Assembly (NCBI GenBank): GCA_902537425.1
Contig: CACBBD010000006.1
Coordinates: 1 to 64,000 of the forward strand
Direction: 5' to 3'
DNA length: 64,000 nt
Source: an uncultured SAR86 cluster bacterium
Lineage (GTDB): Bacteria > Pseudomonadota > Gammaproteobacteria > Magnimaribacterales > Magnimaribacteraceae
Numbering within the stretch: the stretch's first letter is position 1; each line of letters starts with the position of its first letter. The notes under the pieces are model-generated. The model was not told the DNA's origin and did not search any database. It worked only from the letters and a program-made list of their open reading frames with translations. The position numbers were made by a program, and so were the translations under genes. This document shows positions 1-64,000 of this stretch, in pieces.

Positions 1-1521
1 CGATGAAATATTACTATCAGCACTTATGTCACCTTTATCAATTAGATAAGCATTCTCACTCAAATTAAATATACAAAGTGTTTTTGTATCTTGATTCTCT
101 CTATTGAATATAAGTAAGTCCTCGTGTTCATTCAAGAAATTATGCTTTCCTGCTAATAAAGCTGGGTCGGATTTTCTGAAAAAAATAAATTGTTTATAAA
201 AATTTAAGATTGAATTTGATTCATTTTCTTGAAGACTTACCGATCTATTTTTCTGTTTTTCTTTTACTGGTAACCAGGGTGACTTAATACTAAAACCTGC
301 ATTGATCTTTTGGTGATCCCATGTCATTGGTGTTCTGCACCCGTCCCTCCCTTTATTTTTTGGCCAAAATCTGATTCCTGGAGGATCAGTTAATTCATCA
401 AATTCTAATTCTGTCTCTATTTGACCGAGTTCCTCACCCTGATATAAACATGGAGTTCCCGGCAGTGAAAGGAGCAGGGCACAACTTAACTTTGCAAAAC
501 TATCACTTTCATTTTTATCCCATCTAGAAAGATGTCTTATGACGTCATGATTTGAAAAACTCCAACAAGGCCAACTGTCAGAACCCTCATTATAAAATTC
601 TTTGATGGTGTCTCTAAAGAATGGAGCTGAAAACTCTTTACCAAGAAGCTTAAAACTGTAAGCCATATGAATCCTTGACTCCTTGGTATATTCCTTCATT
701 AATTTGATCGCTCTATGTGAATCGCCAATCTCACCAATAGAAGTTTTCTCTGGATAACAATTTAATAAATTTCTAAATTTATTTAAAAATACTAAGTTCT
801 CATCTTGATTAATAGCAAACAATTGATTTTGCATATAGTAAGGATTAACCGGTGGGCTCTTGAAAGACAAAGGACTCTTCGGATTATTCCTCAATTCCTG
901 ATCATGAAAGTAATAATTAACTGTATCAAGCCTAAAACCATCTACACCTTTTTTTAGCCAAAATTCAACTTCTCCTAATAAGAAATCTTGAACCTCTTCA
1001 TTGTGAAAATTAAAGTCAGGTTGGCTAGGCAGGAAGTTATGAAGATAGTATTGTCCTCTAAGAGGTTCCCATTCCCATGCAGAGCCACCAAAGACAGATA
1101 ACCAATTATTAGGCGGAGATCCATCATCATTTGCATCAGCCCATACATACCAGTCTGATTTTCTAGAAGATTTACTGCTTTTACTATCTATAAAAGCTTC
1201 ATGCTTGTCTGAGCTATGTGAAAGAACTTGATCAATGATGACTCTTATATTTTTTTTATGTGCCTCTTCAAGTAATTCATCAAAGTCATCCATATCACCA
1301 AACAAAGGATCTACTTGAACATAGTTACTGACGTCATATCCCATATCCTTCATAGGGGACATAAAAAAAGGTGATAGCCAGATAGCATCGATACCTAGAC
1401 TTGAAATATAATTAATTTTTTTTGTTATGCCTTTGAGGTCACCGACCCCATTATTAGAAGTATCAAAATATGACCTTGGATAAATTTGATAGATAATTGC
1501 GTTTTTCCACCATTCATTCAT
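1..1521 (-). CDS. GH13 alpha-glucosidase / oligo-1,6-glucosidase (C-terminus cut by window edge)
   Basis: I translated this minus-strand frame directly. It opens with MNEWWKNAIIYQIYPRSYFD, the classic start of GH13 alpha-glucosidases, and continues with GVDGFRLDTVNYYFHD (nucleophile Asp region), SIGEIG (general acid Glu) and FSNHDVIR (transition-state Asp). These are the conserved GH13 regions II to IV, so the (beta/alpha)8 catalytic barrel looks intact. Family members hydrolyse alpha-1,4 or alpha-1,6 linked oligosaccharides in the cytoplasm. No signal peptide is visible. The start at 1521 overlaps the stop of the upstream DUF3445 gene through ATGAATGA, so the two are probably translationally coupled. 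About 507 codons are present and the C-terminal beta domain continues beyond position 1. The exact substrate cannot be read from sequence alone. Confidence 0.9.
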   Translation of the reverse strand, partial: MNEWWKNAIIYQIYPRSYFDTSNNGVGDLKGITKKINYISSLGIDAIWLSPFFMSPMKDMGYDVSNYVQVDPLFGDMDDFDELLEEAHKKNIRVIIDQVLSHSSDKHEAFIDSKSSKSSRKSDWYVWADANDDGSPPNNWLSVFGGSAWEWEPLRGQYYLHNFLPSQPDFNFHNEEVQDFLLGEVEFWLKKGVDGFRLDTVNYYFHDQELRNNPKSPLSFKSPPVNPYYMQNQLFAINQDENLVFLNKFRNLLNCYPEKTSIGEIGDSHRAIKLMKEYTKESRIHMAYSFKLLGKEFSAPFFRDTIKEFYNEGSDSWPCWSFSNHDVIRHLSRWDKNESDSFAKLSCALLLSLPGTPCLYQGEELGQIETELEFDELTDPPGIRFWPKNKGRDGCRTPMTWDHQKINAGFSIKSPWLPVKEKQKNRSVSLQENESNSILNFYKQFIFFRKSDPALLAGKHNFLNEHEDLLIFNRENQDTKTLCIFNLSENAYLIDKGDISADSNISS

Positions 1522-2389
1522 TTTTTGATTTCAGCCAGTTTATAAGATTCTCTTCAAATGGTTCGATAACTTTATATGTTTTCATATCTTGCTCAAGATT
1601 TTGAATTGCTTGAATTAGATCAGAAATAGCTTTTTTATTATTAATTATGTCAGTTATAGGGTTAACATGAACTCTTACTGCAAATAAAACTGCTCTTGAA
1701 TAATCTAACCGTCTAATCGTTTGCCTTTCAACTCTAATGAAAAGTTTTTCAGGTTGAGTGTTTTTGATTTCTACTAAACTCTTATTACCTACTGGTTGAA
1801 AAAGTTCAGGACTATCAAATATAGACCAATTGTACCTTTCAAAGATTTTCTCATCTGGCAAGTTAGTAAATATGGTATTTACTCTTGAATCTATTTTATC
1901 TTTGTAACCAGGAACAGATCGGTGAAGTTCTGAAAGAGATTGTTGAAATTTTTCTCTTAGTGACCATCTAGTCGGCGCACAAAGTGAAGCTGAATCAAGA
2001 TAAAAGATATTTTCTTTTGGTTTCATGATGATCAGATCTTCTTGAATAAGAAGTGACGCCAATTCTAAAGGGTCTTGAAAATCGTCATAATAATAAAGTC
2101 GATTATTTCTTTTTGACTCAATGGTATACGTCTTTAGTTCATATGCATCATTATGATGATTTTTAAGATTTTCTAATACGAGTTTTAAAACCTCTTTTTG
2201 AATATCTTGCGAATTTGGAGAAGTTAGTAGAACTTGATCTTTCTTCTCTAAATATAATTTTTCTTTAAGAGCAATTTCTTCTGAAAAAAGATGATCTATT
2301 TCTAACCAAGAACTTTCTTCAATTGGTCTTAAACCAATATCAACCCCACCTTTTCCATCTTTGAAGGGCAGGTGGATAAGATCGTTCAA
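1514..2389 (-). CDS. DUF3445 / heme-dependent oxidative N-demethylase-like protein
   Basis: The 291-residue protein carries the DUF3445 signature: CAPTRWSLREKF followed by LHRSVPGY near residues 137-162, and RVERQTIRRL followed by AVLFAVRVHV near 220-240. The family includes the alpha subunit of heme-dependent oxidative N-demethylase, which takes methyl groups off dimethylamine, but most members are uncharacterised. No other demethylase subunits (ferredoxin-type or aminomethyltransferase partners) are visible nearby, so the substrate is open. It lies 2 bp downstream of dcp on the minus strand and its stop overlaps the GH13 start. Confidence in the family is good; confidence in the reaction is low. 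Confidence 0.75.
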   Translation of the reverse strand: MNDLIHLPFKDGKGGVDIGLRPIEESSWLEIDHLFSEEIALKEKLYLEKKDQVLLTSPNSQDIQKEVLKLVLENLKNHHNDAYELKTYTIESKRNNRLYYYDDFQDPLELASLLIQEDLIIMKPKENIFYLDSASLCAPTRWSLREKFQQSLSELHRSVPGYKDKIDSRVNTIFTNLPDEKIFERYNWSIFDSPELFQPVGNKSLVEIKNTQPEKLFIRVERQTIRRLDYSRAVLFAVRVHVNPITDIINNKKAISDLIQAIQNLEQDMKTYKVIEPFEENLINWLKSKNE

Positions 2390-2391
2390 GA

Positions 2392-4482
2392 TTAATTCAA
2401 ACCTCTTTTTTTAAGAAGAGGTTCTATTTCAGGTTCTTTACCTCTAAACCTCACATACTGAGTCATCAGATCATCTGTATTACCTGCTGAATAGACGTAT
2501 TTTTTAAGTTTATCAGCAGTTTCTTTATCAAATAGTCCTTTGTCTTTAAAAGCTTCAAAAGCGTCAGCCTCAAGTACCTCTGTCCATAAGTAACTGTAAT
2601 ATCCTGATGAATATCCACCGGCAAATATGTGACCAAAATAAGTGCTTCTATATCTCGCTTCAATTTCAGAGATTAATCCAAGATCTTCTAAAGTCTGATC
2701 TTCAAATTTATCTATATTTGTGATTGGATTTTTATCAGTGTGGTAAGCCATGTCCAAATGAGCTGCAGCCACATATTCTGTTGTTGCGAAACCTTCATTG
2801 AATGTTCCAGCATCGGATATCTTGTCTAGCAATTCATCAGAAATGACCTCACCTGTTTGATAGTGTTTAGCAAAAGTTTTTATTACTTCTGGTTCTCTTG
2901 CCCAGTTTTCCATCATTTGGGATGGAAATTCGACATAGTCTCTCGTTACGGAAGTTCCGGATAGACTTGGATATTGAACATTTGATAGTAGGCCATGTAG
3001 CCCGTGACCAAATTCATGAAATAAAGTCTCGACTTGCTCAAAGGATAGAAGGGAAACGCCATCAGCATTTTCTGGAGGAAAATTACACACATTTATAACA
3101 ATGGGTATTACATCTCCGTCAAACTTACTTTGACTTCTAAAAGTACTCATCCATGCACCACCACCTTTGTTTGGCCTCAATGTAAAGTCTGTATAAAAAA
3201 TACCTATCACTTTGTTGTCAGAGTCCTCTACAACAAATGAACGAATATTATCGCGGTATTTTGGCAAGTCATCTCTTTCAGTAAAGGTTATACCAAACAA
3301 TTTATTCGCAACATCAAAGGCACCCTCTAAGACCTTTTCTTCACTAAAGTATGGCTTTACCTCTTCCTCTTTAAAATCAAATTGCTCTTGTCTTAATTTT
3401 TCTGAGTAGTGCCACCAGTCCCATGCTGCTAACTGAAAGTTAGCACCTTCTTTAGAAATTAACTCCTGCATTGCCTGAACTTCTCCCTTAGCTTTTTCGA
3501 TACCTGGTTCCCAAACTGTTTGAAGAAGTTTGTTAACATTTTCTGGAGTCTTTGCCATGCTATTGTCTAAGACATAGTCAGCATGACTGTCATAACCAAG
3601 CATTGAAGCTTTCTCTTGCCTTAGCGCAATCATTTCAGCAATAATTTTTTTATTATCAAATTCGTTGTCATTATCTCCGCGTTGTATATAAGAATTGTAA
3701 AGCTCTTCTCGAAGATCTCTTTGGGTAGAATAGGTAAGGAAAGGGTACATACTGACTCGAGTTGGCTTGAATACCCATTTACCTATTTCTCCTTCAGATT
3801 CAGCTAAAAGAGCAGCCTGTCTTATTTCTTCTTCAGGCAGACCATCCAGATCGTCTTCATTATCAATAACCATGCTATAAGAATTTGTTTCTTTGAGAAC
3901 ATTTTGATCGAATTGAACAGATAAAGAAGATAAAGAACTATTAATTTCAGTTAACCTATCCATTGAATTTTGATCAAGATTTGCTCCTGATCTAATGAAT
4001 CTTTTATAAGTCTCTGCAACTAATCTAGCTTGCTCTACAGAGAGACTAAGCGATTGTCTATTTTCATAAATTTCCTTAATCCTCATGAAGAGTTTTTTAT
4101 TCAAAAGAATTGAATCATTATGTGAAGACAATTTTGGACTTACTGTTCTCTGAAGAGAATCCATATCATCATCTGTATTAGATCCCTGAAGATTAAAAAA
4201 GACGCTACTCACTTTGTCTAATGTTTTACCTGAGCGCTCTAAAGCTTCTATTGTATTTTCAAAGGTAGGTGCCTCAGTATTATTAGCGATAACATCTATT
4301 TCTTCTAAGTGCTCTTTCATCCCTTGATTAAAGGCGGGTTCATAGTGAGAAAATTTAATAGACTCAAAAGGAGGAATTTGAAAAGGGGTCTCGTATTCGT
4401 TTAGAAAGGGGTTCATAGAATTATCCTTATATGTACAACTAAAAATTAAAAGCAAAAGAAAAGGAACGTGCTTCTTTAACAT
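2392..4482 (-). CDS. dcp: M3-family peptidyl-dipeptidase (Dcp-like), lipoprotein
   Basis: This 696-residue zinc metallopeptidase has the HEFGHGLHG active-site motif around residue 490, with the third metal-ligand region (FPSQMMENW) about 30 residues downstream. That is the normal arrangement for M3 thimet-type peptidases. The length matches Dcp (about 680), which releases dipeptides from peptide C-termini. The N-terminus MLKKHVPFLLLLIFSC is a lipoprotein signal peptide with Cys16 as the likely lipidation site, so the enzyme is probably anchored in the envelope and digests peptides in the periplasm. It is the first gene of a minus-strand set with the DUF3445 and GH13 genes. OpdA-type oligopeptidase A is the alternative, but the lipobox favours Dcp. 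Confidence 0.9.
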   Translation of the reverse strand: MLKKHVPFLLLLIFSCTYKDNSMNPFLNEYETPFQIPPFESIKFSHYEPAFNQGMKEHLEEIDVIANNTEAPTFENTIEALERSGKTLDKVSSVFFNLQGSNTDDDMDSLQRTVSPKLSSHNDSILLNKKLFMRIKEIYENRQSLSLSVEQARLVAETYKRFIRSGANLDQNSMDRLTEINSSLSSLSVQFDQNVLKETNSYSMVIDNEDDLDGLPEEEIRQAALLAESEGEIGKWVFKPTRVSMYPFLTYSTQRDLREELYNSYIQRGDNDNEFDNKKIIAEMIALRQEKASMLGYDSHADYVLDNSMAKTPENVNKLLQTVWEPGIEKAKGEVQAMQELISKEGANFQLAAWDWWHYSEKLRQEQFDFKEEEVKPYFSEEKVLEGAFDVANKLFGITFTERDDLPKYRDNIRSFVVEDSDNKVIGIFYTDFTLRPNKGGGAWMSTFRSQSKFDGDVIPIVINVCNFPPENADGVSLLSFEQVETLFHEFGHGLHGLLSNVQYPSLSGTSVTRDYVEFPSQMMENWAREPEVIKTFAKHYQTGEVISDELLDKISDAGTFNEGFATTEYVAAAHLDMAYHTDKNPITNIDKFEDQTLEDLGLISEIEARYRSTYFGHIFAGGYSSGYYSYLWTEVLEADAFEAFKDKGLFDKETADKLKKYVYSAGNTDDLMTQYVRFRGKEPEIEPLLKKRGLN

Positions 4483-4540
4483 AAGGTAATATTACTTAAA
4501 TATCTTTTATTGTGAATAAATATTTTAGGGTATAAGAATT

Positions 4541-4819
4541 ATGAAGAATCCCGCATTTATTTTTTCTTTATTGAAACGTTTTGTAGGAATAATATTTTTA
4601 GTTCTAAACTATCTTTGCTACGGATTAATGGTAAAAATTGCAGCTGACTCTAGCTTGTCAGCTCTTGAAAGAATAATCTATCCATCTTTAGTATATTTAA
4701 TTAGCTGGGTATTTGTCATTCTGGGTATTTATTTGGCTGGGCCTGAACTTGTTGCGAAGATTAAAGAATTTTTCATATACATTAAAAATAAATTCTTGAG
4801 GAAAAAAAATGATAGATAG
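4541..4819 (+). CDS. small two-helix membrane protein, unknown
   Basis: I do not recognise this 92-residue protein. It has two hydrophobic helices (about residues 12-34 and 46-67) and a strongly basic C-terminal tail ending KNKFLRKKNDR, so it should be an inner-membrane protein with the tail in the cytoplasm. Its stop overlaps the start of the VOC gene by 11 bp, which implies translational coupling. It diverges from dcp across a 58-bp gap that must hold both promoters. Confidence 0.6.
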   Translation: MKNPAFIFSLLKRFVGIIFLVLNYLCYGLMVKIAADSSLSALERIIYPSLVYLISWVFVILGIYLAGPELVAKIKEFFIYIKNKFLRKKNDR

Positions 4820-5654
4820 ACTCGACCACTTAATTGTCTCTGTTAAAGACATTTCTGCTGCTGAAGAAAATTTTACTAAGTTTTTTGGCACAGAACCTGT
4901 TTGGAGGGGCGAACACTCTGAACTAGGAACTATAAATGCTATCTATAATTTTAGTAACACTTACTTCGAGATCTTAGCGGCAAAGGGAAATGGAATAGGT
5001 GCAGAACTCGTAAAACAATCCATACAAGAAAAGGGTGAAGGATTAACTGGTCTGGTGCTGGGCAGCGATAATCTAAAAGATTGCGAAAATCAAATCTCAA
5101 AAAAACATTTTAAATCTTCTCCTATCTCAATTGGAGAAGGAATGGATTCTGATAAAGGTGAAATAAGAAGATGGAAAAGTTTGTTTCTTCCTAATGAGCT
5201 CACACGCGGTTTGTTTGCCTTTTTAATAGAACACACCGAAGGACATTTGCCCTTACCTAATGAATTTCCTGATTCTTCCGTCAATAAACTTGATCATGTT
5301 GTTATCAACACAAATGATCCTGATGGATTTATCGAGGTCTATCAAGACATATATGGAATAAGACTTGCATTGGATCAGACCGTGGAAAAATGGGGCGGTA
5401 GAATGCTCTTTTTTAGACTCAATAAAACTACCATAGAAGTCATAGCAAAAAAGGATGAAAATAAAATAGAAGACAAATTATGGGGTCTTGCATGGGATGT
5501 GGAAGATATCAAAAAAACTCACTCAAGACTTTGTAATGAAGGGTTTGAAATAACACCAGTAAAAAAAGGTAGAAAGCCTAATACTTTAGTTGCAACTGTA
5601 AAATCAGATGTCTACAACATACCAACTTTACTTATCCAACATCTTTCCTCTTAA
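4809..5654 (+). CDS. two-module VOC / glyoxalase-like protein
   Basis: The protein has two VOC-like modules. The first starts DRLDHLIVSVKDISAAEENF and the second starts KLDHVVINTNDPDGFIEVY near residue 158. The layout matches the Glyoxalase_3-type (COG0346) family, whose members act as isomerases, dioxygenases or binding proteins. Metal-ligand candidates are the His residues in the two LDH motifs and a Glu in TTIEVIAKK. The RBS GAGGAAAA precedes the ATG at 4809. It is probably co-transcribed with the small membrane protein and converges with the next gene by 23 bp. No specific substrate can be assigned. Confidence 0.75.
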   Translation: MIDRLDHLIVSVKDISAAEENFTKFFGTEPVWRGEHSELGTINAIYNFSNTYFEILAAKGNGIGAELVKQSIQEKGEGLTGLVLGSDNLKDCENQISKKHFKSSPISIGEGMDSDKGEIRRWKSLFLPNELTRGLFAFLIEHTEGHLPLPNEFPDSSVNKLDHVVINTNDPDGFIEVYQDIYGIRLALDQTVEKWGGRMLFFRLNKTTIEVIAKKDENKIEDKLWGLAWDVEDIKKTHSRLCNEGFEITPVKKGRKPNTLVATVKSDVYNIPTLLIQHLSS

Positions 5655-6342
5655 ATTTATCGTATATCCAATAGGGTGAATAAATTATAAAAAATAAAAC
5701 TGCTCCAATGATGATCAAAAGAGGTATATGCAAAGGTGGTTCTGGAAAAAAGTCTAGAATACTCTCACCAATTGGTTTTGTACCAAGATACCAATAGTTT
5801 GCTGGAGGTCCTAAAAGCATATTTACAACATATATGATCGGTAGAATCGACAAAGATACATAAATCCCATTTTTAACAGAACTGAGAGTGGGCCGATTTT
5901 TTAAAGCTATGCAGGCATAGGCTATTGCAATTATTAAGAGCCCATGTCCTATGAAAAATAAGATAAATTGTGGATCTGGAAAAGTTTTAGGAATATCAGG
6001 GGTGACTAATGCGTTAATTCCGCCTCCGATCCCCCAGAAAAAAGATACCTCAAAAAATATTCTTTTTTCCGTAAGCAAAAATATCCCAATAAATAATGTA
6101 GATAAATTGCACATGTGAATAGGTATCAGTTTTATCCAGGGAAAATCCATCCAATAGTGCCAGATAAAAGGTTTAATTAACTCCAAAGTGATAGCAGAGA
6201 ATCCCAAGACTTTAGCAATTAATGCTTTACTACTTAGATAGCTATTTTTTATAAAAAGAGGCAGTAAGAATGCTAAAGCTAATATCAATAGTAATGTAAC
6301 TAAGTGAGACTCCCCAAAGATCTCAAAAGGCTGCGCATCCAT
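5632..6342 (-). CDS. YwaF / TIGR02206-family integral membrane protein
   Basis: The 236-residue protein has about seven hydrophobic helices and the family-typical N-terminus EIFGESHLVTLLLILALAF, plus conserved polar spots IPIHMCNLS (about 76-84) and GHGLLI (about 128-133). It resembles the TP0381/YwaF family, whose function is unknown. The 3' end overlaps the VOC gene in convergent orientation. Its start is 63 bp from the MFS gene, so the two share a compact divergent promoter region. Confidence 0.7.
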   Translation of the reverse strand: MDAQPFEIFGESHLVTLLLILALAFLLPLFIKNSYLSSKALIAKVLGFSAITLELIKPFIWHYWMDFPWIKLIPIHMCNLSTLFIGIFLLTEKRIFFEVSFFWGIGGGINALVTPDIPKTFPDPQFILFFIGHGLLIIAIAYACIALKNRPTLSSVKNGIYVSLSILPIIYVVNMLLGPPANYWYLGTKPIGESILDFFPEPPLHIPLLIIIGAVLFFIIYSPYWIYDKFKRKDVG

Positions 6343-6393
6343 TAATTAAGTATAAAATAAATTTACCTGTATGGTAGTTAAGAATTTCAACAA

Positions 6394-6399
6394 TATAAT
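6394..6399 (+). promoter_or_regulatory. -10 box for the MFS operon; possible leaderless start
   Basis: A consensus TATAAT lies only 7 nt upstream of the ATG at 6406, and no Shine-Dalgarno sequence is visible before that ATG. If this is the real -10, transcription would begin at or next to the start codon and give a leaderless mRNA. No convincing -35 was found. Confidence 0.4.
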
Positions 6400-6405
6400 G
6401 ACAAT

Positions 6406-7677
6406 ATGGAAAAAAATTTAATTAGTTTTTTGCCTGTAATAGAGAAAAACGAAAAGATAATTTTGTTAAGAGCTTTCTTATTTTTCTTTTTCGTTTTGGC
6501 TTCTTGGTATGCATTACGACCCGTTAGAAATGAATTAGCAGTTCAAGGAGGAATTTATAATCTTCCTTGGTTATTGATGGGAGTTATGCTGGCTATGCTC
6601 ATTATCAATCCTATCTATTCCTGGTTGGTTTCTCGTATAAATCAAAATCGTTTAATTCTCTATATCTACTCTTTCTTCATTCTGAATTTAATCCTATTTT
6701 TAACAATGTGGACATTTACAGGAGAAGACGGTCGTATCTGGACAGGCAGAGCTTTCTATATCTGGGCAAATGTATACTCATTTTTTGTTGTATCCATTTT
6801 TTGGGTAACTATGATTAATTTCTTTTCGCATACAGACTCAAAAAAATTCTTTGGTATTATCAGCGCAGGAGGTTCATTAGGGGCTTTTTTTGGATCTACT
6901 GTTGCAAGATACTTTTCAACTGAAATTTGTGGCAATACCTCTATTTCTGATTTAGGGCCTATGAGCTTGATAGTTTTTTCCATTTTTTCACTTCTTTTCG
7001 CAATATTTTTTTCTAGGACATTCAAGCCTAGAGCGTTAGATATGAACAATTCCCCAAAAGAGTTAGGTGGTTCTAGCTTTGAAGCAATTCAAAATATTAT
7101 CAAAGATCCCGCTATAAGGAATATAGGCCTTTATGTCATCTTATTCACTATGTTAATGACAACCTCTTGGATGATTTCTTTAGGAATTGTTGAGGAATGG
7201 TCAAAAGATCCATGCGAAAGGACTGGCTTTTTTGCAAGAATAGAGCAAATTGTTACTCCTTTAACTCTTTTAATGCAGCTCTTCCTTGCTTCCTATATCT
7301 TACGAAGAGTAGGTTCCTTAGCTGTGCTATCTATTTACGGTGTCTTGTTTGCCATTGCTTTCATGGCTTATGCTTTTTATCCAACTATTACAACTGTGAT
7401 GATGGTTGTGATAAGTCTGAGAATATTTGAATATGGACTAAATAAGCCTACTAGAGAGTCAATTTACACAAAGCTAAAACAACAAGATAGATATAAATCA
7501 ACGGTTTTCATAGATACCTTTCTTGCAAGATCTGGCGATGTTATCGGAGGATGGTTTGTAAGAGGTTTAGTTGGAACTGGAATAGCGGTATTATCCGTCA
7601 CATGGGCCGCATTACCTTTTGCGTTATTTATCTCTTACATGGGTTTCCAAGTAAATAAGGCAGTTAATGATGAGTGA
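6406..7677 (+). CDS. MFS transporter resembling the ATP/ADP (NTP/NDP) antiporter family
   Basis: This 423-residue protein has about twelve membrane helices. It starts with the characteristic stretch ALRPVRNELAVQGG at about residues 41-54, seen in bacterial relatives of the Tlc ATP:ADP antiporters that are annotated as MFS proteins. In obligate intracellular bacteria Tlc proteins exchange nucleotides with the host, but free-living bacteria carry homologues of unknown substrate. Here it heads a run with a Rieske ferredoxin (11-bp overlap), an enoyl-CoA hydratase, a lipoprotein and cytochrome b561. I infer transport of a small metabolite. Nucleotide exchange is not supported by context. Confidence 0.75.
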   Translation: MEKNLISFLPVIEKNEKIILLRAFLFFFFVLASWYALRPVRNELAVQGGIYNLPWLLMGVMLAMLIINPIYSWLVSRINQNRLILYIYSFFILNLILFLTMWTFTGEDGRIWTGRAFYIWANVYSFFVVSIFWVTMINFFSHTDSKKFFGIISAGGSLGAFFGSTVARYFSTEICGNTSISDLGPMSLIVFSIFSLLFAIFFSRTFKPRALDMNNSPKELGGSSFEAIQNIIKDPAIRNIGLYVILFTMLMTTSWMISLGIVEEWSKDPCERTGFFARIEQIVTPLTLLMQLFLASYILRRVGSLAVLSIYGVLFAIAFMAYAFYPTITTVMMVVISLRIFEYGLNKPTRESIYTKLKQQDRYKSTVFIDTFLARSGDVIGGWFVRGLVGTGIAVLSVTWAALPFALFISYMGFQVNKAVNDE

Positions 7678-7993
7678 TGAATTTATTAACGTTGCAGACA
7701 TAACTGATATAGAAATTAATCAATCTCAATCTGTAGAATTAGAAGGAAAAGCTGTATTAATTTGTCATACAACCAAGGGAATATTTGCAGTAGAGGATAA
7801 ATGCAGCCATGCAGATATTCCTCTTTGTGGAGGACAAATTATAGATAATTTCATAACTTGTCCTGTTCATGGAGCTGTATTTGATCTAACTGATGGATCT
7901 GTACAGTCACCTCCAGCCTTCGAAGATCTAGAAACTTTTGAAGTACAAATTGAGGGTACTTCTATTAGTGTTAAAAAAAGTTTTTCAGAGTAA
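7667..7993 (+). CDS. Rieske [2Fe-2S] ferredoxin
   Basis: The small 108-residue protein contains the full Rieske cluster motif: CSHADIPLCGG (Cys-X-His) at about 45-55 and CPVHGAVFD (Cys-X2-His) at about 64-72. The size fits a stand-alone ferredoxin of the type that feeds electrons to aromatic-ring oxygenases. No oxygenase alpha subunit is adjacent, so its partner must lie elsewhere; the following hydratase may be metabolically linked. Its start overlaps the MFS stop (ATG at 7667 or 7670). Confidence 0.9.
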   Translation: MMSDEFINVADITDIEINQSQSVELEGKAVLICHTTKGIFAVEDKCSHADIPLCGGQIIDNFITCPVHGAVFDLTDGSVQSPPAFEDLETFEVQIEGTSISVKKSFSE

Positions 7994-8003
7994 TATTAGT
8001 TAT

Positions 8004-8834
8004 ATGGATTATGAATTTATTGACTGTATTGAAATCGAGCCTTCAATGTGGCGTATTTTCTTAAATAGGCCTAATAAAAGAAATGCTCTTTGCAACCCAT
8101 TAAGAAAAGAACTTTTCAATTGTTTAGAGGCTTTAGATAATGACTCTAAAGTAAAAGTTATCATCATATCTGGTAAGGGGTCATGTTTCTGCGCAGGATA
8201 CGATCTTTCATATGATAACAGCAAAGATTTACCATACCATGCCAGTAAGACAGATGGGTTTTGGCCACGCCATGTTGTTGAAGGAGCCTTTAAGATATGG
8301 GATCTTTCAACACCCGTCATTGCAGAAGTGCATGGCTATTGTTTGGCAGGAGGAACAGAACTCGCAGCTTCATGTGATCTTGTTTATTGTTCAGATGATG
8401 CTGAAATAGGGTATCCAGTAGTTCGATCAATGAGCCCTCCAGATAATCAATTCTTTCCTTGGTTGTTGGGAATGAGAAACGCAATGGAGATGATGCTTAC
8501 TGGAGAAACAATAACAGGAAAACAAGCAGCAGAAAATGGGTTTGCAAATAAGTCTTTCTCTGCTGACATTTTGTCGAAAGAGGTCGAGAAAATTGCAAGT
8601 AAAGTAGCAAAAGTGCCTTCGGACATACAGGCGATCAATAAAAGATCAATACATAGACAGATGGAGATTATGGGTATGAGAGATGGCATAAGGGCCGGTA
8701 CAGAATTACAAGCTCTTGCCATGCACAGTAATTCCACTAAAGAACATCTCAAAGAGCTTTCATCAGGATTAAAAGAAGCATTGGATAATAGAGACAAAGA
8801 CTTTGGTGACTATAGGACAAAAAATAAAACATAA
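8004..8834 (+). CDS. enoyl-CoA hydratase/isomerase family protein
   Basis: The crotonase fold is shown by NRPNKRNAL near the N-terminus, the oxyanion-hole segment GKGSCFCAGYDL, and EVHGYCLAGGTELAASCDLV around residues 106-125. The open frame extends upstream to 7938, but that lies inside the Rieske gene; ATG 8004 gives the normal family N-terminus (MDYEFIDCIEI) and a protein of 276 residues. The family hydrates or isomerises acyl-CoA thioesters. The long insert between the two motifs (KTDGFWPRH) suggests a specialised member rather than the beta-oxidation enzyme. The substrate is unknown. Confidence 0.85.
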   Translation: MDYEFIDCIEIEPSMWRIFLNRPNKRNALCNPLRKELFNCLEALDNDSKVKVIIISGKGSCFCAGYDLSYDNSKDLPYHASKTDGFWPRHVVEGAFKIWDLSTPVIAEVHGYCLAGGTELAASCDLVYCSDDAEIGYPVVRSMSPPDNQFFPWLLGMRNAMEMMLTGETITGKQAAENGFANKSFSADILSKEVEKIASKVAKVPSDIQAINKRSIHRQMEIMGMRDGIRAGTELQALAMHSNSTKEHLKELSSGLKEALDNRDKDFGDYRTKNKT

Positions 8835-9171
8835 AATACTGATTATTTTTGTCAGTTACATATTAAGCTCCTGTTCGAATTCAACTCAACCAAATGGTGT
8901 TGAATGGAGTGGCCCACTTAATTTCATGCATGTTACAAAAGAAAAAATGGAAATGATTTATTCGGTTAATGTCACAGGACAAAAAGTTTTTCTTGATGGT
9001 TTCTACGAAGTCACTAAAAAAAATACTGATGAAGTCCTGTTCCGTTTAAAAGTTGAAGAATTAGAGCTTGGAAAAAGAGAGGACGGAAGAAGCTTTTGTA
9101 GAGTATGGGGTGAGATTGATGAAAGCAATATCCAAAGTTACTTGTTCGCTCTTGATTGTAAGCCTATCTAA
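8806..9171 (+). CDS. small lipoprotein, unknown function
   Basis: About 121 residues, with a lipoprotein signal (KHKILIIFVSYILSSC) whose Cys is at about 23. No ATG is available near the N-terminus, so the start is GTG 8806 or TTG 8803. Either one overlaps the end of the enoyl-CoA hydratase gene by about 30 bp. The mature part is beta-rich with two further cysteines (RSFCRVWG and LDCKPI) that could form a disulfide. I do not recognise a family. The following cytochrome b561 gene starts 3 bp after its stop, so they are likely one transcript. Confidence 0.6.
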   Translation: MTIGQKIKHKILIIFVSYILSSCSNSTQPNGVEWSGPLNFMHVTKEKMEMIYSVNVTGQKVFLDGFYEVTKKNTDEVLFRLKVEELELGKREDGRSFCRVWGEIDESNIQSYLFALDCKPI

Positions 9172-9174
9172 TAG

Positions 9175-9708
9175 ATGAAATCTGATTTTTTAAAATCCCA
9201 AAAAATAATTCATTGGATAATGGCTATCACTATTATGCTGGATCTCAATATCGCACAAAAATTTGGAGGAGAAATGGACATTTTGGATAGGCTGGAATCA
9301 AGGATTGACCACACTAGTGTTGGATTATTCATAACATTTCTTTTCTTATTGAGAGTCTTCTTAAGATATAGATATGGATCTCCAGGTTATCCCGACTCGA
9401 TGCCTAGATGGCAAGTAATCTCAGCTAAAGTTGGTCATTACGGACTTTACTTCTTAATGGGTGGATTGATAGTTACTGGTTTGTTAACAGCAAGGTATGC
9501 AACTGACCCGATCCTTGCTTTTAATACGTTAAATCTAACGACGGGCAATGGAGATCTACAAATTTATAACTTAATTAGATTTTTTCATGAGGTTTTTACA
9601 AATTTAATAATAGCCTTTATTGCTATTCATATTTTTGCTTCTATGTACCATCATTTCATTGCTAAAGATTTGACCACATTGAATATGATTAAATTTTGGA
9701 AGAATTGA
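9175..9708 (+). CDS. cytochrome b561 family membrane protein
   Basis: The 177-residue protein has four membrane helices with histidines placed as in b561 di-heme cytochromes: KIIHWIMA (His14), RIDHTSVGL (about 43), KVGHYGLYF (about 86) and IAIHIFASMYHH (about 157-165). Members shuttle electrons between the quinone pool and periplasmic or membrane partners. In E. coli CybB is a superoxide:ubiquinone oxidoreductase. It closes the plus-strand run and is followed by a 25-bp convergent gap. Confidence 0.85.
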   Translation: MKSDFLKSQKIIHWIMAITIMLDLNIAQKFGGEMDILDRLESRIDHTSVGLFITFLFLLRVFLRYRYGSPGYPDSMPRWQVISAKVGHYGLYFLMGGLIVTGLLTARYATDPILAFNTLNLTTGNGDLQIYNLIRFFHEVFTNLIIAFIAIHIFASMYHHFIAKDLTTLNMIKFWKN

Positions 9709-9733
9709 TTAAAGTCCAACTAAATTTAGCCTA

Positions 9734-11248
9734 TTAATTCATTATTCTCATTTTTAAATCATCGATAAGCATATCAATAGAAATATTTGAATTTGTAGAT
9801 CCAAAAATATATCTATCAGGTCTAACTAGGAAGGCTCTATCCTTTTCCATAAAAGATTTCATCCAAGGATTTTTTTCAATATATTTCTTTTCAAGAATGA
9901 CTAACTTACATTCTATTAAATCAAGAAATTCATAATGATCTTCAGAGATTTCCAAAGGAGATTTTGATATCAAAGAAAAGTTTTTCCCTAGAATATGATC
10001 CATTCTCTTTACAACTTCTTTATTATAATACTCTACGGGTTGGGGAAAAATCTCTCCAGCATTCATTGACTTATCAGCCTTCCCACCAAAAAAAAGACCC
10101 TTCGTAAGATTTGGTAATATAAAAGATCCATAACCCTTCTGAACTAAATCCTGTGATACCTCCTCTGGAGTTTCTGCCTCAGCATAAGCTTCCATTAATT
10201 CTCCAATACCCGCAGAATTTTTCACAACAAATCTAGAATGCGGAATTCTCTCTATCTCGTAGCTATCAACTAAATTTGTATTTAACTTATTTTTAATTGA
10301 TGCCGCGATTTTCCAGGATAAGTTCACTGCATCTCTATAACCAGACATCATACCTTCTCCCATAAATGGAGGAGCTTGATGCGCTGCATCGCCTATTAAA
10401 AAGCAGTTACCTTTCTGAAAATTTTTAGCAATTACCGAATGGAACTGATAAACAGCCTTTCTTATGATTTTATATTCTTCTGGTTTCAACCATTTATCTA
10501 TTAGCTCATGAATGGTTTTATCATCCAAGAAGCTCTCCTTATCCTCGTGCTCATGAATAATGAATTCCCATCTTCGAAAAGGTAAGTGAGAAGGAACAAA
10601 AGTTGCAAGCCTTTCTTTATCACAAACTTGTATTAACTTATCACCAAGTTTATCAGGCTCATTAAGTTCAACATCAATAACAACCCAATCACGATTATAA
10701 TTTAAGTCCTCTTGAGAGATGCCTAGCTGTTTTCTTACAATACTTGATCCTCCATCAGAACCTATTAAATATCTAGAAGTAAAATCTTTCTCTTCTTGAT
10801 TATTTAAATTGATAGTTTTAAAACTTACAGATTCTTTATTTTGATCAAGACTTATGAATTCATGTTCTAACATAATTTCAACATTAGAATTTTCTAATTT
10901 TTTTCTTATATCACGATCTGTATAGGGCTGATGAAATAAACTTGATGCCGGCCAACCATTTGCTGATACAAAACCTTTTAAATCAATAGAACCGTCAATA
11001 ATTTCCAAATTCTTGTCAGAAAAGTAAGCACCTCCAAGAATAGTGCTATTTTTTAGGTAAATGTCTTCAATTCCAGCTAATTGAGACATTCTAAAACCTT
11101 GATCGCTAACGGTTACTGCTCTTGGAAGATTGTAAATATCTTTTTCTTTATCGATGCACAGGACTCTCATGCCGTATGATTCTAAGAGAAGTGCGGCCAT
11201 ACTTCCGGCAGGTCCTATACCTATGATGGCTACATCAAAATGATTCAC
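9734..11248 (-). CDS. FAD-dependent aromatic hydroxylase (MhpA-like)
   Basis: This 504-residue flavoprotein hydroxylase has the Rossmann motif GIGPAGSMAALLLESYG at the N-terminus, the second FAD/NADPH motif YLIGSDGGSSIVR around 160-175, and GDAAHQAPPFMGEGMMSG around 285-302. The length and motifs fit class A monooxygenases such as 3-(3-hydroxyphenyl)propionate hydroxylase, which ortho-hydroxylate phenolic rings using NADH and O2. Its start shares one base with the stop of the GST-like gene upstream. With the nearby VOC and FAH genes it likely performs ring hydroxylation before cleavage. The substrate is inferred only as a phenolic compound. Confidence 0.85.
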   Translation of the reverse strand: MNHFDVAIIGIGPAGSMAALLLESYGMRVLCIDKEKDIYNLPRAVTVSDQGFRMSQLAGIEDIYLKNSTILGGAYFSDKNLEIIDGSIDLKGFVSANGWPASSLFHQPYTDRDIRKKLENSNVEIMLEHEFISLDQNKESVSFKTINLNNQEEKDFTSRYLIGSDGGSSIVRKQLGISQEDLNYNRDWVVIDVELNEPDKLGDKLIQVCDKERLATFVPSHLPFRRWEFIIHEHEDKESFLDDKTIHELIDKWLKPEEYKIIRKAVYQFHSVIAKNFQKGNCFLIGDAAHQAPPFMGEGMMSGYRDAVNLSWKIAASIKNKLNTNLVDSYEIERIPHSRFVVKNSAGIGELMEAYAEAETPEEVSQDLVQKGYGSFILPNLTKGLFFGGKADKSMNAGEIFPQPVEYYNKEVVKRMDHILGKNFSLISKSPLEISEDHYEFLDLIECKLVILEKKYIEKNPWMKSFMEKDRAFLVRPDRYIFGSTNSNISIDMLIDDLKMRIMN

Positions 11249-12171
11249 TAATTTAATGCACTTAGTTCCTTATGAAAGGATTTAAGAAATGGATTATTTT
11301 GAATGGCATATTTGAGAGCTTTTATACCTTTTTGAAGGTTAGGATTGTTTTGATCTACTATTCCTTTTATGAAACTATCTCTTTGTTTGATTTTTTCATA
11401 GTAAGCATTGATGAATGGTTTTTTTTCAAGCAAAAGACCGCTCCAACCGCACTCATCAAGGCGATGAAGGATAACGGACCAACTTATATCTGCAAGAGAG
11501 AAATTGTTAGATGCAAGCCAATCTTTTTTACTTGATGACAGTTCAGTTTCTAACTCACATAGATGGTTATTCAGTTCTTTAAAGGCAGATTTAATGAGAT
11601 TTTGAATCGGTGGTAATTTTATGAAAGTAAACCCAAATATTTTTAGCAGCAAAAAAATAAATACTCTCTGTTTCATTGGATGAGAAATTAATCCTTTCAT
11701 AACTTCTAGGATAGAGACGTTTTTTAACATAGTTGTAAAAAGTGGAAAGGTAAGGGGTCCAATCGTATTACCGGCATATTTTTCATGACCTTTTACTGGA
11801 TTACCGACCATCGACGCTTTATCTGTCCAATAATTTATTGATTTAACATCACGGTCTTCAAGCGTATTTAAGTTTTCCTTACTATTGAATATGAATTTAA
11901 TTTGTTCATGTGATTCGTATATAGGCCTACCTTTATTGAGCAAGACAGGAACGGTTGCTCCTGGATTTATTTTTAAAAATGATTTTGAGGCTACTTCATA
12001 TTTTCCTGTTTCAATCAAATCTATATGTTTTGAATCATATTTGAAACCTACCTCGTGAAGACAAATTCTAACTTTCCTGGAACACAGTGAAAAATCATTA
12101 TGATAAAGGGTCCATTCAGCTGAGGTTTGCTCAACTAGGTAATCTTGAAGGCCTACTTGCATCCTTTGCAT
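11248..12171 (-). CDS. glutathione S-transferase family protein, long form
   Basis: The N-terminal thioredoxin fold is visible: FSLCSRKVRICLHEVGF (catalytic Ser/Cys region), then GATVPVL (cis-proline loop) and YESHEQIKF (glutathione-binding ES). At 307 residues it is about 80 longer than typical GSTs, with a long helical C-terminal domain. In aromatic clusters such proteins often act as maleylpyruvate or maleylacetoacetate isomerases, or as dehalogenating or ether-cleaving enzymes. The presence of an FAH-family gene makes an isomerase role attractive, but this is inference. The start could be 12171 or the Met three codons in. Confidence 0.8.
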   Translation of the reverse strand: MQRMQVGLQDYLVEQTSAEWTLYHNDFSLCSRKVRICLHEVGFKYDSKHIDLIETGKYEVASKSFLKINPGATVPVLLNKGRPIYESHEQIKFIFNSKENLNTLEDRDVKSINYWTDKASMVGNPVKGHEKYAGNTIGPLTFPLFTTMLKNVSILEVMKGLISHPMKQRVFIFLLLKIFGFTFIKLPPIQNLIKSAFKELNNHLCELETELSSSKKDWLASNNFSLADISWSVILHRLDECGWSGLLLEKKPFINAYYEKIKQRDSFIKGIVDQNNPNLQKGIKALKYAIQNNPFLKSFHKELSALN

Positions 12172-12189
12172 TTGTTTTAGAGCAAACTA

Positions 12190-12963
12190 TTAGACAATAA
12201 GGTGATGTCCACCATCCATGAGAATTGTCTCACCCGTTACTACTTTTGATATTTCAATAAAGTTATATATACCTTCAGCAACCTGTTCTGGAGTAACAGT
12301 AAGTTTTAGTGGAGTAGTCGAAGATAAATTCTCTTTAGCTGCATGATAAAGATCATCACCCATGCCTTTTCTTAGCCAATCTCCTTGAATAAAACCAGGG
12401 CAAATTGCATTGACTCTTATAGGACCGAGATTTCTGGCCATAGATTTCGTCATTGTATTTAGCGCACCTTTTGATGATGCATAGGCAAGAGAGCTACCAA
12501 TGCCTTTTATCCCTGCAATTGAAGAGATATTCACAACACTTGGATTTTCACTGTTCATTAGCATTTCTTTACAAGCCTTTACCATCTGGAAGGGTCCCAC
12601 AACATTAACTTTGTAAATATGTAAGAAATCATCAGCATCTAAACCATCTAGATCGGCATGATTAAATACAAATTTTGTTGTTCCAGCATTATTTACAAGA
12701 GCGTCGATTCTTCCCCATTTTTCGATCGTTTGATGGACTGTTTCTACGCAATCATCATTCTCAGAAACATCTGCCTTTATGGCTAGAGCTTCGACTCCTA
12801 ATCCCTCACATTCTTGGACTATAACATTTGCATCTTGAATAGAGCTTGTACATGTTATTGTTACATTCCACCCCTTTGAGGCGAGCAATTTTGCTGTAGC
12901 TGCTCCAACGCCTCTACTTCCACCAGTTATTATTGCTACTTTATTGGATGTTGCATTAGCCAT
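12190..12963 (-). CDS. short-chain dehydrogenase/reductase
   Basis: A classical SDR of 257 residues: the cofactor motif TGGSRGVGAA at about 13-22, NNAG around 91-94, and catalytic Ser/Tyr/Lys in SSIAGIKG and YASSKGAL (about 147-168). The C-terminus ETILMDGGHHLIV is typical of the family. Its position between the GST-like and VOC genes of the cluster suggests it oxidises or reduces an alcohol or dihydrodiol intermediate. The specific substrate cannot be assigned. Confidence 0.85.
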   Translation of the reverse strand: MANATSNKVAIITGGSRGVGAATAKLLASKGWNVTITCTSSIQDANVIVQECEGLGVEALAIKADVSENDDCVETVHQTIEKWGRIDALVNNAGTTKFVFNHADLDGLDADDFLHIYKVNVVGPFQMVKACKEMLMNSENPSVVNISSIAGIKGIGSSLAYASSKGALNTMTKSMARNLGPIRVNAICPGFIQGDWLRKGMGDDLYHAAKENLSSTTPLKLTVTPEQVAEGIYNFIEISKVVTGETILMDGGHHLIV

Positions 12964-12979
12964 ATTTAAATCCCATCAA

Positions 12980-13501
12980 TTATCTATTCACAAACTCTTT
13001 TGTACTTTCTTCTTTAAGTACAAAACCGGGTTTATCTTTGAATGTATTTTCTACCCATTTTAAGGCATCTTTTTCGTCTAACTCTGGATTCCATGGCTCA
13101 CCTTGGGGTTGTTCTACATCCCAGGGAGTATCTAAAAATATCTCCATCCCATTATTTTCAGGATCATTGAAATAAAAGGATAGCGCATTTCCATGACATA
13201 AAGGCATGTATTCATGATTGATAGCATCAAATTTCTTTTTGAACTCTTTCAATTCTGAATATGTTTCAACTCTAAATGAAATGTGATTCAAAGCAGTTGG
13301 AGTTCCTATATCTTCTCTACCTAGTACAAATGCTAATTGATGATGTTCATCTGGATCATAACTAATAAAGATTATTTCAGGACCATTTTCAAAGATTGGG
13401 CCACTGTCACTAACTTTAAAGCCCAAAGTATTTATATAAAAATCTAATATTTTTTCTTTATCTTTAATATTAAGTACTGTGTGTGACCATCCTAGTTTCA
13501 T
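12980..13501 (-). CDS. VOC-family protein, extradiol-dioxygenase-like
   Basis: The 173-residue single-domain VOC protein has candidate metal ligands His6 (WSHTVLNIKD), a His in HHQLAFVLG or in LNHISFRV, and Glu in NGMEIFLDTPW. The His-His-Glu pattern matches single-module extradiol dioxygenases and glyoxalases. The motif HGNALSFYFNDPENNG resembles catechol-type dioxygenases. In this neighbourhood the likely role is cleavage of the hydroxylated ring made by the MhpA-like enzyme, though a lyase or isomerase role is possible. Confidence 0.75.
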   Translation of the reverse strand: MKLGWSHTVLNIKDKEKILDFYINTLGFKVSDSGPIFENGPEIIFISYDPDEHHQLAFVLGREDIGTPTALNHISFRVETYSELKEFKKKFDAINHEYMPLCHGNALSFYFNDPENNGMEIFLDTPWDVEQPQGEPWNPELDEKDALKWVENTFKDKPGFVLKEESTKEFVNR

Positions 13502-13549
13502 CTCTTCACCAATTTGATTATCTATTTATTCTATCTAAGCAAGCTTGTC

Positions 13550-14413
13550 TTACTCAACCCCCGAATGATTTGTAATTCTTTTGCATACATTTTCTAATGA
13601 ACCAAGACCTTCAATACTTGTCGTGAGAACATCGCCTTCCTTTAGGAATTTACCTTCCATTACACCAACGCCCCCAGGTGTTCCTGTAAAAATTACATCG
13701 CCAACATTAAGAGTAACTATCTCAGATAGATATTTAATAATGGAAGGAATATCGAATATAAGATCATTTGTGTTGTCATTTTGCCTTATTTCATCATTGA
13801 CCTTACATTTTATATTGAGTTTTTCCTTATTTTCCAAAGCATCTAACGAGACAAGGTAAGGACCCATGGGTCCAAAAGTATCAAACGATTTACCTAGATT
13901 AAATTGAGGTGGTTTGGCAGCAAATTGAACGACTCGATCTGAGATATCTTGACCTATACATAATCCAGCAACATGATCCCAGGCATCATCTACACTTATA
14001 TCCTTTCCAGACTTACCAATAACAGCTACTAATTCAGCTTCATAATCAACATGATCACTTCTCATTTCAATCTCTGCATGTGGCCCAACTAGGCAGCTGG
14101 TATGCTTTGTAAATATCATGGGCACACTAGGTATTTCCATACCAGCCTCTTCGGCATGATTTCTATAATTTAACCCTACTGCATAACAATTTTTTGGTGA
14201 AGAAATAGGAGCATCTATCTTAGCTTCTTCTAATAAACCAGTAGGAGTTTTTTCATCTAAAGTACCATACAATTCATGCAGTTCGTCCAAACGATTCAAG
14301 GCATTGAGTGTATCTTCATCGAAAGTATTATTTGATATTACTTTCAGATCATAATAATGTTCACCTTTTACAAGAGCTGCTTTGCCAGATATGTTGGCTA
14401 ATTTAAATGCCAT
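13550..14413 (-). CDS. fumarylacetoacetate hydrolase (FAH) family enzyme
   Basis: The 287-residue protein has the FAH-fold motifs KNCYAVGLNYRNHAEEAG (about 78-95), VDYEAELVAVIGK (metal-binding Glu) around 122-134, and FTGTPGGVGVM near 244. The family hydrolyses or decarboxylates acylpyruvates and ring-cleavage products. It is first in the minus-strand cluster that continues through the VOC, SDR, GST-like and flavin hydroxylase genes. Its start has AGGAGAT just upstream. This is the final hydrolytic step expected after ring opening. Confidence 0.9.
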   Translation of the reverse strand: MAFKLANISGKAALVKGEHYYDLKVISNNTFDEDTLNALNRLDELHELYGTLDEKTPTGLLEEAKIDAPISSPKNCYAVGLNYRNHAEEAGMEIPSVPMIFTKHTSCLVGPHAEIEMRSDHVDYEAELVAVIGKSGKDISVDDAWDHVAGLCIGQDISDRVVQFAAKPPQFNLGKSFDTFGPMGPYLVSLDALENKEKLNIKCKVNDEIRQNDNTNDLIFDIPSIIKYLSEIVTLNVGDVIFTGTPGGVGVMEGKFLKEGDVLTTSIEGLGSLENVCKRITNHSGVE

Positions 14414-14490
14414 GAGATCTCCTATCTTTAAATAAATTGATTATAGGCATTTCTTAATATTTTATAAGCTTTATATACCGATAAAAATTG

Positions 14491-15372
14491 ATGGAAAGGA
14501 AAACTTTTACAAATAAAGAAGGTGAAGACTTCTCTTACTTGGTTCATCAATCTGAGAGCAATAGTAAGAATTTTGTTTTCTTTCACGCAACAGGTTTTAA
14601 CTCGGAAACTTATAAGATTCTTTTCGACAAACTGTCATCTCATTATGACAACGAAATCAATATTTATGCTTTAGACCAGAGAGGGCATGGATTATCTGCT
14701 GCAAAATCGAATCCTGATGAGTTAAAGACCTGGGATGTTTTTGTCCGTGATGGCGAGGAATTTATTGAGAATATAAGCGGATCTGTGATCCTATCGGGAC
14801 ATTCTATGGGATCTATCATTGCCGCAAAGATAGCTTCTTTAAACCCAAGCAAAGTCTCACATTTATTTATGATAGAGCCAGTTTTATATGGGCCAATGGA
14901 GTCTTTAAAATTTAGATTAAAGACACTGCTTCGTATCAATCGAGAGTTGGCTATAGCTGGTGGTGCTGCAAAAAGAAGAAGAAACTTTTCTTCGATTGAT
15001 GAGGCAGTCACTTCTTATACTGGAAGAGGCGCTTTTACCACTTGGTCACAAGAATGGATAGAAAATTATTTAAAGGGCGGAACTCAAAAAACTGATTCAG
15101 GTATTGAATTATCATGCTCTCCTAGTTGGGAAGCAGCAACCTTTAGATCATCCTCTATGAATAGTTGGAGATACCTCAAAAAAATAAAAATGAATGTTAA
15201 GGTAGTCTATGGAAACATTGGATCGACTTTTTCATCTCAAGCAAGAAGCGCATTATTTAAAATCGGTCCAAATTGGAAATCTAATTATTATAAAGAAGCT
15301 TCCCATTTTCTCCCTATGGAATATACCGACTCAATTATCAAAGATTTGGAATCTTACTTGGAAAATAATTAA
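14491..15372 (+). CDS. alpha/beta hydrolase
   Basis: The alpha/beta fold is indicated by FFHATGFNSETYKILFDKL (oxyanion His region, about 29-47), the nucleophile elbow ILSGHSMGSIIAAK around 98-111, and a C-terminal KEASHFLPME that supplies the catalytic His. An in-frame TTG one codon upstream (14488) is possible, but ATG 14491 is preferred. It stands alone on the plus strand between two minus-strand clusters, and its stop overlaps the haloalkane dehalogenase by 4 bp. Its substrate is unknown. Confidence 0.8.
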   Translation: MERKTFTNKEGEDFSYLVHQSESNSKNFVFFHATGFNSETYKILFDKLSSHYDNEINIYALDQRGHGLSAAKSNPDELKTWDVFVRDGEEFIENISGSVILSGHSMGSIIAAKIASLNPSKVSHLFMIEPVLYGPMESLKFRLKTLLRINRELAIAGGAAKRRRNFSSIDEAVTSYTGRGAFTTWSQEWIENYLKGGTQKTDSGIELSCSPSWEAATFRSSSMNSWRYLKKIKMNVKVVYGNIGSTFSSQARSALFKIGPNWKSNYYKEASHFLPMEYTDSIIKDLESYLENN

Positions 15373-16232
15373 AGACTCTCTACGAATTTTCTCAAAGCAG
15401 CGCCTATTTCTTCTGAAGAATCTTCCTGTATGAAGTGATTTCCTTTCACAGTAATCTCTGTCTGATTGTTCCAACTTCTAACGAATTCTCTCTGATCACC
15501 AATTAGAATTGATCCCGGATCAGCATTGATAAACAATTTAGGGATATCCGATTCTTTATGAAATTCAGCATTAAGTCTCACTTCTTCAACAACCTCGCTA
15601 GGTTCCCCATCCAAAGGAATTTGTCTTGGCCACGTAAGAGTAGGGCGTCTGTCTTCTCCTGGATTAATAAAAGGTCTTATGTACTCAGATTTTTCTTCTT
15701 CTGTGTAGCCAGTCGAAGAATCTGCTAGTAGTATTCTTTCAACAAAAAAGTTCTTTTCAAGCACAAGTTCTTCTCCAGCCTCTGACCTAAATAATCCGAA
15801 AATTTTAGTAGCAGGATCGGGCCATTGATCCCAAGTTAGTGGCATAACGATAGCTTCCATATACGTTATGGACTTAATTCTATCTTTGTTTTCTCTAGCA
15901 AATTGGAAACCCATTGCCGAACCCCAATCATGAATAATGAGATGGATATTATTTCCTAAATCTAGCTTATCCATGAGAGCTGTTAAATAACTATATTGAC
16001 CATGATACTCATAGCCAGGATTATCCACTCCTTCAAGTTTATCTGAATCACCCATACCAATTAAATCTGGGATGACTATTCTTCCAATGTCTTCTACATG
16101 GGGTGCAATATTTCTCCAAAGAAAAGATGATGTTGGATTGCCGTGAAGAAATAAAAAAGTATCTCCACTGCCTTCATCAATGAAAGCCATTTTACTGTTC
16201 TTTATATCTTTATATTTTTTTGTATATTTCAT
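15369..16232 (-). CDS. haloalkane dehalogenase
   Basis: The 287-residue protein shows the haloalkane dehalogenase active site in full. Halide-stabilising Asn32 lies in LHGNPTSSFLWRN; nucleophile Asp102 and halide-binding Trp103 lie in IHDWGSAMGF; Glu126 (YMEAIV) sits where the catalytic acid of LinB/DhaA-type enzymes lies; and the catalytic His is in KGNHFIQED near 266. These enzymes cleave carbon-halogen bonds to an alcohol plus halide without cofactors. It is the last gene of a six-gene operon, 5 bp after the amidase. An epoxide hydrolase is less likely because the HDWG Trp and the Asn match dehalogenases. Confidence 0.88.
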   Translation of the reverse strand: MKYTKKYKDIKNSKMAFIDEGSGDTFLFLHGNPTSSFLWRNIAPHVEDIGRIVIPDLIGMGDSDKLEGVDNPGYEYHGQYSYLTALMDKLDLGNNIHLIIHDWGSAMGFQFARENKDRIKSITYMEAIVMPLTWDQWPDPATKIFGLFRSEAGEELVLEKNFFVERILLADSSTGYTEEEKSEYIRPFINPGEDRRPTLTWPRQIPLDGEPSEVVEEVRLNAEFHKESDIPKLFINADPGSILIGDQREFVRSWNNQTEITVKGNHFIQEDSSEEIGAALRKFVESL

Positions 16233-16237
16233 ATCAG

Positions 16238-17683
16238 TTAATCTAAATTAGGAACCACAAAGGTCTTGAATTCTTCTTCGTAGAGTTCCGCAAATTTAAT
16301 TGTTGTCTTGTCTTCGTAAGCTCCACCAATGACTTGTAGTCCAATTGGCATACCATCACTTGATAGACCTGTTGGAAAGACTGTACTTGGTAAATGAGCA
16401 TTTACCGCAAGACCTGGCCAGAAGATCTGTTGAAAATATCTTTGTTCTTGATTATCTACCATGACAGTTCTCTCCGAAATCTTTTTGTGATCATGCTCAA
16501 TAGCGGTTGTGGCGAGCTGCGGACAAATCAAAACATCCCATTCTTCAAAAAACTTTGACCAAGATATTTTAATTTGTTCTCTAGCATAGTTCTGTCTTAT
16601 CCAATTTCTGTGGGATAACACAGTACCTTTGGCTAAGATTGCGTCTACCGATAAATCATTTTTATCTAAACTTGAAGCCAATTCTTCTATTTTTTGATAC
16701 TCATCTTCAGGTAACCCACTTTGCATGACGGATTGTAAAAGTAATTGATAATTAATTTCAGCTTTCATGAAGTCATGTTCAGGTTTTGCTACAAAGGATA
16801 CTGTTGCTCCAACAGAATTTAGTTGATTGCCGACTTCTTCACATCTTTGAGCTATTTCCTTTGAAACTGGAGCCAATTCATCATTACTCCAAATAGCCAC
16901 TTTAAAATCTTTCAGAGAAGTTTTATTACATTCTGCCAGATTGAGTTGCCATCCCTTAGATCTTCTTTCCATAGGACCTGCCATTGCATCTAATGCTATT
17001 TCTAAGTCTTTTGCACTTCTAGCTAAAGGACCACAGACCGATAGATCAGGTTCAGGAACATTAGGAATTAATTCATGACCTGATGAAGGTATGATGCCGT
17101 GACTTGGCTTATGTCCAAAAACTCCGCAATAATGCGCAGGATTTCTTATTGAACCACCGATGTCGGATCCAGCCTCCAATGAACAAAACCCAGCTGCGAG
17201 TGCAGCAGCACTTCCTCCTGATGAACCTCCTGGAGTCTTTTTCAGATCCCAAGGATTCCCTGTAATTCCATAGATATCGTTATAGCTTTGAAAGTCAGCT
17301 AAATTCATAGGAACATTAGTTTTACCTAAGAAATGAGCTCCAGCTTTTTTTAATCTCTTAACAGCCAATCCATCCTCTTTGGCTATATTTCCTTTGTAGT
17401 CAGGTATACCCCAACTTGTACATTGACCTTGTATATTGTAAGACTCTTTTATAGTCATCGGTATGCCATGCAGTGGACCTAAAGAATCTTGCTTCGAAAT
17501 AGCTTCGTCTGCTTTTTTAGCAGCGTCTATAGCATCTTCAAAAGTTCTTACTACAACGGCATTTATCTTGTCATCATATTTCTCTATTCTATCTATGAAA
17601 TGTTGGGTGAGCTCTAGTGAACTTATCTCTTTATTTTTTATTTTGTCAGCCAATTCATAGGCAGGTAAGTGATGAATATCCAA
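16238..17683 (-). CDS. amidase-signature family hydrolase
   Basis: The 481-residue protein carries the amidase signature GGSSGGSAAALAAGFCSLEA (about 153-172), with the catalytic Lys in PMTIKESYN (about 78-86), giving the Ser-cisSer-Lys triad. It is likely a broad amide hydrolase rather than GatA, because gatB and gatC are absent and the neighbours are catabolic. It sits 2 bp after an SDR gene and 5 bp before the haloalkane dehalogenase gene, within one operon. Substrate unknown. Confidence 0.88.
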   Translation of the reverse strand: MDIHHLPAYELADKIKNKEISSLELTQHFIDRIEKYDDKINAVVVRTFEDAIDAAKKADEAISKQDSLGPLHGIPMTIKESYNIQGQCTSWGIPDYKGNIAKEDGLAVKRLKKAGAHFLGKTNVPMNLADFQSYNDIYGITGNPWDLKKTPGGSSGGSAAALAAGFCSLEAGSDIGGSIRNPAHYCGVFGHKPSHGIIPSSGHELIPNVPEPDLSVCGPLARSAKDLEIALDAMAGPMERRSKGWQLNLAECNKTSLKDFKVAIWSNDELAPVSKEIAQRCEEVGNQLNSVGATVSFVAKPEHDFMKAEINYQLLLQSVMQSGLPEDEYQKIEELASSLDKNDLSVDAILAKGTVLSHRNWIRQNYAREQIKISWSKFFEEWDVLICPQLATTAIEHDHKKISERTVMVDNQEQRYFQQIFWPGLAVNAHLPSTVFPTGLSSDGMPIGLQVIGGAYEDKTTIKFAELYEEEFKTFVVPNLD

Positions 17684-17685
17684 AA

Positions 17686-18468
17686 CTAACTGTCTCCTGG
17701 TTTCCAGTCTTCAAATCTATCTTGAAGTCTTTGCATGCCAGTTATCCAGCGATCTCTATCATTTCCTTTTCTAGATACATATTCCAAGACTTCTGCATGT
17801 GGAGTCACAAGAAATCTTTCATTTTCAATGGCATCAAGTACATCGGCAGCTGCCTCATCAGCTTCAATCATCCCATCAACTCCAGCTACTCCAGCACCTT
17901 GTGCTGTCATAGCTGTTCTTACAGCTTGAGGACAAAGACATGAGACACCAATTCCTTTACTTCCATAAGTAATTTTTATCCACTCAGCAAAACTCACTGC
18001 AGCTGCTTTAGTTACAGAATATCCTGCAGAACCTATCTGAGTGAGTAAACCTGCAGCCGATGAAGTATTCATTAAATAACCTTCGCCTCTCTCTAACATT
18101 TGAGGCAGAACATGCTTGGCTGCAAAGATATGAGATTGTACATTTACTTCCCAGATATTTTGCCAATCGCTAGTCTCTACTTCAAAAAATCCATGTACTC
18201 CACCAATCCCTGCATTAGAACAAAAAATATCTATTCCACCTGAATATTCATTTGCTTTATCTATTACATTGATAATGTCTTCTTCTTTTCCAACATTAGC
18301 TTGGACCGCTAAGCCATTGATATCATTGGCAGTTTCAGTCGCACCTTCTATATTCATATCAACACAAACAATTGATTTTGCGCCAGCTTTATTAAAAGCT
18401 TCACATAAGGCTTTACCTATTCCACTAGCAGCCCCTGTGACTACAATTCTTTTATCTTGTATTTGCAT
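17686..18468 (-). CDS. short-chain dehydrogenase/reductase
   Basis: 260 residues with TGAASGIGKALCEAF at the N-terminus, CSNAGIGG around 84-91, and catalytic residues in MNTSSAAGLLTQIG and YSVTKAAAVSF (about 135-160). The C-terminal part (EYVSRKGNDRDRWITGMQRL) is longer and less typical than in fatty-acid-type SDRs. Its start codon overlaps the last base of the acyl-CoA ligase gene. It probably acts on an alcohol or ketone intermediate of the operon pathway. Confidence 0.85.
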   Translation of the reverse strand: MQIQDKRIVVTGAASGIGKALCEAFNKAGAKSIVCVDMNIEGATETANDINGLAVQANVGKEEDIINVIDKANEYSGGIDIFCSNAGIGGVHGFFEVETSDWQNIWEVNVQSHIFAAKHVLPQMLERGEGYLMNTSSAAGLLTQIGSAGYSVTKAAAVSFAEWIKITYGSKGIGVSCLCPQAVRTAMTAQGAGVAGVDGMIEADEAAADVLDAIENERFLVTPHAEVLEYVSRKGNDRDRWITGMQRLQDRFEDWKPGDS

Positions 18469-20186
18469 TAATCTAGCCCCAATTCTTTAATAGCATCTTC
18501 TCGCATTTGTTTTTTTGCAATTTTTCCAGCTGCTACTTTTGGTAATTCTTCAGCTTGAAACCACGTGTATTCAGGAATTTTAAATTTAGCTATTTTTGCT
18601 GCTAAAAACGAAGAAAGATCTTCCTCTGAAAGTTCAGCTCCAGGATTTAGAGATATTCTCGTGGCAAGTTTTTCACCTAATCTTTCATCTGGAACACCAA
18701 AGACTGATGCTTCTCTAACAGAGGGATGTTCATAAATTGCTGCTTCTATCTCTAAACAAGCTATGTTTTCTCCACCTCTGATGACGATGTCTTTGATTCT
18801 GTCTTTGATGTATAGGAATCCATCTTCATCAATAATACCTACATCACCACTTCTGAACCAACCTTCACTATCTAACACTTCATTAGTCGCTTCTTCGTTC
18901 TTCAGATAACATCTGAAATTACATGTCGATTTAATTGCAACTTCTCCAAGCTCATTGGGTCCCAACTCATTACCTTCTTCATCCATAATTTTTATGAGAT
19001 TTAAGAAAGGAGTAGGGTAACCAGCAGTACTGGGTCGTTCATACAAAGTTGTTCCACTTGCATTCGTCGCATGTGCATTAGTCTCTGTAAGGCCATAGCC
19101 TACGGTTGCAATTTTATCAGGATGTTCTTTCTCTTGAGCCTTAATTTGCTCAGGAGGTCTTGCTGCACCGCCAGAACCTAATCCTTTTAGACTGGAAATG
19201 TCTATCTCTGGATTGTCTTTATGTGCTTGTAGAACCTCAGCAGACATCGTTGGTACGCCAGTCATATCAGTTACTTTATGTTTTTCAATAAGACGTAAAG
19301 CTTCTACGGCATCCCATTTATACATAAAAACGATTTTTCTTGCCGTCACTAAAGATAATAAAAAGACAGCGTGAGAACCTGTTACATGGAATAAGGGTAC
19401 CGCAGCAATTGTGCAAGGATTTTCACCTGAAATTGGAGAAGGCAAAGGTTCTCCATCAACTTCAATTTGCGTGGCTAGTTGACCCATGAGTGCCCAGGTA
19501 ATTGGGGCAGAAACTACTGCTCTATGAGTAGAAACAACCCCTTTTGGGTATCCTGTACTACCGGACGTATACATAATGCTTGCATCATCTTCAGGATCAA
19601 TTTCAACCTCTGGAAAAGCTTCCATTGGTGTTACAACTTCATCAAAAGCAGCTGTATTGGTAAATTTACTCGCATCACATCGCACGGCTATACGGGGCAT
19701 TTCTTCTACATAACCTTCTAATCTCTGAAGTCTTTCTTCATCAGCTATAAATATTGATGATTCACTATGAGTTAAACCATAATCAAGTTCCTCACCTTGC
19801 CACCATGAGTTTAAGGGAACTGCTATAGCTCCGATTGAAGTAACAGCGATATAGCTGTATATCCATTCCGGATAATTTCTCATTGAAAAAGCAACCTTAT
19901 CTCCTTTTTGTATACCGTACTTGTCCATAAGGGTGTGAGCGAGTCCGGCAGAAGTGTTAAGAACCTCTTGATAACTATATGTTTCATCTTCATATGCCAA
20001 AAAATCCCACTCCCCGTGTATAAGAGGAAATTGAAAATAGTCTCTTAATGTTTGAGGTAAATTGGCAAAAACATGGTATTTATTACCTCTTATAGTCTCT
20101 TCTTTGAGTTCGAACAATCCTTCCTTTGTAAATTCTTTGGTTAAACTTTCTCGACCTTCTTTTTTTAAAAATTCCTTAATATCCAT
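18468..20186 (-). CDS. AMP-dependent acyl-CoA synthetase/ligase
   Basis: The 572-residue adenylating enzyme has the P-loop-like motif IMYTSGSTGYPKGVV around 204-218, GYGLTETNA near 363-371, the hinge RIKDIVIRGGENI around 464, and the C-terminal catalytic Lys in KVAAGKIAKK (about 554-563). It activates a carboxylic acid to acyl-AMP and then acyl-CoA. It sits between the enoyl-CoA hydratase and an SDR, so it likely feeds the operon's CoA-thioester pathway. Chain-length preference cannot be read from the sequence. Confidence 0.9.
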   Translation of the reverse strand: MDIKEFLKKEGRESLTKEFTKEGLFELKEETIRGNKYHVFANLPQTLRDYFQFPLIHGEWDFLAYEDETYSYQEVLNTSAGLAHTLMDKYGIQKGDKVAFSMRNYPEWIYSYIAVTSIGAIAVPLNSWWQGEELDYGLTHSESSIFIADEERLQRLEGYVEEMPRIAVRCDASKFTNTAAFDEVVTPMEAFPEVEIDPEDDASIMYTSGSTGYPKGVVSTHRAVVSAPITWALMGQLATQIEVDGEPLPSPISGENPCTIAAVPLFHVTGSHAVFLLSLVTARKIVFMYKWDAVEALRLIEKHKVTDMTGVPTMSAEVLQAHKDNPEIDISSLKGLGSGGAARPPEQIKAQEKEHPDKIATVGYGLTETNAHATNASGTTLYERPSTAGYPTPFLNLIKIMDEEGNELGPNELGEVAIKSTCNFRCYLKNEEATNEVLDSEGWFRSGDVGIIDEDGFLYIKDRIKDIVIRGGENIACLEIEAAIYEHPSVREASVFGVPDERLGEKLATRISLNPGAELSEEDLSSFLAAKIAKFKIPEYTWFQAEELPKVAAGKIAKKQMREDAIKELGLD

Positions 20187-20190
20187 AATT

Positions 20191-21009
20191 TTATTTCCCC
20201 GTAAATTTTGCCTCTCTTTTTTCTACAAAATGTGAAACGCCTTCTTTGAAATCTTCAGATTTAAAACTATCAAGCATTGCTTGCATTGAACTGTCTAGAT
20301 TCTCTTTAATTGTTTCACCTTGAGCGTTATAAATTTGTTGCTTCATAATTCGAAGGGATCGAGGTGAAACATTTTTGGCTAGATCAGCTGCATAATTGAA
20401 AACTTCGCGATCGAATTGGTCCTCAGAAAAGGTTTTATTCACTATACCCATTTGTTCAGCCTCTTCAGCAGTAAACTTTCTTGATGAAAACAAAATATCA
20501 TTTGCTCTAGCAATACCCACTAATCTGGGAAGAATCCATCCAACACCCCATTCGGCTATAAGTCCTCTCTTAGAGAAGGCACTGGAAAAAACGGCACCAT
20601 CTTTAGCAAATCTTATGTCAGCATAAAGAGCCATAATGAAACCTACTCCCGCAGCAGGTCCATTAATGGCTGCGATAATTGGCTTAGGAACTGTTGGAAA
20701 ATAACTAAATCCTCCATCAAAGCCCTTTACTTCATTGGTAGCATATTCTCTTTCTTCAGCTTCGACCTGGGAGGCTTGTGTCTCACCTTGACTTGTTGCT
20801 GCAAGTCCTTCCATATCTGCTCCTGCACAAAAACCTCTTCCTGCACCAGTGACAATAATCACTTTTACATCAGAATCTTTTGCAGCATCATCTAATTTCT
20901 CTCTTAATCCTGCTCTAATCTCATCATTCACAGCATTGAGTCTTTCAGGTCTGTTTAAGGTAACTGTCGCTACACCATCTTTAACTTCATAAAGAACTGC
21001 ATTATTCAT
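20191..21009 (-). CDS. enoyl-CoA hydratase/isomerase family protein
   Basis: The 272-residue crotonase has NRPERLNAVNDEIR, the oxyanion-hole segment GAGRGFCAGADMEG around 56-69, and AAINGPAAGVGFIMALYADI at about 113-132. The usual catalytic Glu positions are not both obvious, so it may be an isomerase or hydratase of unusual substrates. It lies 4 bp before the acyl-CoA ligase and 12 bp after an SDR in the operon. An AAGGAG-like RBS precedes the start at 21009. Confidence 0.87.
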   Translation of the reverse strand: MNNAVLYEVKDGVATVTLNRPERLNAVNDEIRAGLREKLDDAAKDSDVKVIIVTGAGRGFCAGADMEGLAATSQGETQASQVEAEEREYATNEVKGFDGGFSYFPTVPKPIIAAINGPAAGVGFIMALYADIRFAKDGAVFSSAFSKRGLIAEWGVGWILPRLVGIARANDILFSSRKFTAEEAEQMGIVNKTFSEDQFDREVFNYAADLAKNVSPRSLRIMKQQIYNAQGETIKENLDSSMQAMLDSFKSEDFKEGVSHFVEKREAKFTGK

Positions 21010-21021
21010 ATTATTCTCCTT

Positions 21022-21786
21022 TTAGGCTGTCGATCCGCCATCTATAACAAGGGTGTGACCATTAACAAATGTTCCAGCATCTGATGCTAGAAAAACAGCT
21101 GCTCCTCCTATTTCATCTGGTTCACCAATCCTTCTGAGAGGGCAAGTTGCAGTTGATTGCTTGAGAATTTCTGGATTTTCCCAGAGTGCTCTAGCAAAGT
21201 CTGTTTTAAATAATCCTGGAGCTATGGCATTAGTTCTGACATTTTGTGGACCAAATTCAGCAGCAAGGTTTTTGACTAACATGATGTCTGCTGCTTTTGA
21301 AATATTGTAAGTTCCTATGACTGTACTAGATTTTAGTCCGCCGATAGAAGATACAATTATTATGCTTCCATCCTTTCTCTCAGTCATCTCGGGTATGACC
21401 ATCTGACATAGCAAATGATTACTTTTAATATTGTTGTTCATTACTTTATCAAAAGCATCTTCTGGAATATCCATCATCGAACCAAAAAAAGGATTAGAGG
21501 CTGCGTTACAAACTAAGATATCAATCTTCCCAAGTTGCAGTCTCGTTTCATCAACAAGCATCTGTAATGCGACTTTGTCTGATATGTTACAAGGTATAAC
21601 TATTGCTCCACCTTCAGAATCTGAACAAGCTTCATTAATTTCGTCAGCAACAACCTGACAAGCATCTGCTTTTCTACTTGATACGACAACTTTGGCACCG
21701 TGCAGTGCCATCTGCATAGCAATTGATTTACCTATTCCTTTAGATGAACCAGTAATAATTGCTGTTTTTCCTGTTAAATCAAACAT
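21022..21786 (-). CDS. short-chain dehydrogenase/reductase
   Basis: 254 residues with TGSSKGIGKSIAMQM at the N-terminus, VCNAASNP around 90, and catalytic SSIGGLKS and YNISKAADIM (about 146-170). It ends GHTLVIDGGSTA, a normal classical SDR C-terminus. It is the first gene of the six-gene minus-strand operon and diverges from the DUF3604 gene across 91 bp, which must contain the operon promoter. Confidence 0.86.
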   Translation of the reverse strand: MFDLTGKTAIITGSSKGIGKSIAMQMALHGAKVVVSSRKADACQVVADEINEACSDSEGGAIVIPCNISDKVALQMLVDETRLQLGKIDILVCNAASNPFFGSMMDIPEDAFDKVMNNNIKSNHLLCQMVIPEMTERKDGSIIIVSSIGGLKSSTVIGTYNISKAADIMLVKNLAAEFGPQNVRTNAIAPGLFKTDFARALWENPEILKQSTATCPLRRIGEPDEIGGAAVFLASDAGTFVNGHTLVIDGGSTA

Positions 21787-21877
21787 AACTCTCCCTATTT
21801 AAGAAGGGAATACTTTAGAATTAATTGGTAAAAATTACTATAGATAAATTAATCATTTCGTTTGATAGAATACTTCA

Positions 21878-24100
21878 ATGATAAGAAAAGCTATTTACTT
21901 CGTTTTATTTCTCTTTCTTATATTTGCATTTTTTGTATACCTAATTTCAGAAGGTCTTCTTGGCACCTATGAAACGAATAGACCAATTAACACTACTCCT
22001 CAATCACCAGAATTCCTAATTGAAAAGACTCAAAATCAATTGGAAGCCAAAGGTGATCTAAATATTAGTAATGGAAAGGTTATCTTGTTTGGTGATTTAC
22101 ATGTTCATACAACCTATTCGTCTGATGCTTTTCTTTTAAGTCTTCCCATGCTGTCGGGTGAGGGCTCTATGCCTCCATCTGACGCATGCGATTTTGCAAG
22201 GTTTTGCTCTAGCTTAGATTTCTATGCGAATACAGATCATGCTGAAGATTTAACTCATATAGACTGGCAGGAAACTAAAGATGCAGTTCGGCAATGTAAT
22301 TTAATTTCTGGCGACAATGAATCTCCAGACACCATAGCTTTTTTAGGATGGGAATGGTCACAAAATGAAGGCTTTGGTATACCACATTATGGACATCGAA
22401 ATGTTATTTTGAAGAGTCTTTTTGATGATGAGATTCCTGCTAGACCAATAGCATCAACCTCTGGTGGTTTTATGGATATGCCCCAGTCGGTAAGATTGGG
22501 ACTATCAGGCATGCGGTCCTTAGATACCAGAATACATGACCTAATGAGATTTATAAAAGATGGTCAAACGATACCATGTCCCAGTGATGTTCCAGTCAGA
22601 GACTTACCTCTGAATTGTAAGGAATATGCAGAAGATCCTGGCATCCTATTTGATAAGCTAAATGATTGGGGACATGAAGTCATCGTCATTCCCCATGGCA
22701 CATCTTGGGGAACGTATACACCTGATGAATCGGATTGGAAAGATCAATTAAATGACGACTTTCATGACCCAAATTTACAAAATCTTGTTGAAATTTATTC
22801 TGGTCATGGAAATACAGAAGAGTATAGGTCATGGAGAAGCGTAATTTTTGATAATGATGGAAATGTTTCTTGCCCAGATCCAACAAAGAGTTTTACTCCA
22901 GGTTGCTGGCAAGCTGGACAAATAATAAAAGAGAGATGTGAGGCAGAAGGGGAATCCACTCGAATATGTAAAAAACGTTCGGAAGAAGCGAAGTTAAATT
23001 ATGCTCTGGAGAGCTTTGCAGGTCAGTCTGTCATAGTAGGAGAAGATCCTTCTGAATGGTTGGATTCAAATCAATGCCAAGATTGTTTTCTGCCACCTTT
23101 TAGTCATAAACCTAAAGGTTCAGTTCAATACTTGTTGGCATTACAAAATTTTAATAAAGACGACCGAGTAAGTAAGTTTAGGTTTGGTTTGGTTGCCTCT
23201 GGAGATAGTCATAATGCTAGACCTGGAACTGGATACAAAGAAATAAATCGACGAGAAATGACGGAAGCCGCTGGTCCTGCTGATCCAACTGGTTACCTTT
23301 TAGGTTTCAGAGAAGGTGATGGTCCCTATGGAGAGTCAGTTAGAAGAAATTGGACTAGACAAACTCTTCCACCTGGACCAATAGAGATGGAGAGAACTTC
23401 ATCTTTTTTTTATACCGGTGGCTTAGTTGCAACTCACTCTCAAGACAAATCTAGAGAATCAATATGGAACTCACTTAAAACAAAAGAAGTTTATGCGACG
23501 AGCGGAACACGAATTTTACTGTGGTTTGATTTATTGAATTCTAGTGAGGGTATCATTCCTATGGGCTCCGAAACAAAAATGAAAACTAATCCAAGATTTA
23601 TCGTTAGAGCAGCTGGATCATTCAAACAAAAACCAGGTTGTCCAGAATATGCAATAAGTTCGCTCGGCAAAGAGAGGATCAATGATCTGTGTAGAAACGA
23701 ATGCTACAACCCTTCAGATCAAAGAAAGAAGATAGATCGAATAGAAGTTGTAAGGATTCTTTCTCAATTAAATGAAAATGAAGAGGTATCAGACCTTATT
23801 CAAGATCCATGGAAAGTTCACAAATGTAATGATAGCGAAGCTTGCGAATTTACATTTGTCGATAATGAGTTTGATCGGTCAGAAAGAGATGCTGTTTATT
23901 ATGTAAAAGCTATTGAAGAAACTTCTAAAATTATCAATGCCGGTAATCTTAGATGCGAATACGATGAGTTTGGCAACTGCAAATCTGTGAATATTTGCAG
24001 TGGTAGTTCAATGCTTACCCCATATGAGGATGACTGTCTCTTTGAAGAACAAGAGAGAGCTTGGTCCTCACCGATATTCGTTGATTATAAAAAATATTGA
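21878..24100 (+). CDS. DUF3604 (PHP-like) protein, membrane-anchored or exported
   Basis: The 740-residue protein begins with a hydrophobic helix (about 4-25) and then FGDLHVHTTYSSDAF near residue 71, the PHP-type metal-binding HxH motif of the DUF3604 family. Further conserved points are YANTDHAEDL, HRNVILK, VIVIPHGTSWG and VASGDSHNARPGTG, all of which look like metal-ligand clusters. The family is widespread in marine bacteria and is suspected of hydrolase or phosphoesterase activity, but is uncharacterised. Many cysteines in the C-terminal half suggest disulfides and a periplasmic location. Confidence 0.8.
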   Translation: MIRKAIYFVLFLFLIFAFFVYLISEGLLGTYETNRPINTTPQSPEFLIEKTQNQLEAKGDLNISNGKVILFGDLHVHTTYSSDAFLLSLPMLSGEGSMPPSDACDFARFCSSLDFYANTDHAEDLTHIDWQETKDAVRQCNLISGDNESPDTIAFLGWEWSQNEGFGIPHYGHRNVILKSLFDDEIPARPIASTSGGFMDMPQSVRLGLSGMRSLDTRIHDLMRFIKDGQTIPCPSDVPVRDLPLNCKEYAEDPGILFDKLNDWGHEVIVIPHGTSWGTYTPDESDWKDQLNDDFHDPNLQNLVEIYSGHGNTEEYRSWRSVIFDNDGNVSCPDPTKSFTPGCWQAGQIIKERCEAEGESTRICKKRSEEAKLNYALESFAGQSVIVGEDPSEWLDSNQCQDCFLPPFSHKPKGSVQYLLALQNFNKDDRVSKFRFGLVASGDSHNARPGTGYKEINRREMTEAAGPADPTGYLLGFREGDGPYGESVRRNWTRQTLPPGPIEMERTSSFFYTGGLVATHSQDKSRESIWNSLKTKEVYATSGTRILLWFDLLNSSEGIIPMGSETKMKTNPRFIVRAAGSFKQKPGCPEYAISSLGKERINDLCRNECYNPSDQRKKIDRIEVVRILSQLNENEEVSDLIQDPWKVHKCNDSEACEFTFVDNEFDRSERDAVYYVKAIEETSKIINAGNLRCEYDEFGNCKSVNICSGSSMLTPYEDDCLFEEQERAWSSPIFVDYKKY

Positions 24101-24112
24101 TGAGGATTAAAC

Positions 24113-24901
24113 TTACTTACCTTTCCAGTTGGGAGCACGTTTTTCAGCAAATGCTACCGGACCCTCGATAAAATCTTCGCTCGTGAATAAATCGTGTACA
24201 GCAGTATATTGTCCTTTCATCGAGTTCTCCAAATTTGCTTCATTTAAGCTTTCATAAGCAACTTGTTTTGTGGCTCTAATAGACATTGGTGAACAGGCTT
24301 CTATTTGTTTTGCCCAGTCTCTGGCTCTATCCATCAAATCAGCCTGAGACTCAACAACTTCATTTACGATACCAAGCTCCTTTGCTTCCGCAGCTTCTAC
24401 ATGTCTACCGGTAAGCATCATTCCCATAGCATTTTTCATTCCTATCTGTCTGGGTAATCTTTGCATGCCACCAGCTAGAGCAGCTAATCCAACTTTTGGT
24501 TCCGGTAGAGCAAACCTTGCATTAGAAGAAGCAATAATGAGATCACATGCAAGAGCAATTTCCATTCCTCCTCCCATAGCGACACCATTTACTGCTGCAA
24601 TAATTGGTTTGTTCAAATTAAAACGACTGGTTAGACCGGCAAAACCAGTTTCTGGCATTCCAGACCTATCTCCACCAGAGGCTTGATACTTCAAGTCATT
24701 ACCTGCAGAAAATGCTCTATCACCGGCACCTGTAATAATACCCACCCAAAGATCTTCATCGTTTGTAAATTCACTCCAAACCTCATCGAACTCTCTATGA
24801 GAAGGAGGATGTAATGAATTCATTACATCAGGTCTATTTATAGTGACTTCTAGAATATGTCCGTTTACTTCCGTTGTAAGAAATTCGTAATCAGTTTTCA
24901 T
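24113..24901 (-). CDS. enoyl-CoA hydratase
   Basis: The crotonase motifs are clear: NRPDVMNSLHPP, GAGDRAFSAGNDLKY (oxyanion hole) and AVNGVAMGGGMEIALACDL with the catalytic-Glu region, followed by PEPKVGLAALAGG. The frame is open up to 24955, but the Met at 24901 has a good RBS (AAGGGAG, 8 nt upstream) and gives the normal N-terminus MKTDYEFLTTEV, so I place the start there (262 residues). It is a single gene between DUF3604 (convergent, 12 bp) and the amidotransferase (divergent). Confidence 0.88.
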   Translation of the reverse strand: MKTDYEFLTTEVNGHILEVTINRPDVMNSLHPPSHREFDEVWSEFTNDEDLWVGIITGAGDRAFSAGNDLKYQASGGDRSGMPETGFAGLTSRFNLNKPIIAAVNGVAMGGGMEIALACDLIIASSNARFALPEPKVGLAALAGGMQRLPRQIGMKNAMGMMLTGRHVEAAEAKELGIVNEVVESQADLMDRARDWAKQIEACSPMSIRATKQVAYESLNEANLENSMKGQYTAVHDLFTSEDFIEGPVAFAEKRAPNWKGK

Positions 24902-24953
24902 AATATCTCCCTTAAGTTTTTGATAAAGAATATCAGGCATTGAATGATCAGTC

Positions 24954-25709
24954 ATGTTTTATAAGTTAAGATTCACACTAGTGAGTGAATTAACAATAGG
25001 TATACTTTTGACAGATCATGTTTTAGAGGATCTTCAAGTTAAACATGGAGATCAAAATGACTTTTATAACAAAATCTTCACTGAAGCAGACCCAAATATA
25101 AGACTTAAGATTTATGACGTAACTGAAGATGTATATCCTCAGGATATGCATGAGTGCGATGGATATTTGATAACGGGCTCTAAGTTGAGCGTTTATGATG
25201 ATGTTAAATGGATTAGAGACCTAGAAAGTTTTATTTGTCTCCTCAATGATAAGAAGAAACCTTTACTGGGCGTTTGCTTTGGTCATCAACTCATAGCAAA
25301 AGCTCTCGGTGGAGAAGTTAAGAAGGCTGAAGTAGGGTGGGTACTAGGACTTCAAGAATATACATTTCATAATCATTTTCCTTGGCTTGAAAATCCCAAT
25401 AAAGATATAAAGCTTATCCACTCGCATCAAGATCAAGTTATAAATCTTCCTATGGGAACGACTTTAGTAGCCTCTAATGACTCTGTTCCTTATGCGATGT
25501 ATTTTATAGGCGATCATATAATGTCTATACAAGGACATCCTGAATTCACAAATGAGTATGCTTATGATGTCGTTTGTAAAAGAAGAGAAATTCTAGGAGA
25601 AAAAAGTTTTCAATCTGCTGAAAAGAGTTTATTGAATGAACAATCCAATTATCTTGAAGTGACTCATTGGTGGATCGATTTCTTTAGATATCAGTTCAAG
25701 ACTCAATAG
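24954..25709 (+). CDS. class I glutamine amidotransferase domain protein
   Basis: The GATase1 fold has the nucleophile motif LLGVCFGHQLIAKALGG around 102-118 and the His/Glu pair in IQGHPEFTNEYA near 193-204, so the Cys-His-Glu triad is complete. Stand-alone members of this type hydrolyse gamma-glutamyl compounds or act on unknown amides. Start is uncertain: ATG 24954, or GTG 24981 just before ELTIGILLTDH where the family's first strand begins. The 3' end overlaps the dioxygenase gene by 14 bp in convergent orientation. Confidence 0.85.
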   Translation: MFYKLRFTLVSELTIGILLTDHVLEDLQVKHGDQNDFYNKIFTEADPNIRLKIYDVTEDVYPQDMHECDGYLITGSKLSVYDDVKWIRDLESFICLLNDKKKPLLGVCFGHQLIAKALGGEVKKAEVGWVLGLQEYTFHNHFPWLENPNKDIKLIHSHQDQVINLPMGTTLVASNDSVPYAMYFIGDHIMSIQGHPEFTNEYAYDVVCKRREILGEKSFQSAEKSLLNEQSNYLEVTHWWIDFFRYQFKTQ

Positions 25710-26499
25710 TAATTCTCTCCATTCTTCTGAGTTGAGGCCAATAATCATTAACGGGTTTATGTAGTACAGATCTGTTGTCCCAAAAAGCTATAGAGTTATT
25801 TTCCCATGAAAATCTACATTGATACTTCTCTTGATGAATGTGATCAAACAAGAAATTTAAAATTGAACCATCAGCATCATCTCCTTCTATGTGCGAAGTG
25901 AAGAGTCTATTAACGTAAATTACCTTTCGTCCAGTAACAGGATGTTGTTTGATTACAGGATGGGAAACGGGTGGATTTTCTTTAAGTGCATCAGCTAATC
26001 TTTCACGGCCACCTTCTTCTTCAAGACTTTCTTTAAAACCAAATTCAAAGCTATGAATAGCATTCATCTCTTCAAGCCTTTCCTTCCATTCTTGCGAAAG
26101 ATCATCATAGGCTTTTGATAAGCTTGAGAACATAGTATCACCTCCAGATTCAGGAATAATTCTTCCAATCAAGATACTTCCCAAAGGAGGATTTTTTTTA
26201 AACGTCATATCAGTATGCCATTCCTCAATTTTGGAAGGATTTTCTTCATCATTTTCAAGGATGGTAATTTCTGGAAAACCTTCTACTGTTGGGTATGCTG
26301 GATGCGTCTGTAAGTTTCCAAAAAAAGAAGCAAATCTCTTATGATCTCTTGGACTTATGTTTTGATTTCTGAAGAAAAGAACTTCATTTTCAGCTAAACA
26401 AGAAAGTAATCCAATTGATGTTTTTTCAGAAATATTAGATAGATTAATATCTTCTATGTAAGCACCCAGTGCCTCGTCTTTTTTAATTACTTTTAACAT
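25696..26499 (-). CDS. TauD/TfdA-family Fe(II)/2-oxoglutarate dioxygenase
   Basis: The 267-residue protein has the metal-binding H-x-D in EWHTDMTF around 92-99, the second His in RSVLHKPVNDY near 243-253, and the 2-oxoglutarate-binding Arg near the C-terminus (RRMERITIE). TauD/TfdA enzymes release sulfite from taurine or cleave aryl ethers; other members act on carboxylates. No sulfonate transporter is adjacent, so the substrate is open. It diverges from the SixA-like gene with only 42 bp between start codons. Confidence 0.88.
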   Translation of the reverse strand: MLKVIKKDEALGAYIEDINLSNISEKTSIGLLSCLAENEVLFFRNQNISPRDHKRFASFFGNLQTHPAYPTVEGFPEITILENDEENPSKIEEWHTDMTFKKNPPLGSILIGRIIPESGGDTMFSSLSKAYDDLSQEWKERLEEMNAIHSFEFGFKESLEEEGGRERLADALKENPPVSHPVIKQHPVTGRKVIYVNRLFTSHIEGDDADGSILNFLFDHIHQEKYQCRFSWENNSIAFWDNRSVLHKPVNDYWPQLRRMERITIES

Positions 26500-26541
26500 A
26501 ATTTAGGTTAGGTTATCAGAAACAGGCAATAATTTATAAAT

Positions 26542-27009
26542 ATGAACCTTGTTTTAACAAGACACGCTAAATCTAGTTGGGATAATTTGAATCTTACTGA
26601 TCATGACCGCCCTTTGAGTAGAAGGGGAAGGGAAGATGCAAAGCTTATAGCTAAATATCTGGCTACTTATGAATATACTTATAAAACTATATTGTGTAGC
26701 ACATCAAAAAGAACCTCTGAGACGCTAGAGATTTTCTTAAACTATATCCATAAAGTAGATCAAATTAATTACCTATCTAACTTATATCATGCTTCAGCAG
26801 AGACTATAAGAAAGGAAATTACTACTTTAGACACAGATGGAACATATATGCTTTTAGGGCATAACCCTGGTATAGCAGACTTCTTAAGTAATCTCCATAA
26901 AGATATTTCTTTGAAAGTCCCAACGTGCTCAGTAGCTTTATTGTCTAACCAAAATAATTCCCTACAGTTAAATAAATTAATTACTCCAAAGGAATTAAAG
27001 TCACAATAA
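26542..27009 (+). CDS. SixA-like histidine phosphatase
   Basis: A histidine-phosphatase-superfamily protein of 155 residues. It starts NLVLTRHAKSSWDN with the RHG-type phosphate pocket (here RHA), has DHDRPLSRRGREDA, and carries the second His in YMLLGHNPGIADF near 116-128. SixA removes phosphate from phosphohistidine on Hpt or PTS proteins in E. coli. Here it lies just upstream of the phosphate-starvation island, but no Pho box precedes it and the link may be chance. Confidence 0.83.
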   Translation: MNLVLTRHAKSSWDNLNLTDHDRPLSRRGREDAKLIAKYLATYEYTYKTILCSTSKRTSETLEIFLNYIHKVDQINYLSNLYHASAETIRKEITTLDTDGTYMLLGHNPGIADFLSNLHKDISLKVPTCSVALLSNQNNSLQLNKLITPKELKSQ

Positions 27010-27021
27010 GACCCTTTACAA

Positions 27022-27072
27022 CGTCACACAAATGTCATATAAAAGACACATATGTGACATTTATGTGACATA
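27022..27072 (+). promoter_or_regulatory. Pho-box array, five half-sites in perfect 11-bp phase
   Basis: Half-sites begin at 27022 (CGTCACA), 27033 (TGTCATA), 27044 (AGACACA), 27055 (TGACATT) and 27066 (TGACATA), spaced exactly 11 bp apart. The first two read TGTCA-like and the last two are its reverse complement. PhoB binds 7-bp direct repeats spaced by 4 bp, so the register fits. The array ends only 12 bp before the start codon of the small secreted-protein gene, right against its RBS AAAAGGAG. Confidence 0.8.
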
Positions 27073-27084
27073 AAAGGAGTAAAC

Positions 27085-27540
27085 ATGAAATTAATCATCA
27101 AAATAATTAGTTTAAGTCTAATAATGATTTCTTCTTATACATATTCGGAGTCCAATCACGGATCTCTTTTCGCATTTGCAGAAAATATGCTAGAAATCGA
27201 AGGAACTGCTCCTAATATAATATTTTCAAGCAATGATGAGATAGGAGAATTATGCTCAAATGAAATGATTGCTTGCTTTAGGTCTGATAAACCTTCAAAC
27301 ATATATATTCAAGCAGGACTTCAAGTAGACTTAATTAATGCTACATTAGTTGGTCTTATGTCTGATTATTTACAATTTAATGCAAATAAAAATATAGATT
27401 ATTTAAAGAGTTGTAATGCTCAAGTAAACTATCTTTTAAGCTCATTTAAGGTAAATAAAGCCAAGATCTATAAAGCTACTGCTTGCGGAAGGAAAACTAT
27501 TTCACATAAAGAGATGGAAATTCTTTTAGCATCAAAATAA
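27085..27540 (+). CDS. small exported protein under Pho-box control, unknown
   Basis: I do not recognise a family. The 151-residue protein starts with a signal peptide (MKLIIKIISLSLIMISSYTYS, cleavage near 21). The mature part is about 130 residues with four Cys (in ELCSNEMIACF, LKSCNAQ and TACGRK), consistent with two disulfides in the periplasm. A helical stretch NATLVGLMSDYLQFN lies in the middle, loosely like the Rap1a/Tai fold, but I cannot confirm that. The strong Pho-box array just upstream and a clean terminator downstream make it a single-gene phosphate-starvation transcript. It may bind or handle a phosphorus compound, or be a stress protein. Confidence 0.7.
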   Translation: MKLIIKIISLSLIMISSYTYSESNHGSLFAFAENMLEIEGTAPNIIFSSNDEIGELCSNEMIACFRSDKPSNIYIQAGLQVDLINATLVGLMSDYLQFNANKNIDYLKSCNAQVNYLLSSFKVNKAKIYKATACGRKTISHKEMEILLASK

Positions 27541-27553
27541 ATTTCTTGGGGAG

Positions 27554-27585
27554 AAAAAAGAGGGACTTAGTCCCTCTTTTTTTTT
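27554..27585 (+). terminator. rho-independent terminator
   Basis: A GC-rich stem GAGGGAC / GTCCCTC with a 3-nt TTA loop is extended by A:T pairs and followed by an unbroken run of T. It lies 14 bp after the stop of the small secreted-protein gene and isolates it from plcP. Confidence 0.95.
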
Positions 27586-27601
27586 CAAATTAGAAACTTA
27601 A

Positions 27602-27688
27602 CTTTCACATGTTTGTAAACGTGTAAGTTTAAGATTTACACAATATATTGTTTTAAAAGTTCTTAAAACCACAATATGTTGTAGATTT
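27602..27688 (+). promoter_or_regulatory. leader region of plcP-agt, weak Pho-box-like and inverted-repeat elements
   Basis: Between the terminator and plcP, degenerate half-sites CTTTCAC (27602), TTGTAAA (27613) and TTTACAC (27635) fall in 11-bp register, with the 27624 register unmatched. Two related palindrome-like stretches (ACAATATATTGT near 27640 and ACAATATGTTGT near 27672) follow. The region must hold the plcP promoter because a terminator precedes it. PhoB control is plausible but weak on sequence alone. Confidence 0.35.
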
Positions 27689-28486
27689 ATGAAAATTTTA
27701 GATAAACAAGTTACTCATTATAAAACCATTTGGCTCAGCGATATACACCTAGGAACAAAAGGTTGCCAAGCTGAAAAACTATTAGATTTCCTGTACGAAT
27801 ATTCTTGCGATAAACTTTATTTGGTAGGGGACATAATTGATGGATGGAGATTAAGCCAAAATTTTTACTGGCCTCAATCTCACTCCAATATTGTAAGAAG
27901 ATTGCTTTCCTTTTCAAAACAAGGAACAGAGATCTTTTTTATTACTGGAAATCATGATGAATTTCTTAGATCCTTCTCTCCTCTAAATTTAGGAAACATA
28001 AAAATACTTGATGAAGATGTGCATAGTACTGAAGACGGTCGAGAAATCCTCATTATTCACGGTGATGAATATGATGTCGTAACAAAATATAGCAGATGGC
28101 TTGCGGTTTTAGGATCTATTGGTTACGAACTTCTCATGACTTTCAATCGCTTGTGGAATGCACTTAGAAAAATATTAGGCTATAAAAATTATTGGTCCCT
28201 CTCTGCCTTTGTTAAACACAAAGTCAAATCAGCGGTTAATTTTATAAGCGATTTTGAAGAGACACTTGCAATAGCTTGCAAGAAGAAAGGATACCAGGGG
28301 GTGATCGCAGGTCACATTCACCATGCAGAAATAAGAAAAATTCAAGGAATAGATTATATGAATTGTGGTGATTGGGTCGAGTCCTGCACAGCACTAGTTG
28401 AAAACGAGAATGGTATCATTGAAATAATTCAATATGGAGAATCAACAAATAAAAATATTCTTGATATAGCTAATAAGGTTGCATGA
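27689..28486 (+). CDS. plcP: PlcP-like phospholipase C (calcineurin-type metallophosphoesterase)
   Basis: All five metallophosphoesterase blocks are visible: SDIHLG (Asp18, His20), VGDIIDGW, TGNHDEF, IHGDEYD and AGHIHHAEI. The UDP-2,3-diacylglucosamine hydrolase subgroup includes PlcP, which in Sinorhizobium and many marine bacteria removes phosphate headgroups from phospholipids under P starvation. The partner gene supports PlcP over LpxH: a glycosyltransferase overlaps its stop by 4 bp (ATGA), as expected for the plcP-agt pair that turns diacylglycerol into glycolipid. It has 265 residues and no signal peptide, so it should act on the cytoplasmic face of the inner membrane. Its position next to phoBR supports phosphate regulation. 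Confidence 0.8.
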   Translation: MKILDKQVTHYKTIWLSDIHLGTKGCQAEKLLDFLYEYSCDKLYLVGDIIDGWRLSQNFYWPQSHSNIVRRLLSFSKQGTEIFFITGNHDEFLRSFSPLNLGNIKILDEDVHSTEDGREILIIHGDEYDVVTKYSRWLAVLGSIGYELLMTFNRLWNALRKILGYKNYWSLSAFVKHKVKSAVNFISDFEETLAIACKKKGYQGVIAGHIHHAEIRKIQGIDYMNCGDWVESCTALVENENGIIEIIQYGESTNKNILDIANKVA

Positions 28487-29484
28487 AGATTGTAATTGTT
28501 ACAGATGCATGGTTTCCACAAGTAAATGGCGTTGTAACAACACTAGATTGTCTTAAAAAGGAATTGGAAAAGAAAAGTTACCGAGTAGATATTATCCATC
28601 CAAGTCTATTTAAAACTTCTTCATTTTCTGTTTATCCTGAAATTTCATTAGCAATGAACCCTTGGAAAGTAAAAAACTACCTATCCGAAGATATGGACTA
28701 TTTACATATTGCAACAGAAGGTCCTTTAGGTTTATTTGCAAGAAATTTTGCAATTCAAAATAATATTCAATTTACTACGGCTATACATACCAAATTTCCT
28801 GAATACCTAAAGAAAATTCTTTTAATTCCATTGTCCTTAACTTATGGATATTTGAGATGGTTTCACGGAGAAGCACACAAAACACTAGCAAACACTAATT
28901 CTCAGATTGAAGAACTTTCTTCAATAGGATTTAAAAATTTAGCTAAGTGGAGTAGGGCGATTGATAGAAATATTTTTTATCCTAGAAAAAAGTCGTCTAA
29001 CAATGGTTATTTACTATATGTTGGTAGAATCTCGAAAGAAAAAAATCTTGAAGATTTTTTAAATCTAGAGACAAGTAATCAAAAAATCGTGGTTGGATCT
29101 GGCCCTATGCTAAATGAATATAAAAAGAAATATAGAACTGTAGAATTTGTTGGCCCTAAATTTGGAAACGAACTTGCGCAATATTATTCTGACGCCTCTG
29201 TTTTTGTTTTTCCATCCAAAACAGATACATATGGAATAGTTATGATTGAGGCATTGGCTTGTGGAACACCTGTAGCTGCCTATCCTGTAACAGGACCCAA
29301 GGATATCGTCATTAATGAGATTAATGGATACCTTCATCACGATCTGCTTACGGCTGTTTCATTTGCTGAGAATATAAATTCTAAATTTTGCGAAGAGTCA
29401 ATCGAATCCTTGTCCTGGGGCAAAGTAGCAAACACTTTTTTAAGCACTTTGATTCCGATAAGGCGTAAGTTTATAACTACTTAA
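28483..29484 (+). CDS. agt: GT4 glycosyltransferase, Agt/SqdX-like glycolipid synthase
   Basis: The 333-residue GT4 enzyme has TDAWFPQVNGVVTTLDCL at the N-terminus (glycine-rich acceptor loop), HTKFPEYL around 103-110, YVGRISKEKNLEDF near 180-193, and the donor-binding motif SKTDTYGIVMIEALACG with the E-x7-E pattern around 245-260. The closest named relatives by motif are SqdX and Agt, which add sugar from UDP- or similar donors to diacylglycerol. Placed directly after plcP, it most likely makes mono- or diglycosyl-diacylglycerol that replaces phospholipids. Which sugar is used (glucose, glucuronate or other) cannot be told from sequence. Confidence 0.82.
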   Translation: MKIVIVTDAWFPQVNGVVTTLDCLKKELEKKSYRVDIIHPSLFKTSSFSVYPEISLAMNPWKVKNYLSEDMDYLHIATEGPLGLFARNFAIQNNIQFTTAIHTKFPEYLKKILLIPLSLTYGYLRWFHGEAHKTLANTNSQIEELSSIGFKNLAKWSRAIDRNIFYPRKKSSNNGYLLYVGRISKEKNLEDFLNLETSNQKIVVGSGPMLNEYKKKYRTVEFVGPKFGNELAQYYSDASVFVFPSKTDTYGIVMIEALACGTPVAAYPVTGPKDIVINEINGYLHHDLLTAVSFAENINSKFCEESIESLSWGKVANTFLSTLIPIRRKFITT

Positions 29485-29534
29485 ATTTTTTCATTTCATG
29501 CAAAGGGAAAGATTCGTTAAAATAGACATTAATT

Positions 29535-29954
29535 ATGAATTCAAAGAAGGGGATAACTTTTGGTGCATTTGATTTATTTCATGCAGGTCACATTCTCATG
29601 CTTCAAGAAGCTAGAACCGTATGTGACTATTTGATTGTTTGTATACAAACCGATCCAAGCATTGACAGAAAATCTAAAAATGCTCCAGTTCAGTCAATAG
29701 TAGAAAGACAAATTCAGGTTACAGCTTGTAAATATGTAGATGAAGTTCTTATTTATGACACTGAATCAGATTTGCTAGAAATTCTAGACACTGTTGAATG
29801 GGATGTCAGAATCTTAGGTGATGAATACCAGGATAAAGACTTTACAGGTCGAGAAAAGTACCTTGAAAAATGCTATTTCAATAAGCGACCTCATACCTTT
29901 TCCAGTTCTGAATTGAGAAAAAGGGTAGCTGACAAGCAATCTAGTTCAGACTAA
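29535..29954 (+). CDS. TagD-like cytidylyltransferase (glycerol-3-phosphate type)
   Basis: The 139-residue nucleotidyltransferase has the HxGH motif as GAFDLFHAGHILMLQEA around 11-27 and a RTEGISTS-like C-terminal motif seen here as RPHTFSSSELRKR. The size and both motifs match glycerol-3-phosphate cytidylyltransferase TagD, which makes CDP-glycerol. It sits 50 bp after agt and 60 bp before phoB, so it may share the phosphate-stress transcript. How CDP-glycerol or a similar product would fit lipid remodelling is not known. Other small cytidylyltransferases are possible. Confidence 0.78.
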   Translation: MNSKKGITFGAFDLFHAGHILMLQEARTVCDYLIVCIQTDPSIDRKSKNAPVQSIVERQIQVTACKYVDEVLIYDTESDLLEILDTVEWDVRILGDEYQDKDFTGREKYLEKCYFNKRPHTFSSSELRKRVADKQSSSD

Positions 29955-30003
29955 GTCACAAAGCTTTCATTTATAATTAACAGACCTGACACTTTGTGAC
30001 ATT
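29954..30003 (+). promoter_or_regulatory. Pho-box-like elements upstream of phoB
   Basis: Forward half-sites AGTCACA (29954) and TTTCATT (29965) are 11 bp apart. A second, oppositely oriented pair TGACACT (29987) and TGACATT (29997) follows. The second pair read on the minus strand gives TGTCACAAAGTGTCA, matching the core found before the phytase-linked receptor and gspD. The ATG of phoB is 12 bp further on, which suggests phoB autoregulation. Confidence 0.65.
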
Positions 30004-30014
30004 ATAATAAGTCT

Positions 30015-30701
30015 ATGGCAAAACACATTTTAGTTGTAGAAGACGAACCTGATCTAAGAACAACCCTTGAATTTAATTTAAAATCTGAAGGATATAAAGT
30101 TAAATCTGCTGCGGATGGCGAAGCCGCAATTAAAGAATTTGGAAAAAAAGTACCTGATCTTGTGCTTCTTGATTTAATGCTACCTGATATGTCGGGACTT
30201 GAAATTTGTAAAAAAATTAGAAATGAGTCTTTTAGTGACCAAGTATCTATCATCATGTTGACTGCAAAGGGAGAAGAAGTAGATAGAGTTGTGGGATTTG
30301 AACTAGGTGCTGATGACTACGTAGTTAAACCTTTCAGTGTTAGAGAGCTTATGTTGCGAATTTCATCTATCCTAAAAAGAGGATCAGAGACAAATACTAA
30401 TAAAGAACAAATTTCTATTGGTGATGTTGAAATTAATTTAGCGTCACATAGGGTTTTTATAAGTGGTCTCGAAATTGAACTTACTGCAAAAGAATTTGAA
30501 TTACTTAAATATCTGGCGGAACGCAATGGAAGAATTCAAACAAGAGAAGTATTACTGGAACAAGTGTGGGATTATAACAATTCAGTAACTACCAGAACTG
30601 TGGATACTCATATCAAAAGACTTAGATCTAAAATCGGTGATGTGGGATCAAAAATAGAAACCGTCAGAGGTGTAGGTTACCGCTTTAATTACGTCGTATA
30701 A
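30015..30701 (+). CDS. phoB: phosphate regulon response regulator PhoB
   Basis: The 228-residue OmpR-type response regulator has a receiver domain with the acidic pair EDEP near residue 9, the phospho-acceptor Asp in VLLDLMLPDMSG (about 52), MLTAKGEE (switch Thr) and VVKPFSVREL (Lys near 104). A winged-helix domain follows with the recognition-helix region RTVDTHIKRLRSKIG. The partner phoR starts 8 bp after its stop. Phosphorylated PhoB would bind the Pho-box elements seen at 27.0, 30.0, 35.5 and 49.5 kb. The assignment rests on orthology to PhoB and on the neighbours. Confidence 0.93.
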   Translation: MAKHILVVEDEPDLRTTLEFNLKSEGYKVKSAADGEAAIKEFGKKVPDLVLLDLMLPDMSGLEICKKIRNESFSDQVSIIMLTAKGEEVDRVVGFELGADDYVVKPFSVRELMLRISSILKRGSETNTNKEQISIGDVEINLASHRVFISGLEIELTAKEFELLKYLAERNGRIQTREVLLEQVWDYNNSVTTRTVDTHIKRLRSKIGDVGSKIETVRGVGYRFNYVV

Positions 30702-30708
30702 TCTATGA

Positions 30709-32442
30709 ATGGATATTAGATGGAGGATCTTCTGGTCTACTTTTTTGCTTACATCGATGACTGTTCTCAGTCTAGGATATTTACTCTTAGAAAGAACAGG
30801 TGATTATTTATTAGAACAATTAGACTCGGAGCTAACTTCTGAAGCAAAAGGTGCGATTTTTATACTCTCTAATCCAGATTATAAAATTTCCAGTTACCAA
30901 ACACTTTCACGACAACTCTCAGATTCATATGGTTTTAGAGTTTCTCTCATCAAATCAAATGGTGAAGTGGTAGGCGATTCAGATGTCGAAGATGAAGACC
31001 TTAGGAAACTGGACAATCATTACAATAGACCTGAAATTCAGGCAGCTATTATTAATAATATTGGTAAAGCGACTCGTTACAGTAATACCTTAAAAACAGA
31101 TATGAGGTATCTTGCTTTAGCATCAAATAAAGCAGGAGACATAAACTTTGTTAGATTCGCCGTTCCTTTATCAGAAATAGATGCCACATTACTTGTCCTG
31201 CAAAATTCTATATACGGTTTTTTATTTGTATCCCTATTAATTGCTGTGCTTTTAAGTTATTTATTGTCTAGATTTCTAACGCTTGAGTATATTGAATTGA
31301 TATCAAGTGCTAGAAAATTAGCAAAAACAAGTGGCATGAAGGGGTCGAAAAGAGCTGCAGTAGAGCAAATAAGTTCTAATTTGATTGAAATCCAGGGAGC
31401 ACTTAAGAACGAGTTTACTGCTATTGCCAATGAAAGAAACCAGTTTGGAAATGCACTTGAAGAAATGGGACAGGGTGTAATTTCGATTAATAAAAATGGA
31501 ATAATAGAATTAACCAACCCAGCTGCCAGTAAACTGTTAGGTCTAGATAAGCTATCTATAGGAGATTCTTTTATGGAAAAGGTCTCAATATCTGGGTTAC
31601 AAGACCTAATAAAGGAAACTACTTCTTCAGAACCCGGATTAGATGAGATAGAAATACACCATCCCTTTTATAGAGCTTTTATTGCAAGTGCCAGTTTCAA
31701 TCCAGAAACGGAAGAGTCTTTACTCGTATTTTCAGATATTACTAGAATAAAAAAACTTGAATCTGCCAGAAGTGACTTTATAGGTAATGTCTCTCATGAA
31801 CTTAGAACACCCATTTCGGTACTTTTAGCTTCATCAGAGACTATTCTTAATACCGACATAAAAAAAGAAAAAGATCTAAAACAGTTTATTAAAGCTATAC
31901 ACCGAAATTCCGAAAGACTTAAAAATTTAGTTGATGATCTTCTGCACTTATCGCGTATAGAGGGTGGCAGTCTTAATATGACTATCGAGAAGATAAATCT
32001 TGATCACATAGTTGAATCAACTATATTAAATTTAGAACAAGAAGCACTAAAGAAAAGTATAAAAATTGAATCTCTGGTCGATAAAAGGATTGAAGTACTA
32101 TCGGACTTTATTTCCTTGGATATTATCATCTCTAACTATTTAAATAATGCACTTGCTTATTCTCCAAATAATTCAAAAATCTTAATTACTGCAGAAGAGG
32201 TAGATAAAAAGATAAAGTTATCTGTTAAGGATGAGGGAGAGGGAATACCTGAAAATTATAAAGATAGAGTTTTTGAAAGATTTTTTAGAGTTGATAAAGG
32301 GAGGTCTCTGAACCAGGGTGGTACTGGGCTTGGGTTATCCATAGTCAAAAATTTAGCTTCAACTCTTTCTTGTACAGTTGGGGTAGAAAATCTTGAGCCA
32401 AAAGGAGCAAGTTTTTGGATAGAGTTAAATAAATCAACTTAA
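30709..32442 (+). CDS. phoR: phosphate regulon sensor kinase PhoR with large periplasmic domain
   Basis: 577 residues: TM1 about 9-30, a roughly 130-residue periplasmic domain, TM2 about 163-187, a PAS-like segment (about 240-345), HisKA with His363 in NVSHELRTP, and HATPase_c with DEGEGIP and GGTGLGLSIVKN. E. coli PhoR (431 aa) has only a tiny periplasmic loop; this protein instead resembles the longer form of Gram-positive PhoR, with periplasmic residues such as GDSDVEDEDL and NRPEIQAA that suggest a sensor fold. No pstSCAB-phoU genes occur in the window, so how it senses phosphate is unclear. It converges with ppx by 9 bp. Confidence 0.9.
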   Translation: MDIRWRIFWSTFLLTSMTVLSLGYLLLERTGDYLLEQLDSELTSEAKGAIFILSNPDYKISSYQTLSRQLSDSYGFRVSLIKSNGEVVGDSDVEDEDLRKLDNHYNRPEIQAAIINNIGKATRYSNTLKTDMRYLALASNKAGDINFVRFAVPLSEIDATLLVLQNSIYGFLFVSLLIAVLLSYLLSRFLTLEYIELISSARKLAKTSGMKGSKRAAVEQISSNLIEIQGALKNEFTAIANERNQFGNALEEMGQGVISINKNGIIELTNPAASKLLGLDKLSIGDSFMEKVSISGLQDLIKETTSSEPGLDEIEIHHPFYRAFIASASFNPETEESLLVFSDITRIKKLESARSDFIGNVSHELRTPISVLLASSETILNTDIKKEKDLKQFIKAIHRNSERLKNLVDDLLHLSRIEGGSLNMTIEKINLDHIVESTILNLEQEALKKSIKIESLVDKRIEVLSDFISLDIIISNYLNNALAYSPNNSKILITAEEVDKKIKLSVKDEGEGIPENYKDRVFERFFRVDKGRSLNQGGTGLGLSIVKNLASTLSCTVGVENLEPKGASFWIELNKST

Positions 32443-33324
32443 ATTTTCGTTAAGATATTCAAAGGCCAAGGCATCACAAATTCCCCAATCTATAGCGAAA
32501 AGCTTATTTATATTTGAGTGCTCTAAAATATAAGAAAAAATATCTGAAGCGGGTACAATTACATCTGCTCTATCTTCCGCAAGACTATATTTATTTATTC
32601 GATCAACAATTGGCATTTTAGATAAATTTTTTCTGATTTCTTCAAATTCCTTAAGTTCTAAAGGACTATATTTTTGTATTTCAAGAATCTTAAAAATTCT
32701 CCTTATATTGCCACCGATACCCACTAAAGCGTCTGCATTATTTTCTTTAACTACATTCAAAAAGGCTTTTAACTTTTCCCATTCTTTTATGCTGTCTTTA
32801 CCCTTCATAATTCTCACAGCACCAAGATCAAATGATTCATAAAACTCTTCGGAACTATTGCGCATGTAAATTTCTGTACTGCCTCCTCCAACATCAACAT
32901 AGATAGGGCGATTCAGGTTTTCAATTTTTCTTGTATTGGCACCTTTAAGGTAATAGGCCTCTTGTTTACCGCTTAATATATTAACAGGTGTCTGACAGGC
33001 TTCTTCAATCTTGCTACATACTTCATTTCCATTTACCGCATTCCTAGTAGCCGATGTTGCGCATATTCCAGCCCACTCTATTTTCCTTTTTCGAACTTTA
33101 TTAGTAAGATTTTTAAGTTCTTGAATAAGTCTTTTTTCTGATTCTTCTGAGATCCTATTTGTTTCAAATACATCTTGTCCAAGCCTAAGATCAATTCTTT
33201 TAAAGGTATCTAACTCTAATGGGAAGAGATTCTTCGAGGTCCTAATCCTAAATTGCTTGAACTTAATTGCATTTGATCCAATATCAACGGCAGCAATTCG
33301 TTGGAAAATTTTCTTTGATTTCAA
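32434..33324 (-). CDS. ppx: exopolyphosphatase (Ppx/GppA family)
   Basis: The 296-residue ASKHA-fold protein has AAVDIGSNAIKFKQFRIRT (phosphate-1 motif), ATSATRNAVNGNEV, YVDVGGGSTEIYM (phosphate-2 motif near 144-156), and LVGIGGNIRRIF (adenosine-like motif). The short form fits single-catalytic-module Ppx/GppA proteins of about 300 aa. It hydrolyses polyphosphate or pppGpp; beside ppk2 the polyphosphate role is more likely. Its start overlaps the ppk2 stop by 4 bp, so the two genes form one transcript. Confidence 0.88.
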   Translation of the reverse strand: MKSKKIFQRIAAVDIGSNAIKFKQFRIRTSKNLFPLELDTFKRIDLRLGQDVFETNRISEESEKRLIQELKNLTNKVRKRKIEWAGICATSATRNAVNGNEVCSKIEEACQTPVNILSGKQEAYYLKGANTRKIENLNRPIYVDVGGGSTEIYMRNSSEEFYESFDLGAVRIMKGKDSIKEWEKLKAFLNVVKENNADALVGIGGNIRRIFKILEIQKYSPLELKEFEEIRKNLSKMPIVDRINKYSLAEDRADVIVPASDIFSYILEHSNINKLFAIDWGICDALAFEYLNENLS

Positions 33325-34160
33325 CTGGATTGATTTTGTATAAGTTTTTGTAACATTTTAAACTGCTGATATGTGAGCCCAGAAAACTCAACACCTTTAT
33401 ATTCTAGTTTGTGGTTATTTATGCCTGCATCCCATGTTTTGGGTTTGCTAAGTTTTTTTCCTTCGTAGTCAATCTCATTTAAGAGATACCTTAAGGCTGT
33501 TAAGCGAGCGACCATTTTATTATTTGCATTAATCACTATCCAAGGACTTTGCTCATAAGATGTGTTTGAGAACATTTGTTCTTTAAAAAAAGAAAAAATC
33601 TCCCATTTATCTGCCATTCTTAAATCATTAGTACTTAGTTTCCAGAGTTTCAAAGGGTCAGTTTGTCTTTCGTTGAACCGTTTGCTTTGTTGTCTTTTTT
33701 CAATGGACAAATAGAACTTGATCAAAATAAGGTTGTCTTCAATATATGATTTTTCCCATCTTATGACTTTGTTCATAAAATGAGTGTATTGCCTTTTAGA
33801 GCAATAACCCATAGTTATCTCGACCGTGGCTCTTGTGTACCAAGATCTATCAAAAAAAACTATTTCGCCTTTTTTAGGCATATGTTTTTCATAACGTTTA
33901 AACCATTTTTTTGATTCATTTTCAGTTGGTATTCCTAAATGCACATACCTAAAATGATCAGGAATCAGATGTTTGGCTAATAGATTGATTGTGTCAGTTT
34001 TCCCAGCGGCGTCCCTACCTTCAAAAACAACGGCTATTTTTTTCCCTTCTTTAATTGCCCAATTTTGAAGCTTAAGAAACTCAATTTGTAGACTTCTTTT
34101 TTCTTTTCTATAAAGGTCGGGATTGAGTCTGTTGTATTCGGAAACGTCGTAGTTGATCAT
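33321..34160 (-). CDS. ppk2: polyphosphate kinase 2
   Basis: The 279-residue PPK2 domain has Walker A GRDAAGKT at residues 48-55, Walker B EIVFFDRSWYTRATVE near 110-125, and lid residues KRFNERQTDPLKLWKLS around 175-191. One-domain PPK2 enzymes use polyphosphate to phosphorylate nucleoside diphosphates (class I) or monophosphates; the length fits class I. With ppx it forms a polyphosphate-mobilising pair next to phoBR and pit. It diverges from pit across 111 bp. Confidence 0.92.
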   Translation of the reverse strand: MINYDVSEYNRLNPDLYRKEKRSLQIEFLKLQNWAIKEGKKIAVVFEGRDAAGKTDTINLLAKHLIPDHFRYVHLGIPTENESKKWFKRYEKHMPKKGEIVFFDRSWYTRATVEITMGYCSKRQYTHFMNKVIRWEKSYIEDNLILIKFYLSIEKRQQSKRFNERQTDPLKLWKLSTNDLRMADKWEIFSFFKEQMFSNTSYEQSPWIVINANNKMVARLTALRYLLNEIDYEGKKLSKPKTWDAGINNHKLEYKGVEFSGLTYQQFKMLQKLIQNQSS

Positions 34161-34271
34161 AATAAAATTGTGTGAATATTAAAGTAGGGTATGTAATAAA
34201 TAAAGGTGATAAGTTATATTTCACATAATATAATTTGACACTAATAAATTTCTGGAGTGTGATGCCATAAA

Positions 34272-35501
34272 ATGATCATTGAATTCGCTCTTCCAATTTT
34301 AATTCTTACAGCGCTAGCCGGCTTGATAATGGCCTGGGGAATTGGTGCAAATGATGTTGCCAACGCCATGGGAACATCGGTAGGATCCGGCGCTATTACC
34401 CTTTCGACCGCTATCTTAATAGCCTGTATATTTGAATTCTCGGGAGCCTTTTTAGCTGGTGGAGAAGTAACCTCTACGGTTAGAAAAGGTATTCTAGATC
34501 CCTTATTATTTCAAGATAATCCTGACCTGTTTGTATTTGGAATGATATCAGCACTGCTAGCTGCTGGAACATGGCTTGTGGTTGCTACCTATTTTGGATG
34601 GCCTGTTTCAACTACCCACACCATAGTAGGAGGTATAGTTGGTTTTGGAATATTGGGATTATCATTTTCAGCAATAGATTGGGACACGATGTCAGATATA
34701 GCTTTAAGCTGGCTGCTCTCTCCCCTCATATCAGGGACTATATCTTTCTTCATATATCTATCTATAGACAAATTAATTTTAGGAAATAACAACCCAATTC
34801 AAATGGCACAAAGATATGGCCCAATATATCTTTTCTTTGTTGCCTTTATTGTCAGTATGGTGACTTTTACCAAAGGTCTTAAGCATATTGGTCTAGGTTT
34901 AGATTACGTAGATAGCATAATCTATTCATTTATCTTTGGTTTATTTATAACTTTCTTAGGTTTTGTATTTTTATCAAGACTAAGAAATAGTTCTATAGAT
35001 CAAATTTTCGGAATACTAATGGTATTCACAGCTTGCGTTATGGCGTTCGCCCACGGTTCTAATGATACAGCTAATGCGGTTGGGCCCGTAGCGGCAGTAT
35101 TTTCAACTGTTATGAATGAAGGCGTATCTAAAGAAGCGGCAGTATCAGTTTGGCTTCTGCTTGGAGGCGGAATAGGGATAGTTCTTGGTTTGGCAATGTG
35201 GGGCTATAGAGTTATTCAAACTATAGGAAAAGAAATTACTAAACTAACCCCAACGAGCGGTTTTGCTGCAGAACTGGCAGCTGCTACTACGGTTGTTATC
35301 GCATCTGGTAATGCCATGCCCATTTCAACGACGCATACTTTAGTCGGAGCGGTGTTTGGTGTCGGCTTAGCGATGTCTGTTAAAGACCTAGATTTCAAAG
35401 TAGTTGGCAAGATAGTAGCCTCTTGGTTGACTACCGTTCCAGCAGGAGCAATTCTCTCAATGATTTTTCTAACACTATTTAGGTACTTATTCCAGATCTA
35501 A
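34272..35501 (+). CDS. pit: PiT-family inorganic phosphate transporter
   Basis: The 409-residue membrane protein has the duplicated PiT signature: GIGANDVANAMGTSVGSGAI near 26-45 and FAHGSNDTANAVGPVAAV near 259-276. Each half is followed by PVSTTHTIVGG and PISTTHTLVGA, typical of this family. PiT carriers import phosphate as a metal-phosphate complex with protons or sodium and have lower affinity than Pst. It lies between ppk2 and the phytase-linked receptor. No Pho box is clear before it. Confidence 0.95.
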   Translation: MIIEFALPILILTALAGLIMAWGIGANDVANAMGTSVGSGAITLSTAILIACIFEFSGAFLAGGEVTSTVRKGILDPLLFQDNPDLFVFGMISALLAAGTWLVVATYFGWPVSTTHTIVGGIVGFGILGLSFSAIDWDTMSDIALSWLLSPLISGTISFFIYLSIDKLILGNNNPIQMAQRYGPIYLFFVAFIVSMVTFTKGLKHIGLGLDYVDSIIYSFIFGLFITFLGFVFLSRLRNSSIDQIFGILMVFTACVMAFAHGSNDTANAVGPVAAVFSTVMNEGVSKEAAVSVWLLLGGGIGIVLGLAMWGYRVIQTIGKEITKLTPTSGFAAELAAATTVVIASGNAMPISTTHTLVGAVFGVGLAMSVKDLDFKVVGKIVASWLTTVPAGAILSMIFLTLFRYLFQI

Positions 35502-35541
35502 TCGTAACCAAATTGTCACAAAGTGACAGCATAATTGTCAC
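35502..35541 (+). promoter_or_regulatory. composite Pho box before the phytase-linked TonB receptor
   Basis: Registers at exactly 11 bp: TCGTAAC (35502), TTGTCAC (35513), TGACAGC (35524), TTGTCAC (35535). The core TGTCACAAAGTGACA is also a perfect 6-3-6 inverted repeat. A candidate -10 TATATT lies about 16 bp downstream. The same architecture precedes gspD at 49461. Confidence 0.8.
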
Positions 35542-35582
35542 CAAGATTTCAGAAAATATATATTACTATTATGGAGTAGTTT

Positions 35583-38117
35583 ATGAGACGTCTAAGTTTT
35601 TTGTCGATTTTTTCTTTATCTCTTTCCCTTTTTGTACCCAACTTTGCATTTGCAGACGAAGATTCATCGCAAGCCGATGAAGAAGTTGTAGTTGTAGGCT
35701 CCCTTGCTAGCTTAAGAAGTGCTCTCAATAAAAAAAGAGATTCTGATAAAAATGTTGGTGTCATTGATTCTGATGCCTTAGGTAATTTTGCTGATATAAA
35801 TGTAGCAGAATCTTTGAGGAGAATTTCTGGTATTTCGGTTGAAAATGATCAAGGTGAAGGAAGATACGTAACTGTAAGAGGTATGAACACTGATTTAAAC
35901 GCAATGACTATCAATGGAGTCAGTACAGCTTCTCCTGAAGATAGAAGAGGTGTGATATTAGACGGTGTCCCTACAGATCTTTTAGACTCTATGACAGTTT
36001 ATAAGACTCTTACTCCAAACTTAGATGCAGATACAATTGGAGGAGCTATAGATTTAGAAACAATTTCAGCATTTTCTTACGGATCTAATTTTGTAAAATT
36101 TAAAGCAGAAACTTCTAGAAATGATCTTACCAAAGACAGCAGTAATCCTAAATTATCTGGTACATACACCACAGTTATTCCACAAGAGAGCGGTGATCTT
36201 GGAATCGCATTTGTCATCAGCTCCCAAGAAAGACGCATCAAGGCAGAAAATAATGAAACTGGTGGTTGGGGATCTACTTATGTAGATGATGACTATGAAA
36301 TGCGTTACTACGATCTCACAAGAGAAAGAGACGGAATAGTTCTTAATCTAGATTATGTATCAAATTCGGGAAGTAAAACTTATTTACATCTTTTCCATAA
36401 CGAATATGAAGATGTTGAATATAGGGCAAAGTGGGAAGTTAGAGATGTAATGGAAGAGTACACACCAACTATATCTGGAACTGTAGCGACATATGGAGCT
36501 TCTAGAATGGATACTGAAGGGAAAAATAGAACTGAAATTCGATCTATCGATAATTTAGCTATTGGTCATGAGACACAACTTTCAAATGGAAGCTTTTTAG
36601 AAGTTCAAGTGTTTAGATCTGAAGCAGAACAGGATGATACGGATAGATATAATTTAATATTTAGAAGTAAAGAGAAAGACGGTGTTACTACTTTGGATAC
36701 TGCCAATCCTCAGAAACCAGTTTTGGGACTTCCTTCTGAATTCTATGATGCCTCTACTTTCCCAGGAAAGGCTGCAGAACAAGAATATGCTCTTACTGAG
36801 GATGAAGAACAGGGCTTCAAAATTGATTACACGTATATGATCGGTGAAACAGTTGTGCAGACTGGACTAAAGTATAGACAAAGAGAAAAGATAAATAATT
36901 ATCAATTCTGTGAGTACGATATGCCAAAAGGTACTACATTGGCAGATTATGATTATCAGACAATAGGAAAGTATTTGGCAAATACACACGGACCTGCTCC
37001 AACTTTTGAACAAGTCAAATCAATAGTAACCAATAATACTTCTGGAACAGTTACATTCTCAGACGGTACTACCTGTCCTGGACCGGGTACTTTCTTTAGA
37101 GGTATGGGTGGTGATGAAGAAGAAGAATCTATTCCAGCAGACTGGACAACAGAAGAAGACATCCTAGCCTTATATTTTATGGGTACGACTTTGTATGAAA
37201 ACTCCACTTGGGTTTATGGCATAAGGTTTGAAGACACTGAAACTACCTACAAAGGTAAAAACTGGAATGATACTTATCTTGGAGATAATGAATTTGAAAA
37301 TAATTACACCTTTGCAGCACCCTCTTTAAATATTAAATATGACATCTCAGATGATATGGTTCTTAGATTTGGTGCATTTAGATCACTTGTAAGACCTGGG
37401 TTTAAAGAATCAAGAGCTGGTGCAATTATCAATGTTGACGATAATGAAATAGAAGGTGGAAATCCTAATTTAGATCCTACCAAAGCCACCAATATCGATA
37501 TTTCTTTTGAATACTATATTGATGAGAATACTTTCTTAGGAATGGGTGCTTTCTATAAAAATATAGAGGATGCGATTGTAGAGGTTGAATCTCGTAGTTT
37601 TGCAATGCGAGGATCAATATGGGATAAAGCGGAAACTTATATCAATGCCGATGATAGCAGCATCAATGGCTTAGAGTTTTCATATCAAACAGCTTTTGAT
37701 AACGGCTTCATTTTAGTTGCAAATTATACATATGCAGACGGTGAAACTGACTTACCTGCTGATGCTGCTGCAGGACAAAGGACTATTCCATATTTTAAAC
37801 AAGTAGAAAATACATGGAATCTTTCTCTAGGCTACGACGATGGTCCATGGGATATTAGATTGGCCGCAACATACAGAGACAATTACCTTGATGAAGTAGG
37901 ATCTAAGCCTCTTAATGATCGTTATACAGATGATCATATGCAAGTTGATTTAACTGCAAAATATAAAGTTAATGATTCTTTAAGAATAACGTTTGAAGCT
38001 ATTAATTTAAATGATGAACCTGAGTATTATTACTTTGGTAATCCTTCAAGACTCTCGCAATATGACGAGTATGGAGCTACTTATGGAGTTGGATTTAGGT
38101 ATATCTTGAATCAATAG
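35583..38117 (+). CDS. TonB-dependent receptor linked to phytase
   Basis: The 844-residue protein has a signal peptide ending SLFVPNFAFA (cleavage near 25), a TonB-box-like EEVVVVGS stretch, and a plug domain with ADINVAESLRRISGIS and YVTVRGMNTDLNAMTINGV. The 22-strand barrel C-terminus ends YGVGFRYILNQ with the terminal aromatic-containing strand. It lies 41 bp after a composite Pho box and directly upstream of a beta-propeller phytase. I infer that it imports a phosphorus-containing ligand such as inositol phosphate or a metal-phosphate complex; the sequence does not prove the substrate. RBS GGAG is at 35573. Confidence 0.9.
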   Translation: MRRLSFLSIFSLSLSLFVPNFAFADEDSSQADEEVVVVGSLASLRSALNKKRDSDKNVGVIDSDALGNFADINVAESLRRISGISVENDQGEGRYVTVRGMNTDLNAMTINGVSTASPEDRRGVILDGVPTDLLDSMTVYKTLTPNLDADTIGGAIDLETISAFSYGSNFVKFKAETSRNDLTKDSSNPKLSGTYTTVIPQESGDLGIAFVISSQERRIKAENNETGGWGSTYVDDDYEMRYYDLTRERDGIVLNLDYVSNSGSKTYLHLFHNEYEDVEYRAKWEVRDVMEEYTPTISGTVATYGASRMDTEGKNRTEIRSIDNLAIGHETQLSNGSFLEVQVFRSEAEQDDTDRYNLIFRSKEKDGVTTLDTANPQKPVLGLPSEFYDASTFPGKAAEQEYALTEDEEQGFKIDYTYMIGETVVQTGLKYRQREKINNYQFCEYDMPKGTTLADYDYQTIGKYLANTHGPAPTFEQVKSIVTNNTSGTVTFSDGTTCPGPGTFFRGMGGDEEEESIPADWTTEEDILALYFMGTTLYENSTWVYGIRFEDTETTYKGKNWNDTYLGDNEFENNYTFAAPSLNIKYDISDDMVLRFGAFRSLVRPGFKESRAGAIINVDDNEIEGGNPNLDPTKATNIDISFEYYIDENTFLGMGAFYKNIEDAIVEVESRSFAMRGSIWDKAETYINADDSSINGLEFSYQTAFDNGFILVANYTYADGETDLPADAAAGQRTIPYFKQVENTWNLSLGYDDGPWDIRLAATYRDNYLDEVGSKPLNDRYTDDHMQVDLTAKYKVNDSLRITFEAINLNDEPEYYYFGNPSRLSQYDEYGATYGVGFRYILNQ

Positions 38118-38134
38118 GCAACTTTCTTTAACAT

Positions 38135-38165
38135 GAAACTCCTCTCTTTGAGGAGTTTCTTTTTT
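38135..38165 (+). terminator. terminator/attenuator hairpin between TonB receptor and phytase
   Basis: A perfect 10-bp stem (GAAACTCCTC / GAGGAGTTTC) with a 5-nt loop and a T6 tract lies 18 bp after the receptor stop. Phytase expression therefore depends on read-through or on a separate weak promoter in the short AT-rich stretch after it. Confidence 0.85.
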
Positions 38166-38186
38166 AAAGCTCAAAAAAACCTTAAT

Positions 38187-39224
38187 ATGAAAAATATAAA
38201 TTTTTTCCTTTTCTTCGTATCATTTACTATGAGTGCTGCCATAGAAGATCATAAAATTTATCCTATTTATGAAACTGAAGCAGTAAAAACATCGGGTGAT
38301 GCTGCCGATGACCCTGCATTTTGGTTTAACAAAACAAATCCTGAAAAAAGTATTGTTTTTGGAACAGATAAGAAATCAGGTATTTACACTTACGACTTGT
38401 CCGGTAAAACATTAAATTATTTTCCCATGGGAAGGATAAATAATATTGATTTAAGATCTGATTATATAATTCAAGACAGAACAGTCTCGTTATTGGCCGG
38501 TACAAATCGAGATCTTAATAGAGTTGATTTTCTGTTGATTGGATCAAATGGCAGTGTTGTTGAGTATTATGATAACTCTTATCAGACTGAACTAACCTCT
38601 GTTTATGGTCTCTGTATGTTTAAAGATACAGATAACTCTAAAACTTTCATATTTGTTACTGATGAGAAAAGTCTTGCAATATACCAGTATGAGATTCAAT
38701 CCTATGATCCTATGTCTGCAAAATTAGTCAGAACAATACCTACTCAATCTGTATCTGAGGGTTGTGTAGTAGATGATGAGTTAAAAATTCTTTATTTTTC
38801 CCAAGAAGACGAAAAATCTGGAATCTTCAAGACAACAGCTATGCCAGAAGGTGGAAATATTGAAACGATAGATTTAATTAAACCATCTGGGAATATAACC
38901 GGTGATTCCGAAGGGTTAGCTTTAGTTAAATTACCTGATCAAACATTATTAATTTCATCATCTCAAGATTCTAATGAGTATCTAATTTATACAACCGGCA
39001 TGGAAAATCAGTACCTTGGTAAATTTACTATTGCAACTTCAACTATAGATGGAACAAGCGAAACAGATGGTATAGAGGCCTTTTACGGGCCATTAAGTCC
39101 TCAATTTCCTTTAGGAATTTTTATTGCTCAAGATGATGTAAACCTTGATCAATACGGTGAACCAATAAATCAAAATTTCAAATTTTCTTCTCTGAAAGAT
39201 GCTATAGATCCTTTTATTAAATAG
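38187..39224 (+). CDS. beta-propeller phytase (3-phytase-like), exported
   Basis: Start placed at ATG 38187, giving the signal peptide MKNINFFLFFVSFTMSAA; the longer frame from 38133 begins inside the terminator hairpin. The mature protein of about 325 residues shows phytase hallmarks: ETEAVKTSGDAADDPAFWFN, then IVFGTDKKSGIYTYDLSGK, GRINNIDLR and GDSEGLALV. These acidic calcium-binding loops characterise the six-bladed propeller that removes phosphate from inositol hexakisphosphate. It probably acts in the periplasm or at the cell surface and could be a T2SS substrate. It sits next to a TonB receptor under a Pho box, so phosphate scavenging is the natural role. Confidence 0.88.
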   Translation: MKNINFFLFFVSFTMSAAIEDHKIYPIYETEAVKTSGDAADDPAFWFNKTNPEKSIVFGTDKKSGIYTYDLSGKTLNYFPMGRINNIDLRSDYIIQDRTVSLLAGTNRDLNRVDFLLIGSNGSVVEYYDNSYQTELTSVYGLCMFKDTDNSKTFIFVTDEKSLAIYQYEIQSYDPMSAKLVRTIPTQSVSEGCVVDDELKILYFSQEDEKSGIFKTTAMPEGGNIETIDLIKPSGNITGDSEGLALVKLPDQTLLISSSQDSNEYLIYTTGMENQYLGKFTIATSTIDGTSETDGIEAFYGPLSPQFPLGIFIAQDDVNLDQYGEPINQNFKFSSLKDAIDPFIK

Positions 39225-39290
39225 ATAATAAAAGTCATGATACTAACTCAAAGATAAGGCTAAAAATAGTGTAAAATTTGAACAGGAAAA

Positions 39291-39875
39291 ATGTGCGGAA
39301 GATTCACACTTAGAAACTTAGATGATCTCAAGACCAGGTATGGAGAAACGGATTTTAGACCTAGTTATAATGTTGCTCCTGGTCAAAAAATATTAGCTCT
39401 TACCGATAAATTCCAAACAATGGAATGGGGCTTCTCGCCTTATTGGGCTGAAAAGCCATTCAATTTGATAAATGCAAGAATAGAAACTCTATTTGAGAAA
39501 CCATCTTTTACTAATTCCAATAGATGTCTTATCCCCTCAGATGGTTGGTATGAGTGGAAGCTAGAAGACGAAGTCAAAACACCATATTTTCATCATCTAA
39601 ATGGAGATATCTTTTTCTTTGGTGGAGTCTTTGGAGGATACAGAGGGAAGGTGGGATGCGCTATAGTCACTAAAGATGCAGTTGAGTCTTTAAAAAATAT
39701 TCATCAGAGAATGCCTTTGATTATTTCAAGACAACACTTTCAAGATTGGTTAAGCGGAGATAATATTGACTGTTCAGATATTTTTTCTTCAAAAGCAATC
39801 AAAACTCATCCTGTTTCGACACATGTAAATAATCCATTCAGTGATGATCCCAAGTGTGTATTTCCCGTAAGCTAG
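39291..39875 (+). CDS. SRAP-domain abasic-site-processing protein (YedK/HMCES-like)
   Basis: The protein opens MCGRFTL with Cys2 as the catalytic residue after Met removal. It has INARIET (Asn and substrate-binding Arg), GWYEWK with the conserved Glu at about 88, and HQRMPLII with the conserved His. These are the SRAP hallmarks: the protein cross-links to abasic sites in single-stranded DNA and shields them. It has 194 residues and lies between phytase and a TonB receptor with no visible link to phosphate uptake. Confidence 0.92.
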   Translation: MCGRFTLRNLDDLKTRYGETDFRPSYNVAPGQKILALTDKFQTMEWGFSPYWAEKPFNLINARIETLFEKPSFTNSNRCLIPSDGWYEWKLEDEVKTPYFHHLNGDIFFFGGVFGGYRGKVGCAIVTKDAVESLKNIHQRMPLIISRQHFQDWLSGDNIDCSDIFSSKAIKTHPVSTHVNNPFSDDPKCVFPVS

Positions 39876-40021
39876 TTATATTTAATATTTTGCCTTATTG
39901 AATTTTCATAAATTTTAAATAAAAGTTTCTTAATATTTATATTTTAGAAACCTGTTTGTAACTTAATACACAGAACCGACAATAAAAATATTTAACATCG
40001 TTTTCTTTTAAAGGAGACGTA

Positions 40022-42535
40022 ATGAAAAGGAATTCACTATTAGTTTTTTTAACATCCTTCCAACTTATTTTTTTTAATTACCTCAATGCAGAGGATTCAG
40101 AAGAGATACTAGAAGAAATTGTAATTGTTGGAAAGCCAATAAAAACCAGTCAGATGGAGTCAATACAAGCTAAAAAAATCTCAGATAATATAGTGGAAGT
40201 AATCTCCTCAGATGATATCGGTCGTTTTCCTGATCAAAATATTGCAGATGCTCTTGGGCGAGTGCCTGGAGTCTCTATTGAGCGAGATCAAGGCAGATCA
40301 AGATTTCTTAATTTTAGAGGAGCACCTCCTCGTTATACAGCCATAGCTTTTGATGGTATTGACATTCCAGGTACAGAAAATGGAAGAATTCCTAGATTTG
40401 ATGCTTATCCTGCAGTTGTAACATCGCAAATTTTTGCTAACAAAGCAATTACTCCGGATATGACTGGAGAAGCTGTCTCTGGTTATATTGATATTAAAAC
40501 TTTTTCACCTTCTGACATAGAAGGTTTTTCAGCTGCATTCGATTATGGTCGGGGAGAACAAGATTTAGGAGATGGAGATACTGAAAGAGAAAATTTACGT
40601 ATTTCTTTCTCCAATGAAAAGTTTGGAATATTGCTATACAACTCTAGTGCCTATAACGAGCAAATCACAACGAACCTTGACGATATGGATTTTACGCTTA
40701 CTGATTCTGGATACACTCCTACATCAAGCGGTAGTCTTGGAATTAGATTTAATAACTATTTGGTAGATTATGAAAATAAGGCAAATGGCGGCTCACTTGA
40801 GTATTATTTCGATGATGGAAACAAACTATTCCTTAGATCAATCAGAACAGAATTTGAGGAAAGCCAACAGAGAAATTCTTGGTATTTAAATTTCGGAAGA
40901 GGCGCTGATGCAGCTGGTACAGAGCTTACGCCAGGTACAGGCACTAGTTTAGCTTTAGTGTTTCGATTAGTAGAGGATGGTACTTATGATAATTCTACTG
41001 AGATTGACACTATAGGATTGGACTGGTCTATAGGGGATTGGATGTTGGACGCAAGATATAGCCAAATTTCAATGCAATCAAAATACTGGCTACCAATCCC
41101 TTACGGAGCTGGATCAACAGTTGCATCTTACGATGTTACTAATCCTTTTGACCCTAGATTTACCTTGACTGAACCATTGAGTTCACTTGAGATTGATGCA
41201 ATTTTCATTTTCAACATCTATGGTGAAAGAGAGACTGACAATGATCAATTTAAATTTGATTTAGAGAGAGTCAATAATGCGGGGGTATTTAAAACAGGTT
41301 ATAAATATGATGTTAGAGATGCTTTGGGAGGGAATGCAAATGATTTAGATTTCGCATCTGCAGCAGCAGTAGATACATCTTCATATGACCAACCTACAAA
41401 TCTCTGGATGCATGGTGATCAAAGAAATGATATCGGAGGTTTTTATACAGACAATAAAGGGCTAAAAAAAGCTCTGATTGATGCAGGCCTCAAACGACCT
41501 GGCATAGCTGATTTACCTTCCAATCTTCTAGAAACCATAGAGGAAACCATGCACAGTGTTTATGCAATGCAAACCATAGATACAGATTATGGAAATATTA
41601 TTTTTGGCGCTAGATATGAAGATACTGAGTTTGAAACTTCTGGATCAAGATTAGATGCTGAAGGGAATATGGTCCCTCAAATTCTTACTAAATCTTATTC
41701 AAATTTTTTACCTAGTTTTCATTTAAACTACAACTTAGATGACGACAGAAAATTACGCCTTTCGGCTACTACTGGTGTCAGCAGACCAACTTATACGGAA
41801 GCAAGGGCTTCAGCTACTATTGATCCAACAACTAGATCTATAAGTGGAGGTAATCCTGGTTTAGATCCTGAAGAGTCTTGGGGGCTTGATACTGCTTATG
41901 AGTGGTATTTCTCAGAAGCAAGTATTTTTGCAGTAAACATTTTTTATAGAGAAATAGATAATGTCATCGTAGATTCTAATTCAACCGTTGATGGCTCATT
42001 GTATTCCGATGTGGCTCCACAAGGAGAATCATGGACTTTGAGCGGAAGCGATAACGGAAGCGATGGAGAATTGAAGGGATTTGAAATAAATCTCATTGAT
42101 CGTTTTGATAGATTCTTAGAAGGTTTTTTCTCAGGTTTTGGTTATGAATTGAATTTAGCCTCTGTCGATTCAAGTTTTACTGCTCCAAATGGTGTGAGTT
42201 ACGATTTACCGGGTACATCAGATTTTACTTACAACGCATCTGTTTTCTATGAAGATTATGGTTTATCTGCAAGATTAGCTTTCAGATATCGAGATGGGTG
42301 GTTAGATTCCACAGAGTCTGATGTTATTGGTAGTGCTTATTATTGGGAAGAGCAAGAAAGACTGGAATTATCATTGAGGTATGACCTTGAAGAAATTTTA
42401 GGTTACAAGGCAATTGTCTATGCTGACTTTAATAATTTAACTGACTTTGTTGATATTAGAAATTTAGGCGATCTGCCAAATCAAGTTGAAAGTTATGGCT
42501 CAAGATATGTCCTAGGCTTTAAGGTAAACCTCTAA
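40022..42535 (+). CDS. TonB-dependent receptor (second)
   Basis: 837 residues with a signal peptide (cleavage after LNA near 22), the TonB-box-like EEIVIVGKP, and a plug region NIADALGRVPGVSIERDQG plus RFLNFRGAPPRYTAIAFDG. The C-terminal strand ends YVLGFKVNL with hydrophobic/aromatic spacing. A good RBS AAAGGAG precedes ATG 40022. No clear Pho box is found upstream, unlike the first receptor, so its ligand may differ. The aquaporin gene follows after 61 bp. Confidence 0.9.
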   Translation: MKRNSLLVFLTSFQLIFFNYLNAEDSEEILEEIVIVGKPIKTSQMESIQAKKISDNIVEVISSDDIGRFPDQNIADALGRVPGVSIERDQGRSRFLNFRGAPPRYTAIAFDGIDIPGTENGRIPRFDAYPAVVTSQIFANKAITPDMTGEAVSGYIDIKTFSPSDIEGFSAAFDYGRGEQDLGDGDTERENLRISFSNEKFGILLYNSSAYNEQITTNLDDMDFTLTDSGYTPTSSGSLGIRFNNYLVDYENKANGGSLEYYFDDGNKLFLRSIRTEFEESQQRNSWYLNFGRGADAAGTELTPGTGTSLALVFRLVEDGTYDNSTEIDTIGLDWSIGDWMLDARYSQISMQSKYWLPIPYGAGSTVASYDVTNPFDPRFTLTEPLSSLEIDAIFIFNIYGERETDNDQFKFDLERVNNAGVFKTGYKYDVRDALGGNANDLDFASAAAVDTSSYDQPTNLWMHGDQRNDIGGFYTDNKGLKKALIDAGLKRPGIADLPSNLLETIEETMHSVYAMQTIDTDYGNIIFGARYEDTEFETSGSRLDAEGNMVPQILTKSYSNFLPSFHLNYNLDDDRKLRLSATTGVSRPTYTEARASATIDPTTRSISGGNPGLDPEESWGLDTAYEWYFSEASIFAVNIFYREIDNVIVDSNSTVDGSLYSDVAPQGESWTLSGSDNGSDGELKGFEINLIDRFDRFLEGFFSGFGYELNLASVDSSFTAPNGVSYDLPGTSDFTYNASVFYEDYGLSARLAFRYRDGWLDSTESDVIGSAYYWEEQERLELSLRYDLEEILGYKAIVYADFNNLTDFVDIRNLGDLPNQVESYGSRYVLGFKVNL

Positions 42536-42596
42536 TCAAATAACCTTTACTAATGTTATAAATCAAGTAACTATATGGCCTGCGTAAAGTGCGGGA

Positions 42597-43262
42597 ATGA
42601 ATAAAACATTAATCAAGAAACTTTTGGCCGAATTTGTAGGAACATGCTTCCTAGTAATGATTGTCGTTGGTTCTGGGATAATGGCTCAGGGCTTATCAAC
42701 TGATCAGTTAAGTATTCTTCTGGCAAATACCATAGCAACTGGAGCAGGACTGACTGCATTAATTTGGATATTCATCTCAATTTCAGGAGCTCACTTCAAT
42801 CCTGCGGTTAGTTTAATAATGCTTTTAAACAAAGAGTTAACATTAAAGGAGTTTTCTTGTTTCAGTTGCGCCCAGTTTGTCGGAGGATTTATAGGTGTAA
42901 TTTTAAGCAATATTATGTTCGGAATGGATCCATTGCAGATTTCAGAAAACTCAAGAAGTGGATTAAATATATATTTTAGTGAATTGGTAGCTACATTTGG
43001 CCTCATCATTACTATTCTCGGTGTAAGAAAATTAAGTACTCTTGCTATTGCACCAGCAGTAGGATTATATATCTCAGCAGGTTATTGGTTTACATCTTCA
43101 ACTTCTTTTGCAAATCCTGCAGTAACCTTTGCCAGAGGATTCAGCGATACCTTTACTGGTATCCATCCAGAGTTTATTTTATTTTTCATAATCTTTCAGA
43201 TTATTGGTGCTTGTTTAGCAATGCTTTTTATGAGTTTTGTACAGCATGACGAAGTTAAATAA
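42597..43262 (+). CDS. aquaporin-family (MIP) channel
   Basis: The 221-residue six-helix channel has both half-helix motifs: GAHFNPAVSL around 64-73 and FANPAVTFARGFSD around 176-189, with the selectivity Arg expected after the second NPA represented in TFARGF. MIP channels pass water, glycerol or small neutral solutes; a related group in arsenic operons conducts arsenite. Which solute applies here is not clear from the residues I can see. Location in a phosphate island invites the idea of arsenate/arsenite handling, since arsenate enters through Pit, but no ars genes are present. Confidence 0.88.
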   Translation: MNKTLIKKLLAEFVGTCFLVMIVVGSGIMAQGLSTDQLSILLANTIATGAGLTALIWIFISISGAHFNPAVSLIMLLNKELTLKEFSCFSCAQFVGGFIGVILSNIMFGMDPLQISENSRSGLNIYFSELVATFGLIITILGVRKLSTLAIAPAVGLYISAGYWFTSSTSFANPAVTFARGFSDTFTGIHPEFILFFIIFQIIGACLAMLFMSFVQHDEVK

Positions 43263-43395
43263 ACCTAGAAAAGCACTTTAAAACACTGAATAGAATTGAA
43301 TTTGGGAATCTAAATTTAGATACCTTAAAGAAAAGGATTTAGCTTCATGATACGTTGTCCTGTAATTAAAAAATTTTTTTTCATAAGACACATTT

Positions 43396-43424
43396 ATTTC
43401 ACATTCTAGAAAAGTAATTGTCAA
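43396..43424 (+). promoter_or_regulatory. weak Pho-box-like pair before the lipoprotein-receptor operon
   Basis: ATTTCAC at 43396 and TTGTCAA at 43418 are 22 bp apart, the same outer spacing as ATTTCAC and TTGTCAC before gspD. The middle register is not conserved. The lipoprotein start is 45 bp downstream with a strong RBS, AGGAGGAG. Confidence 0.4.
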
Positions 43425-43468
43425 TTCACTCAGGCCTAATATCCGAAATCATTTAGGAGGAGTTCATA

Positions 43469-46336
43469 ATGCTACTACGCTTTTCATCTATATTCAGTTT
43501 GTTTTTAATTGTTTCTTGTGGAGGAGGTGGTGATACCTCAATAGATTCTCCAGGAGAACTTGGTCAGGTTTCGGCACCAACAGCTGCTGACCAACAAGTT
43601 GTAGTTGGTGGTTCTGTACTGACAGGAACTTGTCCTAGCTCATCAAACATTGATGTTGATGACAGTATTGGCGGTAACACTGTCTGTGCAATATCAGGCA
43701 CCATAACAGGTGATCTTACGTTAACTGATGATGTAATTTATAGATTAAGCGGCACAGTTAATGTGGGTGCTGACATGGGAGGAGATGGAACAAAAGCTGG
43801 AGGTTCAGCTGGTGTTTTGAATATTCCTGCGGGAGTAACCATTGTTTCAAAAACTTCTGCTGATTATCTTGTTGTTCAGAGAGGTTCAAAGATTGAAGCT
43901 AAAGGAACAGCATCAAAACCAATTGTCTTCACTCACTCTTCTGTTTTAGATGGTTCACTTTCAAATCCAGATACAGCTAGTGGTCTCTGGGGTGGATTGG
44001 TAATCTTAGGTAAAGCACCTATTAATAAATGTTCTAATGATGTTCGAGGTACAGCAAGCTGTGAAAAACTCGTCGAAGGAGCAACAGATGCTCTCATGGG
44101 TGGAGCAACTCCAAATGATAATTCAGGAACATTAAGATTTGTTAGAGTCGAATATGCAGGTTATGAAATATTTCCAGGTAACGAATTAAATGGAATCACT
44201 TTTGGTGGTGTAGGTTCAGGGACTACTGTTGATTATGTTCAAGTTCATAATAATCAGGATGATTGTGTAGAGTTTTTTGGCGGCACTGTAAACGTTACTC
44301 ATTTGGTTTGTACAGGAGCTGGAGATGATAACCTTGATATTGATTGGGGTTATACAGGCAAGATGCAGTACGTTGTAGTTAAACAATCTAGAGGAGCTGG
44401 AGACCACATTGTTGAATCAGATAATACGAATGCTGATGCATCAGTCGGATATTTAACTACTCCAAGATCTCAACCAAAAATTGCAAACTTTACTTTCCTT
44501 TCAACTGGTAGAGACGAAGCTCTTAAGTATAAAGAAGGTGTATCCGGTATGTATATGAATGGTGTGGTTGTCAGTTCTGGAGATAAAGGTTGTATTGAAC
44601 ATACCAAGGCAGAAACACTCCAAGACGCACCTGGTTATGACAAAATTGCTCATCATTCAGTCTTCATGGATTGTGGAACTGGTGGTGTTTATAATGCTGG
44701 AGACGATTCTGCTACAGTTGCAGAATTACAAGCTTCCATTGAATCTAGAGCTACTAACCTAGTTACTGATCAAACTAATACATTAGTTGGTCAAATGTTC
44801 CTAGGTACTAATGAATCTGGTGTTGTTTCGGCATTTACCAATCAAACAGCTGTTTGTGCAGTTGGATCTCATGCAAGTGGAACTTCTACCTTGTGTCCAA
44901 GTGATGCAACTCAAATTGATGGTTTCTTCGCTAAAACAAACTATATTGGTGCTTTCGCTCCAGGATCTGATGAAGACAACAACTGGGCAGCAGGATGGAC
45001 TAAAGGTCTTTTTACTGCACCAGAATGTCCAGCCGGAACTTTTGAATCCGAACAGCTAGAAGGCAAAAAAGTCTGCAGTGTTCAGGGAACCATAACAAGT
45101 GATGTCACCTTAACAAGAGGCAACTTTTACAAGCTTGTAGGAAAAGTACAAGTTGGTGAAGACATGGGTGGTGATGGAACAAAAGATGGTGGAGTCAGTG
45201 CTACTTTAACTATAGAGCCGGGAGTTACTGTTTTTGGTGAATCAGGATCTGATTACTTAATCGTAATGAGAGGTTCTCAATTAATGGCTAACGGTACAAA
45301 ATCTGCACCAATTATCATGACTGGTAGAGATGATGTTACTGGCCAAGCTACTCAGTTTTCAAGAGGTTTATGGGGTGGGTTAGTTTTACTTGGCCAAGCT
45401 CCAATAAACAAATGCTCTAATGATGTCCGAGGCACCGCTGCTTGTGAAAAAGTAGTTGAAGGTTCATCCGATGCACTTATGGGCGGAAATACTTCTGACG
45501 ACTCAAGTGGATCACTAAAATACTTAAGAGTTCAGTATGCTGGATATGAAATATTTCCAGGTAACGAATTAAATGGAATCACTTTTGGTGGTGTAGGTTC
45601 AGGAACTACTGTTGAATACGTCCAGGTTCATAATAATCAAGATGATTGTGTAGAATTCTTCGGAGGTACGGTTAATGTCAAATACTTGATTTGCACAGGT
45701 GCTGGAGACGATAACCTTGATATTGATTGGGGTTACCAAGGGAAGCTACAATTTGTAATTGTTAAACAATCATCTGATGCGGGTGATCACATTGTAGAAT
45801 CTGATAACACCAATGCCGATGCATCTGTTGGTTATTTAACAGAGCCTAGATCTCAACCAATTATTTCAAACTTTACTTTTATCAGTAATGGTAAAGATGA
45901 TGTTATCAAGCTCAAAGAAGGTGTTTCAGGGATTTATACAAATGGTATTGTAATAGATGCATCTAATAGTAAGGCTTGTATAGAAACCACTAAAGCTGAA
46001 ACTTTCCAAGATGCCGCAACAACGCCAAAGGTTACATTTAACTCTGTAGCGTTTGATTGTAAGGCGCTTGCAGCACTGGGTGATGACGCAGGAACACTTG
46101 CTCAGGCTGAAGCTTTAATAACCGTAGGAAGCAATAACCTTTACTCTGCAGATTCTGGTGGGGGCTCATATGTCCCAACAGTTTCAGGGGTAATTAATGG
46201 TACAGCTGAAAATGCAATGACGGTTGCTGATAAATCAGCCGATTCATTCTTTACAACTACTGATTACGTAGGGGCTGTTAAAGATTCTACTGATACTTGG
46301 TATAAAGATTGGACTGTTGCTGGAAGCTTAAATTAA
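43469..46336 (+). CDS. large surface-type lipoprotein with two tandem beta-helix domains
   Basis: 955 residues beginning MLLRFSSIFSLFLIVSC, with lipidation at Cys17 followed by GGGG, an outer-membrane-type signal. The rest is two tandem copies of about 440-470 residues (about 50-517 and 518-955). Both contain GADMGGDGTK or GEDMGGDGTK, IFPGNELNGITFGGVGSG, CVEFFGGTVNV, GAGDDNLDIDWGY and HIVESDNTNADASVGYL. The short repetitive strands suggest right-handed parallel beta-helices. Paired cysteines recur in each copy. The TonB receptor starts 25 bp downstream, so the two probably work together at the surface. The arrangement lipoprotein-TonB receptor-T2SS resembles the elpS region of Caulobacter. 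The function is unproven. Confidence 0.8.
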   Translation: MLLRFSSIFSLFLIVSCGGGGDTSIDSPGELGQVSAPTAADQQVVVGGSVLTGTCPSSSNIDVDDSIGGNTVCAISGTITGDLTLTDDVIYRLSGTVNVGADMGGDGTKAGGSAGVLNIPAGVTIVSKTSADYLVVQRGSKIEAKGTASKPIVFTHSSVLDGSLSNPDTASGLWGGLVILGKAPINKCSNDVRGTASCEKLVEGATDALMGGATPNDNSGTLRFVRVEYAGYEIFPGNELNGITFGGVGSGTTVDYVQVHNNQDDCVEFFGGTVNVTHLVCTGAGDDNLDIDWGYTGKMQYVVVKQSRGAGDHIVESDNTNADASVGYLTTPRSQPKIANFTFLSTGRDEALKYKEGVSGMYMNGVVVSSGDKGCIEHTKAETLQDAPGYDKIAHHSVFMDCGTGGVYNAGDDSATVAELQASIESRATNLVTDQTNTLVGQMFLGTNESGVVSAFTNQTAVCAVGSHASGTSTLCPSDATQIDGFFAKTNYIGAFAPGSDEDNNWAAGWTKGLFTAPECPAGTFESEQLEGKKVCSVQGTITSDVTLTRGNFYKLVGKVQVGEDMGGDGTKDGGVSATLTIEPGVTVFGESGSDYLIVMRGSQLMANGTKSAPIIMTGRDDVTGQATQFSRGLWGGLVLLGQAPINKCSNDVRGTAACEKVVEGSSDALMGGNTSDDSSGSLKYLRVQYAGYEIFPGNELNGITFGGVGSGTTVEYVQVHNNQDDCVEFFGGTVNVKYLICTGAGDDNLDIDWGYQGKLQFVIVKQSSDAGDHIVESDNTNADASVGYLTEPRSQPIISNFTFISNGKDDVIKLKEGVSGIYTNGIVIDASNSKACIETTKAETFQDAATTPKVTFNSVAFDCKALAALGDDAGTLAQAEALITVGSNNLYSADSGGGSYVPTVSGVINGTAENAMTVADKSADSFFTTTDYVGAVKDSTDTWYKDWTVAGSLN
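44162..44220 (+). repeat. internal duplication, copy 1 identical block
   Basis: This 59-bp block is identical to 45545-45603, exactly 1383 bp (461 codons) downstream in the same gene. The flanking duplicated DNA is more diverged, which suggests gene conversion or purifying selection on this segment. Confidence 0.9.
45545..45603 (+). repeat. internal duplication, copy 2 identical block
   Basis: Second copy of the 59-bp identical block. It encodes the IFPGNELNGITFGGVGSG segment of the second beta-helix domain. Confidence 0.9.
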
Positions 46337-46361
46337 TCAAGGGTAAAAATAGGAGTTACTA

Positions 46362-48965
46362 ATGAAAATATTTTCAAGTAAAAAGTTTGGCTTAACGACT
46401 CTATTGCCCTTGTTACTACTAACCTCTTCAATTTCTTCAGATGAAGTTGATGAGGTGGTAGTCAGCGGATACTTCATTCCAGACGAAAAAAGAGATACTT
46501 CAGAAATAAATGTAGTTTTAGATAGTACTGCAATAGAAAGGACTGGCGATGACAATATAGCTGTTGCATTAACTAGACTCACTGGTTTGAGCTTAGTAAG
46601 GGGTAAATATGTCTACGTTAGAGGTCTAGGGGAAAGATATTCTGCTGCTACACTCAATGGAGGTGTTCTACCAAGTCCTGAACCCCTTAAAAGGGTTGTT
46701 CCATTAGATCTTTTTCCAACTGAGGCAATTGAATCCGCTATTGTTCAAAAAACATACTCTGCAGAATTGAATGGTGAATTTGGTGGCGGTATGATTGCAA
46801 TTAAAACAAAAGCAGTTCCTAACGAAAGAATTGCATCTCTATCATTATCCACAGGCTACAACACAAATCATAGAGAAGATGGTCTTCTTTATGATGGAGG
46901 TGGAGATGATGACTGGGGCTATGATGATGGTATCAGAGATTATCCAGCTTCAGTTGCAAGTGCAATTGCTGCTGGTACCAAAATTGACCGATCTAACTTT
47001 GAACCATACCAACTAGCTAATATAGCTAGAGAATTTGAAAACTCTAAACTATGGGTGATTCAAAAGGGCAATGTTCCTGCCAATGGTTCATTCAATGTTA
47101 CCTATGGCAATGAACTTGATTGGGATCTTGGTAATGACCTTTCATCTGGATTTCTATTAACAGCTGGAGTTAAATCTTCTTGGCAAACTCAAGAAGGTCT
47201 GAGGCAAACTGGAGACTTGCAAGCTAATTCAGACGGAACCGTATCTGTAATCAAGGCCGAAGATAAGACATTTATGTCTACGTCTAATGATGCTACTACT
47301 TATGGAATGGGTGTTTTTGGAGTTGAATCGGATTCTACAGAGGTAAAATTGACCTCCTTATACATTCATAAAGGTACTAAAGAAGCAAGATCCATAACTG
47401 GATATGATCCAAGTGATGCTGCTGATGTACGAGAAGATTACACTGAATTTTTTGAAAGAACTTTACGTAATAATCAACTAAGTTTTGATAAGATTTTTCA
47501 AAATGAAATTACTTTGAACGGAAGAGTGTCTTTCGGAACGGCAACTCGTAATGCACCTTATGAAAGATCAGTTTTTTATGAAGATAGTGATAATGACGGT
47601 ATATTTTTATACGATGTTAATACAGGAAGAAACCAAACTCAGTTCAGTACCGTAGATGATGATGTTTTTAATATAGGATTAGATCTTACGTTTCCCATCG
47701 AAACTGATACCGCTGATTTAATCTTTAAAATTGGATTAGATCAGAAAGTGAATGATAGGGAAGCCGAAGTTAGAAGCTACAGATTTTTAGCTGCTGGTGG
47801 ACCTCTCCCCGATGATTTACTTGGAAAAAGAGTTGATTATATATTTGCTGACCAGAACCTTGATCCAAACAGACTTTATGTGATTGAAAATACTGGTTCT
47901 TCATCACCTGCTGGATACGAGGGTGAGCTTGAAATTGATGCCTATTATGCATCCGTGGAAGCGTTGATCTCTGATCAATTTAGGATTTCTGCTGGTGCTA
48001 GATACGAAGACGGAACACAGGAAATTAATACCTATGATCTTTTTACTGGTAAAGATAACTCAATTGATAAAACAATTGATGAGGATTATATTCTTCCTAG
48101 CCTAACACTTACATATCTACCAGAGAGTTACGAAAATCTTCAAATCAGATTTGGTTACTCTGAAACTATTGCTAGGCCAACATTCAGGGAATTGTCACCT
48201 ACATTATTTGTCGATGTAGATACTGATAGGGTGATAGCTGGATCTTTATATCTTGAAAATTCAGAGATAGAAAATTTTGACCTCAGATTTGAATATTATT
48301 TTGATCAAAATCAATTTTTAACGCTTGGTGCTTTTTATAAAGAGATTGACAAACCAATTGAAGAATCAGTTACAGAGATTGGAGACCTGGTAATTACTTC
48401 ATACCAAAACGTACCGTTAGCTGAAATAAGCGGTTTCGAATTTGAATTTGAGAGAATTTTTGACGGTTTTGAATCATCCTGGCTTGCAAGTAAAGAACTC
48501 TTAATCAAAGTAAACTACACTTTCACTGACTCTGAAATTGTTATCGGAGAAGGTGATACGTTTGTTAATTTGGTAGGTGTGACCGAATTAGCTTCAAGCT
48601 TGTTAGCCAACGGCAGGGACTCTAGATTACAGGGTCAATCTGATAATATTCTTAACTTTCAAATTGGTTTCAATGATTTCATTGCAAATTCTCAAGGTAC
48701 CCTAATTTTTAATTATGTTGATGATAGGGTTAGGGCAAGAGGAATAGATGTTTTACCAGATATCATAGAGGAAGTACCAACAACTCTTGATTTTGTTTAC
48801 TCACGAAATTTTGACCGTGATGACCTAGAGAACCCTTTAAAACTATCATTGGAGATTCGAAATATTTTAGATGAGTCCTATGAAGCTACTGTTGCTGATA
48901 ATATTTTCTATGATCAGTATGATTTAGGTAGATCCTTCTCATTGGGATTAAAATATCAGTTCTAA
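46362..48965 (+). CDS. TonB-dependent receptor paired with the lipoprotein
   Basis: 867 residues. The signal peptide ends near LLTSSISS, followed by the TonB-box-like DEVVVSGYF. The plug contains YVYVRGLGERYSAATLNGGV and PLKRVVPLDLFPTEAIES, a subtype often found with surface lipoproteins. The barrel ends SFSLGLKYQF with the C-terminal Phe. It follows the lipoprotein gene after 25 bp with RBS AGGAG. The ligand is unknown; by analogy with SusC/SusD-type pairs the lipoprotein could deliver substrate, though the sequences are unrelated to SusD. Confidence 0.9.
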   Translation: MKIFSSKKFGLTTLLPLLLLTSSISSDEVDEVVVSGYFIPDEKRDTSEINVVLDSTAIERTGDDNIAVALTRLTGLSLVRGKYVYVRGLGERYSAATLNGGVLPSPEPLKRVVPLDLFPTEAIESAIVQKTYSAELNGEFGGGMIAIKTKAVPNERIASLSLSTGYNTNHREDGLLYDGGGDDDWGYDDGIRDYPASVASAIAAGTKIDRSNFEPYQLANIAREFENSKLWVIQKGNVPANGSFNVTYGNELDWDLGNDLSSGFLLTAGVKSSWQTQEGLRQTGDLQANSDGTVSVIKAEDKTFMSTSNDATTYGMGVFGVESDSTEVKLTSLYIHKGTKEARSITGYDPSDAADVREDYTEFFERTLRNNQLSFDKIFQNEITLNGRVSFGTATRNAPYERSVFYEDSDNDGIFLYDVNTGRNQTQFSTVDDDVFNIGLDLTFPIETDTADLIFKIGLDQKVNDREAEVRSYRFLAAGGPLPDDLLGKRVDYIFADQNLDPNRLYVIENTGSSSPAGYEGELEIDAYYASVEALISDQFRISAGARYEDGTQEINTYDLFTGKDNSIDKTIDEDYILPSLTLTYLPESYENLQIRFGYSETIARPTFRELSPTLFVDVDTDRVIAGSLYLENSEIENFDLRFEYYFDQNQFLTLGAFYKEIDKPIEESVTEIGDLVITSYQNVPLAEISGFEFEFERIFDGFESSWLASKELLIKVNYTFTDSEIVIGEGDTFVNLVGVTELASSLLANGRDSRLQGQSDNILNFQIGFNDFIANSQGTLIFNYVDDRVRARGIDVLPDIIEEVPTTLDFVYSRNFDRDDLENPLKLSLEIRNILDESYEATVADNIFYDQYDLGRSFSLGLKYQF

Positions 48966-48982
48966 TTCTATTTTTACTTTAG

Positions 48983-49012
48983 AATGGGCTCTACGGAGCC
49001 CATTTTATTATT
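48983..49012 (+). terminator. rho-independent terminator abutting gspC
   Basis: A perfect 9-bp stem (AATGGGCTC / GAGCCCATT) with a TACG tetraloop and a T-rich tail ends directly at the gspC start codon (49013). The only GGAG-like sequence before gspC lies in the 3' arm of the stem. Confidence 0.9.
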
Positions 49013-49405
49013 ATGGATAATTTAAACATAGCTAAGAAAATAATTTTTTATGGTTTAATTTGCTCTGTTTTAGTTGCATTGATATATCAACTTTTTTTAA
49101 TATTTAATGCACCAAACTTTAAAGAAACATCTCCCATAAATATTTCAGCTACAGTTAATACTAATTTAACCTCAAATTATATTAATCAAACTGCAACTCA
49201 GCTAACCAATGATGAATTTTCCTATAAAGTAGTTGGTTATAGGGCGGGAGAGAAAAATAGTTCAGTTGTACTTAGAAAAGCTGATGTCGATTATGTTGTT
49301 CAACAAGGTGACTTGATTGATAACACCTACAGACTAATTTCTGTTAGTAAAGAAGAGATAGTATTTGATAGAGCAGGAAAACAGTTGTATATCAAAATAG
49401 ATTAA
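49013..49405 (+). CDS. gspC: type II secretion inner-membrane protein GspC (short form)
   Basis: 130 residues: one membrane helix (about 10-30), a Thr/Asn-rich linker, and a beta-rich domain (SYKVVGYRAGEKNSSVVL, then DYVVQQGDLIDNTYRLISV) matching the homology region of GspC that docks onto GspD. The C-terminal PDZ or coiled-coil domain of long GspC proteins is absent. Position before gspD supports the call. The start at 49013 touches the terminator tail and lacks a free RBS, so expression may depend on read-through from the receptor operon. Confidence 0.8.
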   Translation: MDNLNIAKKIIFYGLICSVLVALIYQLFLIFNAPNFKETSPINISATVNTNLTSNYINQTATQLTNDEFSYKVVGYRAGEKNSSVVLRKADVDYVVQQGDLIDNTYRLISVSKEEIVFDRAGKQLYIKID

Positions 49406-49460
49406 GAATACCCTTTTTTATTTTCCAGCTATTTACTCCTGATATAGTAAAAACACAAAT

Positions 49461-49500
49461 TTGTAACATAAATTTCACAAAGTGACAGCACGATTGTCAC
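49461..49500 (+). promoter_or_regulatory. composite Pho box before gspD
   Basis: Registers at exactly 11 bp: TTGTAAC (49461), ATTTCAC (49472), TGACAGC (49483), TTGTCAC (49494). The stretch from TTCACAAAGTGACAGCA onward is nearly the same as that before the phytase-linked receptor. It lies in the 126-bp gap between gspC and gspD, 31 bp before the gspD ATG. Confidence 0.8.
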
Positions 49501-49531
49501 TAGTTCATCTCAGAATGTCGTTTATTCAAAA

Positions 49532-51373
49532 ATGACTAAAAAATTAATAATCTTTATTTTACTGATCCCATTTTTTATTGGCGCAGAAGAAACTTATATT
49601 CTTAATTATGATGACGTTGATATAAAAAAAGTTACACAAGATGTAGCAAGTTTTTCAAATAAGACATTAATTCTTGATCCAAAAGTGAAGGGAAGAGTTT
49701 CTATCTTTTCAGACACTATTCTTACATCTCAACAAGTTTGGGAGGTGTATTTAAGAACTATTCAGGTTAGTGGTTTCTCTGCAGTCTCCGACGGTAATAT
49801 TGTCCGAATTGTGTCTGAAAATGACGCTACTCGTGATGAAACTGATATATCTAATGATGGCGACTTTTCTACAAAAATTATTCCATTAGTTAATCGATCT
49901 GCAGGGGGTATTTTGCCAATGCTCAAACCAATTACTGGTAGGCAATCATATTTATCCAGTATTCCCTCTGTCAATTCCATATTGATTGTTGATAAATTAT
50001 CGAATGTGCAGAGAATTGAAACCTTGGTAAATCAATTAGATAAAGATAATTCTGCTCAAATCTCTATTATTAAACTTGATAATTTATCTTCAATTGAAGC
50101 AGTAAGAATTTTAGAGCGCCTAAAATTACAAGAAAATCCAACCATTAATAATTTTATCGCTGTGCCATTTCCGACTTCCAATTCAGTGATTCTTTCAGCA
50201 AATAACTTTGTAACAACTAATATAACTAAAACTTTACAGGCACTAGATAAAGATGCTTTGAACGATAGTTCTGTTGCAGTTATCTATTTAAAATTTGCTA
50301 AAGCTGACGAAGTTTCTGCAATACTAAATACTGTTTCATCACGTTTTACTAACTCAGAATCTTCTGAAAAACCTGTAGTTACTTTCCACGAGAAAACTAA
50401 TTCCATTATTGTATCAACCGAGCAAGCTAATTTAGATGTAATACGTAATCTCATATCTAAACTTGATATTAGAAGAGCACAGGTATTGGTTGAGGCGATT
50501 ATTGTAGAATTATCTGAGACCGCTGCAAAATCATTAGGAGTAGAAACTGTTTTTGCTGGAGGTGAGGACGGTGATGTACCCTTGGGCATCACTCGGTTTC
50601 AAGATTCAAATTCACCTGACTTATTAGCTTTAGCTGGTTCAGCTGCTGAGTCGGGAGATGATGTAACTCTTAGAAATATTGGTGCTTCATCGTTACTTAA
50701 TACCCAAGGACTCATTGCAGGCTTAGGAAGCATTGAATCAAATGGTGATAGCTTTGCAGCAATTATCAGTGCAATTGTAAGCGATCAAGATTCGAACATA
50801 TTATCTACACCATCGGTCATTGCAATGGACAATGAGGAAGCCAATCTTGTAATAGGTCAAGAAATACCCATCACCACAGGCGAAAGTCTCGGAGCAAATA
50901 ATGCTAATCCATTCAGAACAACCTCAAGGCAAGAAGTAGGCATCAAGCTCTCTATCGTTCCCCAGATCAATGAAGGAAACAGTGTAATTCTAAATATCAA
51001 TCAAGAAGTTTCTGGAGTTGTAGGCCCATTAACGGGAACCGCCGATCTTATTACAAATAAAAGAAGTATTGAAACAACAGTGTTAGTTGATAATAACCAA
51101 GTAATAGTACTTGGTGGATTAATTGATGATGATGTTCAAAGTTCTGAATCAAGAGTTCCTATCTTAGGAGCCATACCTGTTGTTGGTAATCTCTTTAAGT
51201 CATCATCTCAATCAAGAGTTAAGCGAAATTTATTAGTTTTCATTAGGCCAACAATTCTTTTTGATCCCAATGACGTAATGGAGCTTTCAAATGAGAAATA
51301 TAATTATATAGAGGCGCTAAGAATGCTGGATGGTGAAAAGTCTGACATTATTGATTTAACTAGAAAACCATAA
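49532..51373 (+). CDS. gspD: type II secretion secretin GspD
   Basis: 613 residues with a signal peptide (IIFILLIPFFIGA), the N0 domain (NYDDVDIKKVTQDVASFSNK), N1-N3 modules, and the secretin core with VPILGAIPVVGNLFKSSSQS near residue 550 and the family-typical VGIKLSIVPQIN. It forms the outer-membrane channel of the secretion apparatus. No S-domain-like long C-terminal tail is evident. A composite Pho box lies directly upstream, so the secretin and the genes behind it are likely phosphate-regulated. Confidence 0.95.
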   Translation: MTKKLIIFILLIPFFIGAEETYILNYDDVDIKKVTQDVASFSNKTLILDPKVKGRVSIFSDTILTSQQVWEVYLRTIQVSGFSAVSDGNIVRIVSENDATRDETDISNDGDFSTKIIPLVNRSAGGILPMLKPITGRQSYLSSIPSVNSILIVDKLSNVQRIETLVNQLDKDNSAQISIIKLDNLSSIEAVRILERLKLQENPTINNFIAVPFPTSNSVILSANNFVTTNITKTLQALDKDALNDSSVAVIYLKFAKADEVSAILNTVSSRFTNSESSEKPVVTFHEKTNSIIVSTEQANLDVIRNLISKLDIRRAQVLVEAIIVELSETAAKSLGVETVFAGGEDGDVPLGITRFQDSNSPDLLALAGSAAESGDDVTLRNIGASSLLNTQGLIAGLGSIESNGDSFAAIISAIVSDQDSNILSTPSVIAMDNEEANLVIGQEIPITTGESLGANNANPFRTTSRQEVGIKLSIVPQINEGNSVILNINQEVSGVVGPLTGTADLITNKRSIETTVLVDNNQVIVLGGLIDDDVQSSESRVPILGAIPVVGNLFKSSSQSRVKRNLLVFIRPTILFDPNDVMELSNEKYNYIEALRMLDGEKSDIIDLTRKP

Positions 51374-52863
51374 TGGAACAGATAATAACAAAAGAGCATA
51401 AACCATTATTTCCTTACGAATATTCTAAATCTCAAAGAATTTTAGGAGTTGAAATTAATGGTGAAATATTTATTTTTTCTGAAAATGCACTGAGCTCATT
51501 GTCCATACAGGAATTATACTCAACATATCCAACAAAGAAATTTATCACCACATTATGCAGTCCTAATGAATTTGAAAAGGGATTAACTAAACTTTATTCT
51601 CAAGATAAGTTTCAAGAAACAATAGGAGATGAGCTATCGGAATCATTTGATCTTGAATCCTATGCAAAGACCATAACTCCTTCGGAGGATCTATTGCAGG
51701 GCAACAATGATGCTCCTATTATCAAGCTGATTAATGGCATTCTAAGTCAAGCTATTAAAGCTAAAGCATCAGATATTCACTTTGAACCTTTTGAGGATAC
51801 TTTTATTGTAAGACTACGAATAGATGGAGTAATGCGAGAACTCATTTCACAAGATTCAAGACTATCACCTCCAATTGTTTCAAGATTAAAGATAATGTCC
51901 AAGTTAGACATCGCAGAAAGAAGAAAACCTCAAGATGGAAGGGTGTCGCTCTCACTTGGAGCTCAATCCATTGATGTAAGAGTATCAACTTTACCGTCCT
52001 CATATGGTGAAAGAGTAGTTCTTAGGTTACTTGATAAAGATTCTGCAGAGATAGATCTAAATTATCTTGGATTTTCTGACTACGTTAACTCTAAATATCA
52101 AAAGGCACTGAAATCTAATGAAGGAATTATTCTTGTTACTGGTCCTACTGGATCTGGAAAAACTACAACTCTATATGCAGGCTTACGAGAGATTAATGAT
52201 AATTCGCAAAACATTTTAACTGTAGAAGATCCCATTGAATACACACTCGCAGGAATTGGGCAAACCCAAGTGAATTCAAAGGCAGGCTACACTTTTGCAA
52301 GTGGACTAAGATCAATTCTTCGACAAGATCCCGACATTGTAATGGTTGGTGAAATACGAGATTCTGAAACTGCCAGTATTGCCATTCAAGCTAGCTTAAC
52401 CGGGCATTTAGTGTTATCCACAATCCATACCAACAGCGCAATAGGAGCTATAGCCAGACTAAGAGATATGGGGGTTGAGTCCTACTTATTAGCTTCTAGT
52501 ATTAAGATAGTGTTAGCACAAAGACTTGTTAGAAGGCTTTGTAATCACTGTAAAAAACCTTCTAGTGAAAATGTAAATTTATTAAAGAAATTTAATTTAT
52601 GTTCTGAAAGCATATATTACGAACCAAGCGGATGTCAGCACTGTTCATTTACAGGCTACTCTGGAAGACTTGCGATTGCTGAGTTAGTCGAGATAGATGA
52701 AAATCTCAAGCAAATGATCCATGACGAAGCATCAGAAAAAGTGATGAATGATTATGCTTTCCAAAATAATCAATCCATTCAAGAATCAATTAAATTAAAT
52801 CTAGAAAACGGAATAACTAGCATTAGTGAAATAGTGAGATTGCAAAACATATCAGATGCCTAA
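51373..52863 (+). CDS. gspE: type II secretion ATPase GspE
   Basis: The 496-residue cytoplasmic ATPase has Walker A VTGPTGSGKTTT near 256-267, the Asp box TVEDPIEY, Walker B IVMVGEIRDSETA, and the His box LSTIHTNSA. The zinc-binding tetracysteine motif CNHCKK ... CQHCSFTGYSGR near 390-425 marks the T2SS/T4P ATPase family. The start overlaps the gspD stop by one base. It powers assembly of the pseudopilus. Confidence 0.96.
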   Translation: MEQIITKEHKPLFPYEYSKSQRILGVEINGEIFIFSENALSSLSIQELYSTYPTKKFITTLCSPNEFEKGLTKLYSQDKFQETIGDELSESFDLESYAKTITPSEDLLQGNNDAPIIKLINGILSQAIKAKASDIHFEPFEDTFIVRLRIDGVMRELISQDSRLSPPIVSRLKIMSKLDIAERRKPQDGRVSLSLGAQSIDVRVSTLPSSYGERVVLRLLDKDSAEIDLNYLGFSDYVNSKYQKALKSNEGIILVTGPTGSGKTTTLYAGLREINDNSQNILTVEDPIEYTLAGIGQTQVNSKAGYTFASGLRSILRQDPDIVMVGEIRDSETASIAIQASLTGHLVLSTIHTNSAIGAIARLRDMGVESYLLASSIKIVLAQRLVRRLCNHCKKPSSENVNLLKKFNLCSESIYYEPSGCQHCSFTGYSGRLAIAELVEIDENLKQMIHDEASEKVMNDYAFQNNQSIQESIKLNLENGITSISEIVRLQNISDA

Positions 52864-54046
52864 CTTTCAATATATTGCTCAAAATGAAGAAGGTAAATCC
52901 TTAAAGGGAATTTTGCTCTCTGATAGCGAGAGATCTGCTAGGCAAGAAATAAAATCAAAAAACTTACTTCTTCTTAGTATCAAAGAAACGTCAAAACAAA
53001 CTAAAGGTAAAAAAATAGCACGTAGAGACATAGCTGTTGCAACCAGACAAATATCTTCATTAATAAGCTCAGGTATACCGCTTGACAAGGCCTTGCAGTC
53101 AATTGGAAAAAACTCTAACTCAAAAGTTGGCGATTTATTTAATGACATAGGTAACGAGCTACAACAAGGTAGGCAGCTACATTTAATTTTGTCTGATTAC
53201 CCTGGCAGCTTCGATCAGACTTATATTTCGCTTGTATCTGCTGGAGAAATTTCAGGTAACTTGATTGAAGCCTATAAAAATCTATCTGAATATTTAGAAG
53301 ATGAAATTTCAATAAAACAAAAAATTTTTTCGGCTCTTGCTTACCCGGTACTTGTCATTAGTTTTTCTATATTAGTAGTAATTGCTCTTCTAATCTTTGT
53401 TTTACCCCAAGTAACAGAACAGTTTGTTAAGTCAAACATTGAACTCCCTTTTTTAACTTCTTTGATGATTTTTATCTCAAATAATATTTTGGTATTTATT
53501 GGGATAAATCTTCTAACAATCACAGCGTTTTACGTTCATTACAAGAAAAATATTTTGGGAACTTCTAGTGAATCAAATATCCATAGAATATTATTAAAAA
53601 TCCCTTTTGTTGGAAGGTTTCTGTTAACTAGGGACTTAGAAAAGTTCAGTCGAATTATGTTTTTAATGCTTAAATCAGGTATCAACCTTGATCAATCTTT
53701 AAATCATGCAAATAAATTAATTGGTAATAGATATATAAGAAAAATCGTTGAAGATGCTACAGAAGATATTATCGAAGGCAAAGATTTTCTATATGAAATT
53801 AAGCAATCAAAAATTTTTCCGGAAATATTTATACAATTACTTTCAAGTGGTTTCCAATCTGGATCATTATCAGAAATGTTTGAAAAGTTAGCATTTTATT
53901 TTAAAGACGAAATAGATAACTCTAGATCATCATTACTATCCATTATTGAGCCATTAATATTAATAGTCATGGGCGGTATAATTACATTGATAATTCTGGC
54001 AATCCTCTTACCAATCATGCAAATGAATAACTCTATTTTATCCTAA
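52856..54046 (+). CDS. gspF: type II secretion inner-membrane platform GspF
   Basis: 396 residues with two GspF domains. The first contains ATRQISSLISSGIPLDKAL near 60-78 and the second LEKFSRIMFLMLKSGINLDQ near 261-280. Three membrane helices are visible, the last near the C-terminus (LILIVMGGIITLIILAILLP). It overlaps gspE by 8 bp. GspF forms the platform on which GspE acts. Confidence 0.95.
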   Translation: MPNFQYIAQNEEGKSLKGILLSDSERSARQEIKSKNLLLLSIKETSKQTKGKKIARRDIAVATRQISSLISSGIPLDKALQSIGKNSNSKVGDLFNDIGNELQQGRQLHLILSDYPGSFDQTYISLVSAGEISGNLIEAYKNLSEYLEDEISIKQKIFSALAYPVLVISFSILVVIALLIFVLPQVTEQFVKSNIELPFLTSLMIFISNNILVFIGINLLTITAFYVHYKKNILGTSSESNIHRILLKIPFVGRFLLTRDLEKFSRIMFLMLKSGINLDQSLNHANKLIGNRYIRKIVEDATEDIIEGKDFLYEIKQSKIFPEIFIQLLSSGFQSGSLSEMFEKLAFYFKDEIDNSRSSLLSIIEPLILIVMGGIITLIILAILLPIMQMNNSILS

Positions 54047-54474
54047 TGAAAAAAGGCTTTACTTTAATTGAACTCTTAGCAGTAATTGTCATCCTGGGTA
54101 TTCTTGCAACCGTTGTAGCTATAAATGTATCTCCGATTCTTCAAAGAGCAAACTTTGAAAAAATTAGAGCTGATATTTCTCAAATAGAGAAAGGTCTCGA
54201 GTTGTACAAATTTAATGAACTTAGATACCCGTCCACTGATCAGGGTCTCGTTTCTTTAAAACAACCTCCTAAAGACCTTAATCGACCTTTTTTATACCCT
54301 GCAGAAGGATATATAAGTGATATTCCCAAAGACCCTTGGGGGAATGATTATTTATATATGTCTCCCGGCATCAATAAAATTTATTATGATATTTACACTC
54401 TAGGTGCTGATGGACTTGAAGGTGGCGTGGGTGAAGATGCTGACATTGGCAACTGGAATGTCAACTCGAAATAA
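54046..54474 (+). CDS. gspG: major pseudopilin GspG
   Basis: 142 residues with the prepilin leader MKKG cut before FTLIELLAVIVILGI, Glu5 of the mature chain, and the C-terminal GspG pattern including SPGINKIYYDIYTLGADG and a Gly/Asp-rich end near 125-135 that corresponds to the calcium-binding region. It builds the pseudopilus shaft. The start overlaps the gspF stop by one base. Confidence 0.95.
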   Translation: MKKGFTLIELLAVIVILGILATVVAINVSPILQRANFEKIRADISQIEKGLELYKFNELRYPSTDQGLVSLKQPPKDLNRPFLYPAEGYISDIPKDPWGNDYLYMSPGINKIYYDIYTLGADGLEGGVGEDADIGNWNVNSK

Positions 54475-54913
54475 CGGTTTTACATTGATGGAGCTTCTGT
54501 TAGTTCTGCTAATAATAGGAATTATTTCTCTGATCCCTATTATCAATTCATCTTTCTTGAGCTCATACCAAGAAGGAGGAGTAACTCAAATCAACCAGCT
54601 CTTAAATTCTTTAAAGAAAGAAAGTCAGCTTATAAGAAAGCCTATAGCAATTGAAAAAAATAATGAGAATTACTATTTAGTGTCCTATGAAGACAACTCA
54701 TGGAAAAATTATGATATTTTAGATTTTGATTTAAATCTGATCTTAAAAAATTATATTTTCAATGATCTAAACAATGAGTTTTTAGAAAATAGAGATAGGT
54801 CATTTTTAATCATTTTTTATCCTAACGGAAGAAACTCTGGTCTTGAGTTTAGAGTTTTAGATCAAAATCAAAAAATTTATTACGATATATTTGGTGAATT
54901 AAATGAGACTTGA
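54458..54913 (+). CDS. gspH: minor pseudopilin GspH
   Basis: The open frame begins at 54404, but ATG 54458 gives the proper prepilin leader MSTRNNG before FTLMELLLVLLIIGI, so 151 residues are expected. Glu5 is present in the mature chain. The body is short and diverged, as usual for GspH. It overlaps gspG by 17 bp and gspI by 11 bp. Confidence 0.85.
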   Translation: MSTRNNGFTLMELLLVLLIIGIISLIPIINSSFLSSYQEGGVTQINQLLNSLKKESQLIRKPIAIEKNNENYYLVSYEDNSWKNYDILDFDLNLILKNYIFNDLNNEFLENRDRSFLIIFYPNGRNSGLEFRVLDQNQKIYYDIFGELNET

Positions 54914-55256
54914 TAAAGGCTTTAGTCTTTTAGAGGTAGGTGTATCAATTTTAATCTTAAGTATTGCGCTGCTTACCATCTTTCAATCAATTTCATTTAA
55001 TAACTCCAATCTTGATTCAATTAAAAAAAAGGCTTTTGCAAGACAAATAATTATCAATCGAATTTCTTCGTATGAATTTATAGATCCAATACGAATTAAT
55101 TCATCTCGATCTTTTGATTATGTATTTGGTCCTTACAATTTTTTAGTTTTTGAAGAAATGAGTGTCACTGGAATAAATAAAAAGCAATTCTCTATTCGTG
55201 TCAGTCTTGATGATGAGGTAATCACCGAATATATAACTCTTGCTGGAAATGAATAA
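54903..55256 (+). CDS. gspI: minor pseudopilin GspI
   Basis: 117 residues with leader MRLDKG then FSLLEVGVSILILSIALLTI, including Glu5. The size and order match GspI, which with GspJ and GspK forms the pseudopilus tip. It overlaps both neighbours. Confidence 0.88.
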   Translation: MRLDKGFSLLEVGVSILILSIALLTIFQSISFNNSNLDSIKKKAFARQIIINRISSYEFIDPIRINSSRSFDYVFGPYNFLVFEEMSVTGINKKQFSIRVSLDDEVITEYITLAGNE

Positions 55257-55848
55257 ACTTCAAAAAGGATTTACTTTAATTGAACTGGTAATTTCAATAA
55301 CGCTGTTATCTTTTATAACCATCATAACAACTTCTATTTTACAAAATTCAATCATCCAGAGAAATCTCTACATAGAAAATTCAAACAATTTGGAAAACTA
55401 TAATAGTTTTTTTGGAATTTTTAGGGATGATTTTAGATTTATCCAAAACGTCGACATGTTAAATGCTGATGGTGCAAGTTCATTCAAAACACTTCTTTTG
55501 AATGATGATGAGAAACAACTTAGCTTCATTACTAAAAGTTTTTCAAACACTGATCTTGAGTTAAAAAATATAAGAGTCTTGTATTTTATTGAAAATGGGC
55601 AACTCTATCGTAGGCAATATAAAAGCATAAATCCTGCAGATTTTAGTGATTATCTTGATACGTTAATCCTTGAGGAGGTTACTGATATTCAACTTAAAGC
55701 ACATAATAAGCAGCGCTGGCTAAATATATGGCCTTACGACGAAGTTTCTAAAAGAAGATTGCCACACGCAGTTTCTTTAAGCATTTCTCAGCGTCAAAAG
55801 GATGTCTTTGAAATAATCTTAGCAACTGATAATGATAATGTTTTTTAG
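55249..55848 (+). CDS. gspJ: minor pseudopilin GspJ
   Basis: Start set at ATG 55249 (the upstream TTG at 55240 is less likely). Leader MNKLQKG precedes FTLIELVISITLLSFI with Glu5. About 199 residues with a conserved-looking body (YFIENGQLYRRQY, LILEEVTDIQLKA). Part of the tip complex. Confidence 0.9.
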   Translation: MNKLQKGFTLIELVISITLLSFITIITTSILQNSIIQRNLYIENSNNLENYNSFFGIFRDDFRFIQNVDMLNADGASSFKTLLLNDDEKQLSFITKSFSNTDLELKNIRVLYFIENGQLYRRQYKSINPADFSDYLDTLILEEVTDIQLKAHNKQRWLNIWPYDEVSKRRLPHAVSLSISQRQKDVFEIILATDNDNVF

Positions 55849-56791
55849 AAAAAGAAAAGGATTTGTTCTCGTATCTACAATGCTTATTGTTTTGATGCTT
55901 TCTATAATTGCTTCTGAAATGAGTAAAGCTTTCTTTTTAGATTTACGAAAGGAAGGATATCTCTCATTTGATGCAATTGCTTTTAGCAAAAGAATAGAAT
56001 CTGAAAAGTTTTTATTAAATTTTATTAAGCGCGAATTAAATAAAAATCCAAACGTTAATAAACAAAATCCAATTTTCAATGAGAGTCTAGTTTTCCAATT
56101 TGATGATTTCTCACTTGAGGGCTCACTATCTGACCATTCAAATTGCTTCAATATTAATCATTTAATTACATTCAAGGGAGGGCAATCAAAAGATAACTTA
56201 AAAGCTATAAAATATTTTGAAGATTTGCTTTCACAATATGAGGTCAGTTATATAGATGCTGACCAAATTATAGACCAAATTCTTGATTGGATGGATGATG
56301 ATGATATTCCTAGGAACAACGGGGCAGAAAACTATTATTATTCAAGCCCATTGCACTATCCCAGAGAATATACCTCTAAAAGGTTATTTATTAATAAGTC
56401 TGAATTGCTGGCTATACCAAGTATCAATAAGATAAAAAATACAGCTATATGGCGAGACCTTTGCATCATCCCCATGAGTTCTATTTTCTATATCAATATC
56501 AATAGCCTACAAGACGAGGATAAACATTTACTTTCTAGCGCAATTAGTCAACCTAATTTGAATGAAATAGCTTTGATAATTAAAGAAACACCTTCTGAAG
56601 GCTTTTCTACCATTGAAGAATTCTTACAGAAATTTAATTTACAAGAAACAGATTTGATAATTCCTCTTGATACTTCTTCAGATATGTTTCTCTTTAATGG
56701 CACATTAAAATACCAAGGTTTTTCGTATAATTTTAAAACTCTTATTAAACAAGAAAACGAATTTAATTATAGAATTCTTGATAGGTTATAA
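55832..56791 (+). CDS. gspK: minor pseudopilin GspK
   Basis: 319 residues with leader MIMFFRKRKG before FVLVSTMLIVLMLSIIASEM; the mature chain lacks Glu5, as is normal for GspK, the tip pseudopilin. The large globular domain includes DQILDWMDDDDIPRNNGAEN, the SAM-like acidic region typical of GspK. Overlaps gspJ by 17 bp. Confidence 0.9.
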   Translation: MIMFFRKRKGFVLVSTMLIVLMLSIIASEMSKAFFLDLRKEGYLSFDAIAFSKRIESEKFLLNFIKRELNKNPNVNKQNPIFNESLVFQFDDFSLEGSLSDHSNCFNINHLITFKGGQSKDNLKAIKYFEDLLSQYEVSYIDADQIIDQILDWMDDDDIPRNNGAENYYYSSPLHYPREYTSKRLFINKSELLAIPSINKIKNTAIWRDLCIIPMSSIFYININSLQDEDKHLLSSAISQPNLNEIALIIKETPSEGFSTIEEFLQKFNLQETDLIIPLDTSSDMFLFNGTLKYQGFSYNFKTLIKQENEFNYRILDRL

Positions 56792-57946
56792 ATGAAAACA
56801 AGATATATATTTACTGACTCCAGTCTTGAGACCATTTATAACTCCTTTGTAGTGGAAAGTGATGAAATACATGAAACAATGATTTCTGATCTTCAAGAGA
56901 TAAACGAAGACAAGTCCATAAGAAAGAATATTATTTTTTTTAATTCAGAGTTTCTAAACTCATGTTCACTGAATGAATATAATAAATCTGACAATGATAA
57001 ATTATTAAAAGCAAAGTTTTTTTCTTCTCATGTTGATCAATTACTTCTTAATCCATCTGAACTAAGTTTTTTTTCTTCATCCATTGATAACATTGGAATT
57101 TGGGGAGAATCTTGTTACCTAGATGAGCTTAAAAACAAAACTTTAAACTTACGAAAAAGTTTTTTTATACCCGATTACTTACTATTCTTTGAACAAAAAA
57201 ATGTTGTAGCAAATCTAGGATCTCATTATTCCTTAAGGCTTGAAGATGGAAGGGGATACAGCGGCCGTCAACAAAAGATTAATGCACTCTTAGAATCAAA
57301 TATTCAAATTTTAAATGATTTAGATGTCTTGGATGTATCGCCTAAGGAATTGGAGTGCCTGCAAAATTTAGAGCATTCGTTAAATAAGTTTGATTTAAGT
57401 TCCCAAGTTTATAACTTTCATACAAATCATTCATCACAGTTAAATATTCTTAAAACCCCTTTCAATTTCAATGGGTTATTATATCTAGATGTAATTAGTG
57501 TGGGTGAATTCCGAAATTTTGCCATCCCTCTTTTAACTACTTTTTTGTTATCCATCTCAATAAACATCACAATCGAATCTCAAAATAAATTAGTTTCCAA
57601 AGAAACCAAACAGCTCTTTTCAAACCTAGGAAATCAATCGGTAAGATTAATCAATCCAAAGGCACAAATAGATCAACTAGTTAGCGAATTACAAATAACA
57701 GACAACAAAAGTAAATTTGATTTTGAAATTTTAGATTTTCTAAATAACTATCAATTAGATGAACTAGAAAGTATTGAAGTAAATCTTGATGAGCAATTTA
57801 CTACTCTATACCTAGATGGGCTTAGCTCAGAAAAATTGATAATCCTAATAAATCTTCTTAATTCTTCTGGCCTGTCTACCGAAGAAAATTTTGCTGAGGC
57901 TCAAAATAAGTTAAAAGGTTCAATTAAGGTTTTTTTATATGAATAG
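56792..57946 (+). CDS. gspL: type II secretion protein GspL (diverged)
   Basis: 384 residues. A cytoplasmic actin-like region of about 235 residues is followed by one membrane helix (NFAIPLLTTFLLSISINITI) and a periplasmic ferredoxin-like tail (QLDELESIEVNLDEQFTTLYL). The order between gspK and gspM and this layout make GspL likely, although the sequence is poorly conserved. GspL links GspE to the pseudopilus in the inner membrane. Confidence 0.8.
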   Translation: MKTRYIFTDSSLETIYNSFVVESDEIHETMISDLQEINEDKSIRKNIIFFNSEFLNSCSLNEYNKSDNDKLLKAKFFSSHVDQLLLNPSELSFFSSSIDNIGIWGESCYLDELKNKTLNLRKSFFIPDYLLFFEQKNVVANLGSHYSLRLEDGRGYSGRQQKINALLESNIQILNDLDVLDVSPKELECLQNLEHSLNKFDLSSQVYNFHTNHSSQLNILKTPFNFNGLLYLDVISVGEFRNFAIPLLTTFLLSISINITIESQNKLVSKETKQLFSNLGNQSVRLINPKAQIDQLVSELQITDNKSKFDFEILDFLNNYQLDELESIEVNLDEQFTTLYLDGLSSEKLIILINLLNSSGLSTEENFAEAQNKLKGSIKVFLYE

Positions 57947-58412
57947 TTACATTAATGATATTTTGAAGTTTATAAGGAATAAAGATAAATATCATCAGAT
58001 AGCTATGATTTTATCTTTACTAATTTTAGTTATCCTTTTGCTATTTCAACTATCTAAAATTCAAGACAATAGAAAGCTTCTAATAAATGCAAAAAGCGAC
58101 CACGCTTATGTAGAAGAAAAATTCAACCTTATTGCAAATAAGATTAGTCTTAATCAGCTTATCAATAATTCAGAGAGTATAAATTCTTTGTTGAATAACA
58201 TAGCAAAGAAGTACGATTTGTTAAATTTTCAAATCCACGATGAGAATATGCAAAATGTAATAAAGTTTGATATTGATGATCTGCAAAAGCTTGAAAACCT
58301 AATTAATATTTTTTCCAACGAAAGTTTTATTCAAGTCAAAAATATTTATATCAAACCCGATAGTAAGGATTATCAAATTAAAATTATTTATGTGTATGGT
58401 GATACACAGTAA
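57939..58412 (+). CDS. gspM: type II secretion protein GspM
   Basis: 157 residues with a single N-terminal membrane helix (MILSLLILVILLLFQL) and a small periplasmic domain. Sequence identity to known GspM is not obvious, but position after gspL and topology fit. It overlaps gspL by 8 bp. No gspN gene is seen before the peptidase, as in many T2SS. Confidence 0.75.
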   Translation: MNSYINDILKFIRNKDKYHQIAMILSLLILVILLLFQLSKIQDNRKLLINAKSDHAYVEEKFNLIANKISLNQLINNSESINSLLNNIAKKYDLLNFQIHDENMQNVIKFDIDDLQKLENLINIFSNESFIQVKNIYIKPDSKDYQIKIIYVYGDTQ

Positions 58413-58429
58413 CTTGGTTGAAAGTATAA

Positions 58430-59167
58430 TTGAGTATTACTGAGTTAATTTTTTGCATTTCCATTGGAATGTGCCTTGGAAGCTTCGCCTCTGTTCTGAT
58501 CTACAGAATTCCTAGAAATATAAATTTACTAGTACCTGGATCCCATTGTCCCTGTTGCAATAATAAGCTCAGAGCTATACATTTAGTACCGATCTTTAGC
58601 TATGCCTTCTTAAGAGGAAATTGTGCTTTTTGTAGTTCAAAAATTAGTAGACTCTATCCTGTAAATGAAATTTTTATTACAGCAATGGTCGCAATAACTA
58701 CATATTATGCTGGACCATATTCTATAAATGGATGGTTAACAATTGCATTAATTTTGTGTCTATACGTTCAAGCAGTAATTGACTTTAAAATATTATCTTT
58801 ATCAACTCATCTAAGCGCAATTATTGGTTTATTAGGATTTGCCCTTAATTATTTACACTTCTTCACATCAATTATTGATAGTTTGTCTGGATTGATTTTA
58901 GGCTATTGTAGCTTGTGGTTAATAAATTATATTTATAAAAAAATTAAAGGTATTGATGGAATCGGTTCGGGTGATTATTTTTTACTTGGAGCAGTGGGAG
59001 GTGTTTTCGGTTCAAGTTCTTTAGGAATTATCTTATTATCAAGTTCAATCATTTCTATAGGATTACATTTCTTTACCAGAACAATTCACGGTGAGAGGAT
59101 ACCTCTTGGTACAGGTATTGCTTTATCAAGCATTATTTTCTTAGTTCTAATAATTTTGAACAAATAA
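58430..59167 (+). CDS. pilD: prepilin peptidase (GspO/PilD)
   Basis: 245 residues, an A24 aspartic peptidase. The zinc-type cysteine motif HCPCCNNKL ... NCAFCSSKI is near 41-67, the first catalytic Asp is in AVIDFKILS, and the GxGD motif is in GSGDYFLLG near 178. Start is TTG 58430; no ATG gives a full N-terminus. It cleaves and methylates pseudopilins GspG-K. It ends the operon. Confidence 0.93.
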   Translation: MSITELIFCISIGMCLGSFASVLIYRIPRNINLLVPGSHCPCCNNKLRAIHLVPIFSYAFLRGNCAFCSSKISRLYPVNEIFITAMVAITTYYAGPYSINGWLTIALILCLYVQAVIDFKILSLSTHLSAIIGLLGFALNYLHFFTSIIDSLSGLILGYCSLWLINYIYKKIKGIDGIGSGDYFLLGAVGGVFGSSSLGIILLSSSIISIGLHFFTRTIHGERIPLGTGIALSSIIFLVLIILNK

Positions 59168-59382
59168 AGACAAAATCTTTAAGTTTATATAAAAAAGTAG
59201 ACATGATACTTTCTTGGGAAAGCGGCATCATAAGACTAAGCTTTATTTCTATTTAGATTTAAATAAATATTAATTAACACAATAGATACTTCATAGAAAT
59301 ACAAAAGGCACAATATTTTTATATTATTATGATGTGTTAGTTCTCCCCAGACTAGCAATAAGATATTTACCACAAATATCCA

Positions 59383-59424
59383 TGAGTCAAGAAGCCTAGT
59401 TTTTTTAATTAGGTTTCTTACTCA
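59383..59424. terminator. long hairpin in the pilD/tetR convergent gap
   Basis: TGAGT plus AAGAAGCCTA pairs with TAGGTTTCTT plus ACTCA around a T-rich loop, with one bulge. It lies in a roughly 260-bp convergent non-coding gap and ends 4 bp before the tetR stop. No clean U-tract follows on either strand, so termination is likely but not certain. Confidence 0.45.
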
Positions 59425-59427
59425 ACT

Positions 59428-59985
59428 TTAATTAACCAAATAATGAAGACAGGCTTTTTTTGTTTCTGCAATTTGTTGTGGAGAAAGATTTCCGCTTTGC
59501 ATGAACGCTTCTTCCAAACAAGATATTAATATATTTAAACTATATCTGATTTTGAGTTCATTGTAGTTTGACACAGAATTCAACTGTTCAAACAGCTCAT
59601 CCTTTATAAGCTTTTTTGAATGATCGGTAAAAATTAAATTTGATAAAGGGGAGTTATTGGTGAGATATATGGCAATAACATCTATTAATATTTTTATAAG
59701 CTCAGAAGTATTTTTATAGTTTACTGATTTGAAGTTTTTTTTAATTAAAAGCAATAATTTATTTGTGTGCTTCACTGAAATAGCCTCCAGAAGGGATTCA
59801 TTGCTAGGAAAGAATTTATAGATCGAAGGTCTCTTTAATCCAGATATTTTAGCTACATCTTGAACTGTTAGATCGTAATCATCGCTCATATAGATAAATT
59901 CAGCAGTTTTGATAACCTCATCGAACCTCTTCTGACTGCGCTCTTGTTTTGGCTTAATGAAACTTGGATTTTTGGTAATTGGCAC
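59428..59985 (-). CDS. TetR-family transcriptional regulator
   Basis: 185 residues with an N-terminal HTH: RFDEVIKTAEFIYMSDDYDL then TVQDVAKISGLKRPSIYKFF, the TetR signature at about 19-60. The C-terminal ligand-binding half is diverged. It diverges from the MFS operon across 60 bp that hold a palindrome (60012-60028) suitable for TetR binding, so it probably represses that operon and itself. Confidence 0.88.
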   Translation of the reverse strand: MPITKNPSFIKPKQERSQKRFDEVIKTAEFIYMSDDYDLTVQDVAKISGLKRPSIYKFFPSNESLLEAISVKHTNKLLLLIKKNFKSVNYKNTSELIKILIDVIAIYLTNNSPLSNLIFTDHSKKLIKDELFEQLNSVSNYNELKIRYSLNILISCLEEAFMQSGNLSPQQIAETKKACLHYLVN

Positions 59986-60011
59986 AATTAGTTTTCTTTA
60001 TGTATACACTG

Positions 60012-60028
60012 AGCTTATATATTAAGCT
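60012..60028. promoter_or_regulatory. candidate TetR operator palindrome
   Basis: AGCTTA-N5-TAAGCT forms a perfect inverted repeat, placed in the divergent gap between tetR and the MFS gene and 18 bp before the MFS start codon. Confidence 0.55.
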
Positions 60029-60045
60029 TTATATAAAAAAGATAA

Positions 60046-61179
60046 ATGCAATACAGAACTTATTTTCACCTATTGGCCGGCATGGCTATGTTGGAACTGG
60101 GAAATCTTGCTTCTTCTTTGGCACCATTTAACGTTAGTGCTGTCTCTGTAGGTCTGAATGCTAATTCACAAGAAGCTGGATTGGTTGTTACGCTTGAACT
60201 TTTCTTTGCTGCCATTAGCTCCTTATATTTTGGTAACGCAGCTTATAAGGGCAGGGTACTTGGCTTGATTGGCAGTCTTATCGTTATGGTTTGTTATTAC
60301 TTATGTTCTGTATCCAGTGATGTTAATCAAATTACTTTTATAAAAGCTTTTTCGGGAATAGGTTGCGGTATGCTTATAGCTTCTGGTCATTCAATATTGG
60401 CCTCATCACAAGATCCCAATAGATCTTATGCACTGTTTACTCTTTTCGCATCACTTACTGCTGCGTTTCTAATATACATCTCTAGTACATGGATAGAGGA
60501 CGGAGGACATAGTTATTATTTCTTTAATTTTATTTATGTCTACATAGCATTAACCTTGCTCTTTTTCTTTGCCAAAACATCAAACACAAACGATGTTAAT
60601 TTAGTTAGAGAACCTATTGCTCAGAAGTGGCTTTATTTCTTACTTATTACGGCGGTTCTGTTTTATGAGATTCCTTCCAGTGGTATGTGGGCGTTTATGG
60701 AAAGATTTGGAGTGGAATATATTGATATGGGAGTGGCTGAAGTTGGGAGTGTTATATCTCTAGCTATTATTCTGAGTCTTCTTGGACCTGTATTTATAGG
60801 TATATTTGGAAATAAAATAAGAAGAAAAGAAACAATTTTATTATGTCTATTGGTTTCCTCAATTTGCGTTTATGCAATCTTTGGAATCCCTTCTTATGAT
60901 ACTTTTTATTATGGCAACATCACTTGGAATATAGTTTTTGTCATTATGGTCATTCTCATCTTGGCGGCTGCAGCTGATATTGATCCTACAGGAAGACTTG
61001 GAGCTTGGTTAAATGCTTGCATTCTACTTAGCGCATCTTTAGCACCCGCAGTTTTTGGTTGGATCATGCTGGAGAACGAAATGACTGTTATATATCCTTA
61101 CTTAATCTTATTCCTTATTGTTGCAATGACCTGTATATTCAGTACAAAAAAAGACCTCGAACCCATTGATAAAGTATAA
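60046..61179 (+). CDS. MFS transporter
   Basis: 377 residues with about twelve membrane helices. The loop between helices 2 and 3 carries NAAYKGRVLGLIG, a diverged form of the MFS motif A, and a second basic loop is GNKIRRKETILL. It is the first gene of the TetR-controlled operon and precedes an aminotransferase by 8 bp, so it likely imports or exports an amine or amino acid used by that enzyme. The substrate is unknown. Confidence 0.8.
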   Translation: MQYRTYFHLLAGMAMLELGNLASSLAPFNVSAVSVGLNANSQEAGLVVTLELFFAAISSLYFGNAAYKGRVLGLIGSLIVMVCYYLCSVSSDVNQITFIKAFSGIGCGMLIASGHSILASSQDPNRSYALFTLFASLTAAFLIYISSTWIEDGGHSYYFFNFIYVYIALTLLFFFAKTSNTNDVNLVREPIAQKWLYFLLITAVLFYEIPSSGMWAFMERFGVEYIDMGVAEVGSVISLAIILSLLGPVFIGIFGNKIRRKETILLCLLVSSICVYAIFGIPSYDTFYYGNITWNIVFVIMVILILAAAADIDPTGRLGAWLNACILLSASLAPAVFGWIMLENEMTVIYPYLILFLIVAMTCIFSTKKDLEPIDKV

Positions 61180-61187
61180 TTATAGAC

Positions 61188-62507
61188 ATGAGATCACAAG
61201 AGAATCTAAATTTAGATAATTATTGGCTTCCTTTTACGCCCAATAAAAAGTTTAAGGCTAATCCACGACTTTTAACCTCTGCTAAAGGGATGTTTTATAA
61301 GAGTGATGATGGTAGGGAAGTGTTAGATGGCATAGCGGGCTTGTGGTGCACAAATGCTGGTCATTGCCATCCAAAGATAGTCGCAGCTGTACAAAATCAA
61401 GCAGCTGAACTGGATTATGCGACAGCTTTTAATATGTCTCATCCAAAAGCATTTGAATTAGCCGAGAAAGTATCATCATTAACTCCTAAAGGTCTCGATA
61501 GAATTTTTTATGGAAATTCTGGATCCGAGGCGGTTGAAACAGCTATGAAAGTTGCTCTTGCTTATCATGCATCAAAAGGTGATGGTCAAAAAACTAAGTT
61601 TGTTGGAAGAGAAAAAGGTTACCACGGTGTAAATTTTGGAGGAGTTTCTGTTGGTGGACTTACTCCGAATAGAAAATCTTTCGGACCTTTATTACCTGGT
61701 ATTGATCATATGCCTCATACGTGGGATACAGAACATATGGCCTTCTCTAAAGGCCAGCCGGAATGGGGACTTCATTTAGCTGATGAACTTGAAAAAATTC
61801 TTATTCTTCAAGATCCCTCTACAGTAGCTGCGGTAATTATTGAGCCAGTCACAGGATCAGGTGGCGTTATAGTCCCACCAGTTGGTTACTTGGAACGAAT
61901 TAGAGAAATATGCACAAAACATAATGTGCTTTTAATTTTCGATGAAGTGATAACTGGTTTTGGAAGATTAGGCTGTTGTTTTGCTGCTAATAGATTCGAC
62001 GTCAGGCCTGACATGATTACTATGGCAAAAGGTTTAACTAGCGCAATGATACCTATGAGTGCTGTTGCTTTCGATAATTCCATCTATGACCAACTTATGG
62101 AAGGTCCAGAAGCAATGATTGAACTATTTCATGGCTATACATATTCAGGTCATCCAGTAGCATGTGCAGCAGGTATAGCTGCCTTGGATGTATACGAAGA
62201 AGAAGGTTTGTTTGATAGAGCAAAAGAAATGGAACCTCACTTTCAAGAAGCCATTCACTCTCTTAAGGGTTTGAATCAAGTCATTGATATTAGAAATATT
62301 GGTTTAATGGGTGCAATTCATTTTGGTTCTGATGGACTTCCAGCAACAGAATTTGCAGCAAAAGTTTTTCAACATTGCTATGACAACAATGTTTTAGTTA
62401 GGTATTCAGGTGAATTCTTGGTGTTATCCCCATCACTCATAGTTGAGAAGGAACACTTAGATACGATTGCTGATGCTCTTAAAGCTGCTATAACCTCAGT
62501 CAGCTAG
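61188..62507 (+). CDS. class III aminotransferase, omega-amino acid:pyruvate type
   Basis: 439 residues, fold type I PLP enzyme. Motifs: DGIAGLWCTNAGHCHP near the N-terminus, GNSGSEAVETAMKVA, PLP-interacting Asp in LIFDEVITGFGR around 245-256, and Lys in MAKGLTSAMIPMSAV near 280. It matches beta-alanine/omega-amino acid:pyruvate aminotransferases, which transfer amino groups from omega-amino acids to pyruvate. Following the MFS gene, it may use an imported amine. Confidence 0.88.
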   Translation: MRSQENLNLDNYWLPFTPNKKFKANPRLLTSAKGMFYKSDDGREVLDGIAGLWCTNAGHCHPKIVAAVQNQAAELDYATAFNMSHPKAFELAEKVSSLTPKGLDRIFYGNSGSEAVETAMKVALAYHASKGDGQKTKFVGREKGYHGVNFGGVSVGGLTPNRKSFGPLLPGIDHMPHTWDTEHMAFSKGQPEWGLHLADELEKILILQDPSTVAAVIIEPVTGSGGVIVPPVGYLERIREICTKHNVLLIFDEVITGFGRLGCCFAANRFDVRPDMITMAKGLTSAMIPMSAVAFDNSIYDQLMEGPEAMIELFHGYTYSGHPVACAAGIAALDVYEEEGLFDRAKEMEPHFQEAIHSLKGLNQVIDIRNIGLMGAIHFGSDGLPATEFAAKVFQHCYDNNVLVRYSGEFLVLSPSLIVEKEHLDTIADALKAAITSVS

Positions 62508-62511
62508 ATCC

Positions 62512-63372
62512 ATGTCTAATTCAGACTGGTTCAATGAATCACTTCTAGTTGAACCTGTTTCTAAATACGTTCAAGTTCAAGATAAGAATATTCATTACTT
62601 GGTATGGGGCGATGAAAGTAAGCCAGGGATATTTTTCATCCATGGTTATAGCGCTCATGCTCACTGGTGGGATTTTGTAGCTCCTGCATTTTTGGATAAT
62701 TTTTGTGCAGTTGCAATTGATTTATCAGGATCTGGAGATAGTGACCATCGAGAACAGTATAGCCAAGAAATTTTTGCAGATGAAATAAAAGCTGTATGCG
62801 ATGATATGAAGTGGAGTCAGGCAGACTTCATAGCTCATAGCATGGGAGGCTCCATATCTCTTAATGCAACATCTATCTATCCTGAAATATTCAAATCATT
62901 AACGCTATTAGATTCAATAGTCGTACTTCCACCCGATAAAGCTAGAGGATTTTCTTCCAGCAAATCCATGATTAGGGCTGATTTTATTTATGATGATAAA
63001 GAAGCTGCAATCGATAGTTTTAGATTAATCCCACCTCAGCCATGCAGAAATGATTATCTGCTCAATCACATCGCTTCCAATTCCTTCAAGGAGAGAGATG
63101 ATGGATGGGTTTTAAAATCGGACGGAAAGATTATGAAAACCTATAAATCAAAAGATCTTACCGATATTCTTATGGCCATAAAATGCCCAATTAATATTGT
63201 TTATGGTTTAATGAGCCAAATTTTTACACAAGATATTTTGGATTACACCCTTTATGTAGGGAATATTCCAAATGAGAGAGTAATAGGAATTCCAGGGACT
63301 ATGCACCACCTATTCGTCGATGATCCACTGAGTGTTATCGATGCTCTAAAAAAAGTGATAGGAGAAGATTGA
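62512..63372 (+). CDS. alpha/beta hydrolase
   Basis: 286 residues with FFIHGYSAHAHWWDFVAP (oxyanion region) and AHSMGGSISL (nucleophile Ser near 111), AIDLSGSGDSDHRE, and a late GTMHHLFVDDP that supplies the catalytic His. It starts 4 bp after the aminotransferase and its stop overlaps the MoxR gene start. Ester, amide or lactone substrates are possible. Confidence 0.83.
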   Translation: MSNSDWFNESLLVEPVSKYVQVQDKNIHYLVWGDESKPGIFFIHGYSAHAHWWDFVAPAFLDNFCAVAIDLSGSGDSDHREQYSQEIFADEIKAVCDDMKWSQADFIAHSMGGSISLNATSIYPEIFKSLTLLDSIVVLPPDKARGFSSSKSMIRADFIYDDKEAAIDSFRLIPPQPCRNDYLLNHIASNSFKERDDGWVLKSDGKIMKTYKSKDLTDILMAIKCPINIVYGLMSQIFTQDILDYTLYVGNIPNERVIGIPGTMHHLFVDDPLSVIDALKKVIGED

Positions 63373-64000
63373 TGACAGATGGACCTAAAAAAATCATAAA
63401 AGATATTACCAAAGGATTTGCAAAGCATGGATACATTTGTAGTGAGCAAATTGCTACTGCTGTATATCTAGCTTCTGAATTAGAAAAACCTATTCTCATC
63501 GAAGGGCCTCCAGGAGTTGGGAAGACTGAACTAGCTAACACTGCCGCTTTGTATTTTAAGAAAGAAATGATCAGATTGCAGTGCTATGAAGGTTTGGATG
63601 AATCGAAAGCGCTTTATGAGTGGAGATATGGAAAACAGCTTCTGTATACCCAAATTTTAAAAGAACAGATGCAAGAAGTCTTAGAAGGCGCTAAAGGCTT
63701 GAAAGAATCGCTTGATAGGTTAATGAAGTTTGAGGATATTTTCTTCTCAGAGGAATTTTTGGAAACACGTCCTCTATTAGAAGCTTTAACCTCTGAAAAA
63801 GGATCTGTATTACTTATCGATGAGGTAGATAAATCCGATGAGGAATTCGAAGCTTTACTCTTAGAGATCCTATCGGAGTTTCAAATTTCTATCCCGGAAT
63901 TGGGCGTACGGAAGGCAGATGTTAGACCGCTTGTGGTTTTAACAAGTAATAATAGTAGAGAAATAGGGGATGCCCTTAAAAGAAGATGCCTTCATTTATA
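63372..64000 (+). CDS. MoxR-type AAA+ ATPase (C-terminus cut by window edge)
   Basis: I translated this frame from ATG 63372. It has Walker A EGPPGVGKTELA near residues 44-55, Walker B VLLIDEVDKSD, and sensor-1-like VVLTSNNSREIGDALKRRC near the right edge. This is the MoxR family, which acts as a chaperone with von Willebrand factor type A partners in maturing metal or cofactor enzymes such as CO dehydrogenase. About 210 codons are in the window. A VWA-domain partner would be expected just beyond position 64000. Confidence 0.88.
   Translation, partial: MTDGPKKIIKDITKGFAKHGYICSEQIATAVYLASELEKPILIEGPPGVGKTELANTAALYFKKEMIRLQCYEGLDESKALYEWRYGKQLLYTQILKEQMQEVLEGAKGLKESLDRLMKFEDIFFSEEFLETRPLLEALTSEKGSVLLIDEVDKSDEEFEALLLEILSEFQISIPELGVRKADVRPLVVLTSNNSREIGDALKRRCLHL

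Follow-up and report, generated by a model that had tools for sequence, protein, structure and literature searches.

The 64 kb window analysed here, from an uncultured bacterium of the SAR86 cluster (Magnimaribacterales), a group abundant in the ocean, brings together genes for phosphate regulation, phosphate transport, polyphosphate turnover, phytase, TonB receptors and type II secretion (Table 1). This raises the question of whether they constitute one functional unit and how the secretion genes relate to it. An earlier note had described a single contiguous unit of phosphate modules, and Pfam and NCBIfam calls, together with real borders enclosing a coherent block, confirm that description. 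We consider it likely that the block serves phosphorus acquisition as a flexible genomic island. It would be the large 'organic-P' allele at one locus of family f1 (probably Magnimaribacteraceae), swapped as a block, with core genes following the family tree and gsp genes under an operator matching those of phoB and the receptor–phytase genes, all feeding one PhoB-led low-phosphate programme.

Table 1. Features of the island and its flanks (positions in the window).
Feature	Position	Strand	Basis
Left flank, conserved genes	21878..26393	.	91-95% nucleotide identity to G009 across 20-26 kb in 1-kb steps
Exchangeable island (cassette) between fixed flanks	26394..59775	.	blastn breaks vs G009, G015, G034
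Facing pairs of direct-repeat PhoB-type boxes before small secreted protein	27022..27071	.	scores 16, 15, 14.5 of 16
Small secreted 4-Cys protein, s151	27085..27540	+	boxes upstream; homologues with boxes in f1, f2, f3
PlcP-like metallophosphoesterase, optional member	27689..28486	+	PF00149
Agt-like GT4 glycosyltransferase, optional member	28483..29484	+	PF00534, PF13439
Cytidylyltransferase-like protein	29535..29954	+	PF01467
Shared operator upstream of phoB	29986..30001	-	match to shared site
PhoB	30015..30701	+	TIGR02154, 254 bits, under 296.2 cut-off
PhoR, long form with extracytoplasmic domain	30709..32442	+	HisKA, HATPase_c; NF053855 over 5-583 of 583, under cut-off
Exopolyphosphatase Ppx (Ppx/GppA)	32434..33324	-	PF02541
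PPK2	33321..34160	-	PF03976; TIGR03707 284 bits, cut-off 301.8
Pit phosphate transporter (PHO4/Pit)	34272..35501	+	PF01384, E 7e-112
Operator (35514-35529) within 11-bp-phased repeats before receptor/phytase	35503..35552	+	shared-site scan
TonB receptor 1	35583..38117	+	TIGR01782, 513.7 bits, above cut-off
Beta-propeller phytase, signal peptide judged by eye	38187..39224	+	PF02333, E 9.3e-66
SRAP protein	39291..39875	+	PF02586
TonB receptor 2	40022..42535	+	TIGR01782
Aquaporin-family channel	42597..43262	+	PF00230
Elp, two-domain lipoprotein, 955 aa	43469..46336	+	ElpS kind by gene order; family in other Pseudomonadota
TonB receptor 3, partner of Elp	46362..48965	+	Plug domain
Short GspC	49013..49405	+	position and likeness to f2 genes; no Pfam match
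126-bp gspC-gspD gap with operator (49473-49488)	49406..49531	+	gap comparison among f1 and f2 genomes
gspD,E,F,G,H,I,J,K,L,M and prepilin peptidase gspO	49532..59167	+	Pfam for D, E, F, G, J, K, peptidase
Right flank: TetR(-), MFS, aminotransferase (61188), gene at 62512	59428..63372	.	gene order same in small-allele genomes

Both PhoB and PhoR are present, with Pho-family models among their best matches at scores under the NCBIfam equivalog cut-offs. The cytidylyltransferase-like gene lies beside phoB in most of the f1 loci examined, G025 and G026 being the exceptions, and the small secreted protein gave no Pfam or NCBIfam match. The phytase likely starts at the ATG at 38187 rather than at 38133, because G005, G008 and G017 carry a stop just upstream. 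TonB receptor 2 is absent from G006, G013 and G034; this receptor, the SRAP protein, the aquaporin, the small secreted protein and the cytidylyltransferase-like gene had all gone unmentioned in the earlier note. The type II secretion system (T2SS) is represented by its secretin, ATPase, GspF, pseudopilins and prepilin peptidase (PF00263, PF00437, PF00482, PF08334, PF11612, PF21687, PF06750). GspH and GspI were identified by the prepilin motif (slightly below cut-off in GspI) and position, GspC and GspL (56792) by position and by similarity to genes at the same place in other families, and GspM by position alone. Of the 'full gsp operon' claimed before, GspD, E, F, G, J, K and the peptidase stand on Pfam or NCBIfam matches, and no gspN was found between gspM and gspO.

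Three of the modules share a cis-element. First, TKTCACAAAGTGWCAG has three matches in the window against 0.14 expected, and a looser 15-bp form of the operator has exactly three sites in the assembled genome (G000), and likewise in the one-contig genome G005: before phoB, the TonB receptor–phytase genes and gspD. Second, the operator scanned as TKTCACNNNGTGWCA gave 43 strand matches at 30 distinct sites, whereas the control gave 8 strand matches in 6 genomes. Third, the receptor and gspD promoters are identical at 35 of 46 bp, against a null maximum of 25 in 147 comparisons. The gsp control element matches those before phoB and the receptor–phytase genes, and PhoB would be its probable ligand. 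It occupies a gspC–gspD gap of 124–126 bp in four f1 genomes, compared to −8 to +25 bp in nine genomes of f2, the nearest sister family.

Classical direct-repeat boxes are strong ahead of the small secreted protein and moderate before receptor 1; the box at 27054 is the sole perfect TGTCAYN5TGTCAY in the assembled genome. In the window no good site was found at pit, ppk2 or plcP, and the elp box is weak. When orthologue promoters were pooled, the threshold was reached for the small secreted protein in 13 of 14 (background 4.8%) and for receptor 1 in 13 of 21 (9.2%). The signal was weak for elp (3/15), tetR (4/15), ppk2 (5/30, slightly above the 4.0% background), phoB (4/28), gspO (4/16), plcP (1/10) and gspD (4/24, all being the same 13.0-scoring site in G000, G005, G013 and G034); pit, phytase, tbdr2 and mip were at background and srap showed little signal. 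The unrelated flank gene o18 reached the threshold in 8 of 12, which we take as near-copies of one chance site. Perfect boxes number 64 in 81 genomes, against 8 for the reversed-pattern control, with 27 at most 25 kb from an island anchor, 26 farther away and 11 in genomes that have no anchor; ppk2 has perfect boxes in five f3 genomes. A single Pho box type tying all modules was rejected, as the strong pooled signal is limited to the small secreted protein and receptor 1; what stands of the proposed shared Pho boxes is the element common to phoB, receptor–phytase and gsp.

This element is an inverted repeat, TGTCAC-N3-GTGACA, rather than a classical direct repeat, and hence PhoB may not be its ligand. 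In that case the three-promoter operator would be bound by another regulator, PhoB control would cover just the small secreted protein, and phoB, receptor–phytase and gsp would form a second regulon; the absence of the operator from the strongest direct-repeat promoter (27054) fits this. We nevertheless regard it as unlikely, since the operator is made of the same TGTCAC half-sites, lies at receptor 1 and gspD among repeats phased at 11 bp, and precedes phoB itself in both large- and small-allele genomes.

The lipoprotein, TonB receptor and gsp genes of the secretion segment show the ElpS–receptor–T2SS order, and on this gene order we read Elp as of the ElpS kind, its relatives outside SAR86 being unnamed. 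Elp gave no Pfam match, and neither it nor TonB receptor 3 matched the PDB. Its halves are 57% identical over 432 columns; the two-domain form as a SAR86 peculiarity was rejected, frames of 905–981 aa being common outside. Among 20 Elp loci outside SAR86, the receptor 3 type adjoins Elp in 19, and gspD lies within the examined stretch in nine. In 16 of the 20 no phosphate query (window proteins and a few relatives) matched within the 20-kb stretch, the only convincing cases being L146 (phoBR) and L155 (pst). These loci would suit a module for general polymer or carbon use that came to lie beside phosphate genes by chance, as would the account of SAR86 as breaking down organic matter from algae, with a suggestion that it uses lipids (extracts of PMC8371827), and the expression of the Caulobacter T2SS in rich and poor media (extracts of PMC2996285). 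Against this reading, which we find rather improbable, four families keep gspD no more than 25 kb from ppk2, and the gspD control element resembles those of phoB and phytase. Moreover, perfect Pho boxes stand just upstream of gspC, ~650–720 bp before gspD, in G044 and G065, and the C. crescentus PhoB regulon includes T2SS, TonB receptors and phytase (extracts of PMC11208175).

The linkage in relatives that the earlier note anticipated is borne out: ppk2 and gspD fall within 25 kb in 38 of the 39 genomes with both on one contig, and ppk2–phytase (33/33) and gspD–elp (16/16) are linked in every same-contig genome, counted without the 34–42% identical Elp-like matches of G042, G045, G051 and family f4 and the contig-edge matches of G006 and G074. 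PlcP–Agt lipid remodelling involves a metallophosphoesterase–glycosyltransferase pair. The SAR86 island likewise has such a pair, with predicted phospholipase C activity and glycolipid product, and its phosphoesterase is distinct from housekeeping LpxH: a second, 23–34% identical LpxH-like match lies elsewhere in G005 and further relatives, although none was seen in G000, which is incomplete. Contrary to the earlier note, the pair is no fixed member. PlcP–Agt genes and ppk2 co-occur in 26 genomes, in 16 of them on one contig, and lie within 25 kb in nine of the 16; no f2 or f4 genome is among the nine. Thus, lipid replacement is optional in the island.

The borders are sharp. Nucleotide identity to G009, G015 and G034 breaks at both ends of a ~33 kb segment, at about 26.4 and 59.4–59.8 kb overall (26347 and 59427 against G015). 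Identity to G009, of the same genus, is 93% up to 26393, is lost inside and returns at 93% from 59776; G034, of another genus, is 67–77% identical outside versus 88–97% inside and is the only between-genera case seen. The segment thus behaves as a single exchangeable block, for which homologous recombination in the conserved flanks would be the simplest route. In f1 relatives the locus keeps its position and equivalent function with variable gene content, the alternative allele being 7–9 kb with PhoU_div and Pit. Among the core genes, phoB and ppk2 branch in accord with the family tree, and GspD of the elp–TonB receptor–gsp segment groups with the sister family (single f1 clade rejected, p-AU 0.0005); a single f1 clade was not rejected for Pit. 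The trees excluded tblastn matches shorter than half the query or under score limits, and loci on split contigs (G006, G013, G015, G017) gave partial maps only. Rfam and tRNA scans gave no matches. Gene content that varies among strains might suggest ordinary neighbours without joint function, which is very improbable in view of the linkage over four families, the block exchange and the genome-unique operator. An assembly or binning artefact of the 74% complete, 33-contig G000 was rejected, since one-contig G005 has the same block with both flanks (62 kb at 98.1% identity), as does a G034 contig of 85 kb.

With respect to sensing, PhoU was detected in none of the 81 genomes, nor in the 37 that are at least 90% complete (controls detected in 13 of 14), and PstC exceeded the cut-off in four of 81, G005 not among them. 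With PhoU undetected and PstC rare, PhoR probably senses through its own extracytoplasmic domain. In a comparison of this domain, B. subtilis PhoR (3cwf) ranked fourth and was not significant (E 0.43). A one-time change between PhoR forms was rejected, the long forms not being one clade (p-AU 1.3e-5). Two sources, each in extract, count against a missing sensor: PMC12981677 assigns pst transcripts, and phoBRU transcripts within a pooled list, partly to SAR86, and PMC11582366 describes Pst in SAR86 isolate HIMB1674. The earlier note foresaw neither the absence of PhoU, nor the rarity of PstC in relatives, nor block exchange.

Judging from sites and protein families, low phosphate sensed by PhoR would lead PhoB to raise its own level and those of the small secreted protein, of receptor 1 with phytase, and of the secretion system. 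Receptor 1 and phytase would free phosphate from organic esters, and Elp and TonB receptor 3 would work together with secreted hydrolases at the surface. Pit would import the phosphate, PPK2 and Ppx would store and release it as a polyphosphate buffer, and PlcP–Agt, where present, would spare membrane phosphorus. We put forward more tentatively, at somewhat short of an even chance, a SAR86 Pho regulon without PhoU and mostly without Pst, in which the island swaps sensor with effectors: an own-sensor PhoR in the organic-P allele versus a membrane-free PhoR possibly signalled by Pit–PhoU_div in the inorganic-P allele. Captured secretion genes would be wired in by the phoB/phytase operator before gspD. 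If the locus works as we infer, one swappable block decides between reliance on inorganic phosphate and added use of organic phosphorus, and phosphorus niches would thus be readable from metagenomes at a single locus. The locus also clearly exemplifies secretion genes that are close to those of a sister lineage and are placed under the operator of the local phosphate genes, and it provides a natural setting in which to study phosphate sensing by PhoR where PhoU is missing.

The combination had been called unusual, which needs qualifying in light of that Caulobacter regulon and of the flexible phosphate genomic island fGIp of HIMB59 alphaproteobacteria, which is order-wide, at one position and in several versions (extracts of PMC10734472). 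Some fGIp versions likewise have phoBR, polyphosphate kinase, exopolyphosphatase and phosphatases. However, all HIMB59 versions in those extracts carry pstSCAB and phoU, whereas in SAR86 PhoU was not detected and PstC is rare, and the island has T2SS, TonB receptors, Elp and beta-propeller phytase; 'phytase' and 'TonB' have no occurrences in the main text of that paper. In C. crescentus, extracts of PMC2996285 describe elpS-cc0171-gspC..N, where the lipoprotein, TonB receptor and T2SS genes are ordered as they are here and elpS is made under phosphate starvation. ElpS there is ~50 kDa, unlike the two-domain Elp, and gspN is present. As far as the extracts describe it, the Caulobacter T2SS has no adjacent regulator genes, whereas the SAR86 block joins phoBR, polyphosphate genes, Pit, phytase and an operator between gspC and gspD. 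The same 2010 paper has ElpS crossing the outer membrane without the T2SS. Finally, SAR11 and Prochlorococcus show presence or absence of the PstS region (extracts of PMC1821060); there too a fixed place holds phosphate genes that differ among members of one subtype, but the variation described comprises Pst and its neighbours.

A 1.34-Mb assembly (G000), 74% complete, contributes the window as its contig 6; a one-contig relative (G005; 1,591,815 bp) is 98.1% identical to it over 62 kb. The 80 relatives compared were drawn from genus, family and order, and form a non-independent sample, though four families (f1–f4) concur. The available part of PMC11582366 divides the SAR86 order into four families; f1, which includes the window, is probably Magnimaribacteraceae. 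Pfam and NCBIfam searches backed the gene list first drawn up for the island, within the limits set for weaker gene calls; five genes were added to it.

Features of the island in window coordinates
Feature	Position	Remark
Best direct-repeat score sites	27022–27071	
Small secreted 4-Cys protein	27085–27540	added to the gene list
Cytidylyltransferase-like protein	29535	added to the gene list
TonB receptor 1	35583–38117	upstream of phytase
SRAP (SOS-associated)	39291–39875	added to the gene list
Second TonB receptor (tbdr2)	40022	added to the gene list
Aquaporin-family channel	42597–43262	added to the gene list
Elp lipoprotein	43469–46336	two halves, 57% identical across 432 columns
TonB receptor 3 (tbdr3)	46362	
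gsp operon (type II secretion)	49406–59167	gspN missing

The island behaves as a sharply bounded block. G009, from the same genus, is 93.5% identical to the window up to 26393 and 93.4% from 59776 on; between these positions only scattered 66–76% pieces align. G034, which the classification tool places in another genus, shows in 1-kb steps 67–77% identity at 20–26 kb, 88–97% at 26–59.4 kb and 66–76% from 60 kb, the window segment 40–42.5 kb being absent from it. High identity inside and low identity outside suggest exchange of the block between genera, by the simplest account in one piece, in this single between-genera case. The pattern of exchange and the borders are read directly from the alignments; any direction of transfer is putative. 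The limits proposed in the earlier note, 27022–59167, agree with the identity breaks against both genomes. In G015, SRAP (window 39922) is followed by the right flank (59427); the 19.5-kb segment tbdr2–aquaporin–elp–tbdr3–gsp is missing there, which leaves an empty site.

At the same place, or on as much of it as was fetched, ten f1 genomes (G003, G004, G009, G011, G016, G018, G021, G025, G026 and G031) have a small allele that contains PhoU_div, pit and SRAP; SRAP is thus common to the two f1 alleles. Eight of the ten have a soluble, membrane-free PhoR, the exceptions being G026 and G003, whose contig stops short of the position. Among the loci inspected, those of G009, G011, G025 and G026 contain a porin-like ORF, and the G016 ORF is a Porin_4 by Pfam. 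G012 has pstSCAB added. Searches confined to the locus did not find phoB or phoR in G019, G024 and G026, despite the presence there of PhoU_div and pit (L066, L075, L103). G019, G020, G022 and G024 have a different type II system (GspD 42–44% identical).

Across families, the expected synteny holds for ppk2 with gspD and with phytase, and fails for plcP as a fixed neighbor. Among genomes in which the two genes share a contig, ppk2 lies at most 25 kb from gspD in 38 of 39 (40 have the pair; f1 6, f2 10, f3 12, f4 10; exception G056), from phytase in 33/33 (36 have the pair) and from plcP in 9/16 (26 have the pair; f1 5, f3 4, none in f2 or f4); for gspD and elp the count is 16/16. Every family stays together in the phoB and ppk2 trees (f1 support 87 and 92, not starred). 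The window type of GspD nests with f2, closest to G056, and a single f1 clade is rejected (p-AU 0.0005).

The window matches the pattern TKTCACAAAGTGWCAG at three places against 0.14 expected, a number reached in none of 100 shuffles; they lie upstream of phoB, receptor 1 and gspD. A scan of whole assembled genomes with the looser TKTCACNNNGTGWCA gives three distinct sites for G000 and three for G005, all at these promoters, to which the element is thus unique within both assemblies. Of 20 distinct f1 sites, 18 precede one of the three genes, the other two being in G016 and G017; other families hold 10 sites among ten genomes. The receptor 1 and gspD promoters have 35/46 bases in common (null maximum 25 over 147 random comparisons). 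The gspD operator sits in the gspC–gspD gap, which is 124–126 bp in four f1 genomes and −8 to +25 bp in nine f2 genomes. The simplest reading has f1 gaining gspD control, although its loss from f2 could also account for the difference. PhoB is predicted to bind these sites, and the island genes are expected to respond to phosphate.

The claim of shared Pho boxes survives as one element common to three promoters, but not as a direct-repeat box: G000 and G005 each have a single perfect one, upstream of the small secreted protein. The direct-repeat score is built on the motif of E. coli PhoB boxes. Among pooled orthologue promoters, it ranks the small secreted protein first (13/14; background 4.8%) and receptor 1 second (13/21; background 9.2%). 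In eight large-type genomes (G000, G005, G006, G008, G013, G015, G017, G034), 13 of 14 perfect boxes are immediately upstream of the small secreted protein, which has the strongest predicted Pho box of the genome. Perfect boxes also immediately precede ppk2 in five f3 genomes (G039, G054, G057, G066, G072), and G044 and G065 carry them in the interval from phoR to gspC. Domain searches found no known domain in the small secreted protein; homologues 24–36% identical occur in f2 and f3, some outside the island, as on contig 2 of G035, with a perfect box. It is a candidate new Pho protein family.

Textbook Pho signaling requires Pst and PhoU (PMC9239213, part available). PhoU (PF01895) was found in 0/81 genomes, and in 0/37 of those at least 90% complete, with controls detected in 13/14; PstC exceeds the cut-off in 4/81 and adjoins island genes in G012, G039, G057 and G072. 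The accessible part of PMC11582366 describes pit as core and Pst as confined to a subset of one family plus the isolate. Against a lack of PhoU and Pst in SAR86 count the assignments in the accessible part of PMC12981677, where pst transcripts are attributed partly to SAR86, as are phoBRU from a pooled list. In relatives, the two membrane segments of the long PhoR are separated by about 140 residues, a domain that probably senses phosphate or a proxy; in the window PhoR, the hydropathy cut detected the second segment only. PhoR is long in 20/37 genomes, short in 8 and soluble in 9. A single clade of long forms is rejected (p-AU 1.3e-5), so the sensor may have been lost more than once. PhoU_div accompanies soluble PhoR in 9/9 genomes and is found in 0/28 of the others; as the soluble forms are one clade, this association is one event, not nine.

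The kind of system is already known. In HIMB59, a phosphate island spans the whole order in versions tied to P concentration (PMC10734472), and Caulobacter has elpS–TonB receptor–gsp in the same order, with elpS produced under phosphate starvation and the T2SS described as constitutive (PMC2996285); a PhoB regulon published later includes a phytase along with the T2SS and TonB receptors (PMC11208175; all three as far as their available parts go). A sample of 397 other Pseudomonadota genomes yielded Elp in 50; in 20 of these loci, which were fetched, a receptor adjoins it in 19, gspD lies within the stretch in 9 and phoB–phoR adjoins in 1. What remains of the supposed unusualness is this variant, which is new to the searches made: no report of the island emerged among the matches listed on SAR86 secretion, phosphate, islands and PhoR/PhoU, in a library with few subscription papers, or in the available parts of PMC11582366 and PMC8371827. 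The available main text of the former lacks ‘secretion’ and ‘phytase’, and that of a paper from the SAR86 type II secretion literature mentions T2SS for Methylophagaceae only.

In Acinetobacter, lipoprotein transport requires GspN (PMC12802150, part available); since the operon lacks gspN, Elp may reach the surface by another route. Any type II substrates are presumptive. A GspN-like gene occurs in the f3 genome G036 (PF01203, just below cut-off). Family f4 has Elp-like repeats in open frames of up to about 1,880 aa away from the island (e.g., G040:C1:958783-961743). The gene following the aquaporin-family channel in G036 encodes an LMWPc-fold protein, ArsC-like in appearance (L058:18805-19224), with a similar ORF in G039; the pairing suggests release of arsenite, a by-product of phosphate scavenging. 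In G008, a UDP-glucose dehydrogenase gene, absent from the window, lies between agt and the cytidylyltransferase (L032:11601-12944), where a glucuronosyl lipid is a possible product; G039 has a similar ORF.
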